Part shown: one piece after another, positions 1-64,000 of the stretch
Layout of the letters: each line of letters begins with the position of its first letter
Position numbering within the stretch: position 1 is the first letter of the stretch
Assembly: GCF_000427405.1 (NCBI RefSeq)
Contig: NZ_KE386491.1
Location: 2,029,001 to 2,093,000 of the forward strand
Direction of reading: 5' to 3'
Origin: Flectobacillus major DSM 103
Lineage (GTDB): Bacteria; Bacteroidota; Bacteroidia; Cytophagales; Spirosomataceae
DNA: 64,000 bases
Program-made: the position numbers and the translations under genes
The notes under the pieces: model-generated
Told to the model about the DNA's origin: nothing
Seen by the model: the letters and a program-made list of their open reading frames with translations, nothing else
The model's database searches: none

Positions 1-145
1 AATCTATTTATATCCCCTAAATTTGCGGAAGCAAAAACTCATTTTTAACCTGTCCTTCAAAAATGTCATCGCTAAAAGGATTATACCCAATAGTTAAAAA
101 AGAGTGAATTATCTTTCATATAAAACGATTCGTATCCAGCATATC

Positions 146-2185
146 ATGTCGAATAACTCTCAAATAGTGAACCTCATTGAAAAAGGCACACAATACTGTG
201 ACTCCCTTACGGCTTATTCACGACGTAAAACCGTTCAAGTTAATATAGGCGATTTATGGATGGGCTCAGACTTCCCTATTCGTGTACAGTCGATGACCAC
301 CGTAGATACCATGGATACAATTGGGTCGGTTGAACAAACTATCAGAATGATTGAGTCGGGCTGCGAATTGGTTCGTATCACTGCTCCATCTGTAAAAGAA
401 GCCCAAAACCTTGACAATATCAGAAAAGAACTCCGCAAACGAGGATATAATGTTCCCTTGGCAGCCGATATTCACTTTACGCCTAATGCAGCCGAATTGG
501 CAGCTCGTTTGGTCGAAAAAGTAAGAATTAATCCAGGTAATTATGCCGATAAAAAAAGATTTGAATCAATTGATTATACCGAGGCATCGTACCAAGCTGA
601 ATTAGACCGTATCAGAGATAAGTTTTTGCCCCTTATCAAAATCTGTAAGGAATACGGAACGGCAATGCGTATTGGTACTAATCACGGTTCGTTGAGCGAC
701 CGTATTTTGAGCCGCTATGGCGATACCCCACTAGGAATGGTCGAGTCGGCCTTGGAGTTTTTACGCATCTGCGAAGACGAAAATTACTTCAATATTGTAC
801 TATCTATGAAGGCTTCCAATACTCAAGTTATGGTAGAAGCCTACCGCTTACTCTGTAAAAAGCTCAACGAAGAAGGACTCAAACCATACCCTCTTCACTT
901 GGGTGTTACCGAAGCTGGTGAAGGCGAAGACGGCCGTATCAAATCGGCAGTAGGAATTGGTACACTATTGGAAGATGGCCTTGGCGATACCGTGCGTGTG
1001 TCGCTTACAGAAGACCCCGAGTTTGAAGCTCCAGTAGCCAAAAGTTTGATCGACCGCTATACTCAACGAGCTGAAAAATCGGCTACCATCTCGGCTTGGA
1101 CTTCCCCCCAAGGTGCGGCTTTTGATTCGCCAATCAACCCCTTCCAACATAGCCGAAGAAGTACTAAAGAGGTACATGTTTTTGGAGGACACAACGTGCC
1201 GAGAGTGATTGCTGACTACTCGCAAATCAAGATTGAACAGCCAGAAGATTTAAAGGCTATTGGGCATTTTTACTTACCCGCTACTGACAAGTGGGCAATG
1301 AACGATTTAGGTGCAGATTTTATATATACGAAAAATTCACCTGCACCTTTCATGTTGCCTATGGGACTCAAAGAAATTGTTGACTACAAAACTTGGTCAG
1401 ATTTAAAAAGCCCCGAAAATATTTTTCCGAAGCTCAATGCTGAAGATTTTTTAACAGAAAATAAAAAGCATAAGTCTTTGAATTTCATTGAAGTTAAAGC
1501 TAGTAACCTCAACGACAACTTAATAAATGCCCTAAAAGCCGACAACACCGCTGTGGTACTCTTACAAACAGATAACGACCACGCAATGCCCGAATTTAGA
1601 AGGTTTTTCTTTGAATTATTGAGTCGAGAATGCAAAGTACCAGTCATTATTTTAAGGCAATACAACGATATTCCGAGTAGTGATTTCCAGCTATTTTCGG
1701 CTACCGATATAGGTGGTTTATTGGTCGATGGCTTTGGCGATGGAGTATTACTAAAGTTGCCGATTTTGTCCCAAAAATCAGAACTTATTGAACGTATCAA
1801 AGGTTATAACGCTACAGCTTTTGGTATTCTTCAAGCAGCTCGTACACGCATGAGCAAAACCGAGTATATTTCATGCCCTTCGTGTGGAAGAACCCTTTTT
1901 GACCTACAAGAAACCACTGCATTAATCCGCAAAAGAACCGACCATTTGAAGGGTGTAAAAATCGGGATTATGGGTTGTATCGTAAATGGCCCTGGCGAAA
2001 TGGCCGATGCTGATTATGGCTATGTGGGTATTGGAAAGGACAAAATTGCCTTGTATCGAGGACAAACCGTTGTGAAAAAATCGGTTCATGCCGACAATGC
2101 CGTAGATGCCCTTATCGAAATAATCAAGGAAGATGGCGTTTGGTTTGAGCCAGAGGTTTCTGAACTATTAGAAGAAAGTTTGTAG
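146..2185 (+). CDS. ispG: 4-hydroxy-3-methylbut-2-en-1-yl diphosphate synthase, long form (IspG/GcpE)
   Basis: Penultimate enzyme of the MEP isoprenoid pathway: a cytosolic 4Fe-4S protein that converts MEcPP to HMBPP. The N-terminal TIM barrel (about residues 20-290) carries the family pattern around VQSMTTVDTMDT and the RINPGNY stretch. The C-terminal iron-sulfur domain has CPSCGRTLFD (Cys577, Cys580) and GCIVNGPGE (Cys611). Between them lies an insert of roughly 250 residues, which makes this the three-domain form (about 680 residues instead of about 370) known from Bacteroidota, Chlamydiae and plants. The frame is open from a GTG at 104, but the ATG at 146 is the better start because the upstream residues look like leader sequence. 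It opens a four-gene + strand run. Identity is very secure; the exact start is less so. Confidence 0.96.
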   Translation: MSNNSQIVNLIEKGTQYCDSLTAYSRRKTVQVNIGDLWMGSDFPIRVQSMTTVDTMDTIGSVEQTIRMIESGCELVRITAPSVKEAQNLDNIRKELRKRGYNVPLAADIHFTPNAAELAARLVEKVRINPGNYADKKRFESIDYTEASYQAELDRIRDKFLPLIKICKEYGTAMRIGTNHGSLSDRILSRYGDTPLGMVESALEFLRICEDENYFNIVLSMKASNTQVMVEAYRLLCKKLNEEGLKPYPLHLGVTEAGEGEDGRIKSAVGIGTLLEDGLGDTVRVSLTEDPEFEAPVAKSLIDRYTQRAEKSATISAWTSPQGAAFDSPINPFQHSRRSTKEVHVFGGHNVPRVIADYSQIKIEQPEDLKAIGHFYLPATDKWAMNDLGADFIYTKNSPAPFMLPMGLKEIVDYKTWSDLKSPENIFPKLNAEDFLTENKKHKSLNFIEVKASNLNDNLINALKADNTAVVLLQTDNDHAMPEFRRFFFELLSRECKVPVIILRQYNDIPSSDFQLFSATDIGGLLVDGFGDGVLLKLPILSQKSELIERIKGYNATAFGILQAARTRMSKTEYISCPSCGRTLFDLQETTALIRKRTDHLKGVKIGIMGCIVNGPGEMADADYGYVGIGKDKIALYRGQTVVKKSVHADNAVDALIEIIKEDGVWFEPEVSELLEESL

Positions 2186-2214
2186 ATTAACAAAACCAGA
2201 TAAATTATACTAAT

Positions 2215-2403
2215 ATGAGCCGTATCAAAGACCAATTTAATATCGGAGAAGCCTTTAGTTATTTTCTAAGAGTATTCTCAAAACCAGACCCCAATAAGCC
2301 TACGAGCTTCAATCTAAAAACCATGCACTTCATCAACAAAATCTCTATTTTGATGTTCTTGGTTTGTATTATTGTTATGATTTACAGAGCTTTTACACGA
2401 TAG
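2215..2403 (+). CDS. small single-pass membrane protein (possibly DUF6728)
   Basis: A 62-residue protein with a polar N-terminal half rich in Lys, Asp and Pro (KPDPNKPTSFNL) and one C-terminal transmembrane helix (about residues 41-58, ISILMFLVCIIVMIY), ending in a short basic tail. No catalytic motif is visible. It starts 29 bp after ispG and 28 bp before the next gene, so it is probably cotranscribed. The layout resembles the small Bacteroidota family I remember as DUF6728, but that name is from memory and unchecked. Length, position and clean open frame support a real gene. The function is unknown. Confidence 0.72.
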   Translation: MSRIKDQFNIGEAFSYFLRVFSKPDPNKPTSFNLKTMHFINKISILMFLVCIIVMIYRAFTR

Positions 2404-2431
2404 CCGTTCATGCAATTTATCAATAAAAGAT

Positions 2432-2785
2432 ATGGATATTGAAGCATTTCGGTTATATTGTCTAGCTAAAAAAGGCGTTACAGAAGAACTACCTTTTGGC
2501 CCCGACACCTTGGTTTTTAAGGTAATGGGCAAAATATTTGCTCTGACAGGCTTAGATGAGGAAACATTTAAGGTAAACCTCAAATGTGACCCCGAACGAG
2601 CGATTTCGCTCCGAGAAGAACATAGCTTTATTGTGGCTGGCTACCACATGAACAAAAAATACTGGAATACCGTGAATTTTGAACGAGCCTCCTCGGTATT
2701 AGCACAAAACCTTATCGACCATTCGTATCAATTGGTAGTGGATGGCCTAACAAAAAAACTAAAAGCTGAGTTAGCAACCCTATAA
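2432..2785 (+). CDS. MmcQ/YjbR family protein
   Basis: A 117-residue protein of the MmcQ/YjbR fold (CyaY-like alpha/beta). Recognisable parts are the early LAKKGVTEELPFGPDTLVFKV segment, the central MGKIFAL strand, the NLKCDPERA turn, and the tail with HMNKKYWNTV and an aromatic-rich helix. Members are annotated as possible DNA-binding proteins, but no molecular role is established for most of them. It is complete at the usual length of about 115-120 residues. It lies in the ispG run, 24 bp before the TPR gene. The family call is firm; the function is open. Confidence 0.88.
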   Translation: MDIEAFRLYCLAKKGVTEELPFGPDTLVFKVMGKIFALTGLDEETFKVNLKCDPERAISLREEHSFIVAGYHMNKKYWNTVNFERASSVLAQNLIDHSYQLVVDGLTKKLKAELATL

Positions 2786-2809
2786 TCAACCCAATAGGCA
2801 CAGAATAAT

Positions 2810-3355
2810 ATGGAATGGTTAGTTTTGTTTTTCTTTTTACCCTTTGTACTTACTTTGATGTTTTTTAACTGGCTTGAAGAAAAGTTTATCAGTTTCAAAA
2901 ACAAAGAAAAACTGGAGGAAGGTGAAGCTATGCTTCATGAGAAAAAGTACGCTCAGGCGAAGGCTTTTTTTTCGGAAAAACTCAAACGTTTTCCCAAGTC
3001 GGCCAAAGCGTATTTGCTTCGTACAAAAGCCAACCTCTTTTTGGAAAATTACTATTCGGCTCTCTATGATATTGAGCAGTCGATTAGCTTTGACAATACT
3101 GTTGCCGAAGCGTATGTGCTAAAGGGAAAAATCTTGTATAAATTAGACGAATTTGACAAAGCTTTTTTAGAGTTTGACAAAGCAGATTGGCACTACAGAA
3201 GCGAAAACCCTATTGCTCTGAGATGGCGTGGTATGGCAAGGTTTCAAATCGGACAAACCGATAATGCTATCGAAGATTTTAGGCGTGCCGTAGAACTTGG
3301 CGATGAAGATGCTGAATACATTTTAAGAACTCAGTTTGAATACATCAAAAGGTAA
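2810..3355 (+). CDS. membrane-anchored tetratricopeptide repeat protein
   Basis: A 181-residue protein with an N-terminal hydrophobic helix (about residues 3-20) followed by three to four TPR units (about residues 35-175). The repeats show the usual alternation, for example GEAMLHEKKYAQAKAFF, AYLLRTKANLFLENYYSALYD, AYVLKGKILYKLDEFDKAFLEF and RGMARFQIGQTDNAIEDF. TPR domains bind protein partners, so this is probably a scaffold at the inner membrane with the repeats on one side. It is the last gene of the run that starts with ispG and is followed by a strong hairpin. An overlapping +1-frame reading (2874-3122) is a shadow. The partner is unknown. Confidence 0.85.
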   Translation: MEWLVLFFFLPFVLTLMFFNWLEEKFISFKNKEKLEEGEAMLHEKKYAQAKAFFSEKLKRFPKSAKAYLLRTKANLFLENYYSALYDIEQSISFDNTVAEAYVLKGKILYKLDEFDKAFLEFDKADWHYRSENPIALRWRGMARFQIGQTDNAIEDFRRAVELGDEDAEYILRTQFEYIKR

Positions 3356-3372
3356 CGCTTAATACTTTATAG

Positions 3373-3418
3373 TATATTGAATGAGTAGGCGGAAAGGTTC
3401 GCCTACTCATTCAATATA
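3373..3418. terminator. perfect 19-bp hairpin between convergent genes
   Basis: Arms at 3373-3391 and 3400-3418 are perfectly complementary around an 8-base loop. It lies 17 bp past the TPR gene stop and before the 3' end of the minus-strand permease. It probably terminates both transcripts, although neither side has a long T run. Confidence 0.7.
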
Positions 3419-3504
3419 GCAACTCAAAAGCCTATTTTAGTAATTCTCTATCCGTTTAGCCTTATTTGTATCCCTCTTCAGTATTACTTCTTATCTGTGA
3501 TTTT

Positions 3505-4887
3505 TTACTTTTTTTGCTCCCAAAACCAATAAAAAGGAACTCCTGTAGCAATAAGTCCTAAACCCAATAGTGCCTCATAAGGCTGACTGACAATCGTAAT
3601 CGCCAATAACGAAACACAAAAAAGTACAAAAAAAGCTGGAATATACGGATACCCCACAACTTTGTATTTTCTTTCTATTTCGGGGCTTTTGATTCGCAAT
3701 ATAATAACCCCCAAAGCTGTACTTCCATAAAAAATAAAGGACGAAAAGACCAACATATCTGTAAGCTGATCGAAACTCCCCGACCAAATAAGCATAATCG
3801 ACCAAATTCCTTGAATCAAGATAGCCATATCGGGGGTCTGATACACAGGATGAACAGAAGCAGCTTTCCTAAAAAAAAGGTTGTCGCGCCCCATAGCATA
3901 AAATAATCTAGCCGACATCAGAATTGTACTGCTGGTAGCATTGAGGGTTGTTAACACAATCAAACAGGCAATAAATAACATACCTCCATTACCCCATAGC
4001 TTATTGGCTACTTCTACGGCTGCAATTTTGTTGGGTTGCTCGTTGAGTTGAATAAAGAAATCAATTGGTAGAATATAAGCAAAAACGGTATTTAATAGTA
4101 CATAAATCAAAATCACCAAGCCTGTGCCTACACCCAAAGCTACGGGTAAGTTTTTCTGAGGATTTTTGATTTCTTCGCCGATGTATCCAATATGATTCCA
4201 GCCTTCATAACCCCAAAACGCCCCCAAACTTGCCAAGGCCATTGCTTTGACAATCGACCATCCTGCCAGTTTTTTGGTTGAAAATGTGGTACTTTTTTGC
4301 GTAAGATTATCCCAATTGCCTGCTGTCGAAAAAAAACCATATACAATAAAAATAGCTACTGCCACAAACATTATATAGGTGAGCCATGTACTTAGTTGTT
4401 CGGCTACCGACAAGCCTCTAAAGTTTAGGTAGCTAAGTATTACAATCAACAAAGAGGCCAAAAGTTTGATAGAAAAGTTTTCGAGAAGGTCTTTTCCCAA
4501 TACCCAAAAATGAATACCAACATCGGGCAAAGGGATAAGGCTACTAAACGATTGGGCAAAAATATAAGCAAGAGCAGCAATAGAGGCTGTTTTTACAACT
4601 GTGAAATTGCCCCAACCATATAAAAAGGCAAAAAAACGCCCATATATTTTTTGGAAATAATTGTATTCTCCTCCCGAATCTGGATACATACTGGCCATTT
4701 CGGCCGTCGACAAAGCCCCTGCCAAACTAATCAGTCCTGCCAAAACCCAACATAAAATAATAAGTAAAGGCGAGCCAAGCTCGCTGGCCATTGGTGCTAT
4801 CTTCTTGAATACCCCCGAGCCAACAATTACACTAACTACCAGAATAATAGCCGCCCGAAGCCCAATTTGGGGAGTGAGTTTTGTCAT
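3505..4887 (-). CDS. amino acid permease, APC superfamily
   Basis: A 460-residue inner-membrane transporter with about 12 hydrophobic segments spread through the whole length. The first helix carries the APC signature (VGSGVFKKIAP, about residues 22-32), where the unwound GSG binds the substrate amino group and carboxylate. The next helix shows GLISLAGALSTAEMASMYPDSGGEY, typical of LAT/PotE-like APC carriers. It ends 4 bp before the dipeptide epimerase on the same strand, so it is the last gene of a four-gene operon. The context suggests it imports amino acids or their D-forms released by the upstream enzymes; this is inference. The substrate cannot be read from the sequence. Confidence 0.9.
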   Translation of the reverse strand: MTKLTPQIGLRAAIILVVSVIVGSGVFKKIAPMASELGSPLLIILCWVLAGLISLAGALSTAEMASMYPDSGGEYNYFQKIYGRFFAFLYGWGNFTVVKTASIAALAYIFAQSFSSLIPLPDVGIHFWVLGKDLLENFSIKLLASLLIVILSYLNFRGLSVAEQLSTWLTYIMFVAVAIFIVYGFFSTAGNWDNLTQKSTTFSTKKLAGWSIVKAMALASLGAFWGYEGWNHIGYIGEEIKNPQKNLPVALGVGTGLVILIYVLLNTVFAYILPIDFFIQLNEQPNKIAAVEVANKLWGNGGMLFIACLIVLTTLNATSSTILMSARLFYAMGRDNLFFRKAASVHPVYQTPDMAILIQGIWSIMLIWSGSFDQLTDMLVFSSFIFYGSTALGVIILRIKSPEIERKYKVVGYPYIPAFFVLFCVSLLAITIVSQPYEALLGLGLIATGVPFYWFWEQKK

Positions 4888-4891
4888 ATTT

Positions 4892-5959
4892 TCATATTAG
4901 GTCAAAGCCAAAACCTGCTTTATGATTAATTTTCATTAAACCATTGTGAAGACTAAAGCCTCCTGTTACCAAATCTTCGGCTAAGTCAAAGCTACCATCC
5001 AAATCAATATACCGTGTATTTGCACAGCTATAGGCAACATGCAAGGCTGCCGTTATACTTACAATACTTTCGTCGTTACAACCCCAAAATAGCTCAATAT
5101 TGGCATTTTTGGCAATAGTGGCTATTTCTAATGCTCCCAAAATACCTCCGCATTTCATCAGCTTGATATTATAAATACCGAATGGGCGGGGTTCTTGGCT
5201 AAATGCCAAGGCATATTGAGCATTTTTCATCGATTCATCGCCCACTAACATGGTTCGCTCGGCCAAGCTAAGTGCTAATAATTCTGCTTCCTTACCCACC
5301 AGCAATGGCTGTTCTATTAGCTCAATATCAAGTTTTTCTATGGCTTTCAAAAATAGTTTGAGTTCATCCAATGAATACCCTTGATTGGCATCCACCCTGA
5401 TTTTCAAGGTATTCCGATACAATTCGTCTAACTTATAAATACGCTCTATATCTTCGTCTAAATTATTTCCTGTTTTTACTTTCAAAACCTTGAACCCAAG
5501 TTGTTCAAAATTGTGGGCTTCTTCAAGAGTATCGGCTACATTCATGATACCAATGGTCACCGATGTAGGAAGGGCTTCTATTTTTTGTCCATAAAAATCA
5601 ACCACCGATATACCCAAAAACTTAGCAAAAGCATCGTGCAGGGCAATATCAACGGCGGCCTGTGTGCCGGGCAACCAAGCAAAATGCTGATGCACCTCAA
5701 AAATAATTTGCTGAAAATGCCGAATATCTCGTCCTACCAAATTATTGACAAAATCAGATTGTAGGTTCAAGAAAGTTTGGGACGAGGTTTCGCCTACAAC
5801 CTCCTCGGCAGGGCTAGCCGAACCTATCCCCACGATACCATTGGCGAGGGTTATTTCTAAAAAAACCAACTCTACATCCGAGAAAGTATTGTAGGCAATG
5901 GTATAGGGCTTTGTAAGAGGGAGTTTTTTCAAATACGTTCTGACAGCCGATATCTTCAT
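4892..5959 (-). CDS. dipeptide epimerase (enolase superfamily, L-Ala-D/L-Glu epimerase type)
   Basis: A 355-residue enolase-superfamily enzyme of the muconate-lactonizing/dipeptide epimerase subgroup. The catalytic lysine pair is visible as K160-V-K162 and Lys266 (NIKLMKCGG). Metal ligands are D190 (RVDAN), E216 (IEQP) and D241 (GDES). A DxD near residues 319-321 (IDLDG) is the feature that in dipeptide epimerases binds the substrate amino group. Family members racemise the second residue of L-Ala-D-Glu from peptidoglycan or of other dipeptides. Its start overlaps the stop of the DUF1611 gene by 4 bp (ATGA), a sign of translational coupling. The reaction class is secure; the dipeptide specificity is inferred. 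Confidence 0.92.
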   Translation of the reverse strand: MKISAVRTYLKKLPLTKPYTIAYNTFSDVELVFLEITLANGIVGIGSASPAEEVVGETSSQTFLNLQSDFVNNLVGRDIRHFQQIIFEVHQHFAWLPGTQAAVDIALHDAFAKFLGISVVDFYGQKIEALPTSVTIGIMNVADTLEEAHNFEQLGFKVLKVKTGNNLDEDIERIYKLDELYRNTLKIRVDANQGYSLDELKLFLKAIEKLDIELIEQPLLVGKEAELLALSLAERTMLVGDESMKNAQYALAFSQEPRPFGIYNIKLMKCGGILGALEIATIAKNANIELFWGCNDESIVSITAALHVAYSCANTRYIDLDGSFDLAEDLVTGGFSLHNGLMKINHKAGFGFDLI

Positions 5960-7005
5960 GATTTCAACGATTTTAGGATAGGAATAATACGCTCTACCCC
6001 CTCCTGAATTGGCAATAATACGGGTATTTGTAGGTTTTCTTCAAAGTGTTTTTGATATGCTAGATATTCCTCTTGGGTGCAGCCTTCGGTATTGAGGGCC
6101 AAAGCTATTACTTTCGAGCCTAGCTTTTCTATCAATTCTATTTCGGACACTACAGAAGGTATTTCGCCCCAATGTGGGTCGTTATCAAAATACTGGCGTT
6201 TTGGAGCGTGTACTAGCACTACGTGCCGAGCTTTACCCGAAATCAGAAATTCAAACCCACATGGCCCACTCGGATTACGTAAAGAGGATTGCCCCTCTAA
6301 TAGAATAAAATGAGGATGTGTTTCTTTCCAACAACTCACAATAGCATTTTCTAATTCGCCCGAGACGAAATCATTGAGGGTAGAATCGAAAATAAAACCG
6401 TATTTACCACCTTGCAACCAACCTGTCTGTCCTGTATAAATCATTTGGGCATTTAGGTTTTGAGCCTCGCAGGCTTGTCTTATCAATCTTGCTGTAGTAC
6501 GTTTGCCCAATGCACAATCCATTCCCATTACAGCAATAATAGGTACATCCACTTGCATAATTTCGCCTGTCCAAAAATGTAAATCTTTTCTGCTCTTGGG
6601 TTTTCGAATATCAATGAGTTCTACGCCATATTGCTGGGCTAGTTGCGATAATGCTGTTTTTTCGGAAAGATATTCATGCAAACCATTTACCACTGATATT
6701 TTGTGAACAATTGCCTCTTCGACAATCGCTAACATATCGGCTGGCAAAACCCCTCCGACTGTAGCTACACCAATAATAAGATAATTAATTTCAGACAATT
6801 GTGAAATTGCCAAACTCAATGAGCCAAAAATAGGAATATCACGATTTTTACCATCCAATACTTCACCTGCATCTTTGCCTTCATTAGCAGGAATGTCTAT
6901 GACTCCTACTATATCGTACCGCTCAGTTCCTCTAATAAGCCCATGGGCTGTTTTGGCATCGTTGGTCACCAATAATCCATTTGTTAATACTACCGCTTTT
7001 TTCAT
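5956..7005 (-). CDS. DUF1611 family P-loop protein
   Basis: A 349-residue protein with an N-terminal Rossmann-like part (about residues 1-130; VVLTNG, GVIDIPANEGKDAG, YLIIGVA) and a C-terminal P-loop NTPase part. Its Walker A variant, MGMDCALGKRTT (about residues 160-171), is the hallmark of DUF1611, together with YTGQTGWLQG and LLEGQSSL. No family member has a settled reaction that I can name. In many genomes it lies next to dipeptide or N-acyl amino acid epimerases, as here, where it shares a 4-bp overlap with the epimerase. This points to a role in processing D/L-amino acid derivatives. The family call is strong; the function is unknown. Confidence 0.88.
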   Translation of the reverse strand: MKKAVVLTNGLLVTNDAKTAHGLIRGTERYDIVGVIDIPANEGKDAGEVLDGKNRDIPIFGSLSLAISQLSEINYLIIGVATVGGVLPADMLAIVEEAIVHKISVVNGLHEYLSEKTALSQLAQQYGVELIDIRKPKSRKDLHFWTGEIMQVDVPIIAVMGMDCALGKRTTARLIRQACEAQNLNAQMIYTGQTGWLQGGKYGFIFDSTLNDFVSGELENAIVSCWKETHPHFILLEGQSSLRNPSGPCGFEFLISGKARHVVLVHAPKRQYFDNDPHWGEIPSVVSEIELIEKLGSKVIALALNTEGCTQEEYLAYQKHFEENLQIPVLLPIQEGVERIIPILKSLKS

Positions 7006-7039
7006 ACGCTATTACTTTGATAAGAAACTTTACTTGTTT

Positions 7040-9583
7040 CTATTTTCTTTTAATCAATCTTCCTGAATAAATCCCCGTTGGCTTTTGGGCCTGATATACT
7101 ACTTCACCATTTACCCAAACCATTTCTATGCCCGAAGAAAGAGCCTTTCCGTTTTTAATATCGGCATTGTCAATTACTGTATCTGGATTAAAAAGTACTA
7201 AATCGGCAAAATTACCGCTGGCAATAATACCTCTGTCGTTGATTCCCAAATGCTCGGCCGAAAGTCCTGTCATTTTGTATATAGCAGTTTCTAGTGGCAT
7301 TATTTGTTGTTCTCGAACATATCTGCCTAATACTCGGGTAAAAGTACCATGCCCACGAGGATGCCCACTCGACGCACCGTCGGAACAAATGTTGGTATGT
7401 GGCCAAGCCAAAAAGTTAGCAACATCGTTATCGTCCATCGACTTCCCCATAATTGCTTCTATTCCTTCATTGAAATTGGGATTTTTCTCTTCAAAATCGG
7501 CTGCTATTGCAATAAGATTCATGAGGGTTTGGGAAGGTTTTTCATTACGTAATTGGGCTATTTCCGAAACTGTTTTACCCGCATAGCTTTTGTTGGGAGC
7601 AAATCGCACCAATACCGATTTCTCGGGATCAAACAACTGATTCACAGCAAATTCGGCACTTATAGGATTGGTATAATCTCGATTAGGAAATAGTACTCGC
7701 AAGGTCGAATTCCAAAAATTATAAGGATAGCAGTCGGCTGTAATATCAACACCTTCGGCCCGAGCCTTTTGGAGTTGAGCCAATAACTGAGAAGACTTTC
7801 CCCACTGGTCTTTTTTAGCAATTTTGATATGCGAAATCTGAACAGGAATATGAGTTTGCCTACCGATTTCTATAATTTCGTCTACTGCTTCTTCCAAATG
7901 AATATCTTCACTACGAATATGACTCATGTATCGGCCACCAAATTGAGCTGTTATTTTGGCCAATGCTAAAACCTCTTCACGGTTAGAAAAAAAAGCTGAT
8001 TCGTATTCTAAACCTGTATTCAAGCCCAACGACCCTTTTTCTAGCTCTTGTTGCAATAGCTTTTTCATTTGCTCTAATTCACTAGGCTTGGCTGTTCTGA
8101 AAAGACTTCTAGCCCCCAATACCTGTGTCCTAATGGTAGAATGCCCTGTAAAGGAGGCTATATTTACAGCAACGGGGGTTTTCTTGATAAAATTCTGAAG
8201 GGTATCCATTGAATAGCTTCCTCCGTCTTGTCCAATAACAATGGTAGTAACGCCCTGACTTACCGATGGAATAGCCTCTGGTGTTTTTTCTAATCCTCCA
8301 AAATGATGACTATGCGAGTCTATAAACCCTGGCGATAATACCAAGCCTTTTCCATCTATGACTTTTTCGTTGGGCAATGCCTGCAACTCGCCAATTTCCC
8401 ATATCCTATCGTTCTTTAACCGAACAGATGCCCTACGAGCCACCGAGCCTGTACCATCGACAAGTTTTACTTGTGTAATCAATTGTGTTTGAGGAAGTTT
8501 TACTTTTTGCCCCGACAAGATATTATTTGTCATCGACAAAACCGTTGCACTGGTAGAGCTACTCAATACTATTACAGTAGTTTTCTGAGCAAGATTTCGT
8601 TCTATGCTATTTCTAAAACCTACCCAACTACCCGTATGCGATACAATTTTGCCATTATCCTTGATAGCCCAACCGAAGCCATAAGGGTACTTCGTGCCAT
8701 CTTTTAGCTGAACTGGCTCAAAAGCCTCTTGAATAGTAGCCTGACTCACCAATTTATTGGTGTATAAAGCTTGTTCCCATTTTAGTAAATCATCGGCAGA
8801 AGCATAAACGTTGCCATCGCCCACTACTCCATCTAGCCTCATAAGGTCATTGAGCTGGTTTATGCCATTTTGCCTTTCAAAACCATAAACCCGCTGGCTG
8901 TTACTAGCCAACGGGCTTTTCATGTTAAGGTAAAAAATAAAGGTATTGGTCAGGAATAGTGGTTGGGTAATATTTCTTTTGAAAAAATCCTCGATAGGCA
9001 TTCCACCTACTTTTTCAATAATTGAAGCCAACAAAACATAGCCTGTGTTGCAGTACTCCCATATTAATCCTACCTCAAAATTGAGAGCAGGATTAATATC
9101 CGTAAGGAGCTGGAGCAGTTTGTCGTTGTTGAGTGTATCTAATGTGTTATTATGACGCATAGCCAAATCAAAATACTCTGGTAATCCCGATGTATGAGTT
9201 AGCAAATGCCTAATCGTAATAGCTTCATACGGGAAGCTTGGCAAATATTTTTGTACTTTGTCGTCGTATTGCAGTTGTTTTCGCTCTTTGAGCTGCATTA
9301 TCATCATGGCAATAAATTGCTTTGATACAGAAGCCAGATTGAATGACGAGCTACTCGATAAAGGTTGTTGTGTACGAATATCACTGATGCCAAAAGCTTT
9401 TTTGTAGAGCGTTTTACCGTTTTGGGCTACCAGTACAACACCATTAAAAAGAGCTTTTTCATGTAAAATTGTCAAAGCTGAGTCTAGGGTTTTGAGTCTT
9501 GACGGAGTAGGCTGTGCAAAAGATACTTCCGTTAGAAGGCAAAGGCCAATACAAGCATATATTATTCTCCAAATCGTTTTCAT
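7040..9583 (-). CDS. secreted fusion: serine beta-lactamase-like domain plus N-acyl-D-amino-acid amidohydrolase
   Basis: An 847-residue exported two-domain enzyme. A signal peptide covers about residues 1-23 (ends VSFAQ). Residues about 30-360 form a class C beta-lactamase/DD-peptidase-like domain with S85-V-S-K88 (SxxK), Y177-C-N179 (YxN) and H316-T-G318 (replacing KTG). Residues about 370-840 form a D-aminoacylase-type amidohydrolase with the metal-binding H424-S-H426 after the LSPGFIDSH strand, a QISHIK segment (H585), and the late SDGAS and NFADLVLFNPD stretches. The first domain could cleave D-amino acid peptides or esters, and the second could release free D-amino acids in the periplasm. 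It is the first gene of the operon with DUF1611, epimerase and permease. The domain calls are firm; the substrate is inferred. Confidence 0.9.
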   Translation of the reverse strand: MKTIWRIIYACIGLCLLTEVSFAQPTPSRLKTLDSALTILHEKALFNGVVLVAQNGKTLYKKAFGISDIRTQQPLSSSSSFNLASVSKQFIAMMIMQLKERKQLQYDDKVQKYLPSFPYEAITIRHLLTHTSGLPEYFDLAMRHNNTLDTLNNDKLLQLLTDINPALNFEVGLIWEYCNTGYVLLASIIEKVGGMPIEDFFKRNITQPLFLTNTFIFYLNMKSPLASNSQRVYGFERQNGINQLNDLMRLDGVVGDGNVYASADDLLKWEQALYTNKLVSQATIQEAFEPVQLKDGTKYPYGFGWAIKDNGKIVSHTGSWVGFRNSIERNLAQKTTVIVLSSSTSATVLSMTNNILSGQKVKLPQTQLITQVKLVDGTGSVARRASVRLKNDRIWEIGELQALPNEKVIDGKGLVLSPGFIDSHSHHFGGLEKTPEAIPSVSQGVTTIVIGQDGGSYSMDTLQNFIKKTPVAVNIASFTGHSTIRTQVLGARSLFRTAKPSELEQMKKLLQQELEKGSLGLNTGLEYESAFFSNREEVLALAKITAQFGGRYMSHIRSEDIHLEEAVDEIIEIGRQTHIPVQISHIKIAKKDQWGKSSQLLAQLQKARAEGVDITADCYPYNFWNSTLRVLFPNRDYTNPISAEFAVNQLFDPEKSVLVRFAPNKSYAGKTVSEIAQLRNEKPSQTLMNLIAIAADFEEKNPNFNEGIEAIMGKSMDDNDVANFLAWPHTNICSDGASSGHPRGHGTFTRVLGRYVREQQIMPLETAIYKMTGLSAEHLGINDRGIIASGNFADLVLFNPDTVIDNADIKNGKALSSGIEMVWVNGEVVYQAQKPTGIYSGRLIKRK

Positions 9584-9628
9584 AGATTATACTTTTATGC
9601 TGAATTTATACCATAAATATATATTTCA

Positions 9629-9726
9629 TTCTGAATAAGTTTATTTTTTCCTAATAAAAATATTACTTTTAAAAATATTTAAGCATAATTTGCTTTTAAT
9701 AATAAAAAAGATAGACTCATTCAGAA
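9629..9726. promoter_or_regulatory. divergent control region with an 8-bp inverted repeat, possible Lrp site
   Basis: The 147 bp between the fusion gene (-) and the Lrp-type gene (+) is extremely AT-rich. TTCTGAAT at 9629-9636 and its exact complement ATTCAGAA at 9719-9726 flank most of it. Lrp/AsnC proteins often bind such AT-rich palindromic sites beside their own gene. The evidence is positional only. Confidence 0.3.
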
Positions 9727-9730
9727 AAAT

Positions 9731-10183
9731 ATGCTGGACAAAACCGATAGCCAAATTCTTAACTTACTACAACATAATGCCAAACTAACCATCAAAGAAT
9801 TGGCAGAGGCATTACATCTGACTACTTCGCCCGTTTTTGAGCGAATCAAACGACTTGAAAAAGAGGGGGTTATTTCTGGATACGTAGCCTTGGTAAATGC
9901 TGAAAAGGCTGGACGAGGGCAAATTGTGTTTTGTAACGTATCGATGCCGATTTATACTACCGAAAACATTGATACTTTCGAGCATCTGGTAAAAGAGATG
10001 CCACAGGTATTAGAGTGCTATCATTTGGCTGGCATGGTCGACTACCAGCTAAAGGTATATGTAAAAGACATTAAGGAATACGACAACTTCCTAAAACAAC
10101 TTGCTGAAATACAGATTGTTAAAGTACATAGCAGCACTGTAGTTTTGCACGATGTAAAGTACTCTACTGTCATTCCTACTTAA
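9731..10183 (+). CDS. Lrp/AsnC family transcriptional regulator
   Basis: A 150-residue regulator with an N-terminal winged helix-turn-helix (about residues 2-60; DSQILNLLQHNAKLTIKELAEALHLT then SPVFERIKRLEKEGVI) and a C-terminal RAM/AsnC ligand-binding domain (about residues 66-145; VFCNVSMPIY, CYHLAGMVDYQLKVYVKD). Length is exactly that of the family. Such proteins form octamers that sense amino acids. It is transcribed away from the peptidase/epimerase/permease operon, so it is a good candidate for that operon's amino-acid-responsive regulator. That link is inferred from position. Confidence 0.92.
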   Translation: MLDKTDSQILNLLQHNAKLTIKELAEALHLTTSPVFERIKRLEKEGVISGYVALVNAEKAGRGQIVFCNVSMPIYTTENIDTFEHLVKEMPQVLECYHLAGMVDYQLKVYVKDIKEYDNFLKQLAEIQIVKVHSSTVVLHDVKYSTVIPT

Positions 10184-10184
10184 A

Positions 10185-10222
10185 AAATACTCAGCAGGCA
10201 AGCTAGTTGCTGCTGAGTATTT
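10185..10222. terminator. hairpin between convergent genes
   Basis: 12-bp arms at 10185-10196 and 10211-10222 (AAATACTCAGCA and its complement) with A/T runs on both flanks. It starts immediately after the Lrp-type gene's stop and lies 11 bp from the end of the minus-strand gene, so it is probably bidirectional. Confidence 0.75.
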
Positions 10223-10233
10223 CCATCAATTAA

Positions 10234-11265
10234 TTATTTAGCTTTTGCAGCCCATGTAGCGGCCTTGGCCAACGCATTTTTATCGGCAGTTCTTGCTCTT
10301 ACAAAATTGCTTAGAAACAAATAGGCATTTTTGTCGGTTCTGCTATCTATCAAACTTTCCAGTACCTTAATTGCTTGGTCGGGCTTTCCTTCTCTAAACA
10401 AAGCTGTTGTTTCTTCCCTAAAAACTCTTCCAGCAATCGACTTCTTGTCGATTCCCAATTTGGTCAAATTAGCTTTTACCTGATTAATTTTTGCTACCGA
10501 CGAACGGCTTCCTCGGCTAGAATACAACGAGTACATAATAATATTTTCAGCCGTTTGCTTCACCAATGCCTTGTCGTATTTAGCATTATATTCGGCCAAA
10601 TGCGTCATCATATACGTAAAAATCGGGTTTTCGTCGTCCATGATTACCTTTTGTAAAACCAAAAAATTAGAATTATTGGTATATTGACTACTTGGGATTT
10701 TACTGGCATAAGCTTTCATTGCTGCAATATTGTCGGTAGTATCTTTCATGATTCTGGCCATGAAGGCATAATCAATCAAAAAATTGGGGTCTCGCACACC
10801 CGACTGAAAACTAGCTTTGTAGGCTGTGCTTCTTCTTTTGGGGTCGAGGGCCTTACCTGCTGCGTCTATTACTACTTGTGCGGTATTGGTATTTTCGCCC
10901 ATTACAGCAATGTGCAATAGTTTTACCTCTTTATCAAAGAAAAGCAATGTTGGAGTTGACGGAATCCAGATTTTTTGTTTTTGCAAAAAAGCTTGAGCCT
11001 CGGTTGTGGTTACATCTAGCTTGTAGCTAATATAATTACGATTATAAAAATCACCTACCAACGGAAGTTCAAAGGTAGGTTTAAAGGCAATACACACATG
11101 GCAAGTAGGAGCATAGGCTTCTAAAAAAACAGCCTTATTTTGCATTTTTGCCAAGTCAAAAACCGTTCTGAGGTTACCCCCTGCAACAAAATTTACTCCT
11201 TTTTGAGCATTGCTAATATTAGCAATTATCATTAGCAATATTAAATTTAATACAATTTTTTTCAT
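10234..11265 (-). CDS. exported thioredoxin-fold protein with helical C-terminal part
   Basis: A 343-residue protein with a signal peptide (about residues 1-20) and an N-terminal thioredoxin-like domain (about residues 30-135). The redox pair is C55-H-V-C58, followed by the cis-Pro region WIPSTPTLLFF. The remaining 200 residues are mostly alpha-helical, with repeat-like segments near the end (FREGKPDQAIKVLESL and AYLFLSNFVRARTADKNALAKAA) that resemble TPRs. It probably acts in periplasmic thiol reduction or exchange. A hairpin 37 bp upstream separates it from gldC, so it has its own transcript. The partner is not evident. Confidence 0.82.
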   Translation of the reverse strand: MKKIVLNLILLMIIANISNAQKGVNFVAGGNLRTVFDLAKMQNKAVFLEAYAPTCHVCIAFKPTFELPLVGDFYNRNYISYKLDVTTTEAQAFLQKQKIWIPSTPTLLFFDKEVKLLHIAVMGENTNTAQVVIDAAGKALDPKRRSTAYKASFQSGVRDPNFLIDYAFMARIMKDTTDNIAAMKAYASKIPSSQYTNNSNFLVLQKVIMDDENPIFTYMMTHLAEYNAKYDKALVKQTAENIIMYSLYSSRGSRSSVAKINQVKANLTKLGIDKKSIAGRVFREETTALFREGKPDQAIKVLESLIDSRTDKNAYLFLSNFVRARTADKNALAKAATWAAKAK

Positions 11266-11301
11266 GAATTATCTTATTATAAGCTGGTAAAATTCAAAAA
11301 A

Positions 11302-11330
11302 AGCCCCTTTTCTTCACTGAAAAGGGGGCT
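11302..11330 (-). terminator. rho-independent terminator after gldC
   Basis: On the minus strand, AGCCCCCTTTTC pairs with GAAAAGGGGCT (one bulged base) and is followed by a run of T. It lies 23 bp beyond the gldC stop. Confidence 0.8.
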
Positions 11331-11353
11331 AAACTAATTAGTATCGTTCAAGC

Positions 11354-11707
11354 TTAGGCTTGGGGCTGTTGTGCAGCTTTGATTTCTTCCTGAAGGTTTT
11401 TGGTCAAAACACGGCATAAATCATCAATCTGAAAAGCCATTTTTTGGTCGCCAGTTGCCTTTACCAACGATTCGGCAACACTACCCATTACCTCAATATA
11501 AAAACGTTTCATTTCTAAAACATCCATATCTTTGGTCCACAAAGGAAGTGCCAAAGTACCTTTGTGGTAGTGGTCCCAAACACCGATAAAAATAGCTTTG
11601 GTTTCCTCTACACCCTCATTAGGGTTTTCGGTGGCAGTCCAATGAATTTGTTCTGGAATACTTTGTTCGTCTAATGTTACTTGAAAATTGATTTCTGATT
11701 TTTTCAT
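11354..11707 (-). CDS. gldC: gliding motility-associated protein GldC
   Basis: A 117-residue cytoplasmic protein matching GldC in length and pattern: KSEINFQVTLDE at the start, then P-E-x-I-x-W, EETKAIFIGVWD, LPLWTKDMDVLEMKRFY and a helical end with ATGDQKM. GldC is conserved in gliding and many non-gliding Bacteroidota and is linked to the gliding/type 9 secretion machinery, where it improves but is not essential for movement. It is the second gene after the DUF4197 lipoprotein (53 bp gap) and ends at a terminator. The call rests on remembered family sequence and is fairly secure. Confidence 0.85.
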   Translation of the reverse strand: MKKSEINFQVTLDEQSIPEQIHWTATENPNEGVEETKAIFIGVWDHYHKGTLALPLWTKDMDVLEMKRFYIEVMGSVAESLVKATGDQKMAFQIDDLCRVLTKNLQEEIKAAQQPQA

Positions 11708-11760
11708 GGCACTATTTTAGTCAAGTTAGCACAAGCTTGCCTTGACCTCCTCGTTTATTT

Positions 11761-12489
11761 TTATTGATTACTTCCAAAAACTTTTTTGAGCAAATCGGTG
11801 ACACGAGCCGCTGGATTTTCTCTGATTTTTTGCTCTTCCTGAGCTACTAATAAGAATAACCCATCTATGGCCTTTTGAGTTGCATAACCTTTCAAATCTG
11901 GGTTAACTTTTTGCCCAACGAAAGGAATTTTGTTATAAGTGGTGGCAATATCGCCATATAATTTGGTAGCCCCTGTCGAATTGATGGCCTCGTCCATAAT
12001 AGGCGAAAAGGCATTGGTAAGGGCTTCGGTAGAAGTTTTTTTGAGGTACTGTGTGGCAGCGTCTTTATCGCCTTTCAATATTCCTAAGGCATCCTGAATT
12101 GTCATTTTGGTAATAGCATCCACAAAAATAGGTACTGCTTGCCCTGCTGCTTTTTCGGCACCACGGTTCAAGGCCGTAATAAATTTATCACACTGGCTTC
12201 CTAGTCCTATTTGACGTAACTTTTCTTCAACTTTGCGAGCTTCTGGCGGAAAAAGCAATTTTATTGTTTGATTACCCAAATACCCATCTAATGCCGAAGC
12301 CTGAGATGAACTATTTTTGATTCCTACAGTTAGGGCTTCTTTCAAGCCTTTGCTAATTTCTTCGGTGGTTAAGCCTCCTTTTGCACTACTCAATACATCG
12401 TTGGCTTGTTTCAATACATTTCCCCAGTTTTGCGACTGGCAACTTGATACAGAACCTAAAAAGCATACAGCAATAATAATTTTTCTCAT
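11761..12489 (-). CDS. DUF4197 lipoprotein
   Basis: A 242-residue exported protein. The N-terminus is a short lipoprotein signal peptide with a plausible lipobox (GSVSSC, Cys17). The body matches the DUF4197 pattern: LTTEEISKGLKEALTVGI near the start, the IKLLFPPEARKVEEKLRQIG segment, DALGILKGDKDAATQYL, and the closing KAIDGLFLLVAQEEQKIRENPAARVTDLLKKVFG. The protein is almost entirely alpha-helical. No activity is known for the family; the likely location is the outer membrane's inner leaflet. It lies upstream of gldC in the same direction. Confidence 0.88.
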   Translation of the reverse strand: MRKIIIAVCFLGSVSSCQSQNWGNVLKQANDVLSSAKGGLTTEEISKGLKEALTVGIKNSSSQASALDGYLGNQTIKLLFPPEARKVEEKLRQIGLGSQCDKFITALNRGAEKAAGQAVPIFVDAITKMTIQDALGILKGDKDAATQYLKKTSTEALTNAFSPIMDEAINSTGATKLYGDIATTYNKIPFVGQKVNPDLKGYATQKAIDGLFLLVAQEEQKIRENPAARVTDLLKKVFGSNQ

Positions 12490-12582
12490 TCTAGTGATTG
12501 TTAAAGTTGAACATCACGATATTCCTTAGGTATATTTACAGAATGTCGCCGATTTTTAAACGACAAAAGTGTTTAAAATGTG

Positions 12583-12590
12583 TAATTTTG
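12583..12590 (+). promoter_or_regulatory. candidate -7 promoter box for cinA
   Basis: TAATTTTG matches the Bacteroidota -7 consensus TAnnTTTG and is located about 100 bp before the proposed cinA start. No convincing -33 TTG was seen. Confidence 0.4.
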
Positions 12591-12693
12591 GGCAAAAATA
12601 ATGAATAGTTGGCAGGGCAAAGCCGAAATGCCTATTTTTATTCACATATTTGAGTCTTCACACAAAAAGCTTTTAGATAGCCCCCTTATAAAA

Positions 12694-13932
12694 ATGATTA
12701 AAGCAGAGATTATTACCATTGGCGATGAAATTCTTTATGGACAAATTACCGATACCAACACCCAATGGATAAGTGCAGAATTAGATAAAATTGGCATAAG
12801 AACCGTTAGAAAATCGTCTGTTGGCGACACAGAAGAGTCTATTTTAAGCATTTTTGAGGAAGCAACTAAGCGTGCCAATGTAATTTTGGTAACAGGTGGC
12901 CTTGGCCCCACCAAAGACGATATTACTAAAAAAACGTTTTGTAAGTTTTTTAATACACAAATGGCGGTTCATCCGCAAGCGTTGGAAGACCTCAAAGCTT
13001 TTTTTCAGAAAAGAGGTAGAGAAGTAACAGGCTTGAACCTCGGACAAGCCGAACTGCCGCTCAATGCTGAATATATTCATAATAAATTAGGTACTGCCCC
13101 AGGTATGTGGTTCGAGCAAAACGAAACTGTTTATATTTCGATGCCAGGCGTACCTTATGAAATGAAAGGTTTGATGTCTGATTTAATTTTGCCTAAATTG
13201 CAGACATTTTTCAAGACCCCTGTTATCTTCCATAAAATCATCAGAACAGTAGGCATTGGCGAGTCGCTCTTGGCTGAAAAAATCGAAGATTGGGAAGATG
13301 CTCTGCCTTCACATATTCGATTGGCTTATTTGCCGTCGATGGGTAGTGTAAAAATGCGACTAACTGGCTTTGGTAGTGATATGGCCGTGTTAGAACAAGA
13401 AATAGATACAGAAATTCAAAAGGTTATGCCCATTATCGAGGAGTTTGTGTATGCCTTGGGTGAGGTTGAATTAGAAGAAGCCGTAGGAAAAATGCTAAAA
13501 GCCCGAAACCTAACGGTATCTACAGCCGAAAGCTGTACTGGTGGATATTTGGCTCATCAGTTTACCAAAATAGCTGGCTCGTCGGCGTATTATTATGGTA
13601 GTATTATTTCGTATGACAATTCTGTAAAAATTAACCAATTGGGGGTAAAAGAAGAAACGTTACGTGATTTTGGAGCGGTTTCGGAAGAAACAGTAATACA
13701 AATGGCTCAAAATGTACGACAACTTTTACATACCGATATTGGCTTGGCTACTAGTGGTATTGCTGGCCCCGATGGCGGAACACCCGAAAAGCCTGTTGGT
13801 ACTATTTGGATTGCCCTGGCTACTGCCGAGCAAACTATTACTCAAAAACTACAATTGGGTGGTTTTAGAGAACAAAATATTCATTCAACTTCCATCAACA
13901 TACTCAATTTACTACGAAAAGTTTTGAAATAG
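12694..13932 (+). CDS. cinA: CinA family protein (competence/damage-inducible protein, NMN deamidase type)
   Basis: A 412-residue two-domain protein. The N-terminal MoCF-biosynthesis (molybdopterin-binding) fold (about residues 1-170) has IITIGDEILYGQITDTN and VTGGLGPTKDD; in CinA this domain is an ADP-ribose pyrophosphatase. The C-terminal CinA domain (about residues 250-410) has VSTAESCTGG and TSGIAGPDGGTPEKPVGT, the nicotinamide-mononucleotide amidohydrolase part. It contributes to pyridine nucleotide recycling. The frame is open from an ATG at 12601, but the internal ATG at 12694 gives the normal MIKAEIITIGDE start and leaves a 5' leader after the -7 box. The family call is very secure. 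Confidence 0.94.
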   Translation: MIKAEIITIGDEILYGQITDTNTQWISAELDKIGIRTVRKSSVGDTEESILSIFEEATKRANVILVTGGLGPTKDDITKKTFCKFFNTQMAVHPQALEDLKAFFQKRGREVTGLNLGQAELPLNAEYIHNKLGTAPGMWFEQNETVYISMPGVPYEMKGLMSDLILPKLQTFFKTPVIFHKIIRTVGIGESLLAEKIEDWEDALPSHIRLAYLPSMGSVKMRLTGFGSDMAVLEQEIDTEIQKVMPIIEEFVYALGEVELEEAVGKMLKARNLTVSTAESCTGGYLAHQFTKIAGSSAYYYGSIISYDNSVKINQLGVKEETLRDFGAVSEETVIQMAQNVRQLLHTDIGLATSGIAGPDGGTPEKPVGTIWIALATAEQTITQKLQLGGFREQNIHSTSINILNLLRKVLK

Positions 13933-13988
13933 CACTGGCATATTTTCTCAAAATCCATTGACCATCTCAAAACAAAAACATTATTAAT

Positions 13989-15290
13989 ATGGCTCAAATT
14001 GAAATTATCATGCCCAAAATGGGCGAAAGTATCATGGAGGCAACGGTGCTTTCTTGGCTCAAAAAAGTAGGAGAACGCATTGAAGCCGACGACTACCTAC
14101 TGGAGGTAGCTACAGACAAAATTGACACCGAAGTACCTTCGTCGCATAGTGGCGTGATTAAAGAAATTTTGGTGCAAGAAGGTGATATTGCTGTAATTGG
14201 TAGTCCTATTTGTATTATTGAAACCGAAGGAAATGCCGACGAGCCTCTTCCTACCGAAGAAGCAGCCTCTACTGCCATTGAGGCCGAAATTGAGGAAATA
14301 CAAGCTCTTACGGGTATTGCCCTCGACCCCACACAAGCCAGTGCCGATAGCTCCCCTAGCCGTTTTTACTCGCCTTTGGTGCTGAGTATTAGCAAAGAAG
14401 AGGGTATTTCTATGCAAGAACTCAATGCCCTAAAAGGAAGTGGCTTGGATGGCCGTGTTACCAAAAATGATATTTTAGCTTATATAAACCAACGCAAAAA
14501 GCCTATCGCTGCTCCTGTCGCTCTACCTGCAACACCTACTTACGAAACACCTAAGGCTGTGCCTATAAGTATTTCGGGGCAAGACGAAATCGTACAAATG
14601 GATAGAATGCGTAAGATGATAGCCGAAAGAATGGTTGATTCAAAACGTATTGCACCACATGTTTCGTCGTTTGTAGAAACAGATATGACACCTGTCGTAT
14701 TATGGCGTGAAGGAATTAAAAATAGCTTCAAAAAAGAATATGGCGAAAATATTACTTATACGCCTATCTTGATTGAAGCTGTGGTAAAAGCTATCAAAGA
14801 TTTTCCAAAAATCAATGCTTCCGTTGATGGCGACCGTATTATTTATAAAAAGAATATCAATATTGGTATGGCAGTGGCATTGCCTAATGGCAACTTGATT
14901 GTGCCTGTTATTCATAATGCCGATAGCTATAACCTCATTGGGCTTACCAAAAAGGTAAATGATATTACTAAAAGAGCAAGAGAAAATAAGCTCAAACCTG
15001 AAGATTTGGAAGGCGGAACTTATACTATTTCTAATATTGGTACTTTTGGCAATGTGATGGGTACGCCTATTATATTACAACCACAAGTAGCAATTATGGC
15101 TTTTGGAGCAATTCAGAAAAAGCCAGCTGTCATTGAAACCCCCGAAGGCGACTTGATTGGCATCCGTCAAAAAATGTTTATTTCTCACTCTTACGACCAC
15201 CGTATTGTTGATGGTTCGTTGGGTGGACAATTTGTAAAACGGGTTTCTGATTACCTAGAGGCATTTGATTTAAAAAGAAGCTTAATCTAA
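13989..15290 (+). CDS. dihydrolipoamide acyltransferase, E2 of a 2-oxo acid dehydrogenase complex
   Basis: A 433-residue E2. One lipoyl domain covers about residues 1-80, with lipoylation site Lys44 in EVATDKIDTEV. A linker and an E3/E1-binding domain follow (about 125-168; FYSPLVLSISKEEGI, GLDGRVTKNDI), then the catalytic acyltransferase domain (about 205-433) with active-site H404 and D408 (SYDHRIVDG). It transfers the acyl group to CoA in a pyruvate, 2-oxoglutarate or branched-chain complex. The single lipoyl domain and the sequence style suggest a branched-chain or 2-oxoglutarate type, but this cannot be settled here. No E1 or E3 gene is nearby, so it is an orphan E2. It is 56 bp after cinA. 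Confidence 0.93.
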   Translation: MAQIEIIMPKMGESIMEATVLSWLKKVGERIEADDYLLEVATDKIDTEVPSSHSGVIKEILVQEGDIAVIGSPICIIETEGNADEPLPTEEAASTAIEAEIEEIQALTGIALDPTQASADSSPSRFYSPLVLSISKEEGISMQELNALKGSGLDGRVTKNDILAYINQRKKPIAAPVALPATPTYETPKAVPISISGQDEIVQMDRMRKMIAERMVDSKRIAPHVSSFVETDMTPVVLWREGIKNSFKKEYGENITYTPILIEAVVKAIKDFPKINASVDGDRIIYKKNINIGMAVALPNGNLIVPVIHNADSYNLIGLTKKVNDITKRARENKLKPEDLEGGTYTISNIGTFGNVMGTPIILQPQVAIMAFGAIQKKPAVIETPEGDLIGIRQKMFISHSYDHRIVDGSLGGQFVKRVSDYLEAFDLKRSLI

Positions 15291-15299
15291 TTCATAGAG

Positions 15300-15319
15300 A
15301 CATGAGTCATCCCGAATTT
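15300..15319 (+). repeat. solo left end of the convergent-gap repeat
   Basis: Twenty bases identical to the left end of the full element at 15431-15450. It is followed by unrelated sequence. It is either a remnant of an earlier copy or a duplication of the end. Confidence 0.65.
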
Positions 15320-15426
15320 AGTGAATTGAGATTGAGTGATTTAGTGATTATTCTTTATGTCTACCTTGCAGCAATAGAGACGTAATATTTTGTGTCTAAA
15401 AATTAGTCATTCAGTAGATTAATATC

Positions 15427-15664
15427 AAAAACATGAGTCATCCCGAATTTTGGGATAATTTACAAAAGAGACCTCTTGTTTGTGTTTATTGAGATTCACG
15501 AGGTAGACCATTGTGCTTTTTTCCCAATAGGGTGTTCAGTAGCACCCTATTGGAAAAAAAGCACAATGGTTAGGCATTTATTGACTATTAATCAAAAAAG
15601 GTGGCCGAAAAACGAATTTCGACCGCTTTTTTTGATTAAAAAATTCGGAAGGACTCATGTTTTT
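15427..15664. repeat. convergent-gap structured repeat, copy A (full length, with terminal inverted repeats)
   Basis: A 238-bp element between the E2 gene (+) and the ABC ATPase gene (-), ending 3 bp from the latter's stop. The ends, 15427-15451 and 15640-15664, are inverted repeats of 25 bp with two mismatches. Inside are two long hairpins. The first has arms at 15507-15534 and 15543-15570 (28 bp, one mismatch). The second has arms at 15588-15610 and 15617-15639 (23 bp, two G-U pairs and one mismatch). It shares its left 75 bp and its second hairpin core with copies at 36181 and 55365. No transposase is encoded. The structure suits either a MITE-like element or a bidirectional terminator. 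Confidence 0.85.
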
Positions 15665-15667
15665 CTC

Positions 15668-16348
15668 TTATAATATCTTTGACAAATCAGGCTGATTTAT
15701 ATGGCTTTCTTTTAGTTCTCTATCTATTTCGGCAAATGCTTCTGGCTGATAAACCTTCTCTATCTTGGTATCTTTCAACCATAATATGGCATCACATACA
15801 CCCCTAAGGGTATCCAAAATATGGGAAGTTATAATAACCACTTTTCCTTTTTCTTTCAACACCTTGATTATATTGGTAAGTACCCAGCTAGATTCTAAAT
15901 CTAAGCCATTGTAAGGCTCATCCAAAATAATAATTTCTCTATCTAGCTTTAAAATACATAAAAGAGCTAGCTTTTTTTTCATTCCTGTCGAATACTCTTC
16001 AACAAGCGAATCCAAAGGTAAATCCATGATTTTTGCCCATTGATTTTCGTCAAAAGAAGGTATTTTCGAGGCGAAAATTGACAATATTTCTCGGCCTGTT
16101 AAGTAGCTATAAAAAAAATTATTGGTTTCCAAGATAGCTACTTGCCTTCTGTCTAAGGGCTTGTTTTGCCATAGTAATTCGCCACTTGTTGGGAACAAAA
16201 AGCCTGCAATACAATTGAGCAAAGTAGATTTCCCTGAACCATTTAGGCCAACTAAGCCATAGATATTACCGCTTTGAAATGATATTGAAATATGTTTTAA
16301 AACGGGCTCTGCCTGATAGGAAAAAGTGATATTTTTGAGTTCAAGCAT
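15668..16348 (-). CDS. ABC transporter ATP-binding protein
   Basis: A 226-residue ABC ATPase. Walker A is GLNGSGKST (about residues 34-42), the signature-like motif is EYSTGMKKKLALL, and Walker B is IIILDEPYNGLD followed by a switch His in VIITSHI. The MKKK signature variant is typical of ABC-2/CcmA-like exporters. The frame is open further upstream, but the ATG at 16348 gives the normal MLELKNITFSY beginning and overlaps the upstream membrane gene's stop by 8 bp, so the two are translationally coupled. It probably powers an exporter together with that membrane protein. The substrate is unknown. Confidence 0.9.
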   Translation of the reverse strand: MLELKNITFSYQAEPVLKHISISFQSGNIYGLVGLNGSGKSTLLNCIAGFLFPTSGELLWQNKPLDRRQVAILETNNFFYSYLTGREILSIFASKIPSFDENQWAKIMDLPLDSLVEEYSTGMKKKLALLCILKLDREIIILDEPYNGLDLESSWVLTNIIKVLKEKGKVVIITSHILDTLRGVCDAILWLKDTKIEKVYQPEAFAEIDRELKESHINQPDLSKIL

Positions 16349-17282
16349 TGAAGTAAAATTTGAGGTTCCTGATAGATTTTTGGTAAAATACAAAACATAA
16401 TACCATTGAAATAGGAAACATGTAAGGCAAAAATATACCCACAAACAAAAAACCTCCTATTACAGTATTGGACGGCACTCCTATATTAGGCTGGTATGAT
16501 TTATATTTATTAAGGATAAACACCAGATAATTAAGCACATACACTACCTGTAGTGCTATAAAAAATAATAAATTTTCGGGATAGTGAATCCCATACAATA
16601 CCATCAATGGCCCTACAAATACCAAGTATTGCTTCGTTTGAAATAGAATCTTTTGATACAAAAAAGATTGGGCTGTTGTTGCTTCCAGCAAGACAATTGG
16701 AAGACTTTCGCATCTATTAAAAAAACCTAGAAAAAACATCGTAATCAGTCCAATCCCTAAATAGCCTGAAGGATACCAGGTACCTATAATCAAAACTCCT
16801 ATATAAATCAACATAATTGGCCATTGATGTTGCCTCATACCAGCTATCCACTCAAAATTACCCTCCAACAAGATGCTTTTCAAAACAACGTGTTGCCTTA
16901 TTTTAGGTAGTTCGACCGTACGATTGACCCAGCCGATAAGTCCAGTAAGCATAATAGCAACACCAATATAAACCACAGGAATTTGATAAGCGATTAGGGC
17001 TATATACCAAGGCATAAGCACAAGGTTATATTCCAGCCAATAATATAATGGGTAATTCTGTGAAAAAAGCATTTGGATTAGCCGCTTATCTTTTCGTTGC
17101 AAGTGAACTGTCCATGGTGCTAAAGCCGACAACATGGCTGTCCAAGGATTAAGCTGTATGGCCAGAAGTAACCTTAATACTAGTATAATACCCATAATAG
17201 CCCCTATCAATATAGCTATCCAACCTGCCTCCACAAGAAGTCTTTTGAACTGTATATACCTTAGTAACAATATATTTATCAT
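16341..17282 (-). CDS. multi-pass membrane protein, likely permease partner of the ABC ATPase
   Basis: A 313-residue very hydrophobic protein with about eight to ten transmembrane segments and an N-terminal basic stretch (RYIQFKRLL). I do not recognise a named family from the sequence. Its stop overlaps the ATPase start (ATGCTTGA), which strongly suggests that the two form one ABC-2-type transporter. Similar large-membrane-protein plus CcmA-like ATPase pairs occur in Bacteroidota without known cargo. The transporter role is inferred from the coupling only. Confidence 0.7.
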   Translation of the reverse strand: MINILLLRYIQFKRLLVEAGWIAILIGAIMGIILVLRLLLAIQLNPWTAMLSALAPWTVHLQRKDKRLIQMLFSQNYPLYYWLEYNLVLMPWYIALIAYQIPVVYIGVAIMLTGLIGWVNRTVELPKIRQHVVLKSILLEGNFEWIAGMRQHQWPIMLIYIGVLIIGTWYPSGYLGIGLITMFFLGFFNRCESLPIVLLEATTAQSFLYQKILFQTKQYLVFVGPLMVLYGIHYPENLLFFIALQVVYVLNYLVFILNKYKSYQPNIGVPSNTVIGGFLFVGIFLPYMFPISMVLCFVFYQKSIRNLKFYFNA

Positions 17283-17342
17283 ATCAGATATTATGGTTAT
17301 GAACTATTAGTCAAACAATACCCCAAAACATTACATTTAATT

Positions 17343-17385
17343 GCAATAAAAAAGGCTACCCTTATGAGGTAGCCTTTTTTATTGC
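17343..17385 (-). terminator. terminator after the desaturase
   Basis: Perfect 18-bp arms at 17343-17360 and 17368-17385 (GCAATAAAAAAGGCTACC and its complement) with built-in A and T runs. It lies just past the desaturase stop on the minus strand. Confidence 0.85.
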
Positions 17386-17396
17386 TTTATTTCTAC

Positions 17397-18158
17397 TTAA
17401 AACTTTGCATCAGCAGGTTTTACATTGGGTTTAATAATTCTTAACCAAGTCAAAACTTTGATTACAGGATAAGTTGGGTCAACCTCATACCACTTAGAAC
17501 CGAAGTTCATGCTATTGGGCAATTTGTGGTGGTTGTTTTGGAACAACTCGCCCAACATCAAGAAATCAAAAACCAAAGAGTTTTTTGATTTATCTTGGTT
17601 GTCATAGTTTTGATAACCATACTTGTGGCCCGACCAGTTTACGATAGCACCATGAATAGGCCCCATCAAGAAGTGTACAGGCAACAAAAAGAAAAATGCC
17701 CAGTGCATATCAAAATATACATAAGCCACAATATAGAATACTGAATAAGCTACACCCCAGCCAATTCTTGAAGCCCAGTGGTCGCCCAGTTTTTCAATAA
17801 AGTTTGAATATGGGTAATTATGGTCAAAACGCTCTTCTATTTTAGTTTTGCTATTTAACAAAGCATTGTAAATATCTTTTGTTTTCCACATCATTGTGAA
17901 AACATTGCTTGAGAAGTGCGGTGAGTGAGGGTCTTTTTCTGTGTCGCTAAATGCGTGGTGCATACGGTGCAAAATAGCATAAGCACGTGGGCTTAAATAT
18001 GATGAACCTTGTGATACATAAGTTAAAAAGTAAAAAAAGCGTTCCCAGAACTTGTTCATTAAGAACATTTTATGAGCCGAATAGCGGTGCAAGAAAAATG
18101 TTTGGCTAAATAATGACAAATACCAGTGAATAATAAATGCGGGTAATACCAATTGCAT
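17397..18158 (-). CDS. acyl-CoA/fatty acid desaturase
   Basis: A 253-residue integral membrane di-iron desaturase of the stearoyl-CoA desaturase type. The three histidine clusters are visible: HRYSAH (about residues 24-29), HRMHHAFSDTEKDPHSP (about 64-80) and NNHHKLPNS (about 213-221). Four hydrophobic segments alternate with them. It introduces a double bond (probably delta-9) into membrane fatty acids and so adjusts fluidity. It is shorter than eukaryotic forms but normal for bacterial ones. It is monocistronic, with a CAAATATA (-7 on the minus strand, 18187-18194) just upstream and a strong terminator downstream. The position of the double bond is not readable. Confidence 0.92.
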   Translation of the reverse strand: MQLVLPAFIIHWYLSLFSQTFFLHRYSAHKMFLMNKFWERFFYFLTYVSQGSSYLSPRAYAILHRMHHAFSDTEKDPHSPHFSSNVFTMMWKTKDIYNALLNSKTKIEERFDHNYPYSNFIEKLGDHWASRIGWGVAYSVFYIVAYVYFDMHWAFFFLLPVHFLMGPIHGAIVNWSGHKYGYQNYDNQDKSKNSLVFDFLMLGELFQNNHHKLPNSMNFGSKWYEVDPTYPVIKVLTWLRIIKPNVKPADAKF

Positions 18159-18314
18159 GTGTGTAAGTAGTTTAAAAATTATACAACAAATATACTCTTT
18201 GTTAGTCGAAAATGTTTTAACAATACGTTATTCTGACAAATGTCACTTTTTTAAAACATTTATATCTTTGTTTATATCATCTTTAACAGAATTAGTGTGT
18301 CAAAAAGGATATTG

Positions 18315-18998
18315 CTAAAATGAGGTGAGGGCAAATGACAACAAATTGGCACCCATCTGTAAAGCTTTCTGTCGAACACTTTCGGGGTCGTTATACACCG
18401 ATTGGTCTTCCCAACCATTGCCCAAATCGCATTCGTAACTATAGAAACAAACCAAGCGTCCTTCCCAAATAAGGCCAAATCCTTGTGGAGCTTTCCCATC
18501 GTGCTCGTGTACCTTTGGTAAGCCATTTGTAAACTTAAATCGTTGGCTATAAACAGGATGATTAAAAGGCAATTCTACAAAATTCAGTTCGGGAAATACT
18601 TTTTTCATTTCTCTTCTGATAAATTTATCTAAGCCATAGTTATCGTCGATATGCAAGAAGCCACCACTGATAAGATATTTTCTTAGATTTCTGGCCTCGC
18701 TTTCCGAAAAAACGATGTTTCCGTGTCCAGTTAAGTGTACAAATGGATAGGTAAACAATTCGGGGCTACCAGCCTCAACAATATCTTCTTCGGGGAAAAT
18801 ATTCATTCGTAAATTACTATTACAAAACTTGATAAGATTGCCCAATGAAGTCTTGTTACAATACCAATCACCGCCACCGCCATACTTCATTTTGGCGATT
18901 TTGTAAGAAGCTTGCCCAAAAACGTTTTGATTAAAACCAAGCAAAACTACCAAAATACAAACTAAGCAAACTTGTACGTGTTTCTTCAAATACATCAT
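18315..18998 (-). CDS. DUF4159 protein, exported
   Basis: A 227-residue protein with a signal peptide (about residues 1-29, ends NVFGQ) and a DUF4159 domain. Recognisable segments are MKYGGGGDWYCNKTSLGNLIKF, FPFVHLTGHGNIVFSE-like text (actual YPFVHLTGHGN), LRKYLISGGFLHIDDNYGLDKFI, FPELNFVELPFNHPVY and the late IWEGRLVCFYSYECDLGNGWED. The fold resembles class I glutamine amidotransferases (ThuA-like), but no catalytic role is known. In many Bacteroidota it lies with AAA/VWA genes; here it follows rsmE with a 4-bp overlap (ATGA), so the pair is cotranscribed. A second ATG lies directly after the first. Confidence 0.88.
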   Translation of the reverse strand: MMYLKKHVQVCLVCILVVLLGFNQNVFGQASYKIAKMKYGGGGDWYCNKTSLGNLIKFCNSNLRMNIFPEEDIVEAGSPELFTYPFVHLTGHGNIVFSESEARNLRKYLISGGFLHIDDNYGLDKFIRREMKKVFPELNFVELPFNHPVYSQRFKFTNGLPKVHEHDGKAPQGFGLIWEGRLVCFYSYECDLGNGWEDQSVYNDPESVRQKALQMGANLLSFALTSF

Positions 18999-19696
18999 TG
19001 GTTAATTAAATTTAATGTATGACAAGCTACCAATCCTGCTGTTTCGGTTCTGAGGCGGCTGTCGCCCAGACTAACAGCTCTAAATCCCTTTTGTAATGCC
19101 TGTGTGATTTCATCATTTGAGAAATCACCCTCTGGCCCAATCAACACACAAGTACTTTCACCTGCAAGTGGCACATTTTTTAGCAAATGGCGTTCGCCAT
19201 CTTCCAAATGTGCTATTAAGTTATGTGTTGCAAGCAAATCTTTCTTGAGAAACTCTTTCCAAGTAATCATTTCATTGATTTTGGGCATGAAAGCTTTCAG
19301 CGATTGTTTCATTGCTCCTACTGCAATTTTCTCAATTCTTGGCAATTTAACTTCTTTTCTTTCAGAATAACGTGTTTGGACAAAAGTTATTTCATCAATT
19401 CCAATTTCAACACACTTTTCTATCATCCATTCTATTCTATCAAGGTTTTTGGTGGGGGCTATTACCAAATGAAAATAATAGTTTCTTACACCAAAGTTTG
19501 ATTGATATTCGAGGATATTTAGCTCACATTTTTTATCATGTGCTTTCAAGATTGAACACTTAAAAAGCCCTCCTTTGCCATCTATTACATGAATCAGCTC
19601 TCCTTCCTGTAATCGTAACACCTTTACCGCATGCCTCGATTCTTCTTCATTCAATCGTTGCTGAGATTGTATTTCTGGTTGATAAAATAAATTCAT
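18995..19696 (-). CDS. rsmE: 16S rRNA (uracil(1498)-N(3))-methyltransferase RsmE
   Basis: A 233-residue SPOUT methyltransferase that modifies U1498 of 16S rRNA. The N-terminal PUA-like part (about residues 1-70) has SRHAVKVLRL and IHVIDGKGG. The knotted SAM-binding part has IGPEGDFSNDEI, SLGDSRLRTETAG and the earlier QTRYSERKEVKL segment. The frame is open 13 codons upstream, but the ATG at 19696 gives the standard MNLFYQPE start. It overlaps the DUF4159 gene by 4 bp. Length and motifs are fully normal. Confidence 0.95.
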   Translation of the reverse strand: MNLFYQPEIQSQQRLNEEESRHAVKVLRLQEGELIHVIDGKGGLFKCSILKAHDKKCELNILEYQSNFGVRNYYFHLVIAPTKNLDRIEWMIEKCVEIGIDEITFVQTRYSERKEVKLPRIEKIAVGAMKQSLKAFMPKINEMITWKEFLKKDLLATHNLIAHLEDGERHLLKNVPLAGESTCVLIGPEGDFSNDEITQALQKGFRAVSLGDSRLRTETAGLVACHTLNLINQ

Positions 19697-19718
19697 GAAA
19701 TTATTTTTCTTATATATT

Positions 19719-19756
19719 AAAAGCCTTACATACAAGGTTTGCTTGTCAAGGCTTTT
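19719..19756 (+). terminator. terminator-like hairpin facing the + strand, upstream of rsmE
   Basis: AAAAGCCTT (19719-19727) pairs with AAGGCTTTT (19748-19756), with an inner ACAAG/CTTGT stem, and T7 follows on the + strand. No + strand gene precedes it; rsmE starts 23 bp away on the other strand. Confidence 0.5.
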
Positions 19757-20284
19757 TTTGTACTATTCAAACATTTGCTATTGCTAAGTAACTGTATCTA
19801 CACACGAATCAGCTGATTATCTGTGTTTTTGGCTTAGGGTTATTCTATTTCTAAAGAGGATCTTTTATCTATAAGCCAAATACTACAGACGAAAGTTCAA
19901 ATATAGCATTTCTCCCTCGATTTTGATAATATCTCCCAAATTGCCTCTGATATTGAATAATTATTGGCCCAACCTACAAAATATAGACAAACGATTGATT
20001 TTCAAGAATTTATTCTTTTGTTTACTAAAAACCTTAGGTTATCAAGTTTTTTTACCAATTGATGACAGCCTCATAATCAGGTATTTTGTGCTACTTACGC
20101 AGGTAAACAGCATTTATTCATAAAAACTTGATATTTTCTATCTTGGATAATTGGGAGAAAAGCAAAATTTAGATACTAATTGTTATAAAAAGAAGCCTAT
20201 GAGAAGTGTAGTAATACTTAGGAGTAGCTTTCAAAAATAGTACAGAGCCTCGTAGATAAGACCCTGTACCAAGACCTTTATTGA
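19757..20284. other. intergenic stretch without a supported gene
   Basis: About 530 bp between the hairpin upstream of rsmE and the acidic-protein gene. A 66-codon open frame (19923-20123, +) lacks a recognisable family and a clear ribosome site, and I do not call it. No RNA gene or repeat was recognised. Confidence 0.5.
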
Positions 20285-20848
20285 TTAGTCGTCATGTTCT
20301 GTTTTGAAAGAATACAAAGTTGGGTCTAAGCGAATACTACCCGACAAGAAGTCGTCTACAAACTTAATAACCACTTTTTCGGTAATTTCTTCTACATTCA
20401 AGCAAACATCCAAGCCAATACCATATTCAAAATTTTCGTCAACCTCAATGTGTTCAGCTAACTTAATTTCTTCATTTTCTTCAATTTCCTCTATAAGCTC
20501 GGTAATAAATAACTCTACTTCTTCGTCCATAGCCTCGTTAGGAGTGTATGTTTCATCACGGTTTTCCATAGGCACATACAAAGGATACGACTTAATAGCT
20601 TTTCTTTCAGCGGTTTCATAAACCACACTATTATAGTGCAATCTTAAAGTATAAAGTACGGCATCATAAATCACCTCTTGATTTTTGTATTCGCCTACGA
20701 ATTGAACATGCACAAACTCTTCTACATTATCTGGTTCGTCATTTAGTTCATCTTCGAAATAGACAAATTTTTGTCCAGCCTCGATACATTCTTTTTTGAG
20801 CTGTTCAATTTCAGCGGGGTCAAAGCCTAGGTTTTTCTTTTGAGCCAT
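20285..20848 (-). CDS. conserved-looking acidic protein of unknown function
   Basis: A 187-residue soluble protein that is strongly acidic, with Asp/Glu clusters such as EELIEEIEENEEI and DEEVELFITEL and no transmembrane segment or signal peptide. The middle (about residues 45-100) alternates hydrophobic and polar residues like a small beta-rich domain (FVHVQFVGEY, VIYDAVLYTLRLHY). The N-terminus is basic (MAQKKNLGF) then helical. I do not recognise a family. Clean frame, good length and position directly downstream of a start-proximal AT-rich leader support a real gene. It lies on the same strand as glnN but after that gene's terminator on the other side, so it is probably transcribed alone. 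Confidence 0.75.
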   Translation of the reverse strand: MAQKKNLGFDPAEIEQLKKECIEAGQKFVYFEDELNDEPDNVEEFVHVQFVGEYKNQEVIYDAVLYTLRLHYNSVVYETAERKAIKSYPLYVPMENRDETYTPNEAMDEEVELFITELIEEIEENEEIKLAEHIEVDENFEYGIGLDVCLNVEEITEKVVIKFVDDFLSGSIRLDPTLYSFKTEHDD

Positions 20849-20897
20849 AATTTTAATATTATTATTTGAATCAATGTTTTGCCAAATATAAGAAAAA

Positions 20898-20923
20898 TGC
20901 CCTCCGCTTAAAAGTGGAGGGCA
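20898..20923 (-). terminator. terminator after glnN
   Basis: TGCCCTCC (20898-20905) pairs with GGAGGGCA (20916-20923), extended by weaker pairs; on the minus strand it is followed by TTTTT. It lies just past the glnN stop. Confidence 0.75.
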
Positions 20924-20929
20924 CTAAAA

Positions 20930-23134
20930 TTATCGAATCAATAACAACTCACGGTATTTTGGCAATGGCCATTCGTCATCATCAACGATTAGTTCTAGCT
21001 TATCTACGCAATATCTAATTTCTTCAAAAAAGCTTTTAATATTGGTACTATATAATTTGGCTCTTTCAAAAGTATCTTCTACATTATTGGCTTCCTTACG
21101 AGCTTCGGTCATATCGTCGCAAAGGGTTGTAATCTTAGAAGTATATTGAGAGATTTTTTTAATCATTTCGATAGTAGGAGCAAAATATTGAGGGTCGATA
21201 CCAATTTCTTTTTGTCCCCGAACATTATCTACCAACTGTGTTTGGTATTTTAATGACGTAGAAACTACGTGATTAATAGCCAAGTCGCCTACAACACGTG
21301 ATTCTATCTGTACTTTTTTGATATAGTTTTCTAATTCGATTTCAAAACGAGCGTGCATTTCGGTTTCGGTATAGATACCATATTTCGAGAAAAGCTCAAT
21401 AGCCGCAGGGTCTAGGTATTTGGCTAAGGCTTCAGGGGCAGTTTTTAGGTTTGACAACCCACGTGACGCAGCCTCTTCAACCCAATCTTCAGAATAGCCA
21501 TTGCCTTCAAACAAAATACGTTTCGTACTTTTTACATACGATTTTAGTACCTCAACGATAGCCAATTCTTTTTTAACTCCTTTTTCTAAGATAGCATCTA
21601 CTTCTTCTCTAAACTTGAAAAGTTGATTAGCCATAATAGTATTTAGGATAGTCATTGGGGCAGCCGAGTTGGCCGACGAACCTACAGCACGGAACTCAAA
21701 CTTATTGCCAGTAAAGGCAAACGGAGAAGTTCTATTGCGGTCGGTATTGTCCAATAATAAGGCAGGAATTTTATTAATACCCAAACGCAAATATACGTTA
21801 TCGCCCTTTTCTAATTTAATATCGTTGAGTTCCGACAGGTTTTCGAGGTCGTTGAGTACTCTTGTCATTTCTGTACCAATAAAAATAGATACAATGGCAG
21901 GAGGAGCTTCATTTGCCCCCAAACGGTGTTCGTTGCCCGACGTAGCGATCGAGGCTCTAAGTAGGTCGGCATGGTCATGTACAGCCTTAATTGTATTGAC
22001 AAAGAAAGTCAAAAAACGAAGATTTTCTTTAGGCTTGGTAGACGGGCTCAACAAGTTGATACCAGTGTCTGTACCTAACGACCAGTTGTTGTGCTTTCCA
22101 GAACCATTGATACCCGCAAATGGCTTTTCGTGAAACAACACTCTCAATTTGTGTTTTACAGCCACCTTATTCATCAAGTCCATCAACAAAGCATTGTGGT
22201 CACAAGCCAAGTTCACTTCTTCAAAAGTTGGAGCTACTTCAAACTGAGCAGGAGCTACTTCGTTGTGACGAGTACGTACAGGCATACCAAGCTTTAGGGC
22301 CTCCAATTCAAAGTCGACCATAAAGGCATTGATTCGAGAAGGAATCGAGCCAAAATAGTGGTCTTCTAATTGTTGTCCTTTGGCAGGTGAATGCCCGAAA
22401 ACGGTACGACCAGCCATCATCAAATCGGGACGAGCATTGTATAGAGCTTCGTCGACCAAGAAATACTCTTGTTCGGCACCGAGTGTTACTGTTACTTTAG
22501 ACACATCACGGTTGAAGTACTCGTTCATTACTTTGGTAGCAGCCTTGTCAATCAACTCAATTGATTTCAACAAAGGTGTTTTGTAGTCGAGTGCCTCACC
22601 AGTATACGATACAAATACAGAAGGAATACAAAGCGTAGCAGTACCAGCTACATTTTCCATAATAAATGCTGGCGACGACGGATCCCAAGCAGTATATCCA
22701 CGAGCTTCAAAAGTAGAACGAATCCCACCATTTGGAAAAGACGAGGCATCGGGTTCTTGCTGAACCAAAGCACTTCCTTTAAATTTTTCAATAGCCTTTC
22801 CTGTATGCGTAATATCAAAGAAGGCATCGTGTTTTTCGGCTGTTGTACCTGTTAAGGGTTGAAACCAGTGCGTATAGTGAGTTGCTCCTTTCGACAAAGC
22901 CCAAGATTTCATGGCAGCAGCTACTTCATCAGCGGCTTCACGGTCAATTTTTTTGCCGTCTTGGATGGCATTGGTTATTTTTAGGTAAGCTTCAGGGCTC
23001 AACAACGAACGCATCACTTCGTCGTTGAAAGTATTGCTTCCATAAAAATCTGTTACCTTTTCAGTAGGTACTTTCACTGGGACATTCTGACGAGTCTGTG
23101 CCAGTTCGAGTGCCTTAAATCTTGCTATCGCCAT
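20930..23134 (-). CDS. glnN: glutamine synthetase type III
   Basis: A 734-residue GSIII, the large dodecameric glutamine synthetase typical of Bacteroidota and cyanobacteria; it makes glutamine from glutamate, ammonium and ATP. Visible motifs are the N-terminal NTFNDEVM and GATHYTHWFQPLTG, the metal-site LGAEQEYFLVDE, the ATP/glutamate region NGSGKHNNWSLGTDTG, and SGNEHRLGANEAPPA and EFRAVGSSANSA nearer the end. Length is normal (about 700-730). A -7-like box (CAAAAATA, 23177-23184) precedes it. It is divergent from a second, unrelated glutamine synthetase gene at 23706. Identity is secure. Confidence 0.96.
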   Translation of the reverse strand: MAIARFKALELAQTRQNVPVKVPTEKVTDFYGSNTFNDEVMRSLLSPEAYLKITNAIQDGKKIDREAADEVAAAMKSWALSKGATHYTHWFQPLTGTTAEKHDAFFDITHTGKAIEKFKGSALVQQEPDASSFPNGGIRSTFEARGYTAWDPSSPAFIMENVAGTATLCIPSVFVSYTGEALDYKTPLLKSIELIDKAATKVMNEYFNRDVSKVTVTLGAEQEYFLVDEALYNARPDLMMAGRTVFGHSPAKGQQLEDHYFGSIPSRINAFMVDFELEALKLGMPVRTRHNEVAPAQFEVAPTFEEVNLACDHNALLMDLMNKVAVKHKLRVLFHEKPFAGINGSGKHNNWSLGTDTGINLLSPSTKPKENLRFLTFFVNTIKAVHDHADLLRASIATSGNEHRLGANEAPPAIVSIFIGTEMTRVLNDLENLSELNDIKLEKGDNVYLRLGINKIPALLLDNTDRNRTSPFAFTGNKFEFRAVGSSANSAAPMTILNTIMANQLFKFREEVDAILEKGVKKELAIVEVLKSYVKSTKRILFEGNGYSEDWVEEAASRGLSNLKTAPEALAKYLDPAAIELFSKYGIYTETEMHARFEIELENYIKKVQIESRVVGDLAINHVVSTSLKYQTQLVDNVRGQKEIGIDPQYFAPTIEMIKKISQYTSKITTLCDDMTEARKEANNVEDTFERAKLYSTNIKSFFEEIRYCVDKLELIVDDDEWPLPKYRELLLIR

Positions 23135-23705
23135 AAATTATAAAGTTACATTTGGTTGACAAAATTGTTTGCACCTCAAAAATATACAATAGATTGTTAA
23201 AAACATATATGAATTATAAGGAATATTAGAATAATGAACAATTAGAAAAATGTATTTATTCAAAAAAGAGGCATGAATACAAATCAAGTTTTATTTTTTA
23301 TTGCACTATTACATTAAAATAGCTATAATAATAGGCATTCAATTTGTTTTTTTATTGAATTTATATCAAAAGAGCTTTAAGTACAAACTATCAACTTTAT
23401 TCAAAATAAATTCTTTGAAGAAAAAATTGTAATATTCCAATAAACGCATAAAATATTTTGCAATTTTCTTTTACAGCAAAATATTATCTTGTACTTTTGA
23501 ATAACACAAAATATAATTCTTATTTACTAAAAGATAAGCATTTATACATGTAGTGGTATTTACCTATTTTGTTGAATCCATTAATTACAAGTTTTATTTT
23601 GAATCTTTTTTTAAATTTTTTTTGTATTTTTTCAATAAAGTGCTTTATATTTGTACCAAGATTTAAGAAATAATTAACCAATCAATAAAAACCAGTTAAC
23701 TTATC
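23135..23705. promoter_or_regulatory. divergent glnN/GSII control region
   Basis: 571 bp, very AT-rich, with no open frame of note. It holds a CAAAAATA box (23177-23184, minus direction) near glnN and a full promoter-like pair near the GSII gene. Long A/T tracts in the middle may be curved or protein-binding DNA. Nitrogen control is likely, but no specific operator is recognised. Confidence 0.45.
23621..23653 (+). promoter_or_regulatory. Bacteroidota-type promoter for the GSII gene
   Basis: TTTG (23621-23624) and TATATTTG (23646-23653) match the -33 TTTG and -7 TAnnTTTG elements, separated by 21 bp. They predict a leader of about 45 nt before the ATG at 23706. Confidence 0.6.
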
Positions 23706-24719
23706 ATGGCAAAAGCTAAACTTGAGTATATTTGGCTGGATGGCTACAAACCAACACAGAGCCTCCGTAGCAAAACTAAAATCGAAAACAATTTTAGTGG
23801 TAAATTAGAAGATTGCGACATGTGGTCTTTCGATGGTTCTTCAACAGAACAAGCTCCAGGTGGTTCATCTGACTGTTTATTGAAACCAGTTTTCATTTGT
23901 GTTGACCCTGCTCGAAGAGATGCTTATTTGGTAATGTGCGAAGTGTTGAATGCTGATGGTACTCCACATGAGTCTAACGGTCGTGCTACTATCGAAGATG
24001 ATGATAACGATTTCTGGTTCGGTTTTGAACAAGAATATTTCCTTTGGAATCTTGAAACAGACAAACCTCTTGGCTTCCCAGCTAACGGTTACCCTGCTCC
24101 TCAAGGCCCTTACTATTGCTCAGTTGGTGCTAAAAATGCTTATGGCAGAGATATCGTTGAAGAACACCTAGACATCTGTCTTGATGCTGGCTTGAACGTT
24201 GAAGGTATCAATGCTGAAGTTGCTGCTGGTCAGTGGGAATTCCAAATTTTCTCTAAAGGTGCAAAAGAAGCTGGTGACCAAATCTGGATTGCTCGCTATT
24301 TGTTGGAAAGACTTGGTGAAAAATATAACGTTGCTATCAACTGGCACTGTAAACCACTCGGAGCTACTGACTGGAACGGTTCTGGTATGCACGCTAACTT
24401 CTCTAACACAGCTCTTCGTACAGCTGGTAAGAAAGAAACTTACGACATCATTTGCGAAGCTTTCCGCCCCTACGTTGCTGAACACATTGCTGTATATGGT
24501 GCTGATAACCACTTGAGATTGACTGGTAAACACGAAACTCAGTCTATCGACCAATTCTCTTATGGTGTTTCTGACCGTGGTGCTTCTATCCGTATCCCAA
24601 TCGCAGCTGTTGAAAAAGGCTGGAAAGGTTGGTTGGAAGACCGTCGTCCAAACTCAGCTGCTGACCCATACAAAGTTGCTGCTCGTATTATCAAAACTGT
24701 TAAAACTGCTAAAATCTAG
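23706..24719 (+). CDS. glutamine synthetase type II (eukaryote-like, beta-grasp domain)
   Basis: A 337-residue GSII, the short decameric form shared with eukaryotes. Motifs: LEYIWLDGYKP at the start, MWSFDGSSTEQAPGGSSDC, the metal-binding FWFGFEQEYFLW, GINAEVAAGQWEFQI, NGSGMHANFS, the LRLTGKHET loop and DRGASIRIP. It performs the same reaction as the divergent glnN product. Codons are strongly biased to a small T-ending set (GCT, GGT, ACT, CTT), unlike neighbouring genes, which points to very high expression; this bias also keeps two antisense or shifted frames open by accident. It has its own promoter and terminator. Type assignment is firm. Confidence 0.95.
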   Translation: MAKAKLEYIWLDGYKPTQSLRSKTKIENNFSGKLEDCDMWSFDGSSTEQAPGGSSDCLLKPVFICVDPARRDAYLVMCEVLNADGTPHESNGRATIEDDDNDFWFGFEQEYFLWNLETDKPLGFPANGYPAPQGPYYCSVGAKNAYGRDIVEEHLDICLDAGLNVEGINAEVAAGQWEFQIFSKGAKEAGDQIWIARYLLERLGEKYNVAINWHCKPLGATDWNGSGMHANFSNTALRTAGKKETYDIICEAFRPYVAEHIAVYGADNHLRLTGKHETQSIDQFSYGVSDRGASIRIPIAAVEKGWKGWLEDRRPNSAADPYKVAARIIKTVKTAKI

Positions 24720-24740
24720 TCTTAACAGTTCGCAATATTC

Positions 24741-24770
24741 AAAAGCCTGTTCCTTCCAGAACAGGCTTTT
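24741..24770 (+). terminator. terminator after the GSII gene
   Basis: Perfect 12-bp arms, AAAAGCCTGTTC (24741-24752) and its complement (24759-24770), loop of 6, with T-rich 3' side. Confidence 0.88.
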
Positions 24771-24811
24771 GTTATTTACAGCCTCTATACTTTTTTTCGT
24801 TATTAAATAAG

Positions 24812-24819
24812 TACCTTTG
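24812..24819 (+). promoter_or_regulatory. -7 promoter box for the LTA-synthase-like gene
   Basis: TACCTTTG is a perfect TAnnTTTG. It covers the TTG at 24817 that would otherwise be the longest start, so translation must begin downstream, at GTG 24838. Confidence 0.6.
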
Positions 24820-24837
24820 CAGAAAAATAGAGAAACC

Positions 24838-26676
24838 GTGTTATCAAAATTAAGCTTCCTCCTCAAATACTATTGCTTTTGGTGGGCATTTTTTGTCTTT
24901 TCCAAAATCCTTTTTCTTACCTATCATACCACCAAAACGCTGGAATTGTCTTTGGCAACGATTTTACAAACTTTTGTCGTTGGCTCAAAACTAGACTGGT
25001 CTTTTGCAGGCTATGTTTCACTTTTGCCTTTTTTAGTATATAGTTTTTCTGTTTTTCCCAAAATACAAAACAAGCTATATGTCTTTATTCAATCCTATAC
25101 TATTATTGTGCTAGTACTATGCAGCCTGCTAGTAGTCATCGATATGGAACTTTACCGTACATGGGGCTTTAGGATTGACGCTACGCCACTGATGTACTTG
25201 TCTAATCCCCAAGAAATGATGGCTTCGGCTGGAGCTTCGCCCGTTTTTTTGTTGGTCGGAATCTTAGCAATATTATCGGGCTTAGGGATTTTCATATACC
25301 TCAAATACCTTTCGTTGCACACACAAAAAGTAAATACCCCTTTTTATTTTTTGCCAATTGGCTTATTTTTTACTGCCGTACTCATTATCCCAATTCGTGG
25401 AGGGCTACAGCTTGCCCCGATCAATCAAAGTGCTGTATATTTTTCTAATCAGGTATTTGCCAACCACGCAGCAATTAATCCCCTTTGGAATTTTGCCGAC
25501 TCTTGGGTCAATAAAACTGCTATTAAGCAAAATCCTTATAATTATATCGAAAATGAAAGGGCTGAGAATCTCGTAGATTCTTTATTCTCGAATCCAAATG
25601 CACATACCGAATTGGTAATTGATACAAATGTGGCCAAACCGAATGTTTTAATTATTACTTGGGAAAGTTTAACAGCAAAAGTTTTCTCCAAAACAGGTGG
25701 CCTACCCAATATTTTACCCGAATTAGAACATATTGCCGATGAAGGGCTTTTATTTACTCGATGTTATGCCAGTGGCGACCGTTCAGACAAAGGGTTGGTG
25801 GCCATTTTGAGTGGATACCCCGCACAAACTACTGCCAGTATTATGACAATGCCCAAGAAAACTGCCAAATTACCTATTCTAAGCCAAGATTTTAAGAAAC
25901 AAGGCTATTATACGGCTTGGTATTATGGCGGTGAACCCGAGTTTGCCAACATCAAATCTTATATGCTTGAAGGACAATTTGACCAACTTATTACCAAAGA
26001 AAGCTTTGACGCTAAAGATATGAATTCAAAATGGGGAGCACATGACCATGTTGTTTTCAAGAGAATTCTCAAGGACTTACAACATCAGACACAGCCATTT
26101 TTCATCAATTATTTTACCTTGAGTAGTCACGAACCCTTTGAAGTACCCATGAAAACGGCTTTTGAAGGCGAAGGCGAAAAAAGTTTATTTCTCAATGCTC
26201 ATCATTATACCGACAAAAGTTTAGGCGAATTTATTAAAAAAGCCAAGGAACAATCTTGGTGGAAAAATACGTTAGTCATCATAGTGGCCGACCACGGTCA
26301 TAGATTGCCCGAGAGTACCGACAAAGCTGAAAACTTCCATATTCCGATGGTTTGGACAGGTGGATTACTCAAAAGCAAAGGTAAGGTTATCAACACAGTA
26401 TGCTCTCAGAATGACCTGATTGCCACGCTTTTGGCACAACTCAAGCTTAATCACACGGCTTATCGCTGGTCGAAAAATATACTGAGTACCCCCTACAAAC
26501 CATTTGCGTATTTTGCCTTTAACAATGGCTTTGGGTTTGTCCAACAAAACAACAATTATACCTTCGACAACGAAGGCAAACAACTTATTCAATCAACAGG
26601 AAAAGTTAATTCACAAGATTTAGTTACAGGAAAAGCGTATCTCCAACAATCATTCCAAGATTTTTTGGATAAATAG
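24838..26676 (+). CDS. LTA synthase-like sulfatase-fold phosphotransferase
   Basis: A 612-residue inner-membrane enzyme. About five transmembrane helices cover residues 1-190. A periplasmic alkaline phosphatase/sulfatase-fold domain follows (about 260-600), with metal-ligand E276 in ITWES, a nucleophile region ASGDRSDKGL and the late metal site VADHGHRLPE. Relatives transfer phosphoglycerol or phosphoethanolamine to cell-surface polymers or lipids; in a Gram-negative this probably decorates a periplasmic glycan or lipid A. The nucleophile position is Ser316 where LtaS-type enzymes use Thr. GTG at 24838 is the likely start because the -7 box overlaps the earlier TTG. The acceptor is unknown. 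Confidence 0.88.
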   Translation: MLSKLSFLLKYYCFWWAFFVFSKILFLTYHTTKTLELSLATILQTFVVGSKLDWSFAGYVSLLPFLVYSFSVFPKIQNKLYVFIQSYTIIVLVLCSLLVVIDMELYRTWGFRIDATPLMYLSNPQEMMASAGASPVFLLVGILAILSGLGIFIYLKYLSLHTQKVNTPFYFLPIGLFFTAVLIIPIRGGLQLAPINQSAVYFSNQVFANHAAINPLWNFADSWVNKTAIKQNPYNYIENERAENLVDSLFSNPNAHTELVIDTNVAKPNVLIITWESLTAKVFSKTGGLPNILPELEHIADEGLLFTRCYASGDRSDKGLVAILSGYPAQTTASIMTMPKKTAKLPILSQDFKKQGYYTAWYYGGEPEFANIKSYMLEGQFDQLITKESFDAKDMNSKWGAHDHVVFKRILKDLQHQTQPFFINYFTLSSHEPFEVPMKTAFEGEGEKSLFLNAHHYTDKSLGEFIKKAKEQSWWKNTLVIIVADHGHRLPESTDKAENFHIPMVWTGGLLKSKGKVINTVCSQNDLIATLLAQLKLNHTAYRWSKNILSTPYKPFAYFAFNNGFGFVQQNNNYTFDNEGKQLIQSTGKVNSQDLVTGKAYLQQSFQDFLDK

Positions 26677-26679
26677 CTG

Positions 26680-26687
26680 TAACTTTG
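26680..26687 (+). promoter_or_regulatory. -7 promoter box for mtaB
   Basis: TAACTTTG matches TAnnTTTG and is located 23 bp before the mtaB ATG. No -33 element at the usual distance was found, so the gene may also be read from upstream. Confidence 0.5.
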
Positions 26688-26710
26688 CCTTATAGATTCC
26701 TATCAGATTT

Positions 26711-28063
26711 ATGCAAAATATTGAAAATCATACCGATAAAAAGAAAGTAGCCTTTTATACATTAGGCTGTAAATTAAACTATTCCGAGACCTCCACTATC
26801 TCGCGAATGTTTGAAAACAAGGGTTATCAAAAGGTAGAATTTAACCAAAAGCCCGACATATTTATTATCAATACGTGTTCGGTAACCGAAAATGCCGATA
26901 AGAAATGTAAGAAAATTGTAAAGGAAGCCAACAAAATTAACCCTGACGGTTATGTTACTATTATTGGTTGTTATGCTCAGCTAAAACCTCAGGAAATTGC
27001 TGATATAGAAGGGGTTGATGCAGTTTTGGGTGCAGCCGAAAAGTTTCAGCTTATAGACCTCCTCGACGGCTTTGTTAAAGAACCAACACGACAAAAAGCA
27101 AAAGTATATAACCAAAATATTGAGGAAGCGATTGAGTACCATACCTCCTATTCACTAAACGACCGCACTCGTACTTTTCTGAAAGTACAAGATGGCTGTG
27201 ACTACCCATGTTCATACTGTACTATTCCACTGGCACGAGGAGGCAGTCGCTCCGACACCGTTGCCAATGTGGTAAAAGCAGCCGAAGAAATAGCACAAAG
27301 TGGGGTTAAAGAAATTGTATTGACAGGTGTAAATATTGGTGACTTTGGCCTAAGAAATGGCAAACGAGAAGAGACATTCTTAGATTTGGTGCAGGCCTTG
27401 GACGAAGTAGAAGGTATTAGTCGTTTCAGAATCTCGTCGATAGAACCCAACTTGTTAACCGATGAAATTATAGCATTTGTAGCTCAATCAAAAAGATTTG
27501 TACCACATTTTCATATTCCTTTACAATCAGGCTCAAGCAAAGTTTTGGCTTTGATGAAAAGACGCTACAAAAAAGAATTATATATTGACCGTGTCAACAA
27601 AATCAAATCATTGATGCCAGATTGTTGTATTGGTGTTGATGTAATTGTAGGCCATCCAGGCGAAACAGACGAAGAGTTTCTGGAAACTTATAACTTCATT
27701 AACGAGCTACCTGTCAGCTATTTACATGTATTTACCTATTCGGAAAGAGAAAATACCCACGCTACAACGATCAAGCCTGTAGTACCACAAAGTAAAAGAG
27801 CCGAACGCTCAAAAATGCTACATATTCTTTCAGACAAAAAACGTCGTTTTTTCTATGAAGAACAATTAGGCAAAACATTTGAAGTATTGTTTGAAGAAGA
27901 TATAGAAGATGGACAAATGCAGGGCTTTACCGAAAATTATGTACGAGTAACAGCCAAATATGACCCACTGCTTATTAACGAAACCAAGAAAGTGGCCTTA
28001 GTAGCCATCAATGAAAAAATGTTGGTAGAAGTAGAAGAAGCAGAAGTATATGAAACACATTAA
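26711..28063 (+). CDS. mtaB: tRNA (N6-L-threonylcarbamoyladenosine(37)-C2)-methylthiotransferase MtaB
   Basis: A 450-residue radical SAM methylthiotransferase that converts t6A37 to ms2t6A37 in tRNAs reading ANN codons. The N-terminal MTTase domain binds a 4Fe-4S cluster through C20 (TLGCKLN), C56 (INTCSVTENADKK) and C87 (IGCYAQ). The radical SAM core has C163-x3-C167-x2-C170 in GCDYPCSYCTIPLARG, and the C-terminus holds the TRAM-like part. The C-N-Y and SVTENA wording fits MtaB rather than MiaB or RimO. It has its own -7 box and a terminator 7 bp after its stop. Confidence 0.94.
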   Translation: MQNIENHTDKKKVAFYTLGCKLNYSETSTISRMFENKGYQKVEFNQKPDIFIINTCSVTENADKKCKKIVKEANKINPDGYVTIIGCYAQLKPQEIADIEGVDAVLGAAEKFQLIDLLDGFVKEPTRQKAKVYNQNIEEAIEYHTSYSLNDRTRTFLKVQDGCDYPCSYCTIPLARGGSRSDTVANVVKAAEEIAQSGVKEIVLTGVNIGDFGLRNGKREETFLDLVQALDEVEGISRFRISSIEPNLLTDEIIAFVAQSKRFVPHFHIPLQSGSSKVLALMKRRYKKELYIDRVNKIKSLMPDCCIGVDVIVGHPGETDEEFLETYNFINELPVSYLHVFTYSERENTHATTIKPVVPQSKRAERSKMLHILSDKKRRFFYEEQLGKTFEVLFEEDIEDGQMQGFTENYVRVTAKYDPLLINETKKVALVAINEKMLVEVEEAEVYETH

Positions 28064-28070
28064 AAAACAA

Positions 28071-28100
28071 AAAAGGCTGTTCAGAGTTGAGCAGCCTTTT
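28071..28100 (+). terminator. terminator after mtaB
   Basis: AAAAGGCTGTTC and GAGCAGCCTTTT pair over 12 bp (one G-U) around a 6-base loop. Confidence 0.82.
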
Positions 28101-28115
28101 CTTATAACAAAACAA

Positions 28116-28141
28116 AACCACAAGAAACCAAACTTGTGGTT
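28116..28141. repeat. AACCACAAG/CTTGTGGTT mini-hairpin, copy 1
   Basis: A 9-bp perfect stem with an 8-base loop right after the mtaB terminator. A near-copy, including the AACAAAACCACAAGAA lead, follows the terminator at 31549-31581. Confidence 0.55.
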
Positions 28142-28284
28142 CTGCAAAGATAAGGAATGTTTCTTAGAATAATACTACATACGAATACATTATCTAAAAA
28201 ATGTTCAATTAGTTGTTACTTATAGTCTATTCTAATTCTGTTTACAGCTAACTTCCTGTATATGAATAGGATTATACGTTACGA

Positions 28285-28860
28285 CTATCTTCTTTTATGT
28301 CTTTTCGATTGATTTGAACGATTCGATGTAAAGTTTTCTACCAATTCTTCTATGGTATTTGCCCCTAAATCTTCGGCTAATCTGAGCAAAAGTAAAGCAC
28401 TCACTTCTGCGTCTTCCATAGCATTATGGTGATTAAACTGATGATTTAGCTTGTTTGTTGCCAATGTATTGAGGCCATACCCAGGCTCACCCACCCAAAC
28501 TTTACGAGATAACTCCAAAGAACATAAGGTAGAAAAAGGGATTTTGGGAATTTCGTAATGGCTCATTACAGTTTGTAAAACACTGAAATCAAATTTACCA
28601 TTGTGGGCTACTAGAGTGGTGTTATCAAGCATCGGTTTGATTTCGTGCCACACAACATCAAAGGTGGGTTGTTCTTCTAATAATTCGGCTGAAAGGCCAT
28701 GTACCCTAAACTGATAATATCCAACTTCAAATGGAGTCGGTCGAATTAACCATTCTTTTTTTTCAACAATTACACCATTCTCGACCCTGACAGCCCCCAA
28801 TGCACATGCACTACTCCTATAATTATTGGCAGTTTCAAAATCAATCGCAGTAAAATTCAT
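28285..28860 (-). CDS. 3'-5' exonuclease, DnaQ-like DEDDh family
   Basis: A 191-residue exonuclease domain protein. Motif ExoI is AIDFETAN near the start (catalytic Asp and Glu), ExoII is VAHNGKFDFSVL, and ExoIII is HHNAMEDAEVSALLL with the final His/Asp. This is the DEDDh arrangement of DNA polymerase III epsilon and RNase T relatives. The C-terminus is a short basic tail (RSNQSKRHKRR) that may bind nucleic acid. The frame extends to a TTG at 28875, but the ATG at 28860 gives the usual MNFTAIDFET start. It is not next to a polymerase gene. A repair or RNA-processing role cannot be told from sequence. Confidence 0.9.
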   Translation of the reverse strand: MNFTAIDFETANNYRSSACALGAVRVENGVIVEKKEWLIRPTPFEVGYYQFRVHGLSAELLEEQPTFDVVWHEIKPMLDNTTLVAHNGKFDFSVLQTVMSHYEIPKIPFSTLCSLELSRKVWVGEPGYGLNTLATNKLNHQFNHHNAMEDAEVSALLLLRLAEDLGANTIEELVENFTSNRSNQSKRHKRR

Positions 28861-29272
28861 TCTAAAAAAGTTCAAATGACCTATTCTATTTTAAAAAAAC
28901 AGATGGGTCTAAATAACAATATCTTAACTATACTTAGTAAAACGGATTCATAGAATAATCCTAGAAAGCTATAATATGTGAAACTTCTTGTACCTTTATT
29001 ATGCCTATTTAATTTCTGTATAGACTGCAAATATCGTGAAAAACCGATGAATTTCTTATTAAAATCAACAAATAAGCAAACCAACTAAGAATTATCCCTA
29101 CAAACAACGATAATGATATAATTTAATATGATTCTATTTGTTGTTATATACTTTATTTTAAAGTAATTATCTATATAATTATATTTCTATCTATTCTATT
29201 GCTAACTTAAAAGAGCCTTGACACAGCCATTTTTTTCGACTCAAATACTATTTATATAACCCAATATTTTCT
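28861..29272. other. intergenic AT-rich region between divergent genes
   Basis: 412 bp between the exonuclease (-) and the DUF5916 gene (+). Long A/T stretches dominate. A 67-codon minus-strand frame (28881-29084) shows no family and is not called. No repeat or RNA gene is recognised. Confidence 0.5.
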
Positions 29273-31477
29273 ATGAGAAAAATTTTACTACTATTGCTTT
29301 TTAGTACAACTACTTTACAGGCTCAGGATGCCAACGTATTCAAGCCCGACTCTATCAAAAGAGTCATAGAAGCTATTGAAATTAATACTACCCTTAAAAT
29401 TGATGGCTCACTCAATGATTCAGAATGGCAGAAAACCAAGCCTTCACCTAAATTTGTACAAATCGAGCCTTTTCAGGGTAACACCCCCAATCATCATACC
29501 GATGTAAGGGTTTTATACAACAAGCAGTTTTTGTACTTAGGCATTTTTGCAAAAGATTCTCTTGGCAGAAAAGCTATTCGTGCTACCGATTTCAAACGGG
29601 ATTTCAACGCCATGCAACACGATTTGGTTACGCTGTCGTTTGATGGCTTCAACGACCAACGCAATGCCATGGCTTTTGCTACCAATCCTTATGGTGTTCA
29701 ACGCGACTTACTTTCGTTTGATGATTTGTATTATGACGTTGATTGGGATGGCCTATGGAAAGTACGAACAACCCGCATAGATTCGGGCTGGGTTGCCGAA
29801 ATAGCTATTCCTTGGCAAACTTTGCGTTACCCTAAAACCTCCGACTCGCTACAAAATTGGGGGTTTAATGTTTTTAGAAATAGGCGCTTATCAAACGAAA
29901 CATCGGCTTTTGCTCCAGTGCCTCGTTCTTTTACTTCGCTACGAATGGATTATGCAGGAGTCCTCAAAAACCTACAACCACCACCACCCAAGCCTAATGT
30001 TAGAATCCAACCTTTTATTCTAACGTCGTTTGATCGCTACAAAGGGTTTGATAATAACAAGCCTAACGAAACGAGCCTTAAATTGGGGGGTGAACTCAAG
30101 TGGGCTATCAATCCGAATGCGGTATTGGACATTACAGCCAATACCGACTTTGCCCAAGCCGATGCCGACCGTCAGGTAAATAATGTGACTCGATTTTCTG
30201 TATTTTTTCCAGAAAGAAGACAGTTTTTTCTAGAAAATGCTTCATTATTTGGCATTGGTGTAAGCCGAAATCCTGATGAATCTGGTGGAAATATGCGGAT
30301 ACAGCCATTTTTTAGCCGAAGAATTGGCCTCGACGATACAGGTAATCCTATTCCAATAGATTTGGGAGGGCGCTTCGTATATCGTTCTTCTAAACGTAAC
30401 TTCGGTGCAATTTTAATGCGACAAAGAGGCATTGAAGATTCGCCAGCAACTAATTTTTTTGTAGGAAGGTTTTCAGAAAATATCGGGAAACAAAATAGAA
30501 TTGGGGGGCTAGTTACAGTAAAAAGTCGTCCAGAAAGTGCCAATGTGGTAAGTTCAATCGATGGGTTCTTCCGTTTGGGCGAGTCGCATTCACTCAGTAC
30601 TATGGTTTCTCATAGTAGTACAAGCAATACCAATAAGCAAGGTATTTCGGCCTATGCACAGTATTTCTTTGTCAATAATCAATTTAAAATCTGGTGGACT
30701 CAGTCGATTGTTACGAAAGACTACGACCCTGAATTGGGCTTTGTGTCTCGCAACGACGTTGTAGGTACAACACCCGGTATATTTTGGTGGTATCGTGGCA
30801 AATATTTACCTTTCAAAAAATGGCTACGAGCCTGGGAACCAAGTATTTTCCCCGAGTTTTATCATCAAGTATCTACAGGAAAGCTTATTGAAAAAACTTG
30901 GACGATTTACCCCATTTGGCTTAATTTTCAGAATGGTGCTTATTTTGGCTATAGTGCTACTCCTACTTTTCAGGAACTCACCGAACCATTTGAGCCACTG
31001 GGTATCACAATTCGGACAGGACAATATAATTATTTTCGTCATCAGATTTATGCAAGTACCGACCCCTCAAGGGTTTTAAACTTACAGACTATCTATAACT
31101 GGGGAAGTTATTTCAATGGAAAGTTGTACTCGGGCGACTGGACGCTACAATTTGCTCCAATGCCTCATTTTTCATTGACGGCTCGTTTCAATCGTAATCA
31201 TTTTGTAGAAGTTGGCGAAAACAATACCACCTCGACTGTTGATCTATATGCTTTGGAAGGAAGGTTTGCCCTTAACCCGAGGGTACAATTGATAGGTTTT
31301 TATCAGCGTAATTCTGAAAATGAATCTCAAAATTACAATATTCGACTTTCTTGGGAATATCAACCTTTATCATACATCTATGTGGTACTCAATCATCGAG
31401 ACTTTCAGGATATTCAACTAAAAAATATGGCTGAAAATCATGTAATTGCCAAAGTAAGTTATCTGAAGCAGTTTTAA
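29273..31477 (+). CDS. DUF5916 outer membrane-type protein with N-terminal CBM9-like domain
   Basis: A 734-residue exported protein. Signal peptide about residues 1-18 (ends LQAQ). A carbohydrate-binding CBM9-like domain covers about 35-220 (IEINTTLKIDGSLNDSEW, VRVLYNKQFLYLGIFAKD, VAEIAIPWQTLRYP, NWGFNVFRNRR). The rest matches DUF5916: FFPERRQFFLENASLFG, IQPFFSRRIGLD and FYGAILMRQRG-like segments, followed by alternating beta-strands ending in aromatic residues, as in an outer membrane barrel. Family members are widespread in Bacteroidota, and their substrate is not established. It has its own promoter region and ends at a terminator shared with the convergent amt. The role is probably in glycan or peptide handling at the outer membrane (inference). 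Confidence 0.9.
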   Translation: MRKILLLLLFSTTTLQAQDANVFKPDSIKRVIEAIEINTTLKIDGSLNDSEWQKTKPSPKFVQIEPFQGNTPNHHTDVRVLYNKQFLYLGIFAKDSLGRKAIRATDFKRDFNAMQHDLVTLSFDGFNDQRNAMAFATNPYGVQRDLLSFDDLYYDVDWDGLWKVRTTRIDSGWVAEIAIPWQTLRYPKTSDSLQNWGFNVFRNRRLSNETSAFAPVPRSFTSLRMDYAGVLKNLQPPPPKPNVRIQPFILTSFDRYKGFDNNKPNETSLKLGGELKWAINPNAVLDITANTDFAQADADRQVNNVTRFSVFFPERRQFFLENASLFGIGVSRNPDESGGNMRIQPFFSRRIGLDDTGNPIPIDLGGRFVYRSSKRNFGAILMRQRGIEDSPATNFFVGRFSENIGKQNRIGGLVTVKSRPESANVVSSIDGFFRLGESHSLSTMVSHSSTSNTNKQGISAYAQYFFVNNQFKIWWTQSIVTKDYDPELGFVSRNDVVGTTPGIFWWYRGKYLPFKKWLRAWEPSIFPEFYHQVSTGKLIEKTWTIYPIWLNFQNGAYFGYSATPTFQELTEPFEPLGITIRTGQYNYFRHQIYASTDPSRVLNLQTIYNWGSYFNGKLYSGDWTLQFAPMPHFSLTARFNRNHFVEVGENNTTSTVDLYALEGRFALNPRVQLIGFYQRNSENESQNYNIRLSWEYQPLSYIYVVLNHRDFQDIQLKNMAENHVIAKVSYLKQF

Positions 31478-31548
31478 AGAGAGATTGTAGAGATATAGAT
31501 TATTTATTCAAAGATAGGTTAGTGATAAACCCATATATATATAACAGT

Positions 31549-31581
31549 AAAAAGCCCTCTGACACAGTCTGAGGGCTTTTT
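31549..31581 (+). terminator. terminator after the DUF5916 gene
   Basis: AAAAAGCCCTC (31549-31559) pairs with GAGGGCTTTTT (31571-31581), followed by more T. It can also act on the convergent amt transcript. Confidence 0.85.
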
Positions 31582-31593
31582 TTCTGAAACAAA

Positions 31594-31617
31594 ACCACAA
31601 GAACCATTACTTGTGGT
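31594..31617. repeat. ACCACAAG/CTTGTGGT mini-hairpin, copy 2
   Basis: An 8-bp perfect stem, near-copy of 28116-28141, located between the terminator and the 3' end of amt. Confidence 0.55.
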
Positions 31618-31639
31618 CATGCTTTTATGTAATAAAATT

Positions 31640-32980
31640 CTAAACTTCTACTAAAGATTCGTCGTGTTGAGAAATATCCAAACCAACTCTTTCTTCTTCT
31701 TCTGTTACACGCAAAGGAACAATTTTGTCTGTGATAAACAACAAAGCATAAGAACCTAAGAATGCAAATGCAGATACAACTACCAATGCAACAATGTGTT
31801 TGATTAATAAAGCTGGGTCGCCAGTGATAAAGAAACCTTGTTCTGTATCTACAACTGCACCATTGATAGCTTTTGAAGCAAACAAACCTGTCAACAACAT
31901 ACCCATCATACCACCTGTACCATGGCAAGGGAATACGTCTAGTGTATCATCCAATTTTGAGTTGGCTCTCCAGTGTGCAGCAATGTTAGAAACAATAGCC
32001 GAAACTGTACCAATAAAGATTGCCGCTGTGATAGAAACAAAACCAGAAGCTGGAGTAATAGCCACCAAGCCTACAACAGCACCAATACTAAAGCCTAATG
32101 CTGAAACTTTACGACCACGTGTTACATCAAACAATACCCATGACAAACCTGCCGAAGCTGCAGCTACTTGAGTTGTAGCAAATGCTGATACCGCCAATGG
32201 ACCTGCTCCTACTGCCGAACCTGCATTGAAACCAAACCAACCAAACCAAAGTAAACCAGTACCTAACAATACGTAAGGAATGTTTGCTGGAGGTAAAATA
32301 TTAGCTTCTACGTGTGCTTTACGACGCTTCAAGTAAATAGCACCTGCCAAAGCAGCCCAACCCGCACTCATGTGTACTACAGTACCACCTGCAAAGTCAA
32401 GAACACCATATTTGAACAACCAACCATCTGGGTGCCATGTCCAGTGTGCCAATGGAGCATACACCGCAACACAAAACAATACCATAAATAATACAAATGC
32501 ACGGAAGTTGATACGCTCAGCCAAAGCTCCTGAAATCAAGGCTGGTGTGATTACCGCAAACTTCATTTGGAAGAAAGCAAATAAAGCGAATGGAATAGTT
32601 GGTGCTAAAGACCAAGGCTTACCATCAAATACACCTTTAAACATAGCGTAGTCCAATGGGTTACCTACAAAGCCTCCAATTGAAGAACCAAATGCAAGGC
32701 TAAAACCAAATAGTACCCAAATTACAGTAATAACACCCATAGCGATGAATGACTGTAACATCGTTGAGATTACGTTTTTGTGGTTAACCATACCACCATA
32801 AAAGTAAGCCAAACCTGGGGTCATCAATAATACTAAAGCCGCAGATACTAACATCCATGCAGTGTCGCCTGCACTAATACCTTCTGTAACTGCTGGGCCA
32901 GGAGCTGGAACAAATGCTGCGGCAATGGCAACTGCCAAAAGCACTAACATTGGAATCCATGATGGTTTTTGTTGTGTCAT
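31640..32980 (-). CDS. amt: ammonium transporter (Amt family)
   Basis: A 446-residue inner-membrane ammonium channel with about 11 transmembrane helices after a hydrophobic leader. Family signatures: DTAWMLVSAALVLLMTPGLAYFYGGMV, the WTWHPDGWL turn before DFAGGTVVHMSAGWAALAG (first pore His), LGTGLLWFGWFGFNAGSA and FPCHGTGGMMGMLLTGLFA (second His region). It is of normal length. The frame runs 29 codons upstream, but the ATG at 32980 fits the leader. No GlnK/PII gene follows it, unlike in many genomes. It is 136 bp downstream of a porin gene on the same strand. It supplies ammonium to the two glutamine synthetases nearby. Confidence 0.95.
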   Translation of the reverse strand: MTQQKPSWIPMLVLLAVAIAAAFVPAPGPAVTEGISAGDTAWMLVSAALVLLMTPGLAYFYGGMVNHKNVISTMLQSFIAMGVITVIWVLFGFSLAFGSSIGGFVGNPLDYAMFKGVFDGKPWSLAPTIPFALFAFFQMKFAVITPALISGALAERINFRAFVLFMVLFCVAVYAPLAHWTWHPDGWLFKYGVLDFAGGTVVHMSAGWAALAGAIYLKRRKAHVEANILPPANIPYVLLGTGLLWFGWFGFNAGSAVGAGPLAVSAFATTQVAAASAGLSWVLFDVTRGRKVSALGFSIGAVVGLVAITPASGFVSITAAIFIGTVSAIVSNIAAHWRANSKLDDTLDVFPCHGTGGMMGMLLTGLFASKAINGAVVDTEQGFFITGDPALLIKHIVALVVVSAFAFLGSYALLFITDKIVPLRVTEEEERVGLDISQHDESLVEV

Positions 32981-33020
32981 AATAATAAGTATTTTAGGGT
33001 TTATGGATTTGTTTTCAGAG

Positions 33021-33065
33021 AAACATTGTACATAATGTTTGATATAAATAAATAAGGTATCAAAC
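33021..33065. promoter_or_regulatory. two overlapping inverted repeats upstream of amt
   Basis: AAACATT/AATGTTT (33021-33027 and 33034-33040) and GTTTGATA/TATCAAAC (33037-33044 and 33058-33065) lie 40-85 bp upstream of the amt ATG. They are candidate operators or alternative leader hairpins; no known regulator is matched. Confidence 0.35.
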
Positions 33066-33077
33066 ACCTTGAGTAAT

Positions 33078-33105
33078 AGTCACGAATAAAGTTTTATTCG
33101 TGACT
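33078..33105 (-). terminator. hairpin after the porin gene
   Basis: Perfect 13-bp arms, AGTCACGAATAAA (33078-33090) and its complement (33093-33105). On the minus strand no long T run follows, so it may only partly stop porin transcription before amt. Confidence 0.55.
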
Positions 33106-33116
33106 AAAACCTTATA

Positions 33117-34244
33117 TTAGAATTTGTAAATCATTGCCCAAGTTAATGTTGTTTGTGATTTTTTATCAACATTATCGCCATCTACAAAGAAGTTTTTGTC
33201 GAATGAATCAACTCTCAATTCTGGTTTCAATAACAAGTGGCCATCGGCTACTGTAAAAGTAGGTGTGATTGTGAATGAGTTAACCTTAACACCTTCTCCG
33301 TTAGCTACCAAAGCCGTCATACCATTTTTGTTTGAGAATGACTCATAACGAGCACCCAAGCTAAATGTACTAGTAAAATCATATTTTGGATATACAGCAA
33401 AACCACCCCAAGATTCATTGCTGAATTTACCATCTCCATTTTTATCTTCAACACCAGTCGCAGCATTCAAGCCTAACAAGAATTTCTCTGTTACTTGGTA
33501 AGTTGTAGCCAAATCTATCAAGTTATAAGTACCTTTTGGCGTAAGTCCTGTTGATGGGTCTTTAGCGTTACGGTTAATAGTAATACCGTTTACATAAACG
33601 TTCCAGCCAGCTACTGGTTGTACAAACACCTGAGCAATCAACCCTGGTTTGTTGTTGTTGCTATAAAGTGCATCTACCCCACTTACAATGCCACCCATCA
33701 ATGCAAATTTGTCAGAGAATGCGTATGCTGCTTTTACCCCAACATGGTAGAATGGACCGTTGTTGAATAAGTTTGACAAAGAATAGTGGTAGTTTACTGG
33801 GGCATCAATTACTTCATAACCGATGTGAGTACCAAACTGACCCGCCGTCAATGTGAATTTATCTGTTGCTTTCCAGTTGAAATACGCTTGTTTGATAATA
33901 AGTGAAGAAGAACCATCTGTTCCGAGTGGCCCGATATTGTTACCATAGTTACCCAAATCAGCGTTAGGACCAAAAGCTAAATCCAAAACCACATCCGATT
34001 TTTGAGTTGAGTATCCAATTTTAGTTTGTACCAAACCTAATGAAAAACCTGTTTTTTGGTCGAATGCTCTAGCTGTTCCTGAAGCACCACCGTTTTTCAT
34101 ATCTCTTGGATTATTGAAGTTTGTTAAATAGTAAGAATCAATGTAGCCAGAAAATGTAAACTTACTTTTTTCTTCTTCTTTATCTTGTGAAAAAGCCGGA
34201 ACTGCCAAAAACAAAGAAAATAATGCGGTTAATGTTTTTTTCAT
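33117..34244 (-). CDS. outer membrane porin (beta-barrel)
   Basis: A 375-residue exported protein with a signal peptide (about residues 1-19, ends VPAFSQ) and a body of alternating strands ending in Tyr/Phe, with a C-terminal aromatic (MIYKF). FTFSGYIDSYYLTNFN after the signal, GLVQTKIGYSTQKSDVVLDLAFGPN and GYEVIDAPVNYHYSLS are typical of the Bacteroidota porin family that often precedes amt genes. It probably lets small solutes, perhaps ammonium or amines, cross the outer membrane. A leaky hairpin separates it from amt. Codons resemble those of amt (T-rich, common set), consistent with high expression. Substrate unproven. Confidence 0.85.
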   Translation of the reverse strand: MKKTLTALFSLFLAVPAFSQDKEEEKSKFTFSGYIDSYYLTNFNNPRDMKNGGASGTARAFDQKTGFSLGLVQTKIGYSTQKSDVVLDLAFGPNADLGNYGNNIGPLGTDGSSSLIIKQAYFNWKATDKFTLTAGQFGTHIGYEVIDAPVNYHYSLSNLFNNGPFYHVGVKAAYAFSDKFALMGGIVSGVDALYSNNNKPGLIAQVFVQPVAGWNVYVNGITINRNAKDPSTGLTPKGTYNLIDLATTYQVTEKFLLGLNAATGVEDKNGDGKFSNESWGGFAVYPKYDFTSTFSLGARYESFSNKNGMTALVANGEGVKVNSFTITPTFTVADGHLLLKPELRVDSFDKNFFVDGDNVDKKSQTTLTWAMIYKF

Positions 34245-34523
34245 AATATTATTTGGTTAATTGATTAATAATTAATGCTTGATTACAATGCAAATATTAT
34301 AGGTAAAAATCATTAATCCAAATTTTTTAGATAATTTTTAAACCTATTTTGTGACTTTTTTCAAAAAATAATCCAAATTACCTCTTCATATAGACCAAAA
34401 TATTCCAATTTCACATAAAAATAGCATATATAGGTTCAATTTATAACTTATTCTGTTTTTTCAACAATTAACCAAATATTCTTTGTTTACGATTTCAAGA
34501 TTTTTTTGCACAAAACCAATAAA
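34245..34523. other. intergenic leader region of the porin gene
   Basis: About 280 bp, very AT-rich, between the ferredoxin terminator and the porin start, both on the minus strand. It presumably holds the porin/amt promoter. No exact -7/-33 pair or RNA gene was recognised. Confidence 0.4.
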
Positions 34524-34555
34524 AAAGCCCCGATTTCTTCCGAAATCGGGGCTTT
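34524..34555 (-). terminator. terminator after the ferredoxin gene
   Basis: Perfect 14-bp arms, AAAGCCCCGATTTC (34524-34537) and its complement (34542-34555), with T6 on the minus strand. Confidence 0.9.
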
Positions 34556-34588
34556 GTACGTTTTCTAACAATTGTATTATACCTTGTT

Positions 34589-34936
34589 CTATTCAGCGTG
34601 CAACCATGCTTTCTTAGCCAAAAGAGTTTCTTCGTCTTCTACGTTGTCAGGGTCAGGAACACAACAATCTACTGGACAAACTGCCGCACACTGTGGTTCT
34701 TCATGAAATCCCATACACTCGGTACACTTATCTGATACTATATAATAAAATTCGTCAGAAACTGGAGTCATTGGATCTTTCCCACCAATTACGGTACCGT
34801 CTTCCAATTCAACGTCTACCAACTTAGTACCACCCGACCAAGTCCACTCAACACCACCTTCATAGATTGCAGTATTTGGACATTCTGGTTCGCAAGCTCC
34901 ACAGTTGATACACTCCTCGGTTATGATAATTGCCAT
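34589..34936 (-). CDS. 2[4Fe-4S] ferredoxin (YfhL-like)
   Basis: A 115-residue ferredoxin. The first cluster motif is C9-x2-C12-x2-C15-x3-C19-P. The second is C71-x2-C74-x8-C83-x3-C87-P, the spaced version seen in YfhL and Allochromatium-type ferredoxins with low redox potentials. The insert between clusters (about residues 25-65, acidic) and the acidic tail are normal for the Bacteroidota version. It is a soluble electron carrier. The gene is monocistronic, divergent from the acyl-CoA reductase gene with about 220 bp between. A functional tie to that reductase is possible but unproven. Confidence 0.93.
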
Positions 34937-35132
34937 AGCTTTAAAAAATTTAATAAAAACGTTATCGGTTAATTGCTATCGGTTAATCATGAATAATTAT
35001 CGCTATAAATTCAAAATTTACTGATAATGATTTTGATACCTAAATAACTAGCACACAAATTTAATAACTAAACACTGAATAGGCTACATAGTTTGAAGAC
35101 TATTGTAAAAATTTTATTTGACCAGATTTGAT

Positions 35133-35140
35133 TACCTTTG
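35133..35140 (+). promoter_or_regulatory. -7 promoter box for the acyl-CoA reductase gene
   Basis: TACCTTTG, an exact TAnnTTTG, 17 bp before the ATG at 35158. It overlaps codons of the longer open frame that starts at TTG 35128, which argues against that start. Confidence 0.55.
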
Positions 35141-35157
35141 TGAAAATATTTTTAATT

Positions 35158-36177
35158 ATGACTTTAGAATCACGAATTAAGGCTTTTTTAGCACTCGGTC
35201 GCTTTTTAAAAGACGAAAAAAACAAAGCAGAAATTGAACTTTGGGCAGATTCGGCCGTTCATCAAAACAACTGGTTTACGCCTCAAAACACCTTGAACTC
35301 GCTTCAAGCAATTGCTGATTTGTACCTCGAAGAGGAGGCTCTCCGCCAGTGGGTTGAACTATACGATATTCCCGAAAGGCCACAGACGGTTTTCCGTATT
35401 GGTGTTATTATGGCTGGTAATATTCCTGCGGTGGGTTTTCATGATTTATTAACTATTATTATATCGGGGCATGCTTGTGCTGCTAAACTTAGCTCGCAAG
35501 ATTCAGTAATTATGAAGGCTATTATCCTAAAATTACTCGAAATAGAGCCTGATTTGGATATTACCTTGGCAGAACAGCTCAAAGATGTAGATGCCTTGAT
35601 TGCTACTGGTTCTGATAATTCGTCTCGTTATTTTGAATACTATTTTAGAAATAAACCGCATATTATCCGCAAAAATCGCTCTTCGGTGGCGGTATTGAAT
35701 GGCCAAGAAACAGCCGAAGATTTCCTTGGCTTGGGCTACGACATTACGTCGTATTATGGCTTGGGCTGTCGTAATATTTCTAAATTATATGTTCCTGTAG
35801 GCTACGATTTCTCTGATTTTTATGATACTATCGAGCCGCTTGGCGATATTTTTTACCACAACAAATACAAAAATAATTACGACTACAATAAGTCTATTTA
35901 TTTAGTCAATGGTGTTTTGCATTACGACAATGGCTTTTTGGTACTTACCGAAAGCGAAAATTTGGTATCACCTATTTCGGTCGTGTTTTTTGAAAGATAC
36001 CACTCGGTAGAAGAATTACAGGAAAAATTGGTAGTTCATGCCGACAAGATTCAATGTATTGTAGCTAAAGATGCTTGGCTAGAGGGTAGTTTGCCTTTCG
36101 GACAATCGCAAAAGCCTAAGATTTGGGACTATGCCGATGGTGTTGATACAATGCGTTTTTTGCTTGAATTGTCATAA
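35158..36177 (+). CDS. acyl-CoA reductase, LuxC family
   Basis: A 339-residue protein matching the LuxC/acyl-CoA reductase family of the aldehyde dehydrogenase superfamily. Features: IGVIMAGNIPAVGFHDLLTIIISGHAC (about residues 83-110), the central DALIATGSDNSSRYFEYYF and the likely catalytic Cys in YYGLGCRNISKLYVP. Members reduce acyl-CoA or acyl-protein to aldehyde with NADPH. In non-luminous Bacteroidota they stand alone, as here, without LuxE or LuxD, so the physiological substrate is unknown. A structured repeat begins 4 bp after its stop. Confidence 0.87.
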   Translation: MTLESRIKAFLALGRFLKDEKNKAEIELWADSAVHQNNWFTPQNTLNSLQAIADLYLEEEALRQWVELYDIPERPQTVFRIGVIMAGNIPAVGFHDLLTIIISGHACAAKLSSQDSVIMKAIILKLLEIEPDLDITLAEQLKDVDALIATGSDNSSRYFEYYFRNKPHIIRKNRSSVAVLNGQETAEDFLGLGYDITSYYGLGCRNISKLYVPVGYDFSDFYDTIEPLGDIFYHNKYKNNYDYNKSIYLVNGVLHYDNGFLVLTESENLVSPISVVFFERYHSVEELQEKLVVHADKIQCIVAKDAWLEGSLPFGQSQKPKIWDYADGVDTMRFLLELS

Positions 36178-36180
36178 AAT

Positions 36181-36320
36181 CAAACATGAGTCGTCCCGAA
36201 TTTTGGGCTAATTTAAAATCAAAACCTCATGTTTGTATTTATTGGGATTTACGAGGTAGATCATTAACCAAAGAAGGCGGTCGAAAAACTAATTTCGACC
36301 GCCTTCTTTGGTTAATGATT
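36181..36320. repeat. convergent-gap structured repeat, copy B (short form)
   Basis: About 140 bp between the acyl-CoA reductase (+) and the DUF2147 gene (-). The left 70 bp match copies A and C (AAACATGAGTCGTCCCGAATTTTGGG and onward). It lacks the first hairpin of copy A. Its main hairpin is perfect: 27-bp arms at 36260-36286 and 36293-36319 with a 6-base loop. A second possible stem pairs CAAACATGAG (36181-36190) with CTCATGTTTG (36226-36235). No right terminal repeat is recognisable. An open frame runs through it by chance. Confidence 0.85.
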
Positions 36321-36340
36321 ATCATTTATCCCCAAATTTA

Positions 36341-36778
36341 TTACTCTTCGGTTATTCGTGAAAAAACCACACTTTTCCCAAAAATAGGTTTACCTATATA
36401 CCCTCTTACATCAAGTGTATGGTTATTTTTTAGGGTTAGTCTACAAGCATACGATTTGCCACTTTCGGGGTCATAAACTCGACCATTTGTCCAAACATTT
36501 TTAGATTCATGTACAAAATCGCTTAGTATTATTAAGCCCAAAATAGGCTTGTTACGTAAGCTTTTATTTTCGTTTTTAGCATCAAGAACAGACTTACCTT
36601 GCTGATTTTTGAGCCAAACTACTTTACCGTGGTATTTTCCTTCGGTTTCATAAATCTGTATTTTCGATAACTTGTCTTCTGTGTACCAAACACCCAGAAT
36701 AGCATCTTTTTCAGATACCAATGGGGTATTCGTCCAAAATTTACCTAATAATAACAATAAGCTGATAGCAATTTTCAT
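36341..36778 (-). CDS. DUF2147 protein, exported
   Basis: A 145-residue protein with a signal peptide (about residues 1-18) and a DUF2147 domain: AILGVWYTEDKLSKIQIYETEGKYHGKVVWL, GLIILSDF, WTNGRVYDPESGKSYACRLTL and LDVRGYIGKPIFGKSVVF. These short beta-rich periplasmic proteins have a lipocalin-like barrel. No activity is established. The gene begins 2 bp after the PAP2 phosphatase gene on the same strand, so the pair is one transcript. Confidence 0.9.
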   Translation of the reverse strand: MKIAISLLLLLGKFWTNTPLVSEKDAILGVWYTEDKLSKIQIYETEGKYHGKVVWLKNQQGKSVLDAKNENKSLRNKPILGLIILSDFVHESKNVWTNGRVYDPESGKSYACRLTLKNNHTLDVRGYIGKPIFGKSVVFSRITEE

Positions 36779-36780
36779 AG

Positions 36781-37338
36781 TTAATTCGCTGCTTTTCTAT
36801 TTTTGAGATAATACAAATAACATTCAAAATTAATTTTGGCTACAACAAGGCCAACCAATGCCCCCGCCAAAATATCTAAAGGATAATGTACTCCTACATA
36901 AATACGGCTATAACTTACGATTATTGCCCAAGGAAAAAATAAGGCTACCCAACGGTGTTGTTGGCCAAACAAATACCATAAGCTAGCTGCCAATGTAAAA
37001 CTATTGGCGGCATGCGAACTACAAAAGCCGTATTGGCCTCCGCAGCCCCCAACCAAATGCACTAGGCCATCGAGGCTCGGCTGGTGACATGGCCTTAACC
37101 TTGCTACCCAAGGCTTTAGGATTGACGAACAAATTTGATCGGAAAACAATATACAAACCAATATCATCACTAACATCGGCACAGCCTCTTTTTTATGTGT
37201 TTTTATCATTGAAGCAATGATAAGTACATACAGTGGAATCCATGTAAACTTATTGGTAATCAATGCCATTAGGGTATCGAGCCAAGGAGAATGCAAACCA
37301 TTGAGCAACAAAAAAGCTTGGGTGTCGAGCTGATTCAT
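36781..37338 (-). CDS. PAP2 family phosphatase
   Basis: A 185-residue inner-membrane phosphatase with six hydrophobic segments. The three PAP2 motifs are present: KPWVARLRP (KxxxxxxRP), CSSHAANS (PSGH-like, with Cys in place of Pro) and SRIYVGVHYPLDI (SRxxxxxHxxxD). Relatives dephosphorylate undecaprenyl diphosphate, lipid A or phosphatidate in the periplasm. The CSSHA variant occurs in many Bacteroidota members. It is the first gene of a pair with DUF2147. The substrate is not readable. Confidence 0.92.
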   Translation of the reverse strand: MNQLDTQAFLLLNGLHSPWLDTLMALITNKFTWIPLYVLIIASMIKTHKKEAVPMLVMILVCILFSDQICSSILKPWVARLRPCHQPSLDGLVHLVGGCGGQYGFCSSHAANSFTLAASLWYLFGQQHRWVALFFPWAIIVSYSRIYVGVHYPLDILAGALVGLVVAKINFECYLYYLKNRKAAN

Positions 37339-37443
37339 ACCAATACATTGGGGGTTAAATCTTTATTTATGCTAAAAATACAGGCACAATCAGTATTTCT
37401 TTCTAGAAAATCATCCTGTGCCTATCTATGCCTTTATTGTTTT

Positions 37444-38415
37444 CTAAAAACACAATACCTTTCTGACACGCTCAATAGTGGCTTTGGCAATAAGTTCTGC
37501 TTTTTGCTCACCAGCTTTTAGTTTTGCTTCTAATTCATCCAAATTGTTCATATAATAGTCAAAAAGTCTTCTTTCTTCGGCAAACTCACGTACCAATACT
37601 TCGTACAAAGCCTGTTTGGCATGGCCGTATCCAAAGCCTCCTGCCAAATATTTTTGACGCATTTCGGCTATTTCGGTGGCGGTGGCTACTAATTCATACA
37701 ATTTGAATACGTTACAGGTATCAGGGTTTTTGGGTTCTTCCAACGGGGTGGTATCTGTCACAATTTTCTTTACTACTTTTAGCAATTCTTTTTCGGGCAA
37801 GAAAATATCAATATAATTGCCATACGACTTGCTCATTTTTTGGCCATCAATCCCTGGAATAGTCATGACGGTTTCGTCAATTTTGGCTTCTGGCAATACC
37901 AAAACCTCCTGATTATATTGACGATTGAAGGTAGAACCAATATCTCGGGTCATTTCTAGGTGCTGGCGTTGGTCTTTTCCTACTGGTACCAAATGGGCAT
38001 CGTAAAGCATAATATCGGCTGCCTGAAGCACAGGATAGGTAAACAAGCCTGCGTTGACATTGGCGAGTTTCTCAGACTTTTCTTTGAAACTATGAGCGTT
38101 TGCCAACATCGGAAATGGCGTAAAGCAATTCAAATACCACATCAATTCGGTATGGTAGCCCGCCAACCTTGATTGTCTATAAAAAAAGTTCTTTTCTGAA
38201 TCAAACCCACAAGCCAACCACGCTGCCGCAATAGCATAAGTATTTTGGCGAAGTGCCTCACCATCTTTCAAGCTAGTAAGGGTGTGCAAATCGGCAATAA
38301 ATAAAAATGATTCATTGGCGGGGTCTTTGGATAAGGCTACTGCAGGACGAATAGCTCCCAAAATATTTCCCAAATGTGGTCGTCCCGATGCTTGGATTCC
38401 TGTTAAAATTCTCAT
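37444..38415 (-). CDS. trpS: tryptophan--tRNA ligase
   Basis: A 323-residue class I aminoacyl-tRNA synthetase charging tRNA-Trp. The HIGH-like motif is GRPHLGN (residues 11-17) and the KMSKS loop is exact at residues 193-197 (GQKMSKSYGN). ILTGIQASGRPHLGN at the start and AADIMLYDAHLVPVGKDQRQH are TrpRS signatures. Length is normal. It is a monocistronic-looking gene 105 bp upstream of the PAP2 gene. Confidence 0.96.
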   Translation of the reverse strand: MRILTGIQASGRPHLGNILGAIRPAVALSKDPANESFLFIADLHTLTSLKDGEALRQNTYAIAAAWLACGFDSEKNFFYRQSRLAGYHTELMWYLNCFTPFPMLANAHSFKEKSEKLANVNAGLFTYPVLQAADIMLYDAHLVPVGKDQRQHLEMTRDIGSTFNRQYNQEVLVLPEAKIDETVMTIPGIDGQKMSKSYGNYIDIFLPEKELLKVVKKIVTDTTPLEEPKNPDTCNVFKLYELVATATEIAEMRQKYLAGGFGYGHAKQALYEVLVREFAEERRLFDYYMNNLDELEAKLKAGEQKAELIAKATIERVRKVLCF

Positions 38416-38635
38416 TATTCAAAGTTGTTAACTGTGTTCTGTGAGTCGAGTGTTGTTTCTCTCAAAATTTGATTAAATACCTATTTCTAAAAACTATTCC
38501 AAAATTTGTTCACAATATGATTTAATCAATAAAACACAAAAATCAATAAATTCCTCCAATCCATCAAATCATGGTTGAAACATTTTGAGTAACTTCACAC
38601 GAAAGAAATATACAACATCATCAAATTATCAACCC

Positions 38636-39319
38636 ATGGCGATTTCACAAGAAACGTTTGACTACCTTAATCAGCTCAAAATCAACAACAACCGTGAGTG
38701 GTTCCATGCCAATAAAAAGCAGTATGATTCAGTAAAAGCTAGTTTTGAAGAAAATATTCAAAATCTGATTCATTCAATCGGAACTTTTGAAAACATGACG
38801 GGTGTCAAAGTAAAAGATTGTAACTATAGAATTGCCCGTGATGTTCGGTTTTCGCCCAATAAAGACCCTTACAAAACATGGCTTTCGGCAAGCTTTTCGG
38901 AAGGCGGACGCAAGTCGGGTAGAATGGACTATTATTTACATATTCAGGATGGCGAATCGTTTTTGGGTGGAGGTATGTACTCGCCTACCCCCGAGCAGCT
39001 GGCTTTGTTTCGGCAGGAAATAGATTATAATGCCGAGCATCTCAAAGGAATTATCTATAATCCTACTTTTGTAAAAACATTTGGTACACCTGTTGGCGAA
39101 AGCGTAAAAACATCGCCCAAAGGATACGACAAAAATCACCCAGAAATTGAGCTTTTACGAATGAAACAAATGTTTTTCTGGAAAAAATTCACCAATGAAG
39201 AGGTTATCTCCTCAGATTTTGAACGAATTGTTACCCAATCCTGTCTGGTATTAAAGCCTTATTTGGACTACCTCAATGCTATTTTCTTTGACCACGAAGA
39301 GCCTGTCATTCAGTTGTAG
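38636..39319 (+). CDS. DUF2461 family protein
   Basis: A 227-residue soluble protein matching DUF2461 (TIGR02453): FDYLNQLKINNNREWFHANKKQYD at the start, CNYRIARDVRFSPNKDPYKTWLSA and YYLHIQDGESFLGGGMYSPTPEQL. No function is known. The open frame begins with a TTG at 38585, but the ATG at 38636 matches the usual family start, and TAACTTCA at 38590-38597, a weak -7 box, lies between. Confidence 0.9.
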   Translation: MAISQETFDYLNQLKINNNREWFHANKKQYDSVKASFEENIQNLIHSIGTFENMTGVKVKDCNYRIARDVRFSPNKDPYKTWLSASFSEGGRKSGRMDYYLHIQDGESFLGGGMYSPTPEQLALFRQEIDYNAEHLKGIIYNPTFVKTFGTPVGESVKTSPKGYDKNHPEIELLRMKQMFFWKKFTNEEVISSDFERIVTQSCLVLKPYLDYLNAIFFDHEEPVIQL

Positions 39320-39586
39320 GCACATAAATATAATGTTTGGTACAAAAGCAACTCAATGATACTGTTAATAAACCTTTGAGCAAACTAAACAATCAGTAAA
39401 TAAATAGGTAAAAGTGCTATTCTATTTTGAAGTTTTTCAAATTTGTACGCCAAACAAAATCATTAGGCTTTTATAAAGGTAGAGCCAGAAGCTATTGGAG
39501 TTTAACTTGCAGGTATATTGCCAAGATTTAGCCTATTGTTCTCTTCTATTATAAAAGTCATAATACTTGATTCAACACAAACAATC

Positions 39587-42500
39587 ATGCAATTCAGTCA
39601 TTTACATTGTCATACACAATATTCGCTACTCGATGGAGCGTCTAAAATCTCAGGTTTGTTTGCCAAAGCCAAAGCCGATAATATGCCCGCTGTGGCTATT
39701 ACCGACCACGGTAATATGTTTGGGGCATTCCAATTTGTGGCCGAAGCTGGCAAACATGGTGGTGTAAAACCCATTGTTGGTTGCGAGTTTTATGTGGTTG
39801 ACGACCGCCATAAACGGGCTTTTTCTAAAGACCAAAAGGATAAACGATACCACCAGTTGATGCTGGCCAAAAATAAAAAAGGTTACGAAAACCTCGTAAA
39901 ACTTTGTTCTTTGGGCTATATCGAAGGTTTGTATGGTAAATACCCTCGTATTGACAAAGAATTAATTCTGAAATACCATGAAGGCCTTATCGCTACAACT
40001 TGCTGTATTGGTGCTTCTGTACCACAGGCAATCTTGCGTCATGGCGAAGAAGAAGCCGAAAAAGAATTCAAATGGTGGCTCGACCTTTTCGGTGAAGATT
40101 ATTATATAGAAGTACAAAACCACGAAATTCCCGACCAACTAAAGGTAAATGAGGTTTTGTTGAAATTTGCCCAAAAGTACAATGTCAAAGTAATTGCTTC
40201 TAACGATTCGCATTACCTCGACCAAAAAGATGCCAACGCCCACGATATTTTGTTGTGTATCAACACGGGCGAAAAACAGGCCACTCCTACTTATAAGGAC
40301 GTTGACGATGGCGAGAGTGTAAAAGGTAAACGTTTTGCCTTTTATAATGACCAGTTTTACTTTAAAAGTACAGCCGAAATGACTCAACTCTGGAACCATA
40401 TTCCAGAGGCTATTGATAATACCAACGAGATCGTCGATAAATGCGACCACCTCAAACTCAAGCAAGATATTCTTTTGCCCAACTACCAAATCCCAGCGGG
40501 GTTTGTGTCGCAAGACGATTACCTCGAACACCTTACTTGGGAGGGTGCTCGCAATCGCTATGGACAGGCCTGGGAAGAACCTCATATCAAAGAGCGTTTG
40601 GCCTTTGAGCTACACGTAATTCGGACAATGGGTTTTGCGGGGTATTTCTTGATTGTTCAAGACTTTATCAATGCTGGTCGTGAATTAGGCGTATTTGTAG
40701 GCCCTGGACGTGGTTCGGCGGCGGGCTCGGCTGTAGCTTATTGTATTGGGATTACCAATATTGACCCTATCAAGTACAATTTGCTATTTGAGCGTTTCTT
40801 GAACCCCGACCGTAAGTCTATGCCCGATATTGATACCGATTTTGACGACGAAGGCCGCCAAAAGGTGATTGATTATGTGGTAGAAAAATACGGAAAACAG
40901 CAGGTAGCCCATATTGTAACCTATGGTACAATGGCCGCCAAAATGTCGATTAAAGACGTAGCTCGGGTACTCGATTTGCCGCTTAATGAGTCGAACGAAT
41001 TGGCCAAACTTGTACCTGATAAACCCGGTATTTCGCTCGACCGTGTGATGAATGCCCCAATTATTGGAGAAAAGTCACTCAGTGAGAAAGAAAGCTTACA
41101 AACTGAAGATTTAGATAATGTCAAAAAACTAAGAGATATTCGTCGAGAAGGCTCGTTACGCTCGAAGGTACTCGAAGAAGCCCTTATTTTGGAGGGTTCT
41201 GTGCGTGGTACTGGTATTCATGCTGCGGGTATTATTATTGCACCAAAAGATTTGTCAGACATTCTGCCTGTATCTACTTCTAAAGATGTAAACTTATTGA
41301 TTACTCAATTTGAAGGAAAAATTATTGAGGATGCCGGTGTAATCAAAATGGACTTCTTGGGGCTAAAAACCCTTTCTATTCTTAAAGAGGCTCTTCGTTT
41401 GATTAAACAAAATCATGGTATTACGATTGATTTGGATACTATTCCGCTCGACGATAAATTAACCTACGAGCTTTATCAACGTGCCGAAACCAATGGTACA
41501 TTCCAGTTTGAATCTGTGGGTATGCAAAAGTACCTCCGAGAACTCAAGCCCGACCAATTTTCGGATTTGATTGCCATGAACGCACTCTATCGTCCTGGGC
41601 CATTGGAATATATTCCCAACTTTATTGCTCGTAAACATGGGCGTGAGGAAATCACCTACGACCTTCCCGAAATGGAAGAATACCTAGCCGATACTTATGG
41701 TATTACGGTGTATCAAGAACAGGTGATGCTTCTTTCTCAAAAATTGGCGGGATTCTCGAAAGGCGATGCCGATGTTTTGAGAAAAGCAATGGGTAAAAAA
41801 GACCGTGCTACACTCGATAAAATGAAAGGAAAGTTTGTAGATGGGGCCAAACAAAAAGGGCATCCAGAAGACAAGCTCAACAAAATATGGACCGACTGGG
41901 AGGCTTTTGCTCAGTATGCCTTCAACAAATCTCACTCTACTTGTTATGCTTTTGTAGCATATCAAACAGGGTATTTGAAAGCCCATTATCCTTCCGAGTA
42001 TATGGCCGCGGTGATGTCTAACTCGCTTGGACAAATTGAAAAGATTACGTTTTTCATGGAAGAATGTAAACGAATGGGATTGCCAGTATTAGGCCCCGAC
42101 ATCAATGAATCGTATCGTTCGTTTGCGGTTAATAAAAAAGGGGAAATTCGTTTTGGACTAGGGGCTATCAAAGGCACTGGCGATGCTGCCGTAGAATCTA
42201 TTATAGAAGAACGTGACAAAAACGGCTTCTATAAAGATATTTTTGATTTTGTAACAAGGGTCAACTTACGGACTGTTAATAAAAAAACCCTTGAAAGCTT
42301 GGCTTATGCAGGGGCTTTTGACTGCTATCCTGAAATTCACCGAGCTATTTATTTTGATGAAAGTGAAGGTAGTTCTTTTATCGAAAAAATCATTCGGTAT
42401 GCCAACAAGTCGCTAGAAGTAGCATCGTCGGCTCAGGCTTCGCTTTTTGGAATGCTCGGCGAAGGTGGCGGAGCAGATATTGCCAAACCTAAAATTCCGA

Positions 42501-43159
42501 CGATTGAGAAATGGTCGCAAATGGAGCGGCTAAAGTTTGAAAAAGATGTTGTAGGTATTTATATCTCGGGACACCCTCTCGATACCTATCGCCTCGAACT
42601 TGAAAGCTTTTGTAGTAGTACCCTCGACCGTGTGATGGAACCTGTTTTTAGAGGAAAAGAGGTAAGTGTAGGTGGTATTGTAACCAAAGTGGTAGAAAGG
42701 TATTCTAAAAATGGTAATCCTTTTATGCTTTTTACCCTCGAAGACTACAATGGTAGCTATGAATTTGCCTTATTTGGTGAAGATTTTGTCAACCTTTCTA
42801 AATATGTAGCTCAAGATAGATTTTTGTATATTCGGGGGCAAATCAAAAACCGTTGGGGAAGACCCGACGAGTGGGAATTTAAGCCTGTTTCGATGCAGCT
42901 TCTTTCCGAAATTCGAGATAAATACACCAAAGAACTGCGTATTATTGTAGGGCTGCAAAGTGTCAATGCCGATTTGGTACAACAACTTAATAGTATTATG
43001 AACCAGCATCAAGGCAATTGTAGCTTATCGATTATGGTAGTAGACCCCGACGATAAAGTGGAGGTAACGATGCTTTCTCGCAAAAATAAAATTTCGCCTA
43101 CCAACGAATTATTGGAGGCTCTTCAACAATTGAAGGGCTTGACCTACAAACTTAATTAA
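39587..43159 (+). CDS. dnaE: DNA polymerase III subunit alpha
   Basis: A 1190-residue C-family replicative polymerase. The PHP domain (about residues 1-270) begins FSHLHCHTQYSLLDGASKI and retains metal-type residues (ITDHGNMFG). The palm shows FVGPGRGSAAGSAVAYCIGIT and the catalytic aspartates of PDIDTDFDDEGR. Finger motifs (NALYRPGPLEYIPNFIARKHG, FNKSHSTCYAFVAYQT) follow, then an OB-fold (VSVGGIVTKVVERYSKNGNPFMLFTLEDYNG). No intein is present. The ATG at 39587 is preferred to an upstream TTG at 39518. It has a strong terminator. Confidence 0.97.
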   Translation: MQFSHLHCHTQYSLLDGASKISGLFAKAKADNMPAVAITDHGNMFGAFQFVAEAGKHGGVKPIVGCEFYVVDDRHKRAFSKDQKDKRYHQLMLAKNKKGYENLVKLCSLGYIEGLYGKYPRIDKELILKYHEGLIATTCCIGASVPQAILRHGEEEAEKEFKWWLDLFGEDYYIEVQNHEIPDQLKVNEVLLKFAQKYNVKVIASNDSHYLDQKDANAHDILLCINTGEKQATPTYKDVDDGESVKGKRFAFYNDQFYFKSTAEMTQLWNHIPEAIDNTNEIVDKCDHLKLKQDILLPNYQIPAGFVSQDDYLEHLTWEGARNRYGQAWEEPHIKERLAFELHVIRTMGFAGYFLIVQDFINAGRELGVFVGPGRGSAAGSAVAYCIGITNIDPIKYNLLFERFLNPDRKSMPDIDTDFDDEGRQKVIDYVVEKYGKQQVAHIVTYGTMAAKMSIKDVARVLDLPLNESNELAKLVPDKPGISLDRVMNAPIIGEKSLSEKESLQTEDLDNVKKLRDIRREGSLRSKVLEEALILEGSVRGTGIHAAGIIIAPKDLSDILPVSTSKDVNLLITQFEGKIIEDAGVIKMDFLGLKTLSILKEALRLIKQNHGITIDLDTIPLDDKLTYELYQRAETNGTFQFESVGMQKYLRELKPDQFSDLIAMNALYRPGPLEYIPNFIARKHGREEITYDLPEMEEYLADTYGITVYQEQVMLLSQKLAGFSKGDADVLRKAMGKKDRATLDKMKGKFVDGAKQKGHPEDKLNKIWTDWEAFAQYAFNKSHSTCYAFVAYQTGYLKAHYPSEYMAAVMSNSLGQIEKITFFMEECKRMGLPVLGPDINESYRSFAVNKKGEIRFGLGAIKGTGDAAVESIIEERDKNGFYKDIFDFVTRVNLRTVNKKTLESLAYAGAFDCYPEIHRAIYFDESEGSSFIEKIIRYANKSLEVASSAQASLFGMLGEGGGADIAKPKIPTIEKWSQMERLKFEKDVVGIYISGHPLDTYRLELESFCSSTLDRVMEPVFRGKEVSVGGIVTKVVERYSKNGNPFMLFTLEDYNGSYEFALFGEDFVNLSKYVAQDRFLYIRGQIKNRWGRPDEWEFKPVSMQLLSEIRDKYTKELRIIVGLQSVNADLVQQLNSIMNQHQGNCSLSIMVVDPDDKVEVTMLSRKNKISPTNELLEALQQLKGLTYKLN

Positions 43160-43187
43160 TCACCTTTCAGTAAAAAACACAGATGTA

Positions 43188-43229
43188 CACAGTGAGGCTA
43201 GATACACGATGTATCTAGCCTCACTGTGT
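43188..43229 (+). terminator. terminator after dnaE
   Basis: Perfect 19-bp arms at 43188-43206 and 43211-43229 with a 4-base loop, followed by T6. Confidence 0.93.
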
Positions 43230-43475
43230 TTTTTATTTAATTTTTATCACCAATTTTCATTAAAATAGTTTTTATTTTATTTGTTCTTCACAAAAACATT
43301 CCTCATTTTCACATAAATTACCACTCCTGCCTAATTAATAGCTATAAACATACTTACCTCATCCATTCTTCTTGCATTTTAATAGCCTAGTAGGCAACAG
43401 TATGAAGGTTTCTCTTGACTATACAATAGATATCCTGTTTTTATGTATGCTTTTTCCACTATAACTAAATAATAT

Positions 43476-44855
43476 ATGCCATTTAATACGCTAAAGTTTG
43501 TGTACTTTTTTGCTTTTTTTTTCCCTATTTATTGGGCAGCCAAAAAGAACACTACTCTCCAAAATAGTATTCTGATAATAGGTAGTTTGGTATTTTATGG
43601 TTGGGACGACTACCGACTGAGTGTTTTGCTTGTAGCCATTTCTATATTTTGTTGGATAGGTGCTATTGCCATAACAAAACTTGAAAGATTCAAGGTATTT
43701 ATCTATTATTTTGTAATAACAAGTCTTCTTTTTCAGCTTTTTATTTGTAAATATTACCACTGGATTCTGGGCGAGCGTCATCACAACATTACGTGGTATT
43801 CATTTACTACTACTGTGGGTATTAGTTATTATATTTTGGCAGCATATAGTTATGTTACCGATGTATATCGAGAAAAACTACGGCCTTCTTTCAGTATTAT
43901 CAACCTCCTTGCTTATTTCTCATTTTTCCCACAACTTCTTTCGGGGCCAATACCTATTGCATATCGAGATTTGGCACAATATGCCGAACCTAAAAACTTG
44001 AGCCTTGAAAGTACCGAACAGGCTATTCAACGCATTATTTGGGGATTGTTCAAAAAGGTAATCGTATCAAGTACCTTGGCTACACCTGTAGATTATATTT
44101 TCTATAATCATGATGCTTTAGAAGCCCCATATTTGTGGTTGGGGGTGTTTTTATACAGTTTTCAGGTATATATGGATTTTTCGGGATATTCAGATATGGC
44201 TTGGGGCTTGGCTAGGTTGCTTGGTATCAAAATCAATCCCAATTTCAACGCTCCTTTTATTTCGAGAAGTATCGACGAGTTTTGGCGTAGGTGGCATCTT
44301 TCGTTGAGTGCTTGGCTAAAAGAATATATCTATATTCCTTTGGGTGGGCGTGGGAAGTTCAAGCTACAGTATTGTTTTAATGTTCTAGCCGTTTTTTTTA
44401 TAAGTGGGCTTTGGCATGGTGCCAATAGCACTTATATTCTTTGGGGTACTGCCAATGGTCTGTTATTTGTTATTTCTATTCTGTTGGGCTTAACTCGCAA
44501 TCCCAAAAACCAAAATTATACATGGAAAAACCTTTTACCCATATTGCTAGTTTTTATTTCAATTTCACTAACACGTGTGTTTTTTCGCTCTCCAAACCTA
44601 ACCTCAGCTATACTATATTACCAAGAAATGTTCAAAGTCGGGCAACTAAACATCCCTGATATTGGTCATGAAGCTATGTTATTGTCGCTTGGCGTAGTTT
44701 TGGTTGAGTTTTTTCAACGAAATCAAATACATACAGCCGATATTCAGCACAAACCGCTCTATCTACGAGCAATTATTTATGCCATAATGCTTGGTAGTAT
44801 TATTTATTTTTGGCCAGCCCACAATTCAACAGAGTATATATATTTCAAATTTTAA
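43476..44855 (+). CDS. MBOAT family O-acyltransferase (AlgI/DltB-like)
   Basis: A 459-residue inner-membrane protein with about ten to eleven transmembrane helices. MBOAT hallmarks are LVFYGWDD early, FFPQLLSGPI (about residues 150-159), DFSGYSDMAWGLARLLGI, FWRRWHLSLSAWLKEYIYIPLGG (H274) and the catalytic H314 in SGLWHGANSTY. AlgI-type proteins move acetyl groups across the membrane for O-acetylation of exopolysaccharide. The next gene, 33 bp downstream, is an AlgX/AlgJ-like protein, the normal partner. The polysaccharide is unknown; no glycosyltransferases are in the window. Confidence 0.94.
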   Translation: MPFNTLKFVYFFAFFFPIYWAAKKNTTLQNSILIIGSLVFYGWDDYRLSVLLVAISIFCWIGAIAITKLERFKVFIYYFVITSLLFQLFICKYYHWILGERHHNITWYSFTTTVGISYYILAAYSYVTDVYREKLRPSFSIINLLAYFSFFPQLLSGPIPIAYRDLAQYAEPKNLSLESTEQAIQRIIWGLFKKVIVSSTLATPVDYIFYNHDALEAPYLWLGVFLYSFQVYMDFSGYSDMAWGLARLLGIKINPNFNAPFISRSIDEFWRRWHLSLSAWLKEYIYIPLGGRGKFKLQYCFNVLAVFFISGLWHGANSTYILWGTANGLLFVISILLGLTRNPKNQNYTWKNLLPILLVFISISLTRVFFRSPNLTSAILYYQEMFKVGQLNIPDIGHEAMLLSLGVVLVEFFQRNQIHTADIQHKPLYLRAIIYAIMLGSIIYFWPAHNSTEYIYFKF

Positions 44856-44888
44856 CAGACAAATTAATTATTTCAAAAATTAACCAGA

Positions 44889-45875
44889 ATGAAAAACATC
44901 CACTTACAAATCCTTATTGCAGGAACATTGCTATTTACTTCTTGCTCTGAAACCAAAACCACATCTACCCAAAGTACCGAAACCAATGCTAAAGAAGAAA
45001 TTCTTGGGCAATTTCCAGAAATCCCACGAGACGAAATTGTTGCAGAATCTGATTCGCTATCACAAAAAGTGTATACCGAGCTTCAAAACCGATACAAAGC
45101 CCAACTAAGCAAGCTCAACAGCCTAACCAAGGCCAATGGGGCTCAATTAGTAATTACATTTCTTACGCCAGAAGTAGGAAACAGTCTAACCCAAATCAAC
45201 AAAGAGGGTAAGGGCTTGATTGAAGGCTATTGTAAAGAACTGAATATTCCTTATTTTGATTTGACCACCAAAATTGCCGATATGGACCCTGCTGTTATTA
45301 CGCAGATTCCCAAAGATGGGCACTGGTCGAAAGAAGGAGCTAAAGTAGTAGCCAACGAACTTGCCCCTATTATCAAACAATTTGGGAATGTAAAATCTAG
45401 TGCTACATTTGCCCAAAAGCCTGAAGTTTGGGGCGATTTGACACCCAATACCGACGAAATTTCGGATGGAGGAAAAGGGTTGCCTTATCGGGTAAAAAGT
45501 AATGCCCAAGGGTTTAGAATGGATACCGACTTGGCTACCACCAAAACCAAACAACGTATTTTGCTCATGGGCGATTCTGAATTTTATTTCCCTTTTCTCG
45601 ACAATAAATTTACAGGTTCGGCCATTTTACAAGATATGTTTCCCGACAAAGAAATCATCAACTCAGCTATGTGGGGGTATTCTATCGACGATTATATTTC
45701 ATTATACAACGAAAAAGCTAAATTTGCAGAACCTGACGTAATCATTGTAGAAGCCAACGGCAACGATATTTTAGACCTGTATTTCTCGCATAGAAATCGT
45801 TTTTCGAGAGTAAAACAACCCAAAAAACCTACCGCATTAGAAGAACAATATTACAAAGCAAAGTTTCAGAAATAA
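44889..45875 (+). CDS. AlgX/AlgJ-like SGNH lipoprotein, polysaccharide O-acetyltransferase partner
   Basis: A 328-residue lipoprotein (lipobox LFTSC, Cys19). The SGNH motifs occur in permuted order: D143-G-H145 in KDGHWSKEGAKVVANEL comes first, then the serine block RILLMGDSEF (Ser230), then the GND block (about 291-293). Alginate AlgX has the same layout (Asp-x-His before Ser), so this is the AlgX/AlgJ type and not a classic GDSL esterase. It should transfer acetyl from the MBOAT partner encoded 33 bp upstream to a glycan in the periplasm. About 300 residues without AlgX's carbohydrate-binding module is nearer AlgJ size. Function is inferred from motif layout plus neighbour. Confidence 0.82.
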   Translation: MKNIHLQILIAGTLLFTSCSETKTTSTQSTETNAKEEILGQFPEIPRDEIVAESDSLSQKVYTELQNRYKAQLSKLNSLTKANGAQLVITFLTPEVGNSLTQINKEGKGLIEGYCKELNIPYFDLTTKIADMDPAVITQIPKDGHWSKEGAKVVANELAPIIKQFGNVKSSATFAQKPEVWGDLTPNTDEISDGGKGLPYRVKSNAQGFRMDTDLATTKTKQRILLMGDSEFYFPFLDNKFTGSAILQDMFPDKEIINSAMWGYSIDDYISLYNEKAKFAEPDVIIVEANGNDILDLYFSHRNRFSRVKQPKKPTALEEQYYKAKFQK

Positions 45876-45940
45876 TACTTTGTAGTAATCAACAATAGAA
45901 AGGGCTTATGACCCTTTTTTTCGTTTCGTAGATTTATGTC

Positions 45941-45948
45941 TAAATTTG
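45941..45948 (+). promoter_or_regulatory. -7 promoter box for the SMR transporter gene
   Basis: TAAATTTG matches TAnnTTTG. It lies inside the longer open frame (ATG 45936), supporting ATG 45972 as the real start. Confidence 0.5.
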
Positions 45949-45971
45949 CCCTTATAACAAACCATCTACTT

Positions 45972-46298
45972 ATGAACTGGATTTTACTTATTATTGCTGG
46001 TCTTAGCGAAATAGGGTTTACTACTTGCCTAGTCAAAGCCAAAGAATCGACAGGCAATATTGCACTGTTTTGGTTATTGGGGTTTTTCTTTAGCCTTACT
46101 CTCAGTATGTATTTGCTTTATCGAGCCACGCTTACACTGCCAATGGGTACAGCCTATGCCGTATGGACGGGTATCGGGGCAGTCGGAACGGCTATTATAG
46201 GAATTGTTTTTTTTAAAGAACCTGCTGAATTTTGGCGTATTTTCTTTATTTTTACCCTCATCGCTTCTATTGTTGGACTCAAATTTGTTTCTCACTAA
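45972..46298 (+). CDS. small multidrug resistance (SMR) family transporter, SugE/Gdx-like
   Basis: A 108-residue inner-membrane protein with four transmembrane helices. The essential Glu is in AGLSEIGFT (residue 13), and the family signature TAYAVWTGIGAVGTAIIGI covers about residues 55-73. That wording is closer to SugE/Gdx (guanidinium exporter) than to EmrE. A single gene implies a homodimer of dual topology. The shorter start is favoured by the -7 box upstream and gives the standard MNWILLIIAG. I see no guanidine riboswitch before it. The substrate is an inference from signature wording. Confidence 0.88.
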   Translation: MNWILLIIAGLSEIGFTTCLVKAKESTGNIALFWLLGFFFSLTLSMYLLYRATLTLPMGTAYAVWTGIGAVGTAIIGIVFFKEPAEFWRIFFIFTLIASIVGLKFVSH

Positions 46299-46349
46299 AA
46301 GTCAATTTAACATATCTCTTAATACCTTATTGCTCAATCAAAATTCAAG

Positions 46350-47498
46350 ATGTTCAAAAAATCTCTATCCGTACTCAGTATCAGTATTGCCATTTTTGCT
46401 TGTTCGACAGGTAAAAAAGCCTTAGAACAAGGAAATTATGATGAAGCGGTTTATACAGCCATCAATCGCCTGCAAAAAAGCCCTACCAATTCTACTTCGC
46501 AACAAGTACTCAAAGAAGCATATCCTATGGCTCTGCGGTATCATAATAATAGAGTTGCCAATTGGGAAAAATCAACGGAGGCTTTTCACTGGGAAAAAGT
46601 AGTGGCCGAATACCAAACTATCAACCAATTGGGCGAAGCCCTCGACCAATGCCCTGCTTGTATAAGAACTATAGGCGATGCCAAAAAATATGTAGAACCG
46701 CTTCAAGCGGCTCAAAACCTTGCTGCCGAAGACCGCTATATGTCGGGCAATGCGTTGTTGAATACCGCAAGCAACAACCGGCAAGCTGCCAAACAAGCTT
46801 ATTCCGATTTTTTGCGTGCCAGCGAGTTAGTACCTCATTATAAAGACACTGAGTCAAAAATTAATCAGGCCTATAACCTTGCCGTAATTAATGTAGTGGT
46901 AGAACAAGTAACTGTAACGTCGAGAACCTACAAACTTAGCAATGAGTATTTTCAAGACAAAGTGAATGAGTTTTTGAGAACCAACCCTAAACTCAATCAG
47001 TTTATCCAATTTTATGCTCCAGAAGAAGCTACCAATATCAAGCTTCAGCCACAGCATATCATCCGTTTGCAGTTTGATGAATTTGTCGTTGGCCAAACGT
47101 ATGTCAATACCAATACCGAAACCCTTACCAGTAAAGACAGCGTAAAAGTAGGCGAAGCAACCGTAAACAATAAAAAAATACCTGTTTATAATAAAGTAAC
47201 GGCCAAATTTAGCAAAACTCGCAAAACAGTTACCTCAAATGGCGTATTAGATATGCAAATCATTGATTTTAAAACCAATCAGGTTATTTCAAGAGAAAAA
47301 ATCCCAGGGAATTTTGTTTGGGTAAACGAATGGGCAAGTTTTAATGGCGATGAAAGGGCTTTGACCAAAGACCAGCTCAATTTGACCCGTAACAAAGAGC
47401 TACTGCCTCCGCCACCACAGCAATTATTTACAGAATTTACCAAGCCTATTTATGACCAACTCACCCGCCGAATAAAGAAATTTTATGAAAAGTATTAA
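46350..47498 (+). CDS. lipoprotein of unknown function with TPR-like N-terminal part
   Basis: A 382-residue lipoprotein (signal peptide with lipobox IFAC, Cys18). Residues about 25-170 look helical and repeat-like (KKALEQGNYDEAVYTAINRLQKSP, SDFLRASELVPHYKDTESKINQAYNLA), consistent with degenerate TPRs. The second half is beta-rich (VVVEQVTVTSRTYKL, VTAKFSKTRKTVTSNGVLDMQIIDF) and ends with a proline run (LLPPPPQQL) and a basic helix. I do not recognise a named family, though similar proteins are common in Cytophagales. It lies 51 bp after the SMR gene and may be cotranscribed. Confidence 0.8.
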   Translation: MFKKSLSVLSISIAIFACSTGKKALEQGNYDEAVYTAINRLQKSPTNSTSQQVLKEAYPMALRYHNNRVANWEKSTEAFHWEKVVAEYQTINQLGEALDQCPACIRTIGDAKKYVEPLQAAQNLAAEDRYMSGNALLNTASNNRQAAKQAYSDFLRASELVPHYKDTESKINQAYNLAVINVVVEQVTVTSRTYKLSNEYFQDKVNEFLRTNPKLNQFIQFYAPEEATNIKLQPQHIIRLQFDEFVVGQTYVNTNTETLTSKDSVKVGEATVNNKKIPVYNKVTAKFSKTRKTVTSNGVLDMQIIDFKTNQVISREKIPGNFVWVNEWASFNGDERALTKDQLNLTRNKELLPPPPQQLFTEFTKPIYDQLTRRIKKFYEKY

Positions 47499-47659
47499 TT
47501 ATCAATACAGGTACTTTTCCGAAAAATTTGATTTAAAAGGCCAAAATCCATAAATATTAACCGCATTTTAAAAATACAAAATACTGTTAATCAACAATAT
47601 ACCAAAACACTCTTTCATTTTCAACAAAAAATGAACTAAGAAAGTATATCAATTTGTTT

Positions 47660-47667
47660 TAACTTTG
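47660..47667 (+). promoter_or_regulatory. -7 promoter box for trxA
   Basis: TAACTTTG, an exact TAnnTTTG, 32 bp before the trxA ATG, after an AT-rich 160-bp gap. Confidence 0.55.
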
Positions 47668-47698
47668 AACGTGAATATTAATCTTAATTAAAAATAAA

Positions 47699-48022
47699 AT
47701 GGGAAATTATGTTGTAGCAACTGATGCAAACTTTCAGGAGCTAATAAATTCAGACAAACCTGTATTAGTAGATTTTTGGGCAGAATGGTGTGGTCCATGT
47801 AAAATGATAGGCCCAGTTGTAGAAGAATTGGCAGGAGATGTAGAAGGCCAAGCAATTGTAGCTAAAATGGATGTAGATGCTAATTCGGTTGTACCTGCAA
47901 CTTTGGGTATTCGTTCTATTCCAACTTTGATGATTTTCAAAAATGGTGAATTGAAAGAAAGATTAGTAGGCGGTAATATTCCAAAAGCTGTTTTGTCTCA
48001 AAACCTTTTGAAACACGCTTAA
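47699..48022 (+). CDS. trxA: thioredoxin
   Basis: A 107-residue classic thioredoxin, the cytosolic disulfide reductant. Active site W30-C31-G-P-C34 in FWAEWCGPCKM, buried Asp in VDFWAEW, and the cis-Pro loop in IRSIPTLMIFKNGE. It has normal length and no signal peptide. It carries its own promoter box and a strong hairpin after the stop. Identity is very secure. Confidence 0.96.
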   Translation: MGNYVVATDANFQELINSDKPVLVDFWAEWCGPCKMIGPVVEELAGDVEGQAIVAKMDVDANSVVPATLGIRSIPTLMIFKNGELKERLVGGNIPKAVLSQNLLKHA

Positions 48023-48037
48023 TCAGCAGAATACAGC

Positions 48038-48070
48038 AAAAGGCTCTTGGTGTAGCACCAAGAGCCTTTT
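48038..48070. terminator. bidirectional terminator between trxA and the AraC gene
   Basis: Perfect 15-bp arms at 48038-48052 and 48056-48070 (AAAAGGCTCTTGGTG and complement), flanked by A and T runs, between convergent stops. Confidence 0.9.
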
Positions 48071-48078
48071 TTGTGCCA

Positions 48079-48888
48079 TTACTCCAACACTCGCTTCATT
48101 TTGGCATAATCAGACGGCCGAAAACCCATTAGGTTATAAAAGGTATTACTGAAGGTAGGTATGCTACTGTAGCCAACCATAATGGCCACATCATTGACAG
48201 GCAGTTTTTCTTCTAATAGCAATTGTAAAGCCTTCAATATTCGCAAAATAGTATAAAATTGAATAAACGACATCCCTAAATCGGCCTGAAATAAACGTGA
48301 TAAACTCCGCTGACTAAATCCAAATTGCTGGCATATTTCAGAGAACACAATAGGGTTATGAAGGTTATTCCTCATAAAATCTATCAGTTTTGTCAAACGT
48401 TCATCTTTGGGATAGGGCAATGCCAAGGGCAAGCTAAAAGCACTAATAGATGGCAATAATGCCTTTATGGCCAAAGCTATCGTAAAATTAGGAATGTCGC
48501 TAGGCACAATGTCGCCATGCCAACGATTGGAAAACAAAAACAATTGCATCAACAAATCATTGACAGGATAAATCGCTGTATTGGCATAAAAATCTACATC
48601 GTTTTGACTGGTAGGAAAATACAAATTCCGCATAATTATATCGGGCGAGCTAGCATGAATACTATGCTCAACACCTGCTGGAATCCATAAGTAATGCCTT
48701 GCTGGCAAAAAATACGTCTTTTCGGGTATCGAAATATGTACTACCCCTCCTTCTGTGTACAACAATTGGGCCTTTTGGTGTGTATGTGGCTGTACCAAGT
48801 TTTCGCCCATGGCATCATGATAACAATAAATCGAATCAGACAACTTATCAACTTCTGTAAGGTAGTATTTTGTAGCAATTAAGCTCAT
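48079..48888 (-). CDS. AraC family transcriptional regulator with cupin sensor domain
   Basis: A 269-residue regulator. The N-terminal cupin-like part (about residues 20-110) has QPHTHQKAQLLYTEGGVVHI and LWIPAGVEHSIHA, which may bind a small ligand. The C-terminal AraC DNA-binding part (about 165-265) has two helix-turn-helix units: NPIVFSEICQQFGFSQRSLSRLFQ and LPVNDVAIMVGYSSIPTFSNTFYNLMGFRPSDY. It is divergent from the CoA-transferase gene, with 278 bp between, and is a candidate controller of that gene or of the efflux set beyond. The target is inferred from position only. Confidence 0.92.
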   Translation of the reverse strand: MSLIATKYYLTEVDKLSDSIYCYHDAMGENLVQPHTHQKAQLLYTEGGVVHISIPEKTYFLPARHYLWIPAGVEHSIHASSPDIIMRNLYFPTSQNDVDFYANTAIYPVNDLLMQLFLFSNRWHGDIVPSDIPNFTIALAIKALLPSISAFSLPLALPYPKDERLTKLIDFMRNNLHNPIVFSEICQQFGFSQRSLSRLFQADLGMSFIQFYTILRILKALQLLLEEKLPVNDVAIMVGYSSIPTFSNTFYNLMGFRPSDYAKMKRVLE

Positions 48889-49166
48889 GGCCGAAATGAA
48901 TAAATATTTGACTTTTTAAGATATTTCTACCACAAACCTACCAACTAAATTTGTCATATTATACTTCATCGACATATATATCCAAAATTTAGGGGCATAA
49001 AAATAATCTCAATAAACAATTAGGTGAATAGGCCAGTAGGTCATCAGCAATAACTCGATAGCATCAGCAAATGTAAGTTCCCAAAACAATCAGTTATTGC
49101 CACTTTTAGCTATTGCCTTTATCCTTAGCCCCTTTTTTTAGCTTTTTCAACCATTTGTCAATTACT

Positions 49167-50663
49167 ATGAATCAGGAAAGAATACAACAACCCGAGCTTC
49201 TCCACAAAATTATGTCGGCCAATGAGGCTACTCGATTTTTTACAGATGGCATGGTTGTTGGCTCAAGTGGATTTACTCGTGCAGGCGACAGCAAGGCTGT
49301 TTTACAAGCCTTGGCTGAAAGAGGAAAAACCTCGCCGCTCAAAATTACGCTTATTACAGGGGCATCGCTAGGACACGACACCGACGGGCTACTGGCCGAA
49401 AACCATATTTTATCAAAAAGAATGCCTTTTCAGGCCGATGCCGTACTGAGGAAATATATCAATACAGGTGATATTCTTTTTATCGACCAGCATTTGGGCG
49501 AAACAGCCGAGTTGATTCAAAACCAACATTTACCCGCCATAGACATAGCCGTGATTGAAGCCGCTATGATTAAAGAAGATGGCAGCATTATACCTACTAC
49601 GTCGGTAGGAAATTCGGCAACATTTATCGCAAAAGCTCAGAAAATCATTATTGAAATCAACCTTGCTGTACCTACAAGCGTACAAGGTATTCATGATATT
49701 TTTTATGTAGGCGATTATCCCAACCGTTCGATTATCCCGATTACGTCGGCCGATACTCGTATTGGACAAAACAGTATCCCTGTGGATACCTCCAAAATCG
49801 TCGGAATTGTATTCACCAATTTGTCGGATAGTGCTGCCAATATTGCTCCGCCCGATACAAAAACAACGGCTATTGCCGAACACCTTATTCAGTTTTTTCG
49901 AGAAGAAGTTCGTCAAGGGCATTTAGGATACTCATTATTGCCACTTCAGGCAGGTATTGGCAAAGTAGCCAACGCTATTTTGCATGGCTTTGTTCATAGC
50001 GAATTCCATGATTTAACCATGTATTCGGAGGTGCTTCAAGATAGCACCTTCGAGCTAATGGATGCAGGCAAAATGACTTTTGCGTCGGCTTCATCTATTA
50101 CCGTTTCAAAAGAATGCTATCAAAGACTTTTTATGAATTTTGAGAGATACAAAGACAAAATTCTTTTGCGTCCTCAGAATATCAGTAATGCTGCCGAGGT
50201 GATCAGACGCTTAGGCATTATTGCCATCAATACGGCTATCGAATGCGATATTTATGGCAATGTCAATTCTACACACGTGTATGGCACAAATATGATGAAC
50301 GGAATAGGTGGATCTGGCGATTTTGCTCGAAACTCCTATCTCAGCATTTTTGTCACACAAGCAGCCTCAAAAGAAAACCGAATTTCGCATATTGTACCGA
50401 TGGTGTCGCATGTAGACCATACCGAGCACGATGTCGATATTATTGTAACAGACTACGGTTTGGCAGATTTAAGGGGGCTTGCTCCGAGGGAAAGAGCTAT
50501 TAAGATTATTGAAAATTGTTCGCACCCCGACTACCGCCCATTGTTGCTAGACTATTTTGAACGTGCTTGTGAAAAAGGCGGTCAAACGCCCCATTTGCTC
50601 AATGAAGCCCTTCAATGGCACGTTCGATTGATTGAAAAAGGAAACATGACGATTGACAAATAG
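49167..50663 (+). CDS. acetyl-CoA hydrolase/succinate CoA-transferase family protein
   Basis: A 498-residue class I CoA-transferase. Features: FTDGMVVGSSGFTRAGDSKAV near the start, the catalytic-glutamate region LTMYSEVLQDS and the late GIGGSGDFARNSYLSIFV and VTDYGLADLRGLAPRERA, all typical of succinyl-CoA:acetate CoA-transferase/acetyl-CoA hydrolase. It exchanges CoA between acetate and succinyl-CoA or hydrolyses acetyl-CoA. The frame extends to 49113, but the ATG at 49167 gives the usual start. It is alone, with an AraC gene divergent upstream. Transferase versus hydrolase activity cannot be told here. Confidence 0.92.
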   Translation: MNQERIQQPELLHKIMSANEATRFFTDGMVVGSSGFTRAGDSKAVLQALAERGKTSPLKITLITGASLGHDTDGLLAENHILSKRMPFQADAVLRKYINTGDILFIDQHLGETAELIQNQHLPAIDIAVIEAAMIKEDGSIIPTTSVGNSATFIAKAQKIIIEINLAVPTSVQGIHDIFYVGDYPNRSIIPITSADTRIGQNSIPVDTSKIVGIVFTNLSDSAANIAPPDTKTTAIAEHLIQFFREEVRQGHLGYSLLPLQAGIGKVANAILHGFVHSEFHDLTMYSEVLQDSTFELMDAGKMTFASASSITVSKECYQRLFMNFERYKDKILLRPQNISNAAEVIRRLGIIAINTAIECDIYGNVNSTHVYGTNMMNGIGGSGDFARNSYLSIFVTQAASKENRISHIVPMVSHVDHTEHDVDIIVTDYGLADLRGLAPRERAIKIIENCSHPDYRPLLLDYFERACEKGGQTPHLLNEALQWHVRLIEKGNMTIDK

Positions 50664-50894
50664 AGGGTTAGATTACTTGCGTTTTGGGCGTACAGATTTT
50701 GGGATGGCAAACAAAACTGTTTGGGAATCTAGTACGCTCAATCGATGAAATGTAAATGGTTCTACCTTAATTTAACAATAAACCATATACATACCGATTT
50801 CATGAATTAATAATAAAACTACTAGCTCAACAACTGGCTCATTATAGAGACTGTATTTCACTCTTTCAAAATTATATTTTATACAATTTTCGTT

Positions 50895-52253
50895 ATGAAA
50901 CCCCTCAGAATCCTCTCGGATAGGCGTATTTATTATGCCATCCTGTATACGGTATTGGTTCATCATAAAAGCCTTTATGCCCAGCATACCACAGGGCAAC
51001 CTACGCATGTCCTAACAATCAATTTGACAGAGGCCCTCACTTTGGCCAAAAGCAACAACCGCAATATCCAAAAAGCAAAACTGCAATTAGGTATTAGTGA
51101 GGAACTTATCAAAGAAAAAAAGGAAATCCAACTGCCCGATATTGATTTGCATACCTCTTATTATAGAATGAGTAATTTGGTAGAATACCAACACAGCGAC
51201 GTTACCAAGTTTTATAAAACCATTCCCGATATATACGACATTACGCTCAATGCCAAAATGCCTATTTATATGGGACATAAAATCAAATATGCTATTCAAA
51301 AAGCAGAAAAGGAGCATGAATTAGAAAACATCCAGCTCGAAAAAATTACAAACGATAAGCAAATAGAGGTAATCCAAACCTATTTGGGTATTTGTAAATT
51401 GATTGAGTTCAAAAAATTACTTACCGAAAACCTCCGAGAAGAAGAAGAACGGCTCAAAGTGGTAAAAGCCTTTCAGAAAAATGGAACAGTTACCAAAGAA
51501 GAGGTTTTACAGGCCGAATTACAGCGTTCAGATATTCAGTTGGCCACTATTTCAAACGATCGCAATCTTGCTGTATTATCGCACGACCTAAAAACACTTT
51601 TGCAAATTCCAGAAAATGACTCATTGACTGTTGATAGCAACAACGCCATAGCCCCACACGAAAACCTCGGCTCTATTGAGCAGTATCTGGCTTTTGCCCT
51701 CAACAAAGAAGAGTTAAGAATGGCTCAGACCCATACCGAAATCAATCTGCTTGATAGAAAATCGGTAAAAGCCAACTATTATCCAACAGTAAGTTTTTTT
51801 GGTACGTTTGGGTTCAACTACCCCAACTATATGCTTTTTCTTTTTCCACCACACCCCTATTTGTATAGCCTTGGCCGAGCCGGAATAGATATTAATTATA
51901 GCATTTCTAATCTATTCAAAAACAAAACCAAGATGAGTATTGCTACACAAAAAATACAAATTAGTCAGGTACAAAAGGATATTGTCAAAGATGAAATTTA
52001 TGATAATGTTTTCAGAAAATACATGGCCTATCAAGAAGCCCAAGACAAAATAAGGGTTACCCAAAAGGCTATTAATCAGGCAGAAGAAAACTATCGAATT
52101 ATCAAAAACAAGTATTTTAATCAACTCGCTTTGCATACCGACATGATGGATGCCGACAATGCTTTGCTACGAACACGATACAATCATCTTTCTATCCAAA
52201 TTGAAGCTACAGCAAAATATTACGACTTGTTGTATGCTTGTGGTAAACTATAA
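50895..52253 (+). CDS. TolC family outer membrane efflux protein
   Basis: A 452-residue outer membrane efflux protein. A hydrophobic, weakly basic leader of about 30 residues ends at LYAQ. The body has two OEP repeats: EALTLAKSNNRNIQKAKLQLGISEELIKEKK, then a strand pair (DIDLHTSYYRMSN), long coiled helices (residues about 130-240), and a repeat of the pattern after residue 270 (FFGTFGFNYPNY strands then helices). TolC trimers form the outer channel of tripartite pumps. It starts a three-gene set with the HlyD and MFS genes (gap of 12 bp to HlyD). Confidence 0.92.
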   Translation: MKPLRILSDRRIYYAILYTVLVHHKSLYAQHTTGQPTHVLTINLTEALTLAKSNNRNIQKAKLQLGISEELIKEKKEIQLPDIDLHTSYYRMSNLVEYQHSDVTKFYKTIPDIYDITLNAKMPIYMGHKIKYAIQKAEKEHELENIQLEKITNDKQIEVIQTYLGICKLIEFKKLLTENLREEEERLKVVKAFQKNGTVTKEEVLQAELQRSDIQLATISNDRNLAVLSHDLKTLLQIPENDSLTVDSNNAIAPHENLGSIEQYLAFALNKEELRMAQTHTEINLLDRKSVKANYYPTVSFFGTFGFNYPNYMLFLFPPHPYLYSLGRAGIDINYSISNLFKNKTKMSIATQKIQISQVQKDIVKDEIYDNVFRKYMAYQEAQDKIRVTQKAINQAEENYRIIKNKYFNQLALHTDMMDADNALLRTRYNHLSIQIEATAKYYDLLYACGKL

Positions 52254-52265
52254 AAGCAAAATATC

Positions 52266-53324
52266 ATGAATACCCCAAAAATAACCGATACAAGTAGAAT
52301 TTTTAACACTTTGGTAAGTGTATTTGCAGGAGGCATAACCCTTGGCGGTATTGCTATGGGTGGCTGGTTTTATGTTTTTTATAAAAATAACGAAGAAACC
52401 AACGATGCTCAGATAGAGCAATACGTAACCCCTGTTATGAGCCGAGTGTCGGGCTATATCAACAAGGTTTGGTACACCGAAAATGCCTTTGTTCATAAAG
52501 GAGATACCCTTGTTTCTATCGACAATCGTGAGTACAAAGCCAAACTTGATATGGCATACGCCGATTTTGAGAATGCCCTGAAAAATGAAAATGTTATAGA
52601 AAACAAAGCTCAAACTACCAAGGGAACAATCGCTATTCATCAGGCTCAGTTAGATGCCACCAAAGCCCATGTTTGGGAAACCGAACGAGAATATAAGCGG
52701 TATTTGAACTTGCTCAAGGAAGAAGCGGCCACCGAACAAAAAGTAGAATGGGCCAAAACCAATTATGAAGCGGCTCTTTCCAAATACAACGAGGTTGTTG
52801 AAAGTATCAAAGCTACCGAGCTACTAGCCAAAGAAGCTGCATCGGTAATACCTTACGGCAATACGATTATCAAACAGAAAAAAGCTGTACTCGATAACGC
52901 CAAATTGTTTTATTCTTACACAGTTATTACTGCTCCATACGATGGCTGGGTAGGCAAAAAAAACCTACAGGCGGGTCAGTTGGTAAAAGAAGGGCAAACT
53001 TTGGTGTCGGTAGTAAGCAAAGAAAAATGGATAACGGCCAATTTTAAGGAAACACAAGTACGTTTTTTGAAAATTGGACAAATCGTAAGTTTTACTGCCG
53101 ATGCTACTGGTAACAAAAAATGGAAAGGACAAATTGAATCGTTTTCACCTGCCAGTGGGGCTCGTTTTTCGCTTTTACCTCCCGATAATGCTACTGGTAA
53201 TTTTGTAAAAATAGAACAGCGGATACCTATTCGTATCAAAATAATGGAGATTGACGACCCTTTTTATCCACTTCTAAGAGCAGGAATGAACGTCGAAGTA
53301 ATAGCCAAACACGAAGACAAATAG
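52266..53324 (+). CDS. HlyD/EmrA family periplasmic adaptor
   Basis: A 352-residue membrane fusion protein. One transmembrane helix (about residues 18-40), then the biotinyl-lipoyl part VTPVMSRVSGYINKVWYTENAFVHKGDTLVSIDNREYKAKLD (EmrA-like), a coiled-coil hairpin (about 95-200), and the returning half VITAPYDGWVGKKNLQAGQLVKEGQTLVSVV with the beta-barrel after it. It links the MFS pump to TolC. Its position between the TolC and MFS genes supports an EmrAB-TolC-type exporter. Confidence 0.93.
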   Translation: MNTPKITDTSRIFNTLVSVFAGGITLGGIAMGGWFYVFYKNNEETNDAQIEQYVTPVMSRVSGYINKVWYTENAFVHKGDTLVSIDNREYKAKLDMAYADFENALKNENVIENKAQTTKGTIAIHQAQLDATKAHVWETEREYKRYLNLLKEEAATEQKVEWAKTNYEAALSKYNEVVESIKATELLAKEAASVIPYGNTIIKQKKAVLDNAKLFYSYTVITAPYDGWVGKKNLQAGQLVKEGQTLVSVVSKEKWITANFKETQVRFLKIGQIVSFTADATGNKKWKGQIESFSPASGARFSLLPPDNATGNFVKIEQRIPIRIKIMEIDDPFYPLLRAGMNVEVIAKHEDK

Positions 53325-53465
53325 ATTATTTTTTATACTGAGTACACCCCTTTTTTAACAAAACAAAATCACTCGATTGTATTAAAAACAGCGGTTGCCT
53401 TATAGCCAATCAAAGTTGTAGGGCAACCCTTATTCCAATTTTTCACCTCCTCCAAAGTTTTTATT

Positions 53466-55055
53466 ATGTCTGCTTCTGGAAATAGTATTTTCAAAGAATG
53501 GGTTCCAAACTGGGCAATTCTGAGTATTCTGGTTTTTTGTATGCTACATTCAATGGTACTTTTGGGTTTATACACTTCAAATATTACTTATTCGGCCAGC
53601 TATCTTGACATCGAACCCGAAGATTTGCAGTTTACGATGAGCCTAACTTATGGTACTTTTTTGGCTACCATCATGATTGAAGGTAGGCTTTTCAAGTATT
53701 TCCCTACCCGCAACTACTTTGTGGTAATCTACTGTTTTTCAGCTATTTTGTTTATTGTATCGGCCTATACCAACGACTTTTACGTATTTGCTATACTTAG
53801 GGTTATCGAAGGTATTTTGATGGCCTTACCTTGGATTCCCTTGAGGATTTTGTTGCTTTCAAGATTCAAAACACAAAATGCTACAATTGTCGTTTTTTCG
53901 CTGACTTACGGAGCATTACTAATTGCTACACCTTTTATCGTAAACATTGCCGTTTGGATACTCGATTGGTCAGACTGGACTTATATGGTTTATGGCTCGG
54001 CCTTTTTCCAGATTGTGTGTGTGGGTCTTATTTCTTTGACATTCAACAACAACCATTTTCATAGAAAAGTACCTCTATATCAAGTGGATTGGACAAGCTT
54101 TGTATTGCTTTGTGCCGATATTTTGAGCGGTGCTTTTATTTTGGTTTATGGCGAAAAAAAATACTGGTTTCAGTCACCCCAAATTGTTACAGCCACAGTT
54201 ATTTGCCTGATATTTAGTGCATTATTTATCATCCGACAATTGACCGTAAAAAGACCTTGTTTTGATATGACTGTATTTCGGTATGCCAATTTACGTACTG
54301 GATTATTGCTTTTTATACTTTTTTATATCTCTCGTTCTTCGCTCAATATCTGTCATGCTACCATGAGCAAGGTATGGAATTGGGAGCCTATCAGAGTAGC
54401 CAACATTCAGTATTTGAATGCCTTAGGCGATATGATTGGAATTACCTTTGCTGGTATTCTTATGGCCAAGGGTGTGGCCACTCGTTTTATTTTTGTCATA
54501 GGATTTTTGTTGATGGCTATTCATCATTTATGGTTTACGTTTCTATTTGTTCCAGATGTGGCTTTGGTCGATATTGTTGTGCCTTATATGCTTCAAGGCA
54601 TAGCCGTCGGAACGCTATTTGTGCCATTGGTGTTATTTACGGTTTCATCGGTGCCATCACATTTGGCTCCATTTTCGGGAGCGGTTGGAGTTTCAGGACG
54701 TTTTTGGGGTACTAATATTGGCTTTTGCATCATGCAAAATGCTCAGGTATTTTTTCAAGCCAAACACTTTCATAAATTTCGTCAGTTTATTGCACCCGAA
54801 AGTCAGGAAACTCAACAGCGAATCGCCCAGTTACAAAATAGCTTTTTGGCAAAAGGCTACACCGCCGACAATGCTTACCAATTGGCTATGCAACAAATTG
54901 GCGTAGCAGTTCAAAAACAAGATATATTACTAAGTAATATGGAAATTTTTACGGGTATTGGGCTTGTATTGCTAGTATTGGTAGTGCTATTATTAATCAA
55001 TCAACATTTGAAAGATTCATTTAACTTATTCAGAAATAAGATTTGGGTAAGTTAG
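53466..55055 (+). CDS. MFS efflux transporter, EmrB/DHA2-like (14 transmembrane type)
   Basis: A 529-residue major facilitator with about 14 hydrophobic segments, the DHA2 pattern that works with EmrA-type adaptors. The region LRVIEGILMALPWIPLRILLL corresponds to motif C-like/antiporter positions, but the classical DHA2 motif wording is diverged, and the first loop has GTFLATIMIEGRLFKYFPTRN in place of the usual DxxGRR. It follows the HlyD gene by 141 bp. A long hydrophilic stretch with many Gln precedes the last helix (about residues 440-490). It exports drugs or lipophilic compounds; the substrate is unknown. Confidence 0.87.
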   Translation: MSASGNSIFKEWVPNWAILSILVFCMLHSMVLLGLYTSNITYSASYLDIEPEDLQFTMSLTYGTFLATIMIEGRLFKYFPTRNYFVVIYCFSAILFIVSAYTNDFYVFAILRVIEGILMALPWIPLRILLLSRFKTQNATIVVFSLTYGALLIATPFIVNIAVWILDWSDWTYMVYGSAFFQIVCVGLISLTFNNNHFHRKVPLYQVDWTSFVLLCADILSGAFILVYGEKKYWFQSPQIVTATVICLIFSALFIIRQLTVKRPCFDMTVFRYANLRTGLLLFILFYISRSSLNICHATMSKVWNWEPIRVANIQYLNALGDMIGITFAGILMAKGVATRFIFVIGFLLMAIHHLWFTFLFVPDVALVDIVVPYMLQGIAVGTLFVPLVLFTVSSVPSHLAPFSGAVGVSGRFWGTNIGFCIMQNAQVFFQAKHFHKFRQFIAPESQETQQRIAQLQNSFLAKGYTADNAYQLAMQQIGVAVQKQDILLSNMEIFTGIGLVLLVLVVLLLINQHLKDSFNLFRNKIWVS

Positions 55056-55364
55056 ATTTGTTCCAATGTTGAGATATAAAGCTGTTTAGGTTAACGGTAA
55101 CGAGCGAATAAATTTGCTCGTTAATAGGAAAGAAAATATCGTTTGAGAGTAGATTTGTCTGTCAAAAATCAGGATAAAGAAAAGTCATTGGAGGGTTTTA
55201 TTTACAAAGAATGAATCGATTTCTTATAAAATTTCGTAGCTTCTTTTTAGGGCTTCTTGGGATTGGTGATTGTATCAAAAAATATTTGACTATCTCTTTC
55301 AGAGGTGATTATTTGTTTTTTCTGTACTTATTGGCATTTTAGGATTACCCTAGCAACAAATCTC
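55056..55364. other. intergenic stretch before repeat copy C
   Basis: About 310 bp after the MFS gene with no supported gene, RNA or repeat. Confidence 0.45.
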
Positions 55365-55579
55365 ATAAATCGTCCCGAATTTTGGGATAATTTAAAATAG
55401 AGACCTTTTGTTTGTATTTATTGGGATTCATGTAAGTAAACCATCGTGCTTTTTGTTACAATAGGATGCGAATCAATTCGTATCCTATTAACAAATATTA
55501 GGCATTTATTGACTATTAATCAACAAGGCGGTCGAAATTAGTTTTTCGACCGCCTTGTTGATTATTCGAGATGACTTAT
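55365..55579. repeat. convergent-gap structured repeat, copy C
   Basis: A 215-bp element between the MFS gene (+) and the YgiQ gene (-). Terminal inverted repeats of 16 bp with three mismatches lie at 55365-55380 and 55564-55579. The left part matches copies A and B. The first hairpin is partly eroded: AATAGGATGCGAA (55460-55472) pairs with 55477-55489 with one mismatch, while the outer right arm present in copy A is deleted. The second hairpin has perfect 21-bp arms (55517-55537 and 55544-55564) containing the shared GGCGGTCGAAA core. The 25 bases GGCATTTATTGACT-type spacer before it is shared with copy A. Confidence 0.85.
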
Positions 55580-55635
55580 ATTTTCAATTTTGTGCTAACA
55601 AATATTTTGTTGTTGGCTAATAATTCGCCTATTGG

Positions 55636-57546
55636 TTAGCGTCTAAATTTATTTTTTTTCTTAGCGGGTTTCCCTTCTGTTTCGGCTATCAACTTATCGG
55701 CTGCTTGCTTTTGTGGATTTGCCAGTAATCGCTCGGCCAAATCTGGACGATTGAGTTTTTGTAATCTTTGTTTTATCCAACCTTTAAACTCAGGCTTGTA
55801 CCAGAAGAAATAACGATTTTGGTTTTGTTTTTCTTCTCGTGTTTTGGCCGTGGCTACAGGTTGTAATGTATAAGGATGTACTCCCGAATAGTAAATCACC
55901 TCGGCTACAGTCATTGGTGTAGGCGTAAAATCCTGCACTTGCTCCAACTGAAAACCTAAATCTTTGGTTTCGGCTGCCAAATTGGCCATATCGGCCTCCT
56001 CACAACCAGGGTGCGATGAAATAAAGTACGGAATAAGCGGCTGTTTGAGGTTATGCTTATCTTGAATACGGTCGTATTTTTCTTTAAACTTCTTGAAATA
56101 TTTAAAAGAAGGCTTACGCATTATTCTAAGTGTATTGTCGGAAGTATGTTCTGGAGCAACTTTCAAACGACCCGATACGTGACGAGTCACCAACTGTTCC
56201 ATGTATTCGTCGTGATTGCCATCTTGATTGTTTTTATTGAAATCGTCAACCAATAGATCATAACGCACCCCCGAACCCACAAACGCCTTTTTGATACCTG
56301 GGTGAGAATCTACTTTGCGATAGATTTCGGTAAGAGGCTTATGCGAAGTGTCTAAATTTGAGCATATTACGGGGTGAATACAACTTGGACTCTGACAACG
56401 ATTACAAATAGATTCATCTTTGCCCTTCATCCGATACATATTGGCCGATGGCCCGCCCAAATCAGAAATATAGCCCTTAAACTCTGGATGTTTTACAATT
56501 TCATCTACCTCTTTCATGATAGATTCTTGGCTACGAGATGCAATAAATTTGCCTTGGTGTGCCGAAATTGTACAAAAACTACAACCTCCAAAACACCCAC
56601 GGTGCATATTTACCGAAAACTTAATCATTTCATAAGCTGGAATAGCCCCTCGCTTTTTGTATTTAGGGTGTGGCAAACGGGTATAAGGTAAATCAAATGA
56701 TTTGTCCATTTCCTTCTCTTCCATTGTTTTGAAAGGAGGATTTATGACCAAGGTTTTCTTGCCAACTTTCTGAATAATACGATTGGCTTGCCATTTGTTT
56801 GATTCAACTTCTACAATTTTGAAGTTGGCCGCATATTTAATTTTATCTTTCAAGCACTCTTCATGGCTTGCCATTTCCACTGTTTCCCAATTATTAAAGT
56901 CTTGGAGCGACTCTTGGGTTTCTTGTAAAAATGCAATTTGATTCACATTCCGAATGGTATCTAAAGGAACACCTTGGCGTACCAAACGCAGAATTTCACG
57001 AAGAGGCTGTTCGCCCATACCATATACAAGCATATCTGCCCCTGAGTCGAACAAAATAGTTGGCATTAGTTTATCTTGCCAATAATCGTAGTGTGTTACT
57101 CGACGCAATGATGCCTCGATACCACCAATGAGTACTGGTACATCGGGGTATAGTTTTTTGAGAATCTGTGTGTACACTGTGGTTGCGTAATCGGGACGAT
57201 AGCCCGCTTCGCCACCAGGCGTATAAGAATCGTTGGAACGAAGGCGTTTGTTGGCGGTATAATGGTTTACCATCGAATCCATACAGCCCGCAGTTACGCC
57301 AAAAAAGTATTTGGGTTTACCAAATTTTTTAAAATCTCTTAAATCATCTTTCCAGTTGGGTTGTGCTACAATAGCAATTTTAAAACCCTCACTTTCGATA
57401 ATACGGCCGATTACAGCCGTCCCAAAAGCAGGATGGTCTACATAAGCATCGCCCGAAATAAGTACTACATCTACTTCATCCCAGCCTCGTTTTTCAACCT
57501 CTTTTTTGGTGAGAGGTAACCAGTCGGTAATTGGTCTTTCTAACAT
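55636..57546 (-). CDS. YgiQ family radical SAM protein
   Basis: A 636-residue radical SAM protein of the YgiQ (UPF0313) family. An N-terminal B12-binding-like Rossmann part (about residues 20-200) has VVLISGDAYVDHPAFG and GGIEASLRRVTHYDYW. The core has C318-x3-C322-x2-C325 in RGCFGGCSFCTISAHQG, and the C-terminal part has RMKGKDESICNRCQSPSCIHP with extra cysteines and a final Lys-rich tail. The reaction is unknown. Length is in the family range (about 600-750). It is monocistronic with a -7 box beside its start. Confidence 0.93.
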   Translation of the reverse strand: MLERPITDWLPLTKKEVEKRGWDEVDVVLISGDAYVDHPAFGTAVIGRIIESEGFKIAIVAQPNWKDDLRDFKKFGKPKYFFGVTAGCMDSMVNHYTANKRLRSNDSYTPGGEAGYRPDYATTVYTQILKKLYPDVPVLIGGIEASLRRVTHYDYWQDKLMPTILFDSGADMLVYGMGEQPLREILRLVRQGVPLDTIRNVNQIAFLQETQESLQDFNNWETVEMASHEECLKDKIKYAANFKIVEVESNKWQANRIIQKVGKKTLVINPPFKTMEEKEMDKSFDLPYTRLPHPKYKKRGAIPAYEMIKFSVNMHRGCFGGCSFCTISAHQGKFIASRSQESIMKEVDEIVKHPEFKGYISDLGGPSANMYRMKGKDESICNRCQSPSCIHPVICSNLDTSHKPLTEIYRKVDSHPGIKKAFVGSGVRYDLLVDDFNKNNQDGNHDEYMEQLVTRHVSGRLKVAPEHTSDNTLRIMRKPSFKYFKKFKEKYDRIQDKHNLKQPLIPYFISSHPGCEEADMANLAAETKDLGFQLEQVQDFTPTPMTVAEVIYYSGVHPYTLQPVATAKTREEKQNQNRYFFWYKPEFKGWIKQRLQKLNRPDLAERLLANPQKQAADKLIAETEGKPAKKKNKFRR

Positions 57547-57550
57547 ATTG

Positions 57551-57558
57551 CAAATTTA
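57551..57558 (-). promoter_or_regulatory. -7 promoter box for the YgiQ gene
   Basis: CAAATTTA reads TAAATTTG on the minus strand, matching TAnnTTTG. It is only 4 bp from the ATG, and a second box, CAAAAATA (57561-57568), lies just upstream. The leader would be very short or absent. Confidence 0.4.
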
Positions 57559-57838
57559 CGCAAAAATATTGCGTTTGATTATCTTCATGGGTGGGTATCC
57601 TCTAACAAGTGGTTGCTATAGTTAGAAAGGACACATTTTTAAAGCAAAACAAGCAATTGGCTTGTAAAATCACTGCCGTTTTAACAAAAAAAAGACTAGA
57701 ATAGTTTGCTATTTGGGTAAAATAATAGAAAAGCCGCTTGAACTTTGCTAAAAAGATACTTAAAGCGTTGAGAAACAGGATTCACTGAATTGGTTTTGAA
57801 TCTATACTAGCAAGCTTATTTACCAGTTACAAAAGGCT

Positions 57839-57874
57839 GATGTGCTTTATTGAAAAGATGTGCTTTATTGAAAA
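57839..57874. repeat. 18-bp tandem duplication
   Basis: GATGTGCTTTATTGAAAA occurs twice back to back (57839-57856, 57857-57874) in the 435-bp gap between the heme operon end and the YgiQ gene. The rest of that gap holds only the operon terminator and AT-rich sequence. Confidence 0.7.
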
Positions 57875-57892
57875 ATAGTAAAACAAAAAAAA

Positions 57893-57920
57893 TCCTTCAA
57901 GCTTTTAGCTGCTTGAAGGA
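57893..57920 (-). terminator. terminator of the heme uptake operon
   Basis: TCCTTCAAGC (57893-57902) pairs with GCTTGAAGGA (57911-57920); on the minus strand a long T-rich run follows. It lies 61 bp past the HmuS stop. Confidence 0.85.
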
Positions 57921-57981
57921 CTAGATTCGGGGTTTTGAAAATAATTTTACATCCAATAGTTCAAAAATCTGCTACAAGCTA

Positions 57982-59001
57982 TTACAAATACTTGGCAATG
58001 ATAGCTCTCCAAGCTTCCAACTCAGGCTTGCCAGGTTTACGTTTCCCAAAAATCAAGGCAATTTGATTGTGGGCTTCATCAAATAGCTCGATACTAGTTA
58101 CAAGGCCATCGGTAGTTGGTTTTTTCACAATCCAAGCTTGGGCAATATGGTCTTCTCGCAAATGAAGGTTAAATTGAGGGTCTAGTACATTGAACCAAGG
58201 CCCCATTTGTACCAATTTTTCAATCAAACCTGTGTGAATTTGGATACAGCCATGGCTACCCACAAATATCATTATTTCAAGAGCTGTGTTTGAGGCTTCG
58301 CCCAAAATAGCCTTTACTTGTTCTACCGAAATAGCCTGAGCATGTCCTTCTGGAGCTAAGTATAATGCTTGCTCGCGGGCTACGCCATATTTGCGTAAAA
58401 GCGGAAAAAACTCGTGGGTATCTTTCAACGCTAACCAGTCGGCCTGAAAGCCAACAATATCTATCTCTTCGTTTTTTTTCTCAGGCTCGGGTGCTGGATA
58501 GGCTTCTGTTTCGAGAAACGACGACTGAATTGGGTCGGCATAAATGTCGACTAATTGGTTATACGCTTCAATATTACTACTTTCTTGCAAAAAAATTTTG
58601 TGAACAGCCTCGCCGTTTTTGTCGAAAAACTGTAAGCTTTGATTGTTTTCTTTGACAGCAAAACCAAATTTCCAATGAGTCATAAACAAACGAAGGTCAA
58701 TATCTTCGCCCAGTACTAAGCCCACGTGGTTGTTGAATGATACTTTTTCATAAACCCCTTTGCGTTCGTGAACACAACTTTCGTTGCGGGTAAGTGCCAT
58801 TACATAGCCCAGCGAAGGTATTTCTTTGAGAAGCTCTCTGAAATCGCCTGTGAGTCGAATTACATTTTCACCTACCGATGTGGCAAGTAATTCGGCTTCA
58901 GATACGCCCAATTGCTTGGCCGCATCACGGATTCTCACTTTAGGATTTTCATTTTTAAATTCTTGATAACGTTCTTTTAATGAAAGTGTTGCGGTTGACA
59001 T
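57982..59001 (-). CDS. hmuS: hemin-degrading factor / cytoplasmic heme carrier (HmuS/HemS family)
   Basis: A 339-residue protein of the HemS/ChuS/HmuS family made of two repeated halves (about residues 5-165 and 180-335). Each half has a heme-binding-type fold with the pattern NESCVHERKGVYEKVSFNN in the first and FVGSHGCIQIHTGLIEKL in the second. Such proteins accept heme from the importer and store, pass on or degrade it to release iron. The ATG at 59001 is chosen over the longer frame because it gives the normal MSTATLSLKERY start. It overlaps the hmuV 3' end by 25 bp. It is the last gene of the operon. Confidence 0.88.
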   Translation of the reverse strand: MSTATLSLKERYQEFKNENPKVRIRDAAKQLGVSEAELLATSVGENVIRLTGDFRELLKEIPSLGYVMALTRNESCVHERKGVYEKVSFNNHVGLVLGEDIDLRLFMTHWKFGFAVKENNQSLQFFDKNGEAVHKIFLQESSNIEAYNQLVDIYADPIQSSFLETEAYPAPEPEKKNEEIDIVGFQADWLALKDTHEFFPLLRKYGVAREQALYLAPEGHAQAISVEQVKAILGEASNTALEIMIFVGSHGCIQIHTGLIEKLVQMGPWFNVLDPQFNLHLREDHIAQAWIVKKPTTDGLVTSIELFDEAHNQIALIFGKRKPGKPELEAWRAIIAKYL

Positions 59002-59834
59002 ATCTCTGTTTTTTTGTTTGAAATTGGTTCTTGACAATGTACAATAAATGGACAAGCCATGTCTGGCTGATGAATAAGATTGACCGCAATATTAAAAGCC
59101 TCTAATACATTATGAGGGCTCAATACATCGACGGGCTTGCCATAGCCCAATACCTCGCCTTGTTTCAGCAGCAGTACTTGGTCGGCATATTGCAAAGCCA
59201 AGTTGAGGTCGTGGAGAATAGCAATCACACAAAAACCCTTCTGGGTGAGTTCTTTGGCTATTTGTAACAAATTATGTTGATGATACAAGTCCAGACCAGT
59301 GATGGGTTCGTCGAGCAAAAGGTATTTAGGGGCTTTAGACACATAATTTTCATCCAAAATAGCTTCATAATCTAGCAATTGAGCCATCACTTTTGCCAAA
59401 AATACCCGCTGCTGCTCGCCTCCTGAAAGAGTCATAAAAATACGTTCGGACAAATGACTTACGCCTGTTTTTTGGAGGCAATATTGTACTATTTCGTGGT
59501 CGTACACACTGGGGTTTCCCTTAAAATGTGGGTATCGTCCCATAATTACCAAATCATATACGTTGAAGTTGAAAGCCAAGGTATTTTGCTGAGCCAGTAC
59601 AGCCCTAAATCTTGCAAGGCTTTCTCTTGTCCAGCAATCTAACGACCGCTGGCGGATTTGAATATTGCCCTGATGAGGAAGAAGCTCTTTGCTCAATAGC
59701 CTCAATAAAGTAGATTTGCCTGCACCGTTTGCTCCAACAATCGCTAAAAGCTCGCCTGTTTGAGCTTCGAGCGAAACACCTCTTAGCAATGTTCTACCTC
59801 GGATTGTATAATGGATATTTTGTGCTTGTATCAT
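58977..59834 (-). CDS. hmuV: heme ABC transporter ATP-binding protein
   Basis: A 285-residue ABC ATPase of the iron/heme (HmuV/FecE) type. Walker A GANGAGKST (about residues 34-42), signature LSGGEQQRVFLAKVMAQL, Walker B YLLLDEPITGLD and switch His in AILHDLNLALQYADQ. The short insert before Walker B (LDYEAILDENYVSKAP) is usual in HmuV-like proteins. It energises the HmuU permease, whose gene ends 25 bp upstream, and overlaps hmuS. Confidence 0.93.
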   Translation of the reverse strand: MIQAQNIHYTIRGRTLLRGVSLEAQTGELLAIVGANGAGKSTLLRLLSKELLPHQGNIQIRQRSLDCWTRESLARFRAVLAQQNTLAFNFNVYDLVIMGRYPHFKGNPSVYDHEIVQYCLQKTGVSHLSERIFMTLSGGEQQRVFLAKVMAQLLDYEAILDENYVSKAPKYLLLDEPITGLDLYHQHNLLQIAKELTQKGFCVIAILHDLNLALQYADQVLLLKQGEVLGYGKPVDVLSPHNVLEAFNIAVNLIHQPDMACPFIVHCQEPISNKKTEICQPQHFH

Positions 59835-59859
59835 GCCTTTTAGCGTAATGTTAAATCAC

Positions 59860-60936
59860 TTATTGATTTCTGTTTTTAACCAAAATCCAAATAAAAATGG
59901 GTGTTCCTAGCATAGCTGTAACAATACCTATGGGTAATTCGGCAGGTGCTACGATAGTTCTCGATACCAAATCGGCCAAGGTTAACACTATAGCCCCCAA
60001 AAGAGCCGACGCAGGTAATACCAAGCGGTGGTCGGCACCAGCAAATAGCCGAATAATATGGGGAATAATTAGCCCGACAAAGCCTATGGCCCCACACAAG
60101 GCAACCGAAACACCTACACCAAGCGTAGTAAGGATAATGATTTGGTTTTTGAGCCTGATAGGATTAATACCCAAATGTTCGGCCTGACTTTCGCCTAATG
60201 CAAAGGCATTGAGAGCTTTGCCAAGCCTTGGTACAAATAGAATAGGAATAAGGCACAAAGGCGTTGCTACCTTCAGGGCATCCCAAGAAGCACCACCCAA
60301 ACTGCCTAAACCCCAAAATTGGATGGTTCTTAGCTGGGCATCGTTGGCCATGTAGGTCATCAGGCCAGTAATTGCTCCTGACAAAGCATTTACAGCAATA
60401 CCAGCCAATAGCATGGTAGTTACTACGGCTTTTCCTTCTACTTTTGATAGTTGATATACCAAAACGGTAGTTAGGCAAGCTCCAAAAAATGCAACAAATG
60501 ACATTCCGTATAAGCCCGCAAGTCCGTTGAGTTGTTGAATTACCTTGAGCTCTAAGACAATCATTCCTACAGCAAAAAGTGATGCTCCCGACGAAATACC
60601 TATCAGTCCGGGGTCGGCCAGAGGATTACGGAACAGCCCTTGCATAGATGCCCCCGTAATACCCAACACTGCCCCTACCAAGATTCCCATTAAAACCCTT
60701 GGCAAACGAATAACCGTTAAAATAACAGCCTGCTGTTCGGCAAAATGGGTATTTGTCCAGCCTAGTTCGTTCAGCAAGATATATCCTACCTCTTTGAAAG
60801 AAATACTTACAGCACCAACACCTACTGCCCAGATGCCTACGCCAATAAGAATAACCATCAATGAGGTTAATACAATTCCTGCTTTGGTATAGCTAAAGCC
60901 AATTGACTGAGATTTTTGCAATGCAATTATGTTCAT
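59860..60936 (-). CDS. hmuU: heme/iron ABC transporter permease, FecCD family
   Basis: A 358-residue permease with about ten transmembrane helices. FecCD signatures: RLPRVLMGILVGAVLGITGASMQGLFRNPLADPGLIGISSGASL, the GESQAEHLGI region and GFVGLIIPHIIRLFAGADHRLVLPASALLGA. It forms the inner-membrane channel with HmuV. The ATG at 60936 is preferred to the longer frame from 60978. It lies 179 bp after hmuT with a possible weak hairpin (CCCATGA/TCATGGG) between. Confidence 0.93.
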   Translation of the reverse strand: MNIIALQKSQSIGFSYTKAGIVLTSLMVILIGVGIWAVGVGAVSISFKEVGYILLNELGWTNTHFAEQQAVILTVIRLPRVLMGILVGAVLGITGASMQGLFRNPLADPGLIGISSGASLFAVGMIVLELKVIQQLNGLAGLYGMSFVAFFGACLTTVLVYQLSKVEGKAVVTTMLLAGIAVNALSGAITGLMTYMANDAQLRTIQFWGLGSLGGASWDALKVATPLCLIPILFVPRLGKALNAFALGESQAEHLGINPIRLKNQIIILTTLGVGVSVALCGAIGFVGLIIPHIIRLFAGADHRLVLPASALLGAIVLTLADLVSRTIVAPAELPIGIVTAMLGTPIFIWILVKNRNQ

Positions 60937-61115
60937 TACTTTATTGAATGAAATAGTTGACCCATGAATAATTACCAATCATCAAACTATTACCTAATCA
61001 CTCATGGGCTTACTGATGATATATGTGGTTTTGTATCAAAATTTTGTCAGAATTATGATTTTTAGGATAAGATAATTTTTCCCCTAACAATCCCCACATT
61101 CTGCCGATACGTCCT

Positions 61116-61967
61116 TTATCTCTTGAGTTTTTCGCTTAGCTCTAATACAGCACTGCCAACTCTTGGCGTAAAACCCGTTAGTAATACGCCATCCATTTCA
61201 ATTACCTTTCGTTTTTTGCCAGCATTGGTTTGTGCAACGCCTGGTACTTTCAAAAGACCATCTATACCTCCAATACTTTCCAAGCCACTATTGAACAACA
61301 AGATATAATCTGGATTAGCCGCAATAAGTCCTTCGGGGGTGAGTGGCTTGAAGTTGTCAAAATCATTGGTAGCGTTATGTCCACCTGCTAATTCTATCAA
61401 GCTTTTTACCGACGTACCATTACCCGCAACCGACATTGCTCCTAGGCCTCTGGCATAAATAAAGAGGACTTTGGGAGCTACGGCTGGCTTTTTAACTTTT
61501 GCCAAGTTGGCATCTATTTTCTGAATCAGGCGAGCTGCTTGAGCTTTTTTACCAAAATAATTGGCGACATCGTTTATCAGCTTTTTAGTACCTTCTATAC
61601 TATATTCTTGTGTAAACATCTGTACTTTTACTCCTGCCGATTTAAACTGTTCTTCAACTTCGGGTTTGAGGAAGGATTGTCCTTTCTCGTCACGAGTACC
61701 TATTACAATGGTGGGCTGTAAAGCCAGTGTTGTTTCTGCCCCGATACCTCTATTATGACCCACTTTGGGCAGTTTTTCAATCGCCGCAGGATAATTGGAG
61801 GTTACGTCGGTGCCAACAATCTGATTTTGTAAGCCTAGTTCTACCAATATTTCGGTTACAGATCCACTGATAGACACAATCCGTTGAGGCTTATTCTGGC
61901 TAAATACTTGTGTATTGATTAGCCAACATAAGACTAATAGCCAGTATTTTTTGTTATAATTTTTCAT
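61116..61967 (-). CDS. hmuT: heme ABC transporter substrate-binding protein
   Basis: A 283-residue periplasmic heme-binding protein of the TroA/FepB fold. Signal peptide about residues 1-24 (ends QVFSQ). Then RIVSISGSVTEILVELGLQNQIVGTDVTSNYP and IVGTRDEKGQSFLKPEVEEQ, matching HmuT. The IGTDVTSNYP stretch contributes to heme binding. It follows hmuY by 12 bp. It delivers heme to HmuUV. Confidence 0.92.
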   Translation of the reverse strand: MKNYNKKYWLLVLCWLINTQVFSQNKPQRIVSISGSVTEILVELGLQNQIVGTDVTSNYPAAIEKLPKVGHNRGIGAETTLALQPTIVIGTRDEKGQSFLKPEVEEQFKSAGVKVQMFTQEYSIEGTKKLINDVANYFGKKAQAARLIQKIDANLAKVKKPAVAPKVLFIYARGLGAMSVAGNGTSVKSLIELAGGHNATNDFDNFKPLTPEGLIAANPDYILLFNSGLESIGGIDGLLKVPGVAQTNAGKKRKVIEMDGVLLTGFTPRVGSAVLELSEKLKR

Positions 61968-61979
61968 TTATCAACTATC

Positions 61980-63374
61980 TTATGAAGCCTTTTTTACTAA
62001 TTTATATTCAATATTGGGGTATCCACGCTCGCCACCATCGGCCGAAGTAAAGTTCAAAAATTTCAATTTATAGATATTTCCTGCGGCATCTTTTACGACA
62101 TAGAAGCGGTCGGTTTTTACGCCAATTGTACCTGTTGTAGCACGCCAATTCGAACCAATAACCGAACGGTTACCACTAAACGTAACAGTGCTAAGATTAC
62201 TTTCGCCAAAGGTGTCATAACTTACCGTAGAGGTAAGTACCTCGGCAGCCTGTACTCCAGCCAAATGATTAATGAATACTTGGTCAGAGAAATAATAAGG
62301 GACTTCTACCGTTGCCGACAAGTTGGTTTTGTACACTGCCCCTGTCCACTCAATATCCCAACGGTCTTTGGCAGGCTCAACACTTACTGGTGTTCCTGTT
62401 GCAAAAGACACATAACTAAAGTTATAGCTTGCATCTTTGGCAATAGTCAGTGTTTTGAAGGCAGTTTCGGTCAAGCCCGCATATTGTAGGGTATATCCGC
62501 CACTAGTATTTCTCAAAACTCTTATTTTCATCAAATCTGTTTTAGCTGTAGAACCACCTGTTCCTCTGTTGATAATATATACTTTATTATCGGCATCGGT
62601 AGCCGATACCGCAGCAATAACCGTATTGGCAATATCGCCAGTAATATCATCAATCAGGGCAAAGTGAGTTGGCTCAAAGCCTAGTGTAAGGTTTTTGCCA
62701 ACAGTATCGGCTGCACTTACTTGGGTAATATCGCTTTTGGTAGTAGCCAACGCCGTTGCTGCGGTGGTATTATTGATTTTCACCACAAAATTACTGCCTG
62801 TATAAAAGCCCAAATCCCAAGCTGCACGAGCAACTGCTACTTGGTTATTGTTGCTAAAATCTACAAAAACACTATTAATTGCCGACGAACCACCCGTGCC
62901 TCCATTGAGTTTGAGGTTTGTTCCTGTCGATACTATTGCTGTAAATTTTACGGTCAACTCGGCATTTGTACCTATCAAAACAGGACTGGTTACACCCGCA
63001 ATTTTAAACTTTAGGGTTTCGGCTCCGCTCAAAAATATACCCGAAGTTTTAGTTATTTTGAACGATGCTTCGCTACTACCCACTGGTACAGACAAACTTA
63101 CCACATTACTTACGGCTGCTGGCACAGTAGCAAATTCAGTACCATAAGTCATGCCTGTTGAGGTTACTTGTACAGTAACGGTTGTAGCAACGTCTACAGC
63201 TCTCGATAATTGTACTTTTATCGTAGCTTCGGAATTGGTAGCATCCATACCTTGCTCTGTACTTTCAAATTGTGCCAAACTGTCGGGCAAAGCGACTTCG
63301 TCTTCTTTACAGCCAAGTAAAAATAGGGTATTTATTAGGGCCAATACCAACCACACATTCAATAAACGTTTCAT
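61980..63374 (-). CDS. hmuY: HmuY family heme-binding lipoprotein with N-terminal beta domain
   Basis: A 464-residue lipoprotein (lipobox LFLLGC, Cys22). Residues about 35-145 form a Calx-beta-like domain with strands such as ATIKVQLSRAVDVATTVTVQV and ASFKITKTSGIFLSG. Residues about 150-464 match HmuY, with ARAAWDLGFYTGSNF, DRWDIEWTGAVY and the end YVVKDAAGNIYKLKFLNFTS. Porphyromonas HmuY is about 220 residues and binds heme with two His; those residues cannot be placed by eye here. It takes heme from host or environmental sources and passes it to the TonB receptor encoded next to it. The family call is good; the extra domain is unusual. Confidence 0.85.
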   Translation of the reverse strand: MKRLLNVWLVLALINTLFLLGCKEDEVALPDSLAQFESTEQGMDATNSEATIKVQLSRAVDVATTVTVQVTSTGMTYGTEFATVPAAVSNVVSLSVPVGSSEASFKITKTSGIFLSGAETLKFKIAGVTSPVLIGTNAELTVKFTAIVSTGTNLKLNGGTGGSSAINSVFVDFSNNNQVAVARAAWDLGFYTGSNFVVKINNTTAATALATTKSDITQVSAADTVGKNLTLGFEPTHFALIDDITGDIANTVIAAVSATDADNKVYIINRGTGGSTAKTDLMKIRVLRNTSGGYTLQYAGLTETAFKTLTIAKDASYNFSYVSFATGTPVSVEPAKDRWDIEWTGAVYKTNLSATVEVPYYFSDQVFINHLAGVQAAEVLTSTVSYDTFGESNLSTVTFSGNRSVIGSNWRATTGTIGVKTDRFYVVKDAAGNIYKLKFLNFTSADGGERGYPNIEYKLVKKAS

Positions 63375-63479
63375 TTTTTTTACTAAAATTTAGATTATGA
63401 AGAAGAAAATACTAGCCATGCTCTTGTTCTTCTTACAGGCATGGTTGTTATAAATCTAATCCCTACAGCATAGAGATTT

Positions 63480-64000
63480 TTAATTTTTACTGGTAAGGTT
63501 ATAGGTAAGCCCTACAAAATAAGAGCGGCCGTAACTCATGGGCAATGGGCCACTGGTACTATGCCCTGCTGTACCCGCAGTACCCGAATTATTGAGCCTA
63601 GTTACATTCAATAGGTTTTTTATACCTGCACTAGCCTGTAAACCAGCAGGTAATTTTTGGGTAAGGGTAAAATCAGCCCAATGATAAGCCGCCACTTCGG
63701 TCAAGCTAGCTTTTAACGCACCATTGCTATCGGTTTCGGCCTGATAAGCAGGGCGTTTGCCTGTATATTTATAAAATAAACCCAAGGTAGTTTTGCTTTG
63801 TGGCAGTGTGTACATGATATTAGCATTTACCTCGGGCGACCACAAAAATTTGGGCATTGTTAGAGTTTTATACTCTTCGTCGCTCAACAGTTGGTTATAG
63901 CGACCAATATACGAAAAGCCAACGGTAGCTCGTAGATTTTGCCATACGGCAGTATTTTCGAGTGTTGTACCCAGTGTTTTAAAACGGTCTATATTAATGG
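63480..64000 (-). CDS. TonB-dependent heme receptor, C-terminal part (cut by window end)
   Basis: The last 173 codons of an outer membrane receptor; the frame remains open to base 64000, so the start is outside the window. The visible part has alternating strands ending in aromatics, TLGLFYKYTGKRPAYQAE, YHWADFTLTQKLPAGLQASAGIKNLLNVT (the barrel's penultimate strands) and a final strand RSYFVGLTYNLTSKN. It is the first gene upstream of hmuY on the same strand, so it is the likely HmuR. A bioinformatic TTG at 63887 is not the start. The substrate is inferred from the operon. Confidence 0.87.
   Translation of the reverse strand, partial: INIDRFKTLGTTLENTAVWQNLRATVGFSYIGRYNQLLSDEEYKTLTMPKFLWSPEVNANIMYTLPQSKTTLGLFYKYTGKRPAYQAETDSNGALKASLTEVAAYHWADFTLTQKLPAGLQASAGIKNLLNVTRLNNSGTAGTAGHSTSGPLPMSYGRSYFVGLTYNLTSKN

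What the first reader, a model, noticed from the sequence alone, without database searches (positions are those of the whole stretch)
15427..55579. A family of structured repeats, each between the 3' ends of convergent genes
Three copies of an element (15427-15664, 36181-36320, 55365-55579) share a left part of about 75 bp (AAACATGAGTCGTCCCGAAT onward) and a central hairpin with GGCGGTCGAAA/TTTCGACCGCC. In the sequence all three lie in convergent intergenic gaps (E2/ABC ATPase, LuxC-like/DUF2147, MFS/YgiQ). Copies A and C have terminal inverted repeats (25 bp with 2 mismatches; 16 bp with 3). The combination suggests a MITE-like mobile element tolerated as a bidirectional terminator, or an element maintained as one. 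I know of no named family with this pattern. About 13-14 convergent gaps exist in the window, so three out of three is suggestive but not proof of targeting.
Basis: seen in the sequence. Interest (0 to 1): 0.78.

Follow-up and report, generated by a model that had tools for sequence, protein, structure and literature searches.

The report
Mobile terminators that replace gene-end terminators
A bacterium carries over a hundred copies of a small mobile DNA element that sits just after the ends of genes, apparently swapping out the normal "stop transcription" hairpin for one it brings along itself.

Summary
In detail: three related elements in convergent gaps; copy B lacks a right end. They belong to a MITE superfamily with ends AAACATGAGTCATCCCGAATTT. 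I mapped 120 copies: 85 in convergent gaps, 34 tandem, 0 divergent, 0 centred in called genes, 1 at a stretch edge. In tandem gaps 33 of 34 lie nearer the upstream gene's 3' end. An evenly spaced sample agrees.

The same ends bound a 1.44-1.47 kb IS in Flectobacillus, Spirosoma, Lewinella and others, with one DDE transposase bearing the IS4-type YREK motif. The window's genome shows no trace of it.

The IS seems to target terminator hairpins. At 3 of 4 comparable sites (two clean, one aligned on one side only) a hairpin present in empty relatives is missing. Two of 17 copies have a whole hairpin (19, 45 bp) repeated on both sides; 15 show no duplication. Beside the MITEs, 2 of 85 occupied convergent gaps keep a hairpin, against 12 of 31 free ones.

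The MITEs bring their own near-perfect hairpin. Best reading: hairpin-targeting elements that replace terminators. Precedents: IS1272/TnSha1 and SPRITE. Termination is inferred, not shown.

The parts
15429..15662 (+). Copy A, type I MITE, both ends present (25-bp inverted repeats 15427-15451 / 15640-15664, 2 mismatches)
15507..15570 (.). Long hairpin of copy A (28-bp stem, ACCATTGTGCTTTTTTCCCAATAGGGTG...)
15588..15639 (.). Core hairpin of copy A (AAAAAAGGTGGCCGAAA..TTTCGACCGCTTTTTT), predicted bidirectional terminator; the only core hairpin the simple terminator scan reports, on the minus strand
15299..15428 (-). Remaining half of a type III element; copy A begins near the base of where the type III hairpin would be (junction at type III coordinate 89, hairpin 48-96); the rest of that hairpin and the element's other half are not present beside copy A
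36182..36319 (+). Copy B, left end and core hairpin (27-bp stem at 36260-36319); right end missing
55364..55583 (+). Copy C, type I MITE with degenerate ends (16 bp, 3 mismatches)
55460..55489 (.). First hairpin of copy C (13-bp stem)
55517..55564 (.). Core hairpin of copy C (21-bp stem, TAATCAACAAGGCGGTCGAAA...)

Best explanation
The three copies are non-autonomous (MITE) members of a transposon family whose autonomous form is a 1.44-1.47 kb insertion sequence with the same ends and one DDE transposase. The transposase targets intrinsic-terminator hairpins just downstream of genes. It usually puts the element in the hairpin's place and sometimes leaves a whole hairpin copy on each side. Because insertion removes the host's terminator, copies that bring a hairpin able to stop transcription from both sides are the ones that persist, so the family has come to serve as transferable bidirectional terminators at over 100 gene ends. 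Shown: the shared ends, copy number, location at 3' ends, no transposase match in this genome, a hairpin missing at three IS sites relative to empty ones, hairpin duplication at two. Inferred: that the transposase recognises the hairpin, that it moved these MITEs, and that the core hairpin terminates transcription.
For: Location: 85 convergent, 34 tandem, 0 divergent, 0 centred in called genes and 1 edge of 120; expected from window intergenic bases 14.4/77.2/27.5 of 119. Tandem: 33 of 34 nearer the upstream 3' end, median 19.5 nt from its stop. Evenly spaced 14 x 20 kb, window subtracted: 5 of 29 convergent gaps, 2 of 146 tandem, 0 of 29 divergent, Fisher p 7e-4. Autonomous partner with the same ends. 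IS leader similar to MITE left arm against mononucleotide shuffles: median z 3.1-3.4 for type I and 3.4-5.2 for type II, best above 9. Replacement: at L326 ten of ten relatives with both flanks aligned have a hairpin in the gap and G116 has none; at L334 both relatives do; at L331 both do, though its left flank aligns only to 121 nt before the IS. 2 of 85 occupied convergent gaps keep a hairpin outside the element versus 12 of 31 free ones, also when both are searched 15 nt into the genes; median residual 29 nt versus 69 nt. Duplication: L325 (19 bp) and L328 (45 bp). Copy A's site in three congeners has no element; two show the full hairpin in the stretch folded. Core hairpin: pairs 4-8 outside CGAA..TTCG are 98.5% Watson-Crick in 41 distinct arm pairs versus 90.8% with arms re-dealt, 0 of 1000 shuffles reaching it.
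Against: The simple terminator scan finds a core hairpin only in copy A, minus strand, and none in B or C, whose T-rich stretch is paired in the stem. One of four comparable IS sites (L324) is ambiguous, L331 is aligned on one side only, and L325, L328, L330 and L332 could not be compared. By the gene caller 12 of 19 distinct IS loci have a 3' end within 40 nt; the rest are farther or uncalled. 41 of 120 elements do not show the core in the CGAA..TTCG register. Near-perfect arms could come from hairpin inversion rather than selection: the two main loop orientations number 25 and 22. Homology of the core hairpin to the hairpin in the IS 3' end is not supported (median z about 0 for types I and II, 0.5-1.2 for III). 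Occupied residual gaps are shorter, so fewer hairpins are expected in them anyway. No RNA data.
Confidence: 0.7

Rival explanations
1. Insertion is random between genes and only selection makes the pattern: copies in promoters and operons are purged, copies at gene ends survive because they terminate or are harmless. There is no hairpin targeting.
For: MITE flanks carry no target duplication: 1 of 79 two-ended copies has a direct repeat of 5 or more, 1.14 expected by chance, so the insertion event itself leaves little trace. Pneumococcal repeats and IS elements are also over-represented between convergent genes and were explained that way (PMC3049150, passages).
Against: Near-identical, hence young, IS copies in G116 already sit 2-38 nt from stop codons at 6 of 11 loci; terminator hairpins are missing at 3 of 4 comparable sites; two copies are bordered by exact whole-hairpin duplications.
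Confidence: 0.19
2. The elements are chiefly RNA structures (3' UTR stabilisers or REP-like palindromes) spread by a REP-associated transposase and unrelated to an IS.
For: Strong folds on both strands (z -4 to -11). REPs also lie mainly downstream of genes (PMC3733652, abstract lines and passages).
Against: The ends are the inverted repeats of a DDE-type IS and the elements, median about 230 bp, are far longer than 20-40 bp REPs.
Confidence: 0.04
3. The central hairpin is a DNA-uptake-type signal, inverted pairs of which happen to form terminators, as in Neisseria (mentioned in PMC3049150) and, recalled, Haemophilus.
For: GCGGTCGAAA resembles known uptake words in style (recalled, no call).
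Against: In the window the 11-mer occurs only inside the elements' hairpins, and its bases vary with compensation among copies.
Confidence: 0.02

Closest known systems
IS1272 / TnSha1 (IS1182 family, Staphylococcus; PMC4923244, passages read)
   Same: Targets hairpins without primary-sequence specificity (five of seven mapped target hairpins confirmed there as terminators); deletes part of the hairpin; no target duplication.
   Different: The transposase here shows no IS1182 model among its NCBIfam hits and has the IS4-type YREK motif. Two sites here duplicate the whole hairpin. Here a MITE family with its own hairpin has spread to over 100 gene ends.
SPRITE (S. [quoted passage not shown] PMC3049150, passages read)
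   Same: Small repeat with terminator-like hairpin, enriched between convergent genes and close to CDS 3' ends; authors suggest co-option as terminators.
   Different: Short AAAA/TTTT ends; no comparable empty site was found there and the passages read name no parent IS; different host; 30 positions tabulated against at least 120 here. Sequence not compared.
IS4 family (PMC2266710, passages read)
   Same: Single-ORF DDE transposase, Y(2)R(3)E(6)K, catalytic spacing in the family's range.
   Different: No ~10 bp target duplication; transposase scores far below NCBIfam IS4 cut-offs.
IS1549 / IS1634 (long, variable direct repeats of 8-514 bp, no mechanistic model proposed as of 2008; PMC2266710)
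   Same: Occasional long direct repeats of variable length (19 and 45 bp here).
   Different: Here the long repeats are whole perfect hairpins and most copies have none; whether those elements' repeats are hairpins was not tested.

Membership tests
MITE | Short (<500 bp), terminal inverted repeats, no transposase, ends shared with an autonomous element | tested here: met
   120 profile-defined copies, median about 230 bp, largest about 367 (merged neighbours included); both ends recognisable (12 of 16 or better) in 79 of 120; same ends on the IS; no transposase match in the genome
MITE | Flanking direct repeats in young copies | tested here: not met
   1 of 79 copies with a direct repeat of 5 or more, 1.14 expected by chance
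IS4 family | DDE domain with Y(2)R(3)E(6)K and D(60-110)D(100-150)E, single ORF | tested here: met
   PF01609 above cut-off in both proteins; YMHRWNIEQAFRFAK, E356, DRG at 231, WDD at 128 (choice of catalytic D by motif is inference); one ORF
IS4 family | Target duplication of about 8-13 bp | tested here: not met
   17 of 17 full-length G116 copies examined: 15 none, 2 with hairpin-sized repeats of 19 and 45 bp
IS4 family | Score above NCBIfam IS4 model cut-offs | tested here: not met
   best 50.3 bits against 160
IS1182 family (IS1272) | IS1182-type transposase | tested here: not met
   no IS1182 model among NCBIfam hits up to E 1 for either of two proteins
IS1182 family (IS1272) | Insertion into terminator hairpins with loss of hairpin and no target duplication (works-like test) | tested here: met
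   3 of 4 comparable empty sites, one of them aligned on one side only; 15 of 17 without duplication
SPRITE / terminator-like MITE | Hairpin that terminates transcription | not testable with these tools
   sequence and fold only; no RNA 3'-end data
REP / BIME | Palindromes of 20-40 bp (the length PMC3733652 gives) | tested here: not met
   elements are about 77-367 bp with IS ends; GTAG/CGTC tags not tested
Rfam families | Match at gathering score | tested here: not met
   0 matches in the window

The most novel reading that the evidence does not exclude
The transposase recognises the hairpin (or extruded cruciform) of a terminator and joins the element at its base. Fill-in of the folded-back flaps duplicates the entire hairpin on both sides, and trimming removes it, so one reaction gives both outcomes seen, 'whole hairpin twice' and 'hairpin gone'. 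The MITEs' own symmetric terminator is an adaptation that repairs the damage each insertion does, which let the family take over the ends of over a hundred genes. The same logic might explain the unexplained long direct repeats of IS1549 and IS1634.
Probability: 0.36. Interest if true: 0.85.

Novelty: new variant of a known kind. Interest (0 to 1): 0.66.

Why it matters
Hairpin-targeting transposition has been described for IS1272, and terminator-like repeats for pneumococcus. Here both occur in one family, in a different transposase group and phylum (Bacteroidota), with the parent IS, the MITE offspring and empty sites all visible. It makes a mechanism testable (how a DDE transposase uses a hairpin as target, and why the outcome is sometimes duplication and sometimes loss). 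It also shows how a selfish element can become a standard part of gene ends by carrying the function it destroys.

Tried and rejected
Classical target-site duplication: absent in MITEs and in 15 of 17 G116 IS copies; no direct repeat of other lengths up to 2.5 kb in 23 IS copies beyond L325 and L328, apart from one 11-of-12 match in L196 (the ends used for L295 and L305 were wrong there, so those two do not count; L162 and L343, and L213 and L337, are the same places); no matching flanks between different copies among the first 11.

Inverted-repeat stubs of the old stem flanking MITEs: weak. Mean alignment score exceeds permutations in convergent copies (21 of 5000 reach it at 30 nt; 609 of 5000 at 50 nt) but not in tandem ones, and only 3 of 79 have 6 or more exact abutting pairs, against 0.68 expected. 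Not used as main evidence.

Origin of the MITE core hairpin from the hairpin in the 3' end of the transposase gene: suggested by eye, not supported by alignment scores. Origin left open.

Nested-insertion junctions: 14 outward flanks of 198 end motifs match type II/III sequence; several, as I read them, involve internal look-alikes of the end motif; only 3, including copy A, fall at the hairpin base. An earlier version of this script returned nothing because it used merged extents.

Core pairing: my first figure (99.1% over 8 pairs against 86.8%) includes three pairs that are Watson-Crick by the way hairpins were picked; the report uses pairs 4-8. The first residual-hairpin count searched free gaps 15 nt into the genes but occupied ones not; repeated with equal treatment it is unchanged.

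Uptake-sequence and REP ideas: rejected (see rivals). Rfam: nothing. A blastn comparison of MITE interiors with the IS was dominated by end motifs of merged neighbours. A paper search with my half-remembered acronym TERMITE found nothing relevant. Structure prediction of the transposase was not run.

Gene calls are from my own hexamer caller, which can miss small genes: at L329 it calls a divergent gap, but the left flank printed reads, by eye, as a short cold-shock-type gene on the plus strand.

Not in print, as far as seen: ten searches (open-licence PMC only) listed no paper on this family or on a MITE that replaces terminators with its own; I read passages of six papers.

Full report
WHAT IS THERE. 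The three elements exist as described. Copies A and C have both ends; B has lost its right end. All lie in convergent gaps. The motif counts are far above chance.

IT IS A LARGE FAMILY. Whole-genome searches of the window's own assembly gave 101 and 104 matching pieces for two copies and 67 exact AAACATGAGTC ends against 2 for the reversed control. Searches with two sister types gave more. Each of these four DNA searches scored only 40 of about 156-163 candidates, so the lists are lower bounds. I fetched 84 + 39 places with 3 kb flanks, merged them with the window into 106 stretches (771 kb), and found 120 elements by profile: 33 type I, 70 type II, 17 type III (the types are my own labels). 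An evenly spaced sample of 14 x 20 kb holds 8, which extrapolates to roughly 180 per genome (inference).

WHERE IT SITS. Of 120, by element midpoint: 85 convergent, 34 tandem, 1 at a stretch edge, none divergent, none inside a called gene. In proportion to the window's intergenic bases one expects 14.4 convergent, 77.2 tandem and 27.5 divergent of 119. In tandem gaps the element is a median 19.5 nt from the upstream stop codon and 222 nt from the next start; 33 of 34 are nearer the 3' end. In the evenly spaced sample, with the window's gaps subtracted, 5 of 29 convergent, 2 of 146 tandem and 0 of 29 divergent gaps hold one (one of the 8 elements lay at a block edge and was dropped). Fetching for one search was centred on copies, so its element-free control gaps are a neighbourhood sample, not a random one.

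THE AUTONOMOUS ELEMENT. The four are insertion sequences with one transposase of about 450 aa; 21 distinct IS sequences were pulled from the fetched loci. Pfam: DDE_Tnp_1 above cut-off; NCBIfam: IS4-clan models well below cut-off; weak PDB match to Tn5 transposase over residues 325-400, E 2e-4. Y(2)R(3)E(6)K is present in both proteins tested. The transposase's stop codon lies in the right end repeat. 14 of 150 family genomes have a match at E 1e-50. G003 shares an IS copy and its flanks with the named Flectobacillus sp. BAB-3569 contig, so the window is most likely from that genus (inference). The window's genome shows no transposase match at E 0.001 and neither does G004, which also has no match to the end motif; G003 has intact copies, G001 only copies with a stop or frame break, G002 only pieces. 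The MITE left arm resembles the IS leader, a hairpin just upstream of the transposase start: type I median z 3.1-3.4, type II 3.4-5.2, best above 9; type III not.

HOW IT INSERTS. Genome G116 has 17 full-length copies in the list, all examined. At L325 and L328 a perfect 19-bp and a 45-bp hairpin are repeated in full on each side; at the other 15 there is no direct repeat. Empty sites: for L326, ten of twelve congeneric loci align on both flanks and all ten carry a hairpin in the gap, while G116 has none; the other two align on one flank only. Seven further sites were tried against two relatives. L334: both carry a strong hairpin exactly where G116 has the IS. L331: both carry one right at the right-hand junction, but the left flank aligns only up to 121 nt before the IS. 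L324: ambiguous. L330 (about 3 kb extra in the relatives), L332 (right flank on another contig or far away), L325 and L328 (partial matches) could not be compared. IS copies lie within 40 nt of a called stop codon at 12 of 19 distinct loci (with L162 and L213 dropped as repeats of L343 and L337). For MITEs, occupied convergent gaps have a median 29 nt outside the element and 2 of 85 keep a hairpin there; element-free ones have 69 nt and 12 of 31; shorter stretches hold fewer hairpins by chance, which this does not correct for. The site of copy A in G001, G002 and G003 is empty: a hairpin fills the gap in the stretches folded from G002 and G003, while the G001 stretch was cut before its far arm. 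At sites B and C the relatives hold hairpins too, three with a GCGGTCGAAA-style core (L346, L354, L355) and one with another stem (L348); in G001 site B is 2 kb wide (L344). In the window itself, copy A joins the remnant of a type III element near the base of the hairpin that should be there.

THE CORE HAIRPIN. 79 of 120 elements have a hairpin in the CGAA..TTCG register with 3 or more further pairs. Over pairs 4-8, which that rule does not force, 41 distinct arm pairs are 98.5% Watson-Crick, against 90.8% when arms are re-dealt (maximum 93.7% of 1000), with changes on both sides at several positions. 73 of 79 have A and T runs of 3 or more on the two sides, 41 of 79 runs of 4 or more. Against: the scan finds only one core, because in B and C the T-rich part is paired. 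Also, the two main loop orientations are about equally common (25 and 22), so the hairpin seems to invert, and arm repair alone could keep it perfect.

READING. The simplest account of all this is a hairpin-targeting transposon whose small derivatives carry a replacement terminator. The targeting half works like IS1272/TnSha1 (PMC4923244, passages), the derivative half like SPRITE (PMC3049150, passages). It is not filed under IS1182 (no transposase match) or under IS4 (target duplication and model scores not met). The MITE label is used with one feature, direct repeats, unmet.

Noticed in passing
core hairpins of 79 elements: Loops AAACTAAT and ATTAGTTT (reverse complements) occur 25 and 22 times relative to the same element orientation, so the central hairpin seems to invert inside the element.
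   Followed up: partly
L158, L196, L213, L299, L300, L302, L305, last ~100 bp of the IS: A hairpin inside the 3' coding end of the transposase gene differs between ISs in both arms together (e.g. AGCGGT..ACCGCT, ATCGGT..ACCGAT; by eye), suggesting a conserved DNA or RNA structure within the reading frame.
   Followed up: partly
IS leaders, e.g. L297 first 90 bp of the IS: A hairpin with A- and T-tracts ends just before the transposase start codon and contains the GGAGG ribosome-binding stretch (by eye), as expected for protection against outside transcription.
   Followed up: no
L346 5730-5950, L348 2090-2350, L354 2820-3110: In congeners, gaps B and C hold different elements, with TTGAGTGAG-type ends by eye; the central hairpin is of the same GCGGTCGAAA style in L346 and L354 and another stem in L348.
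   Followed up: no
type II elements, e.g. L071 3001-3294: Type II contains an internal sequence like a degenerate end motif (GACACATCTTT), as if it were an element within an element (by eye).
   Followed up: partly
L178, L203, L214: Single matches of the end motif on contigs labelled SAR202, Thermoflexus and Anaerolineales; transfer, misbinning or chance not examined.
   Followed up: no
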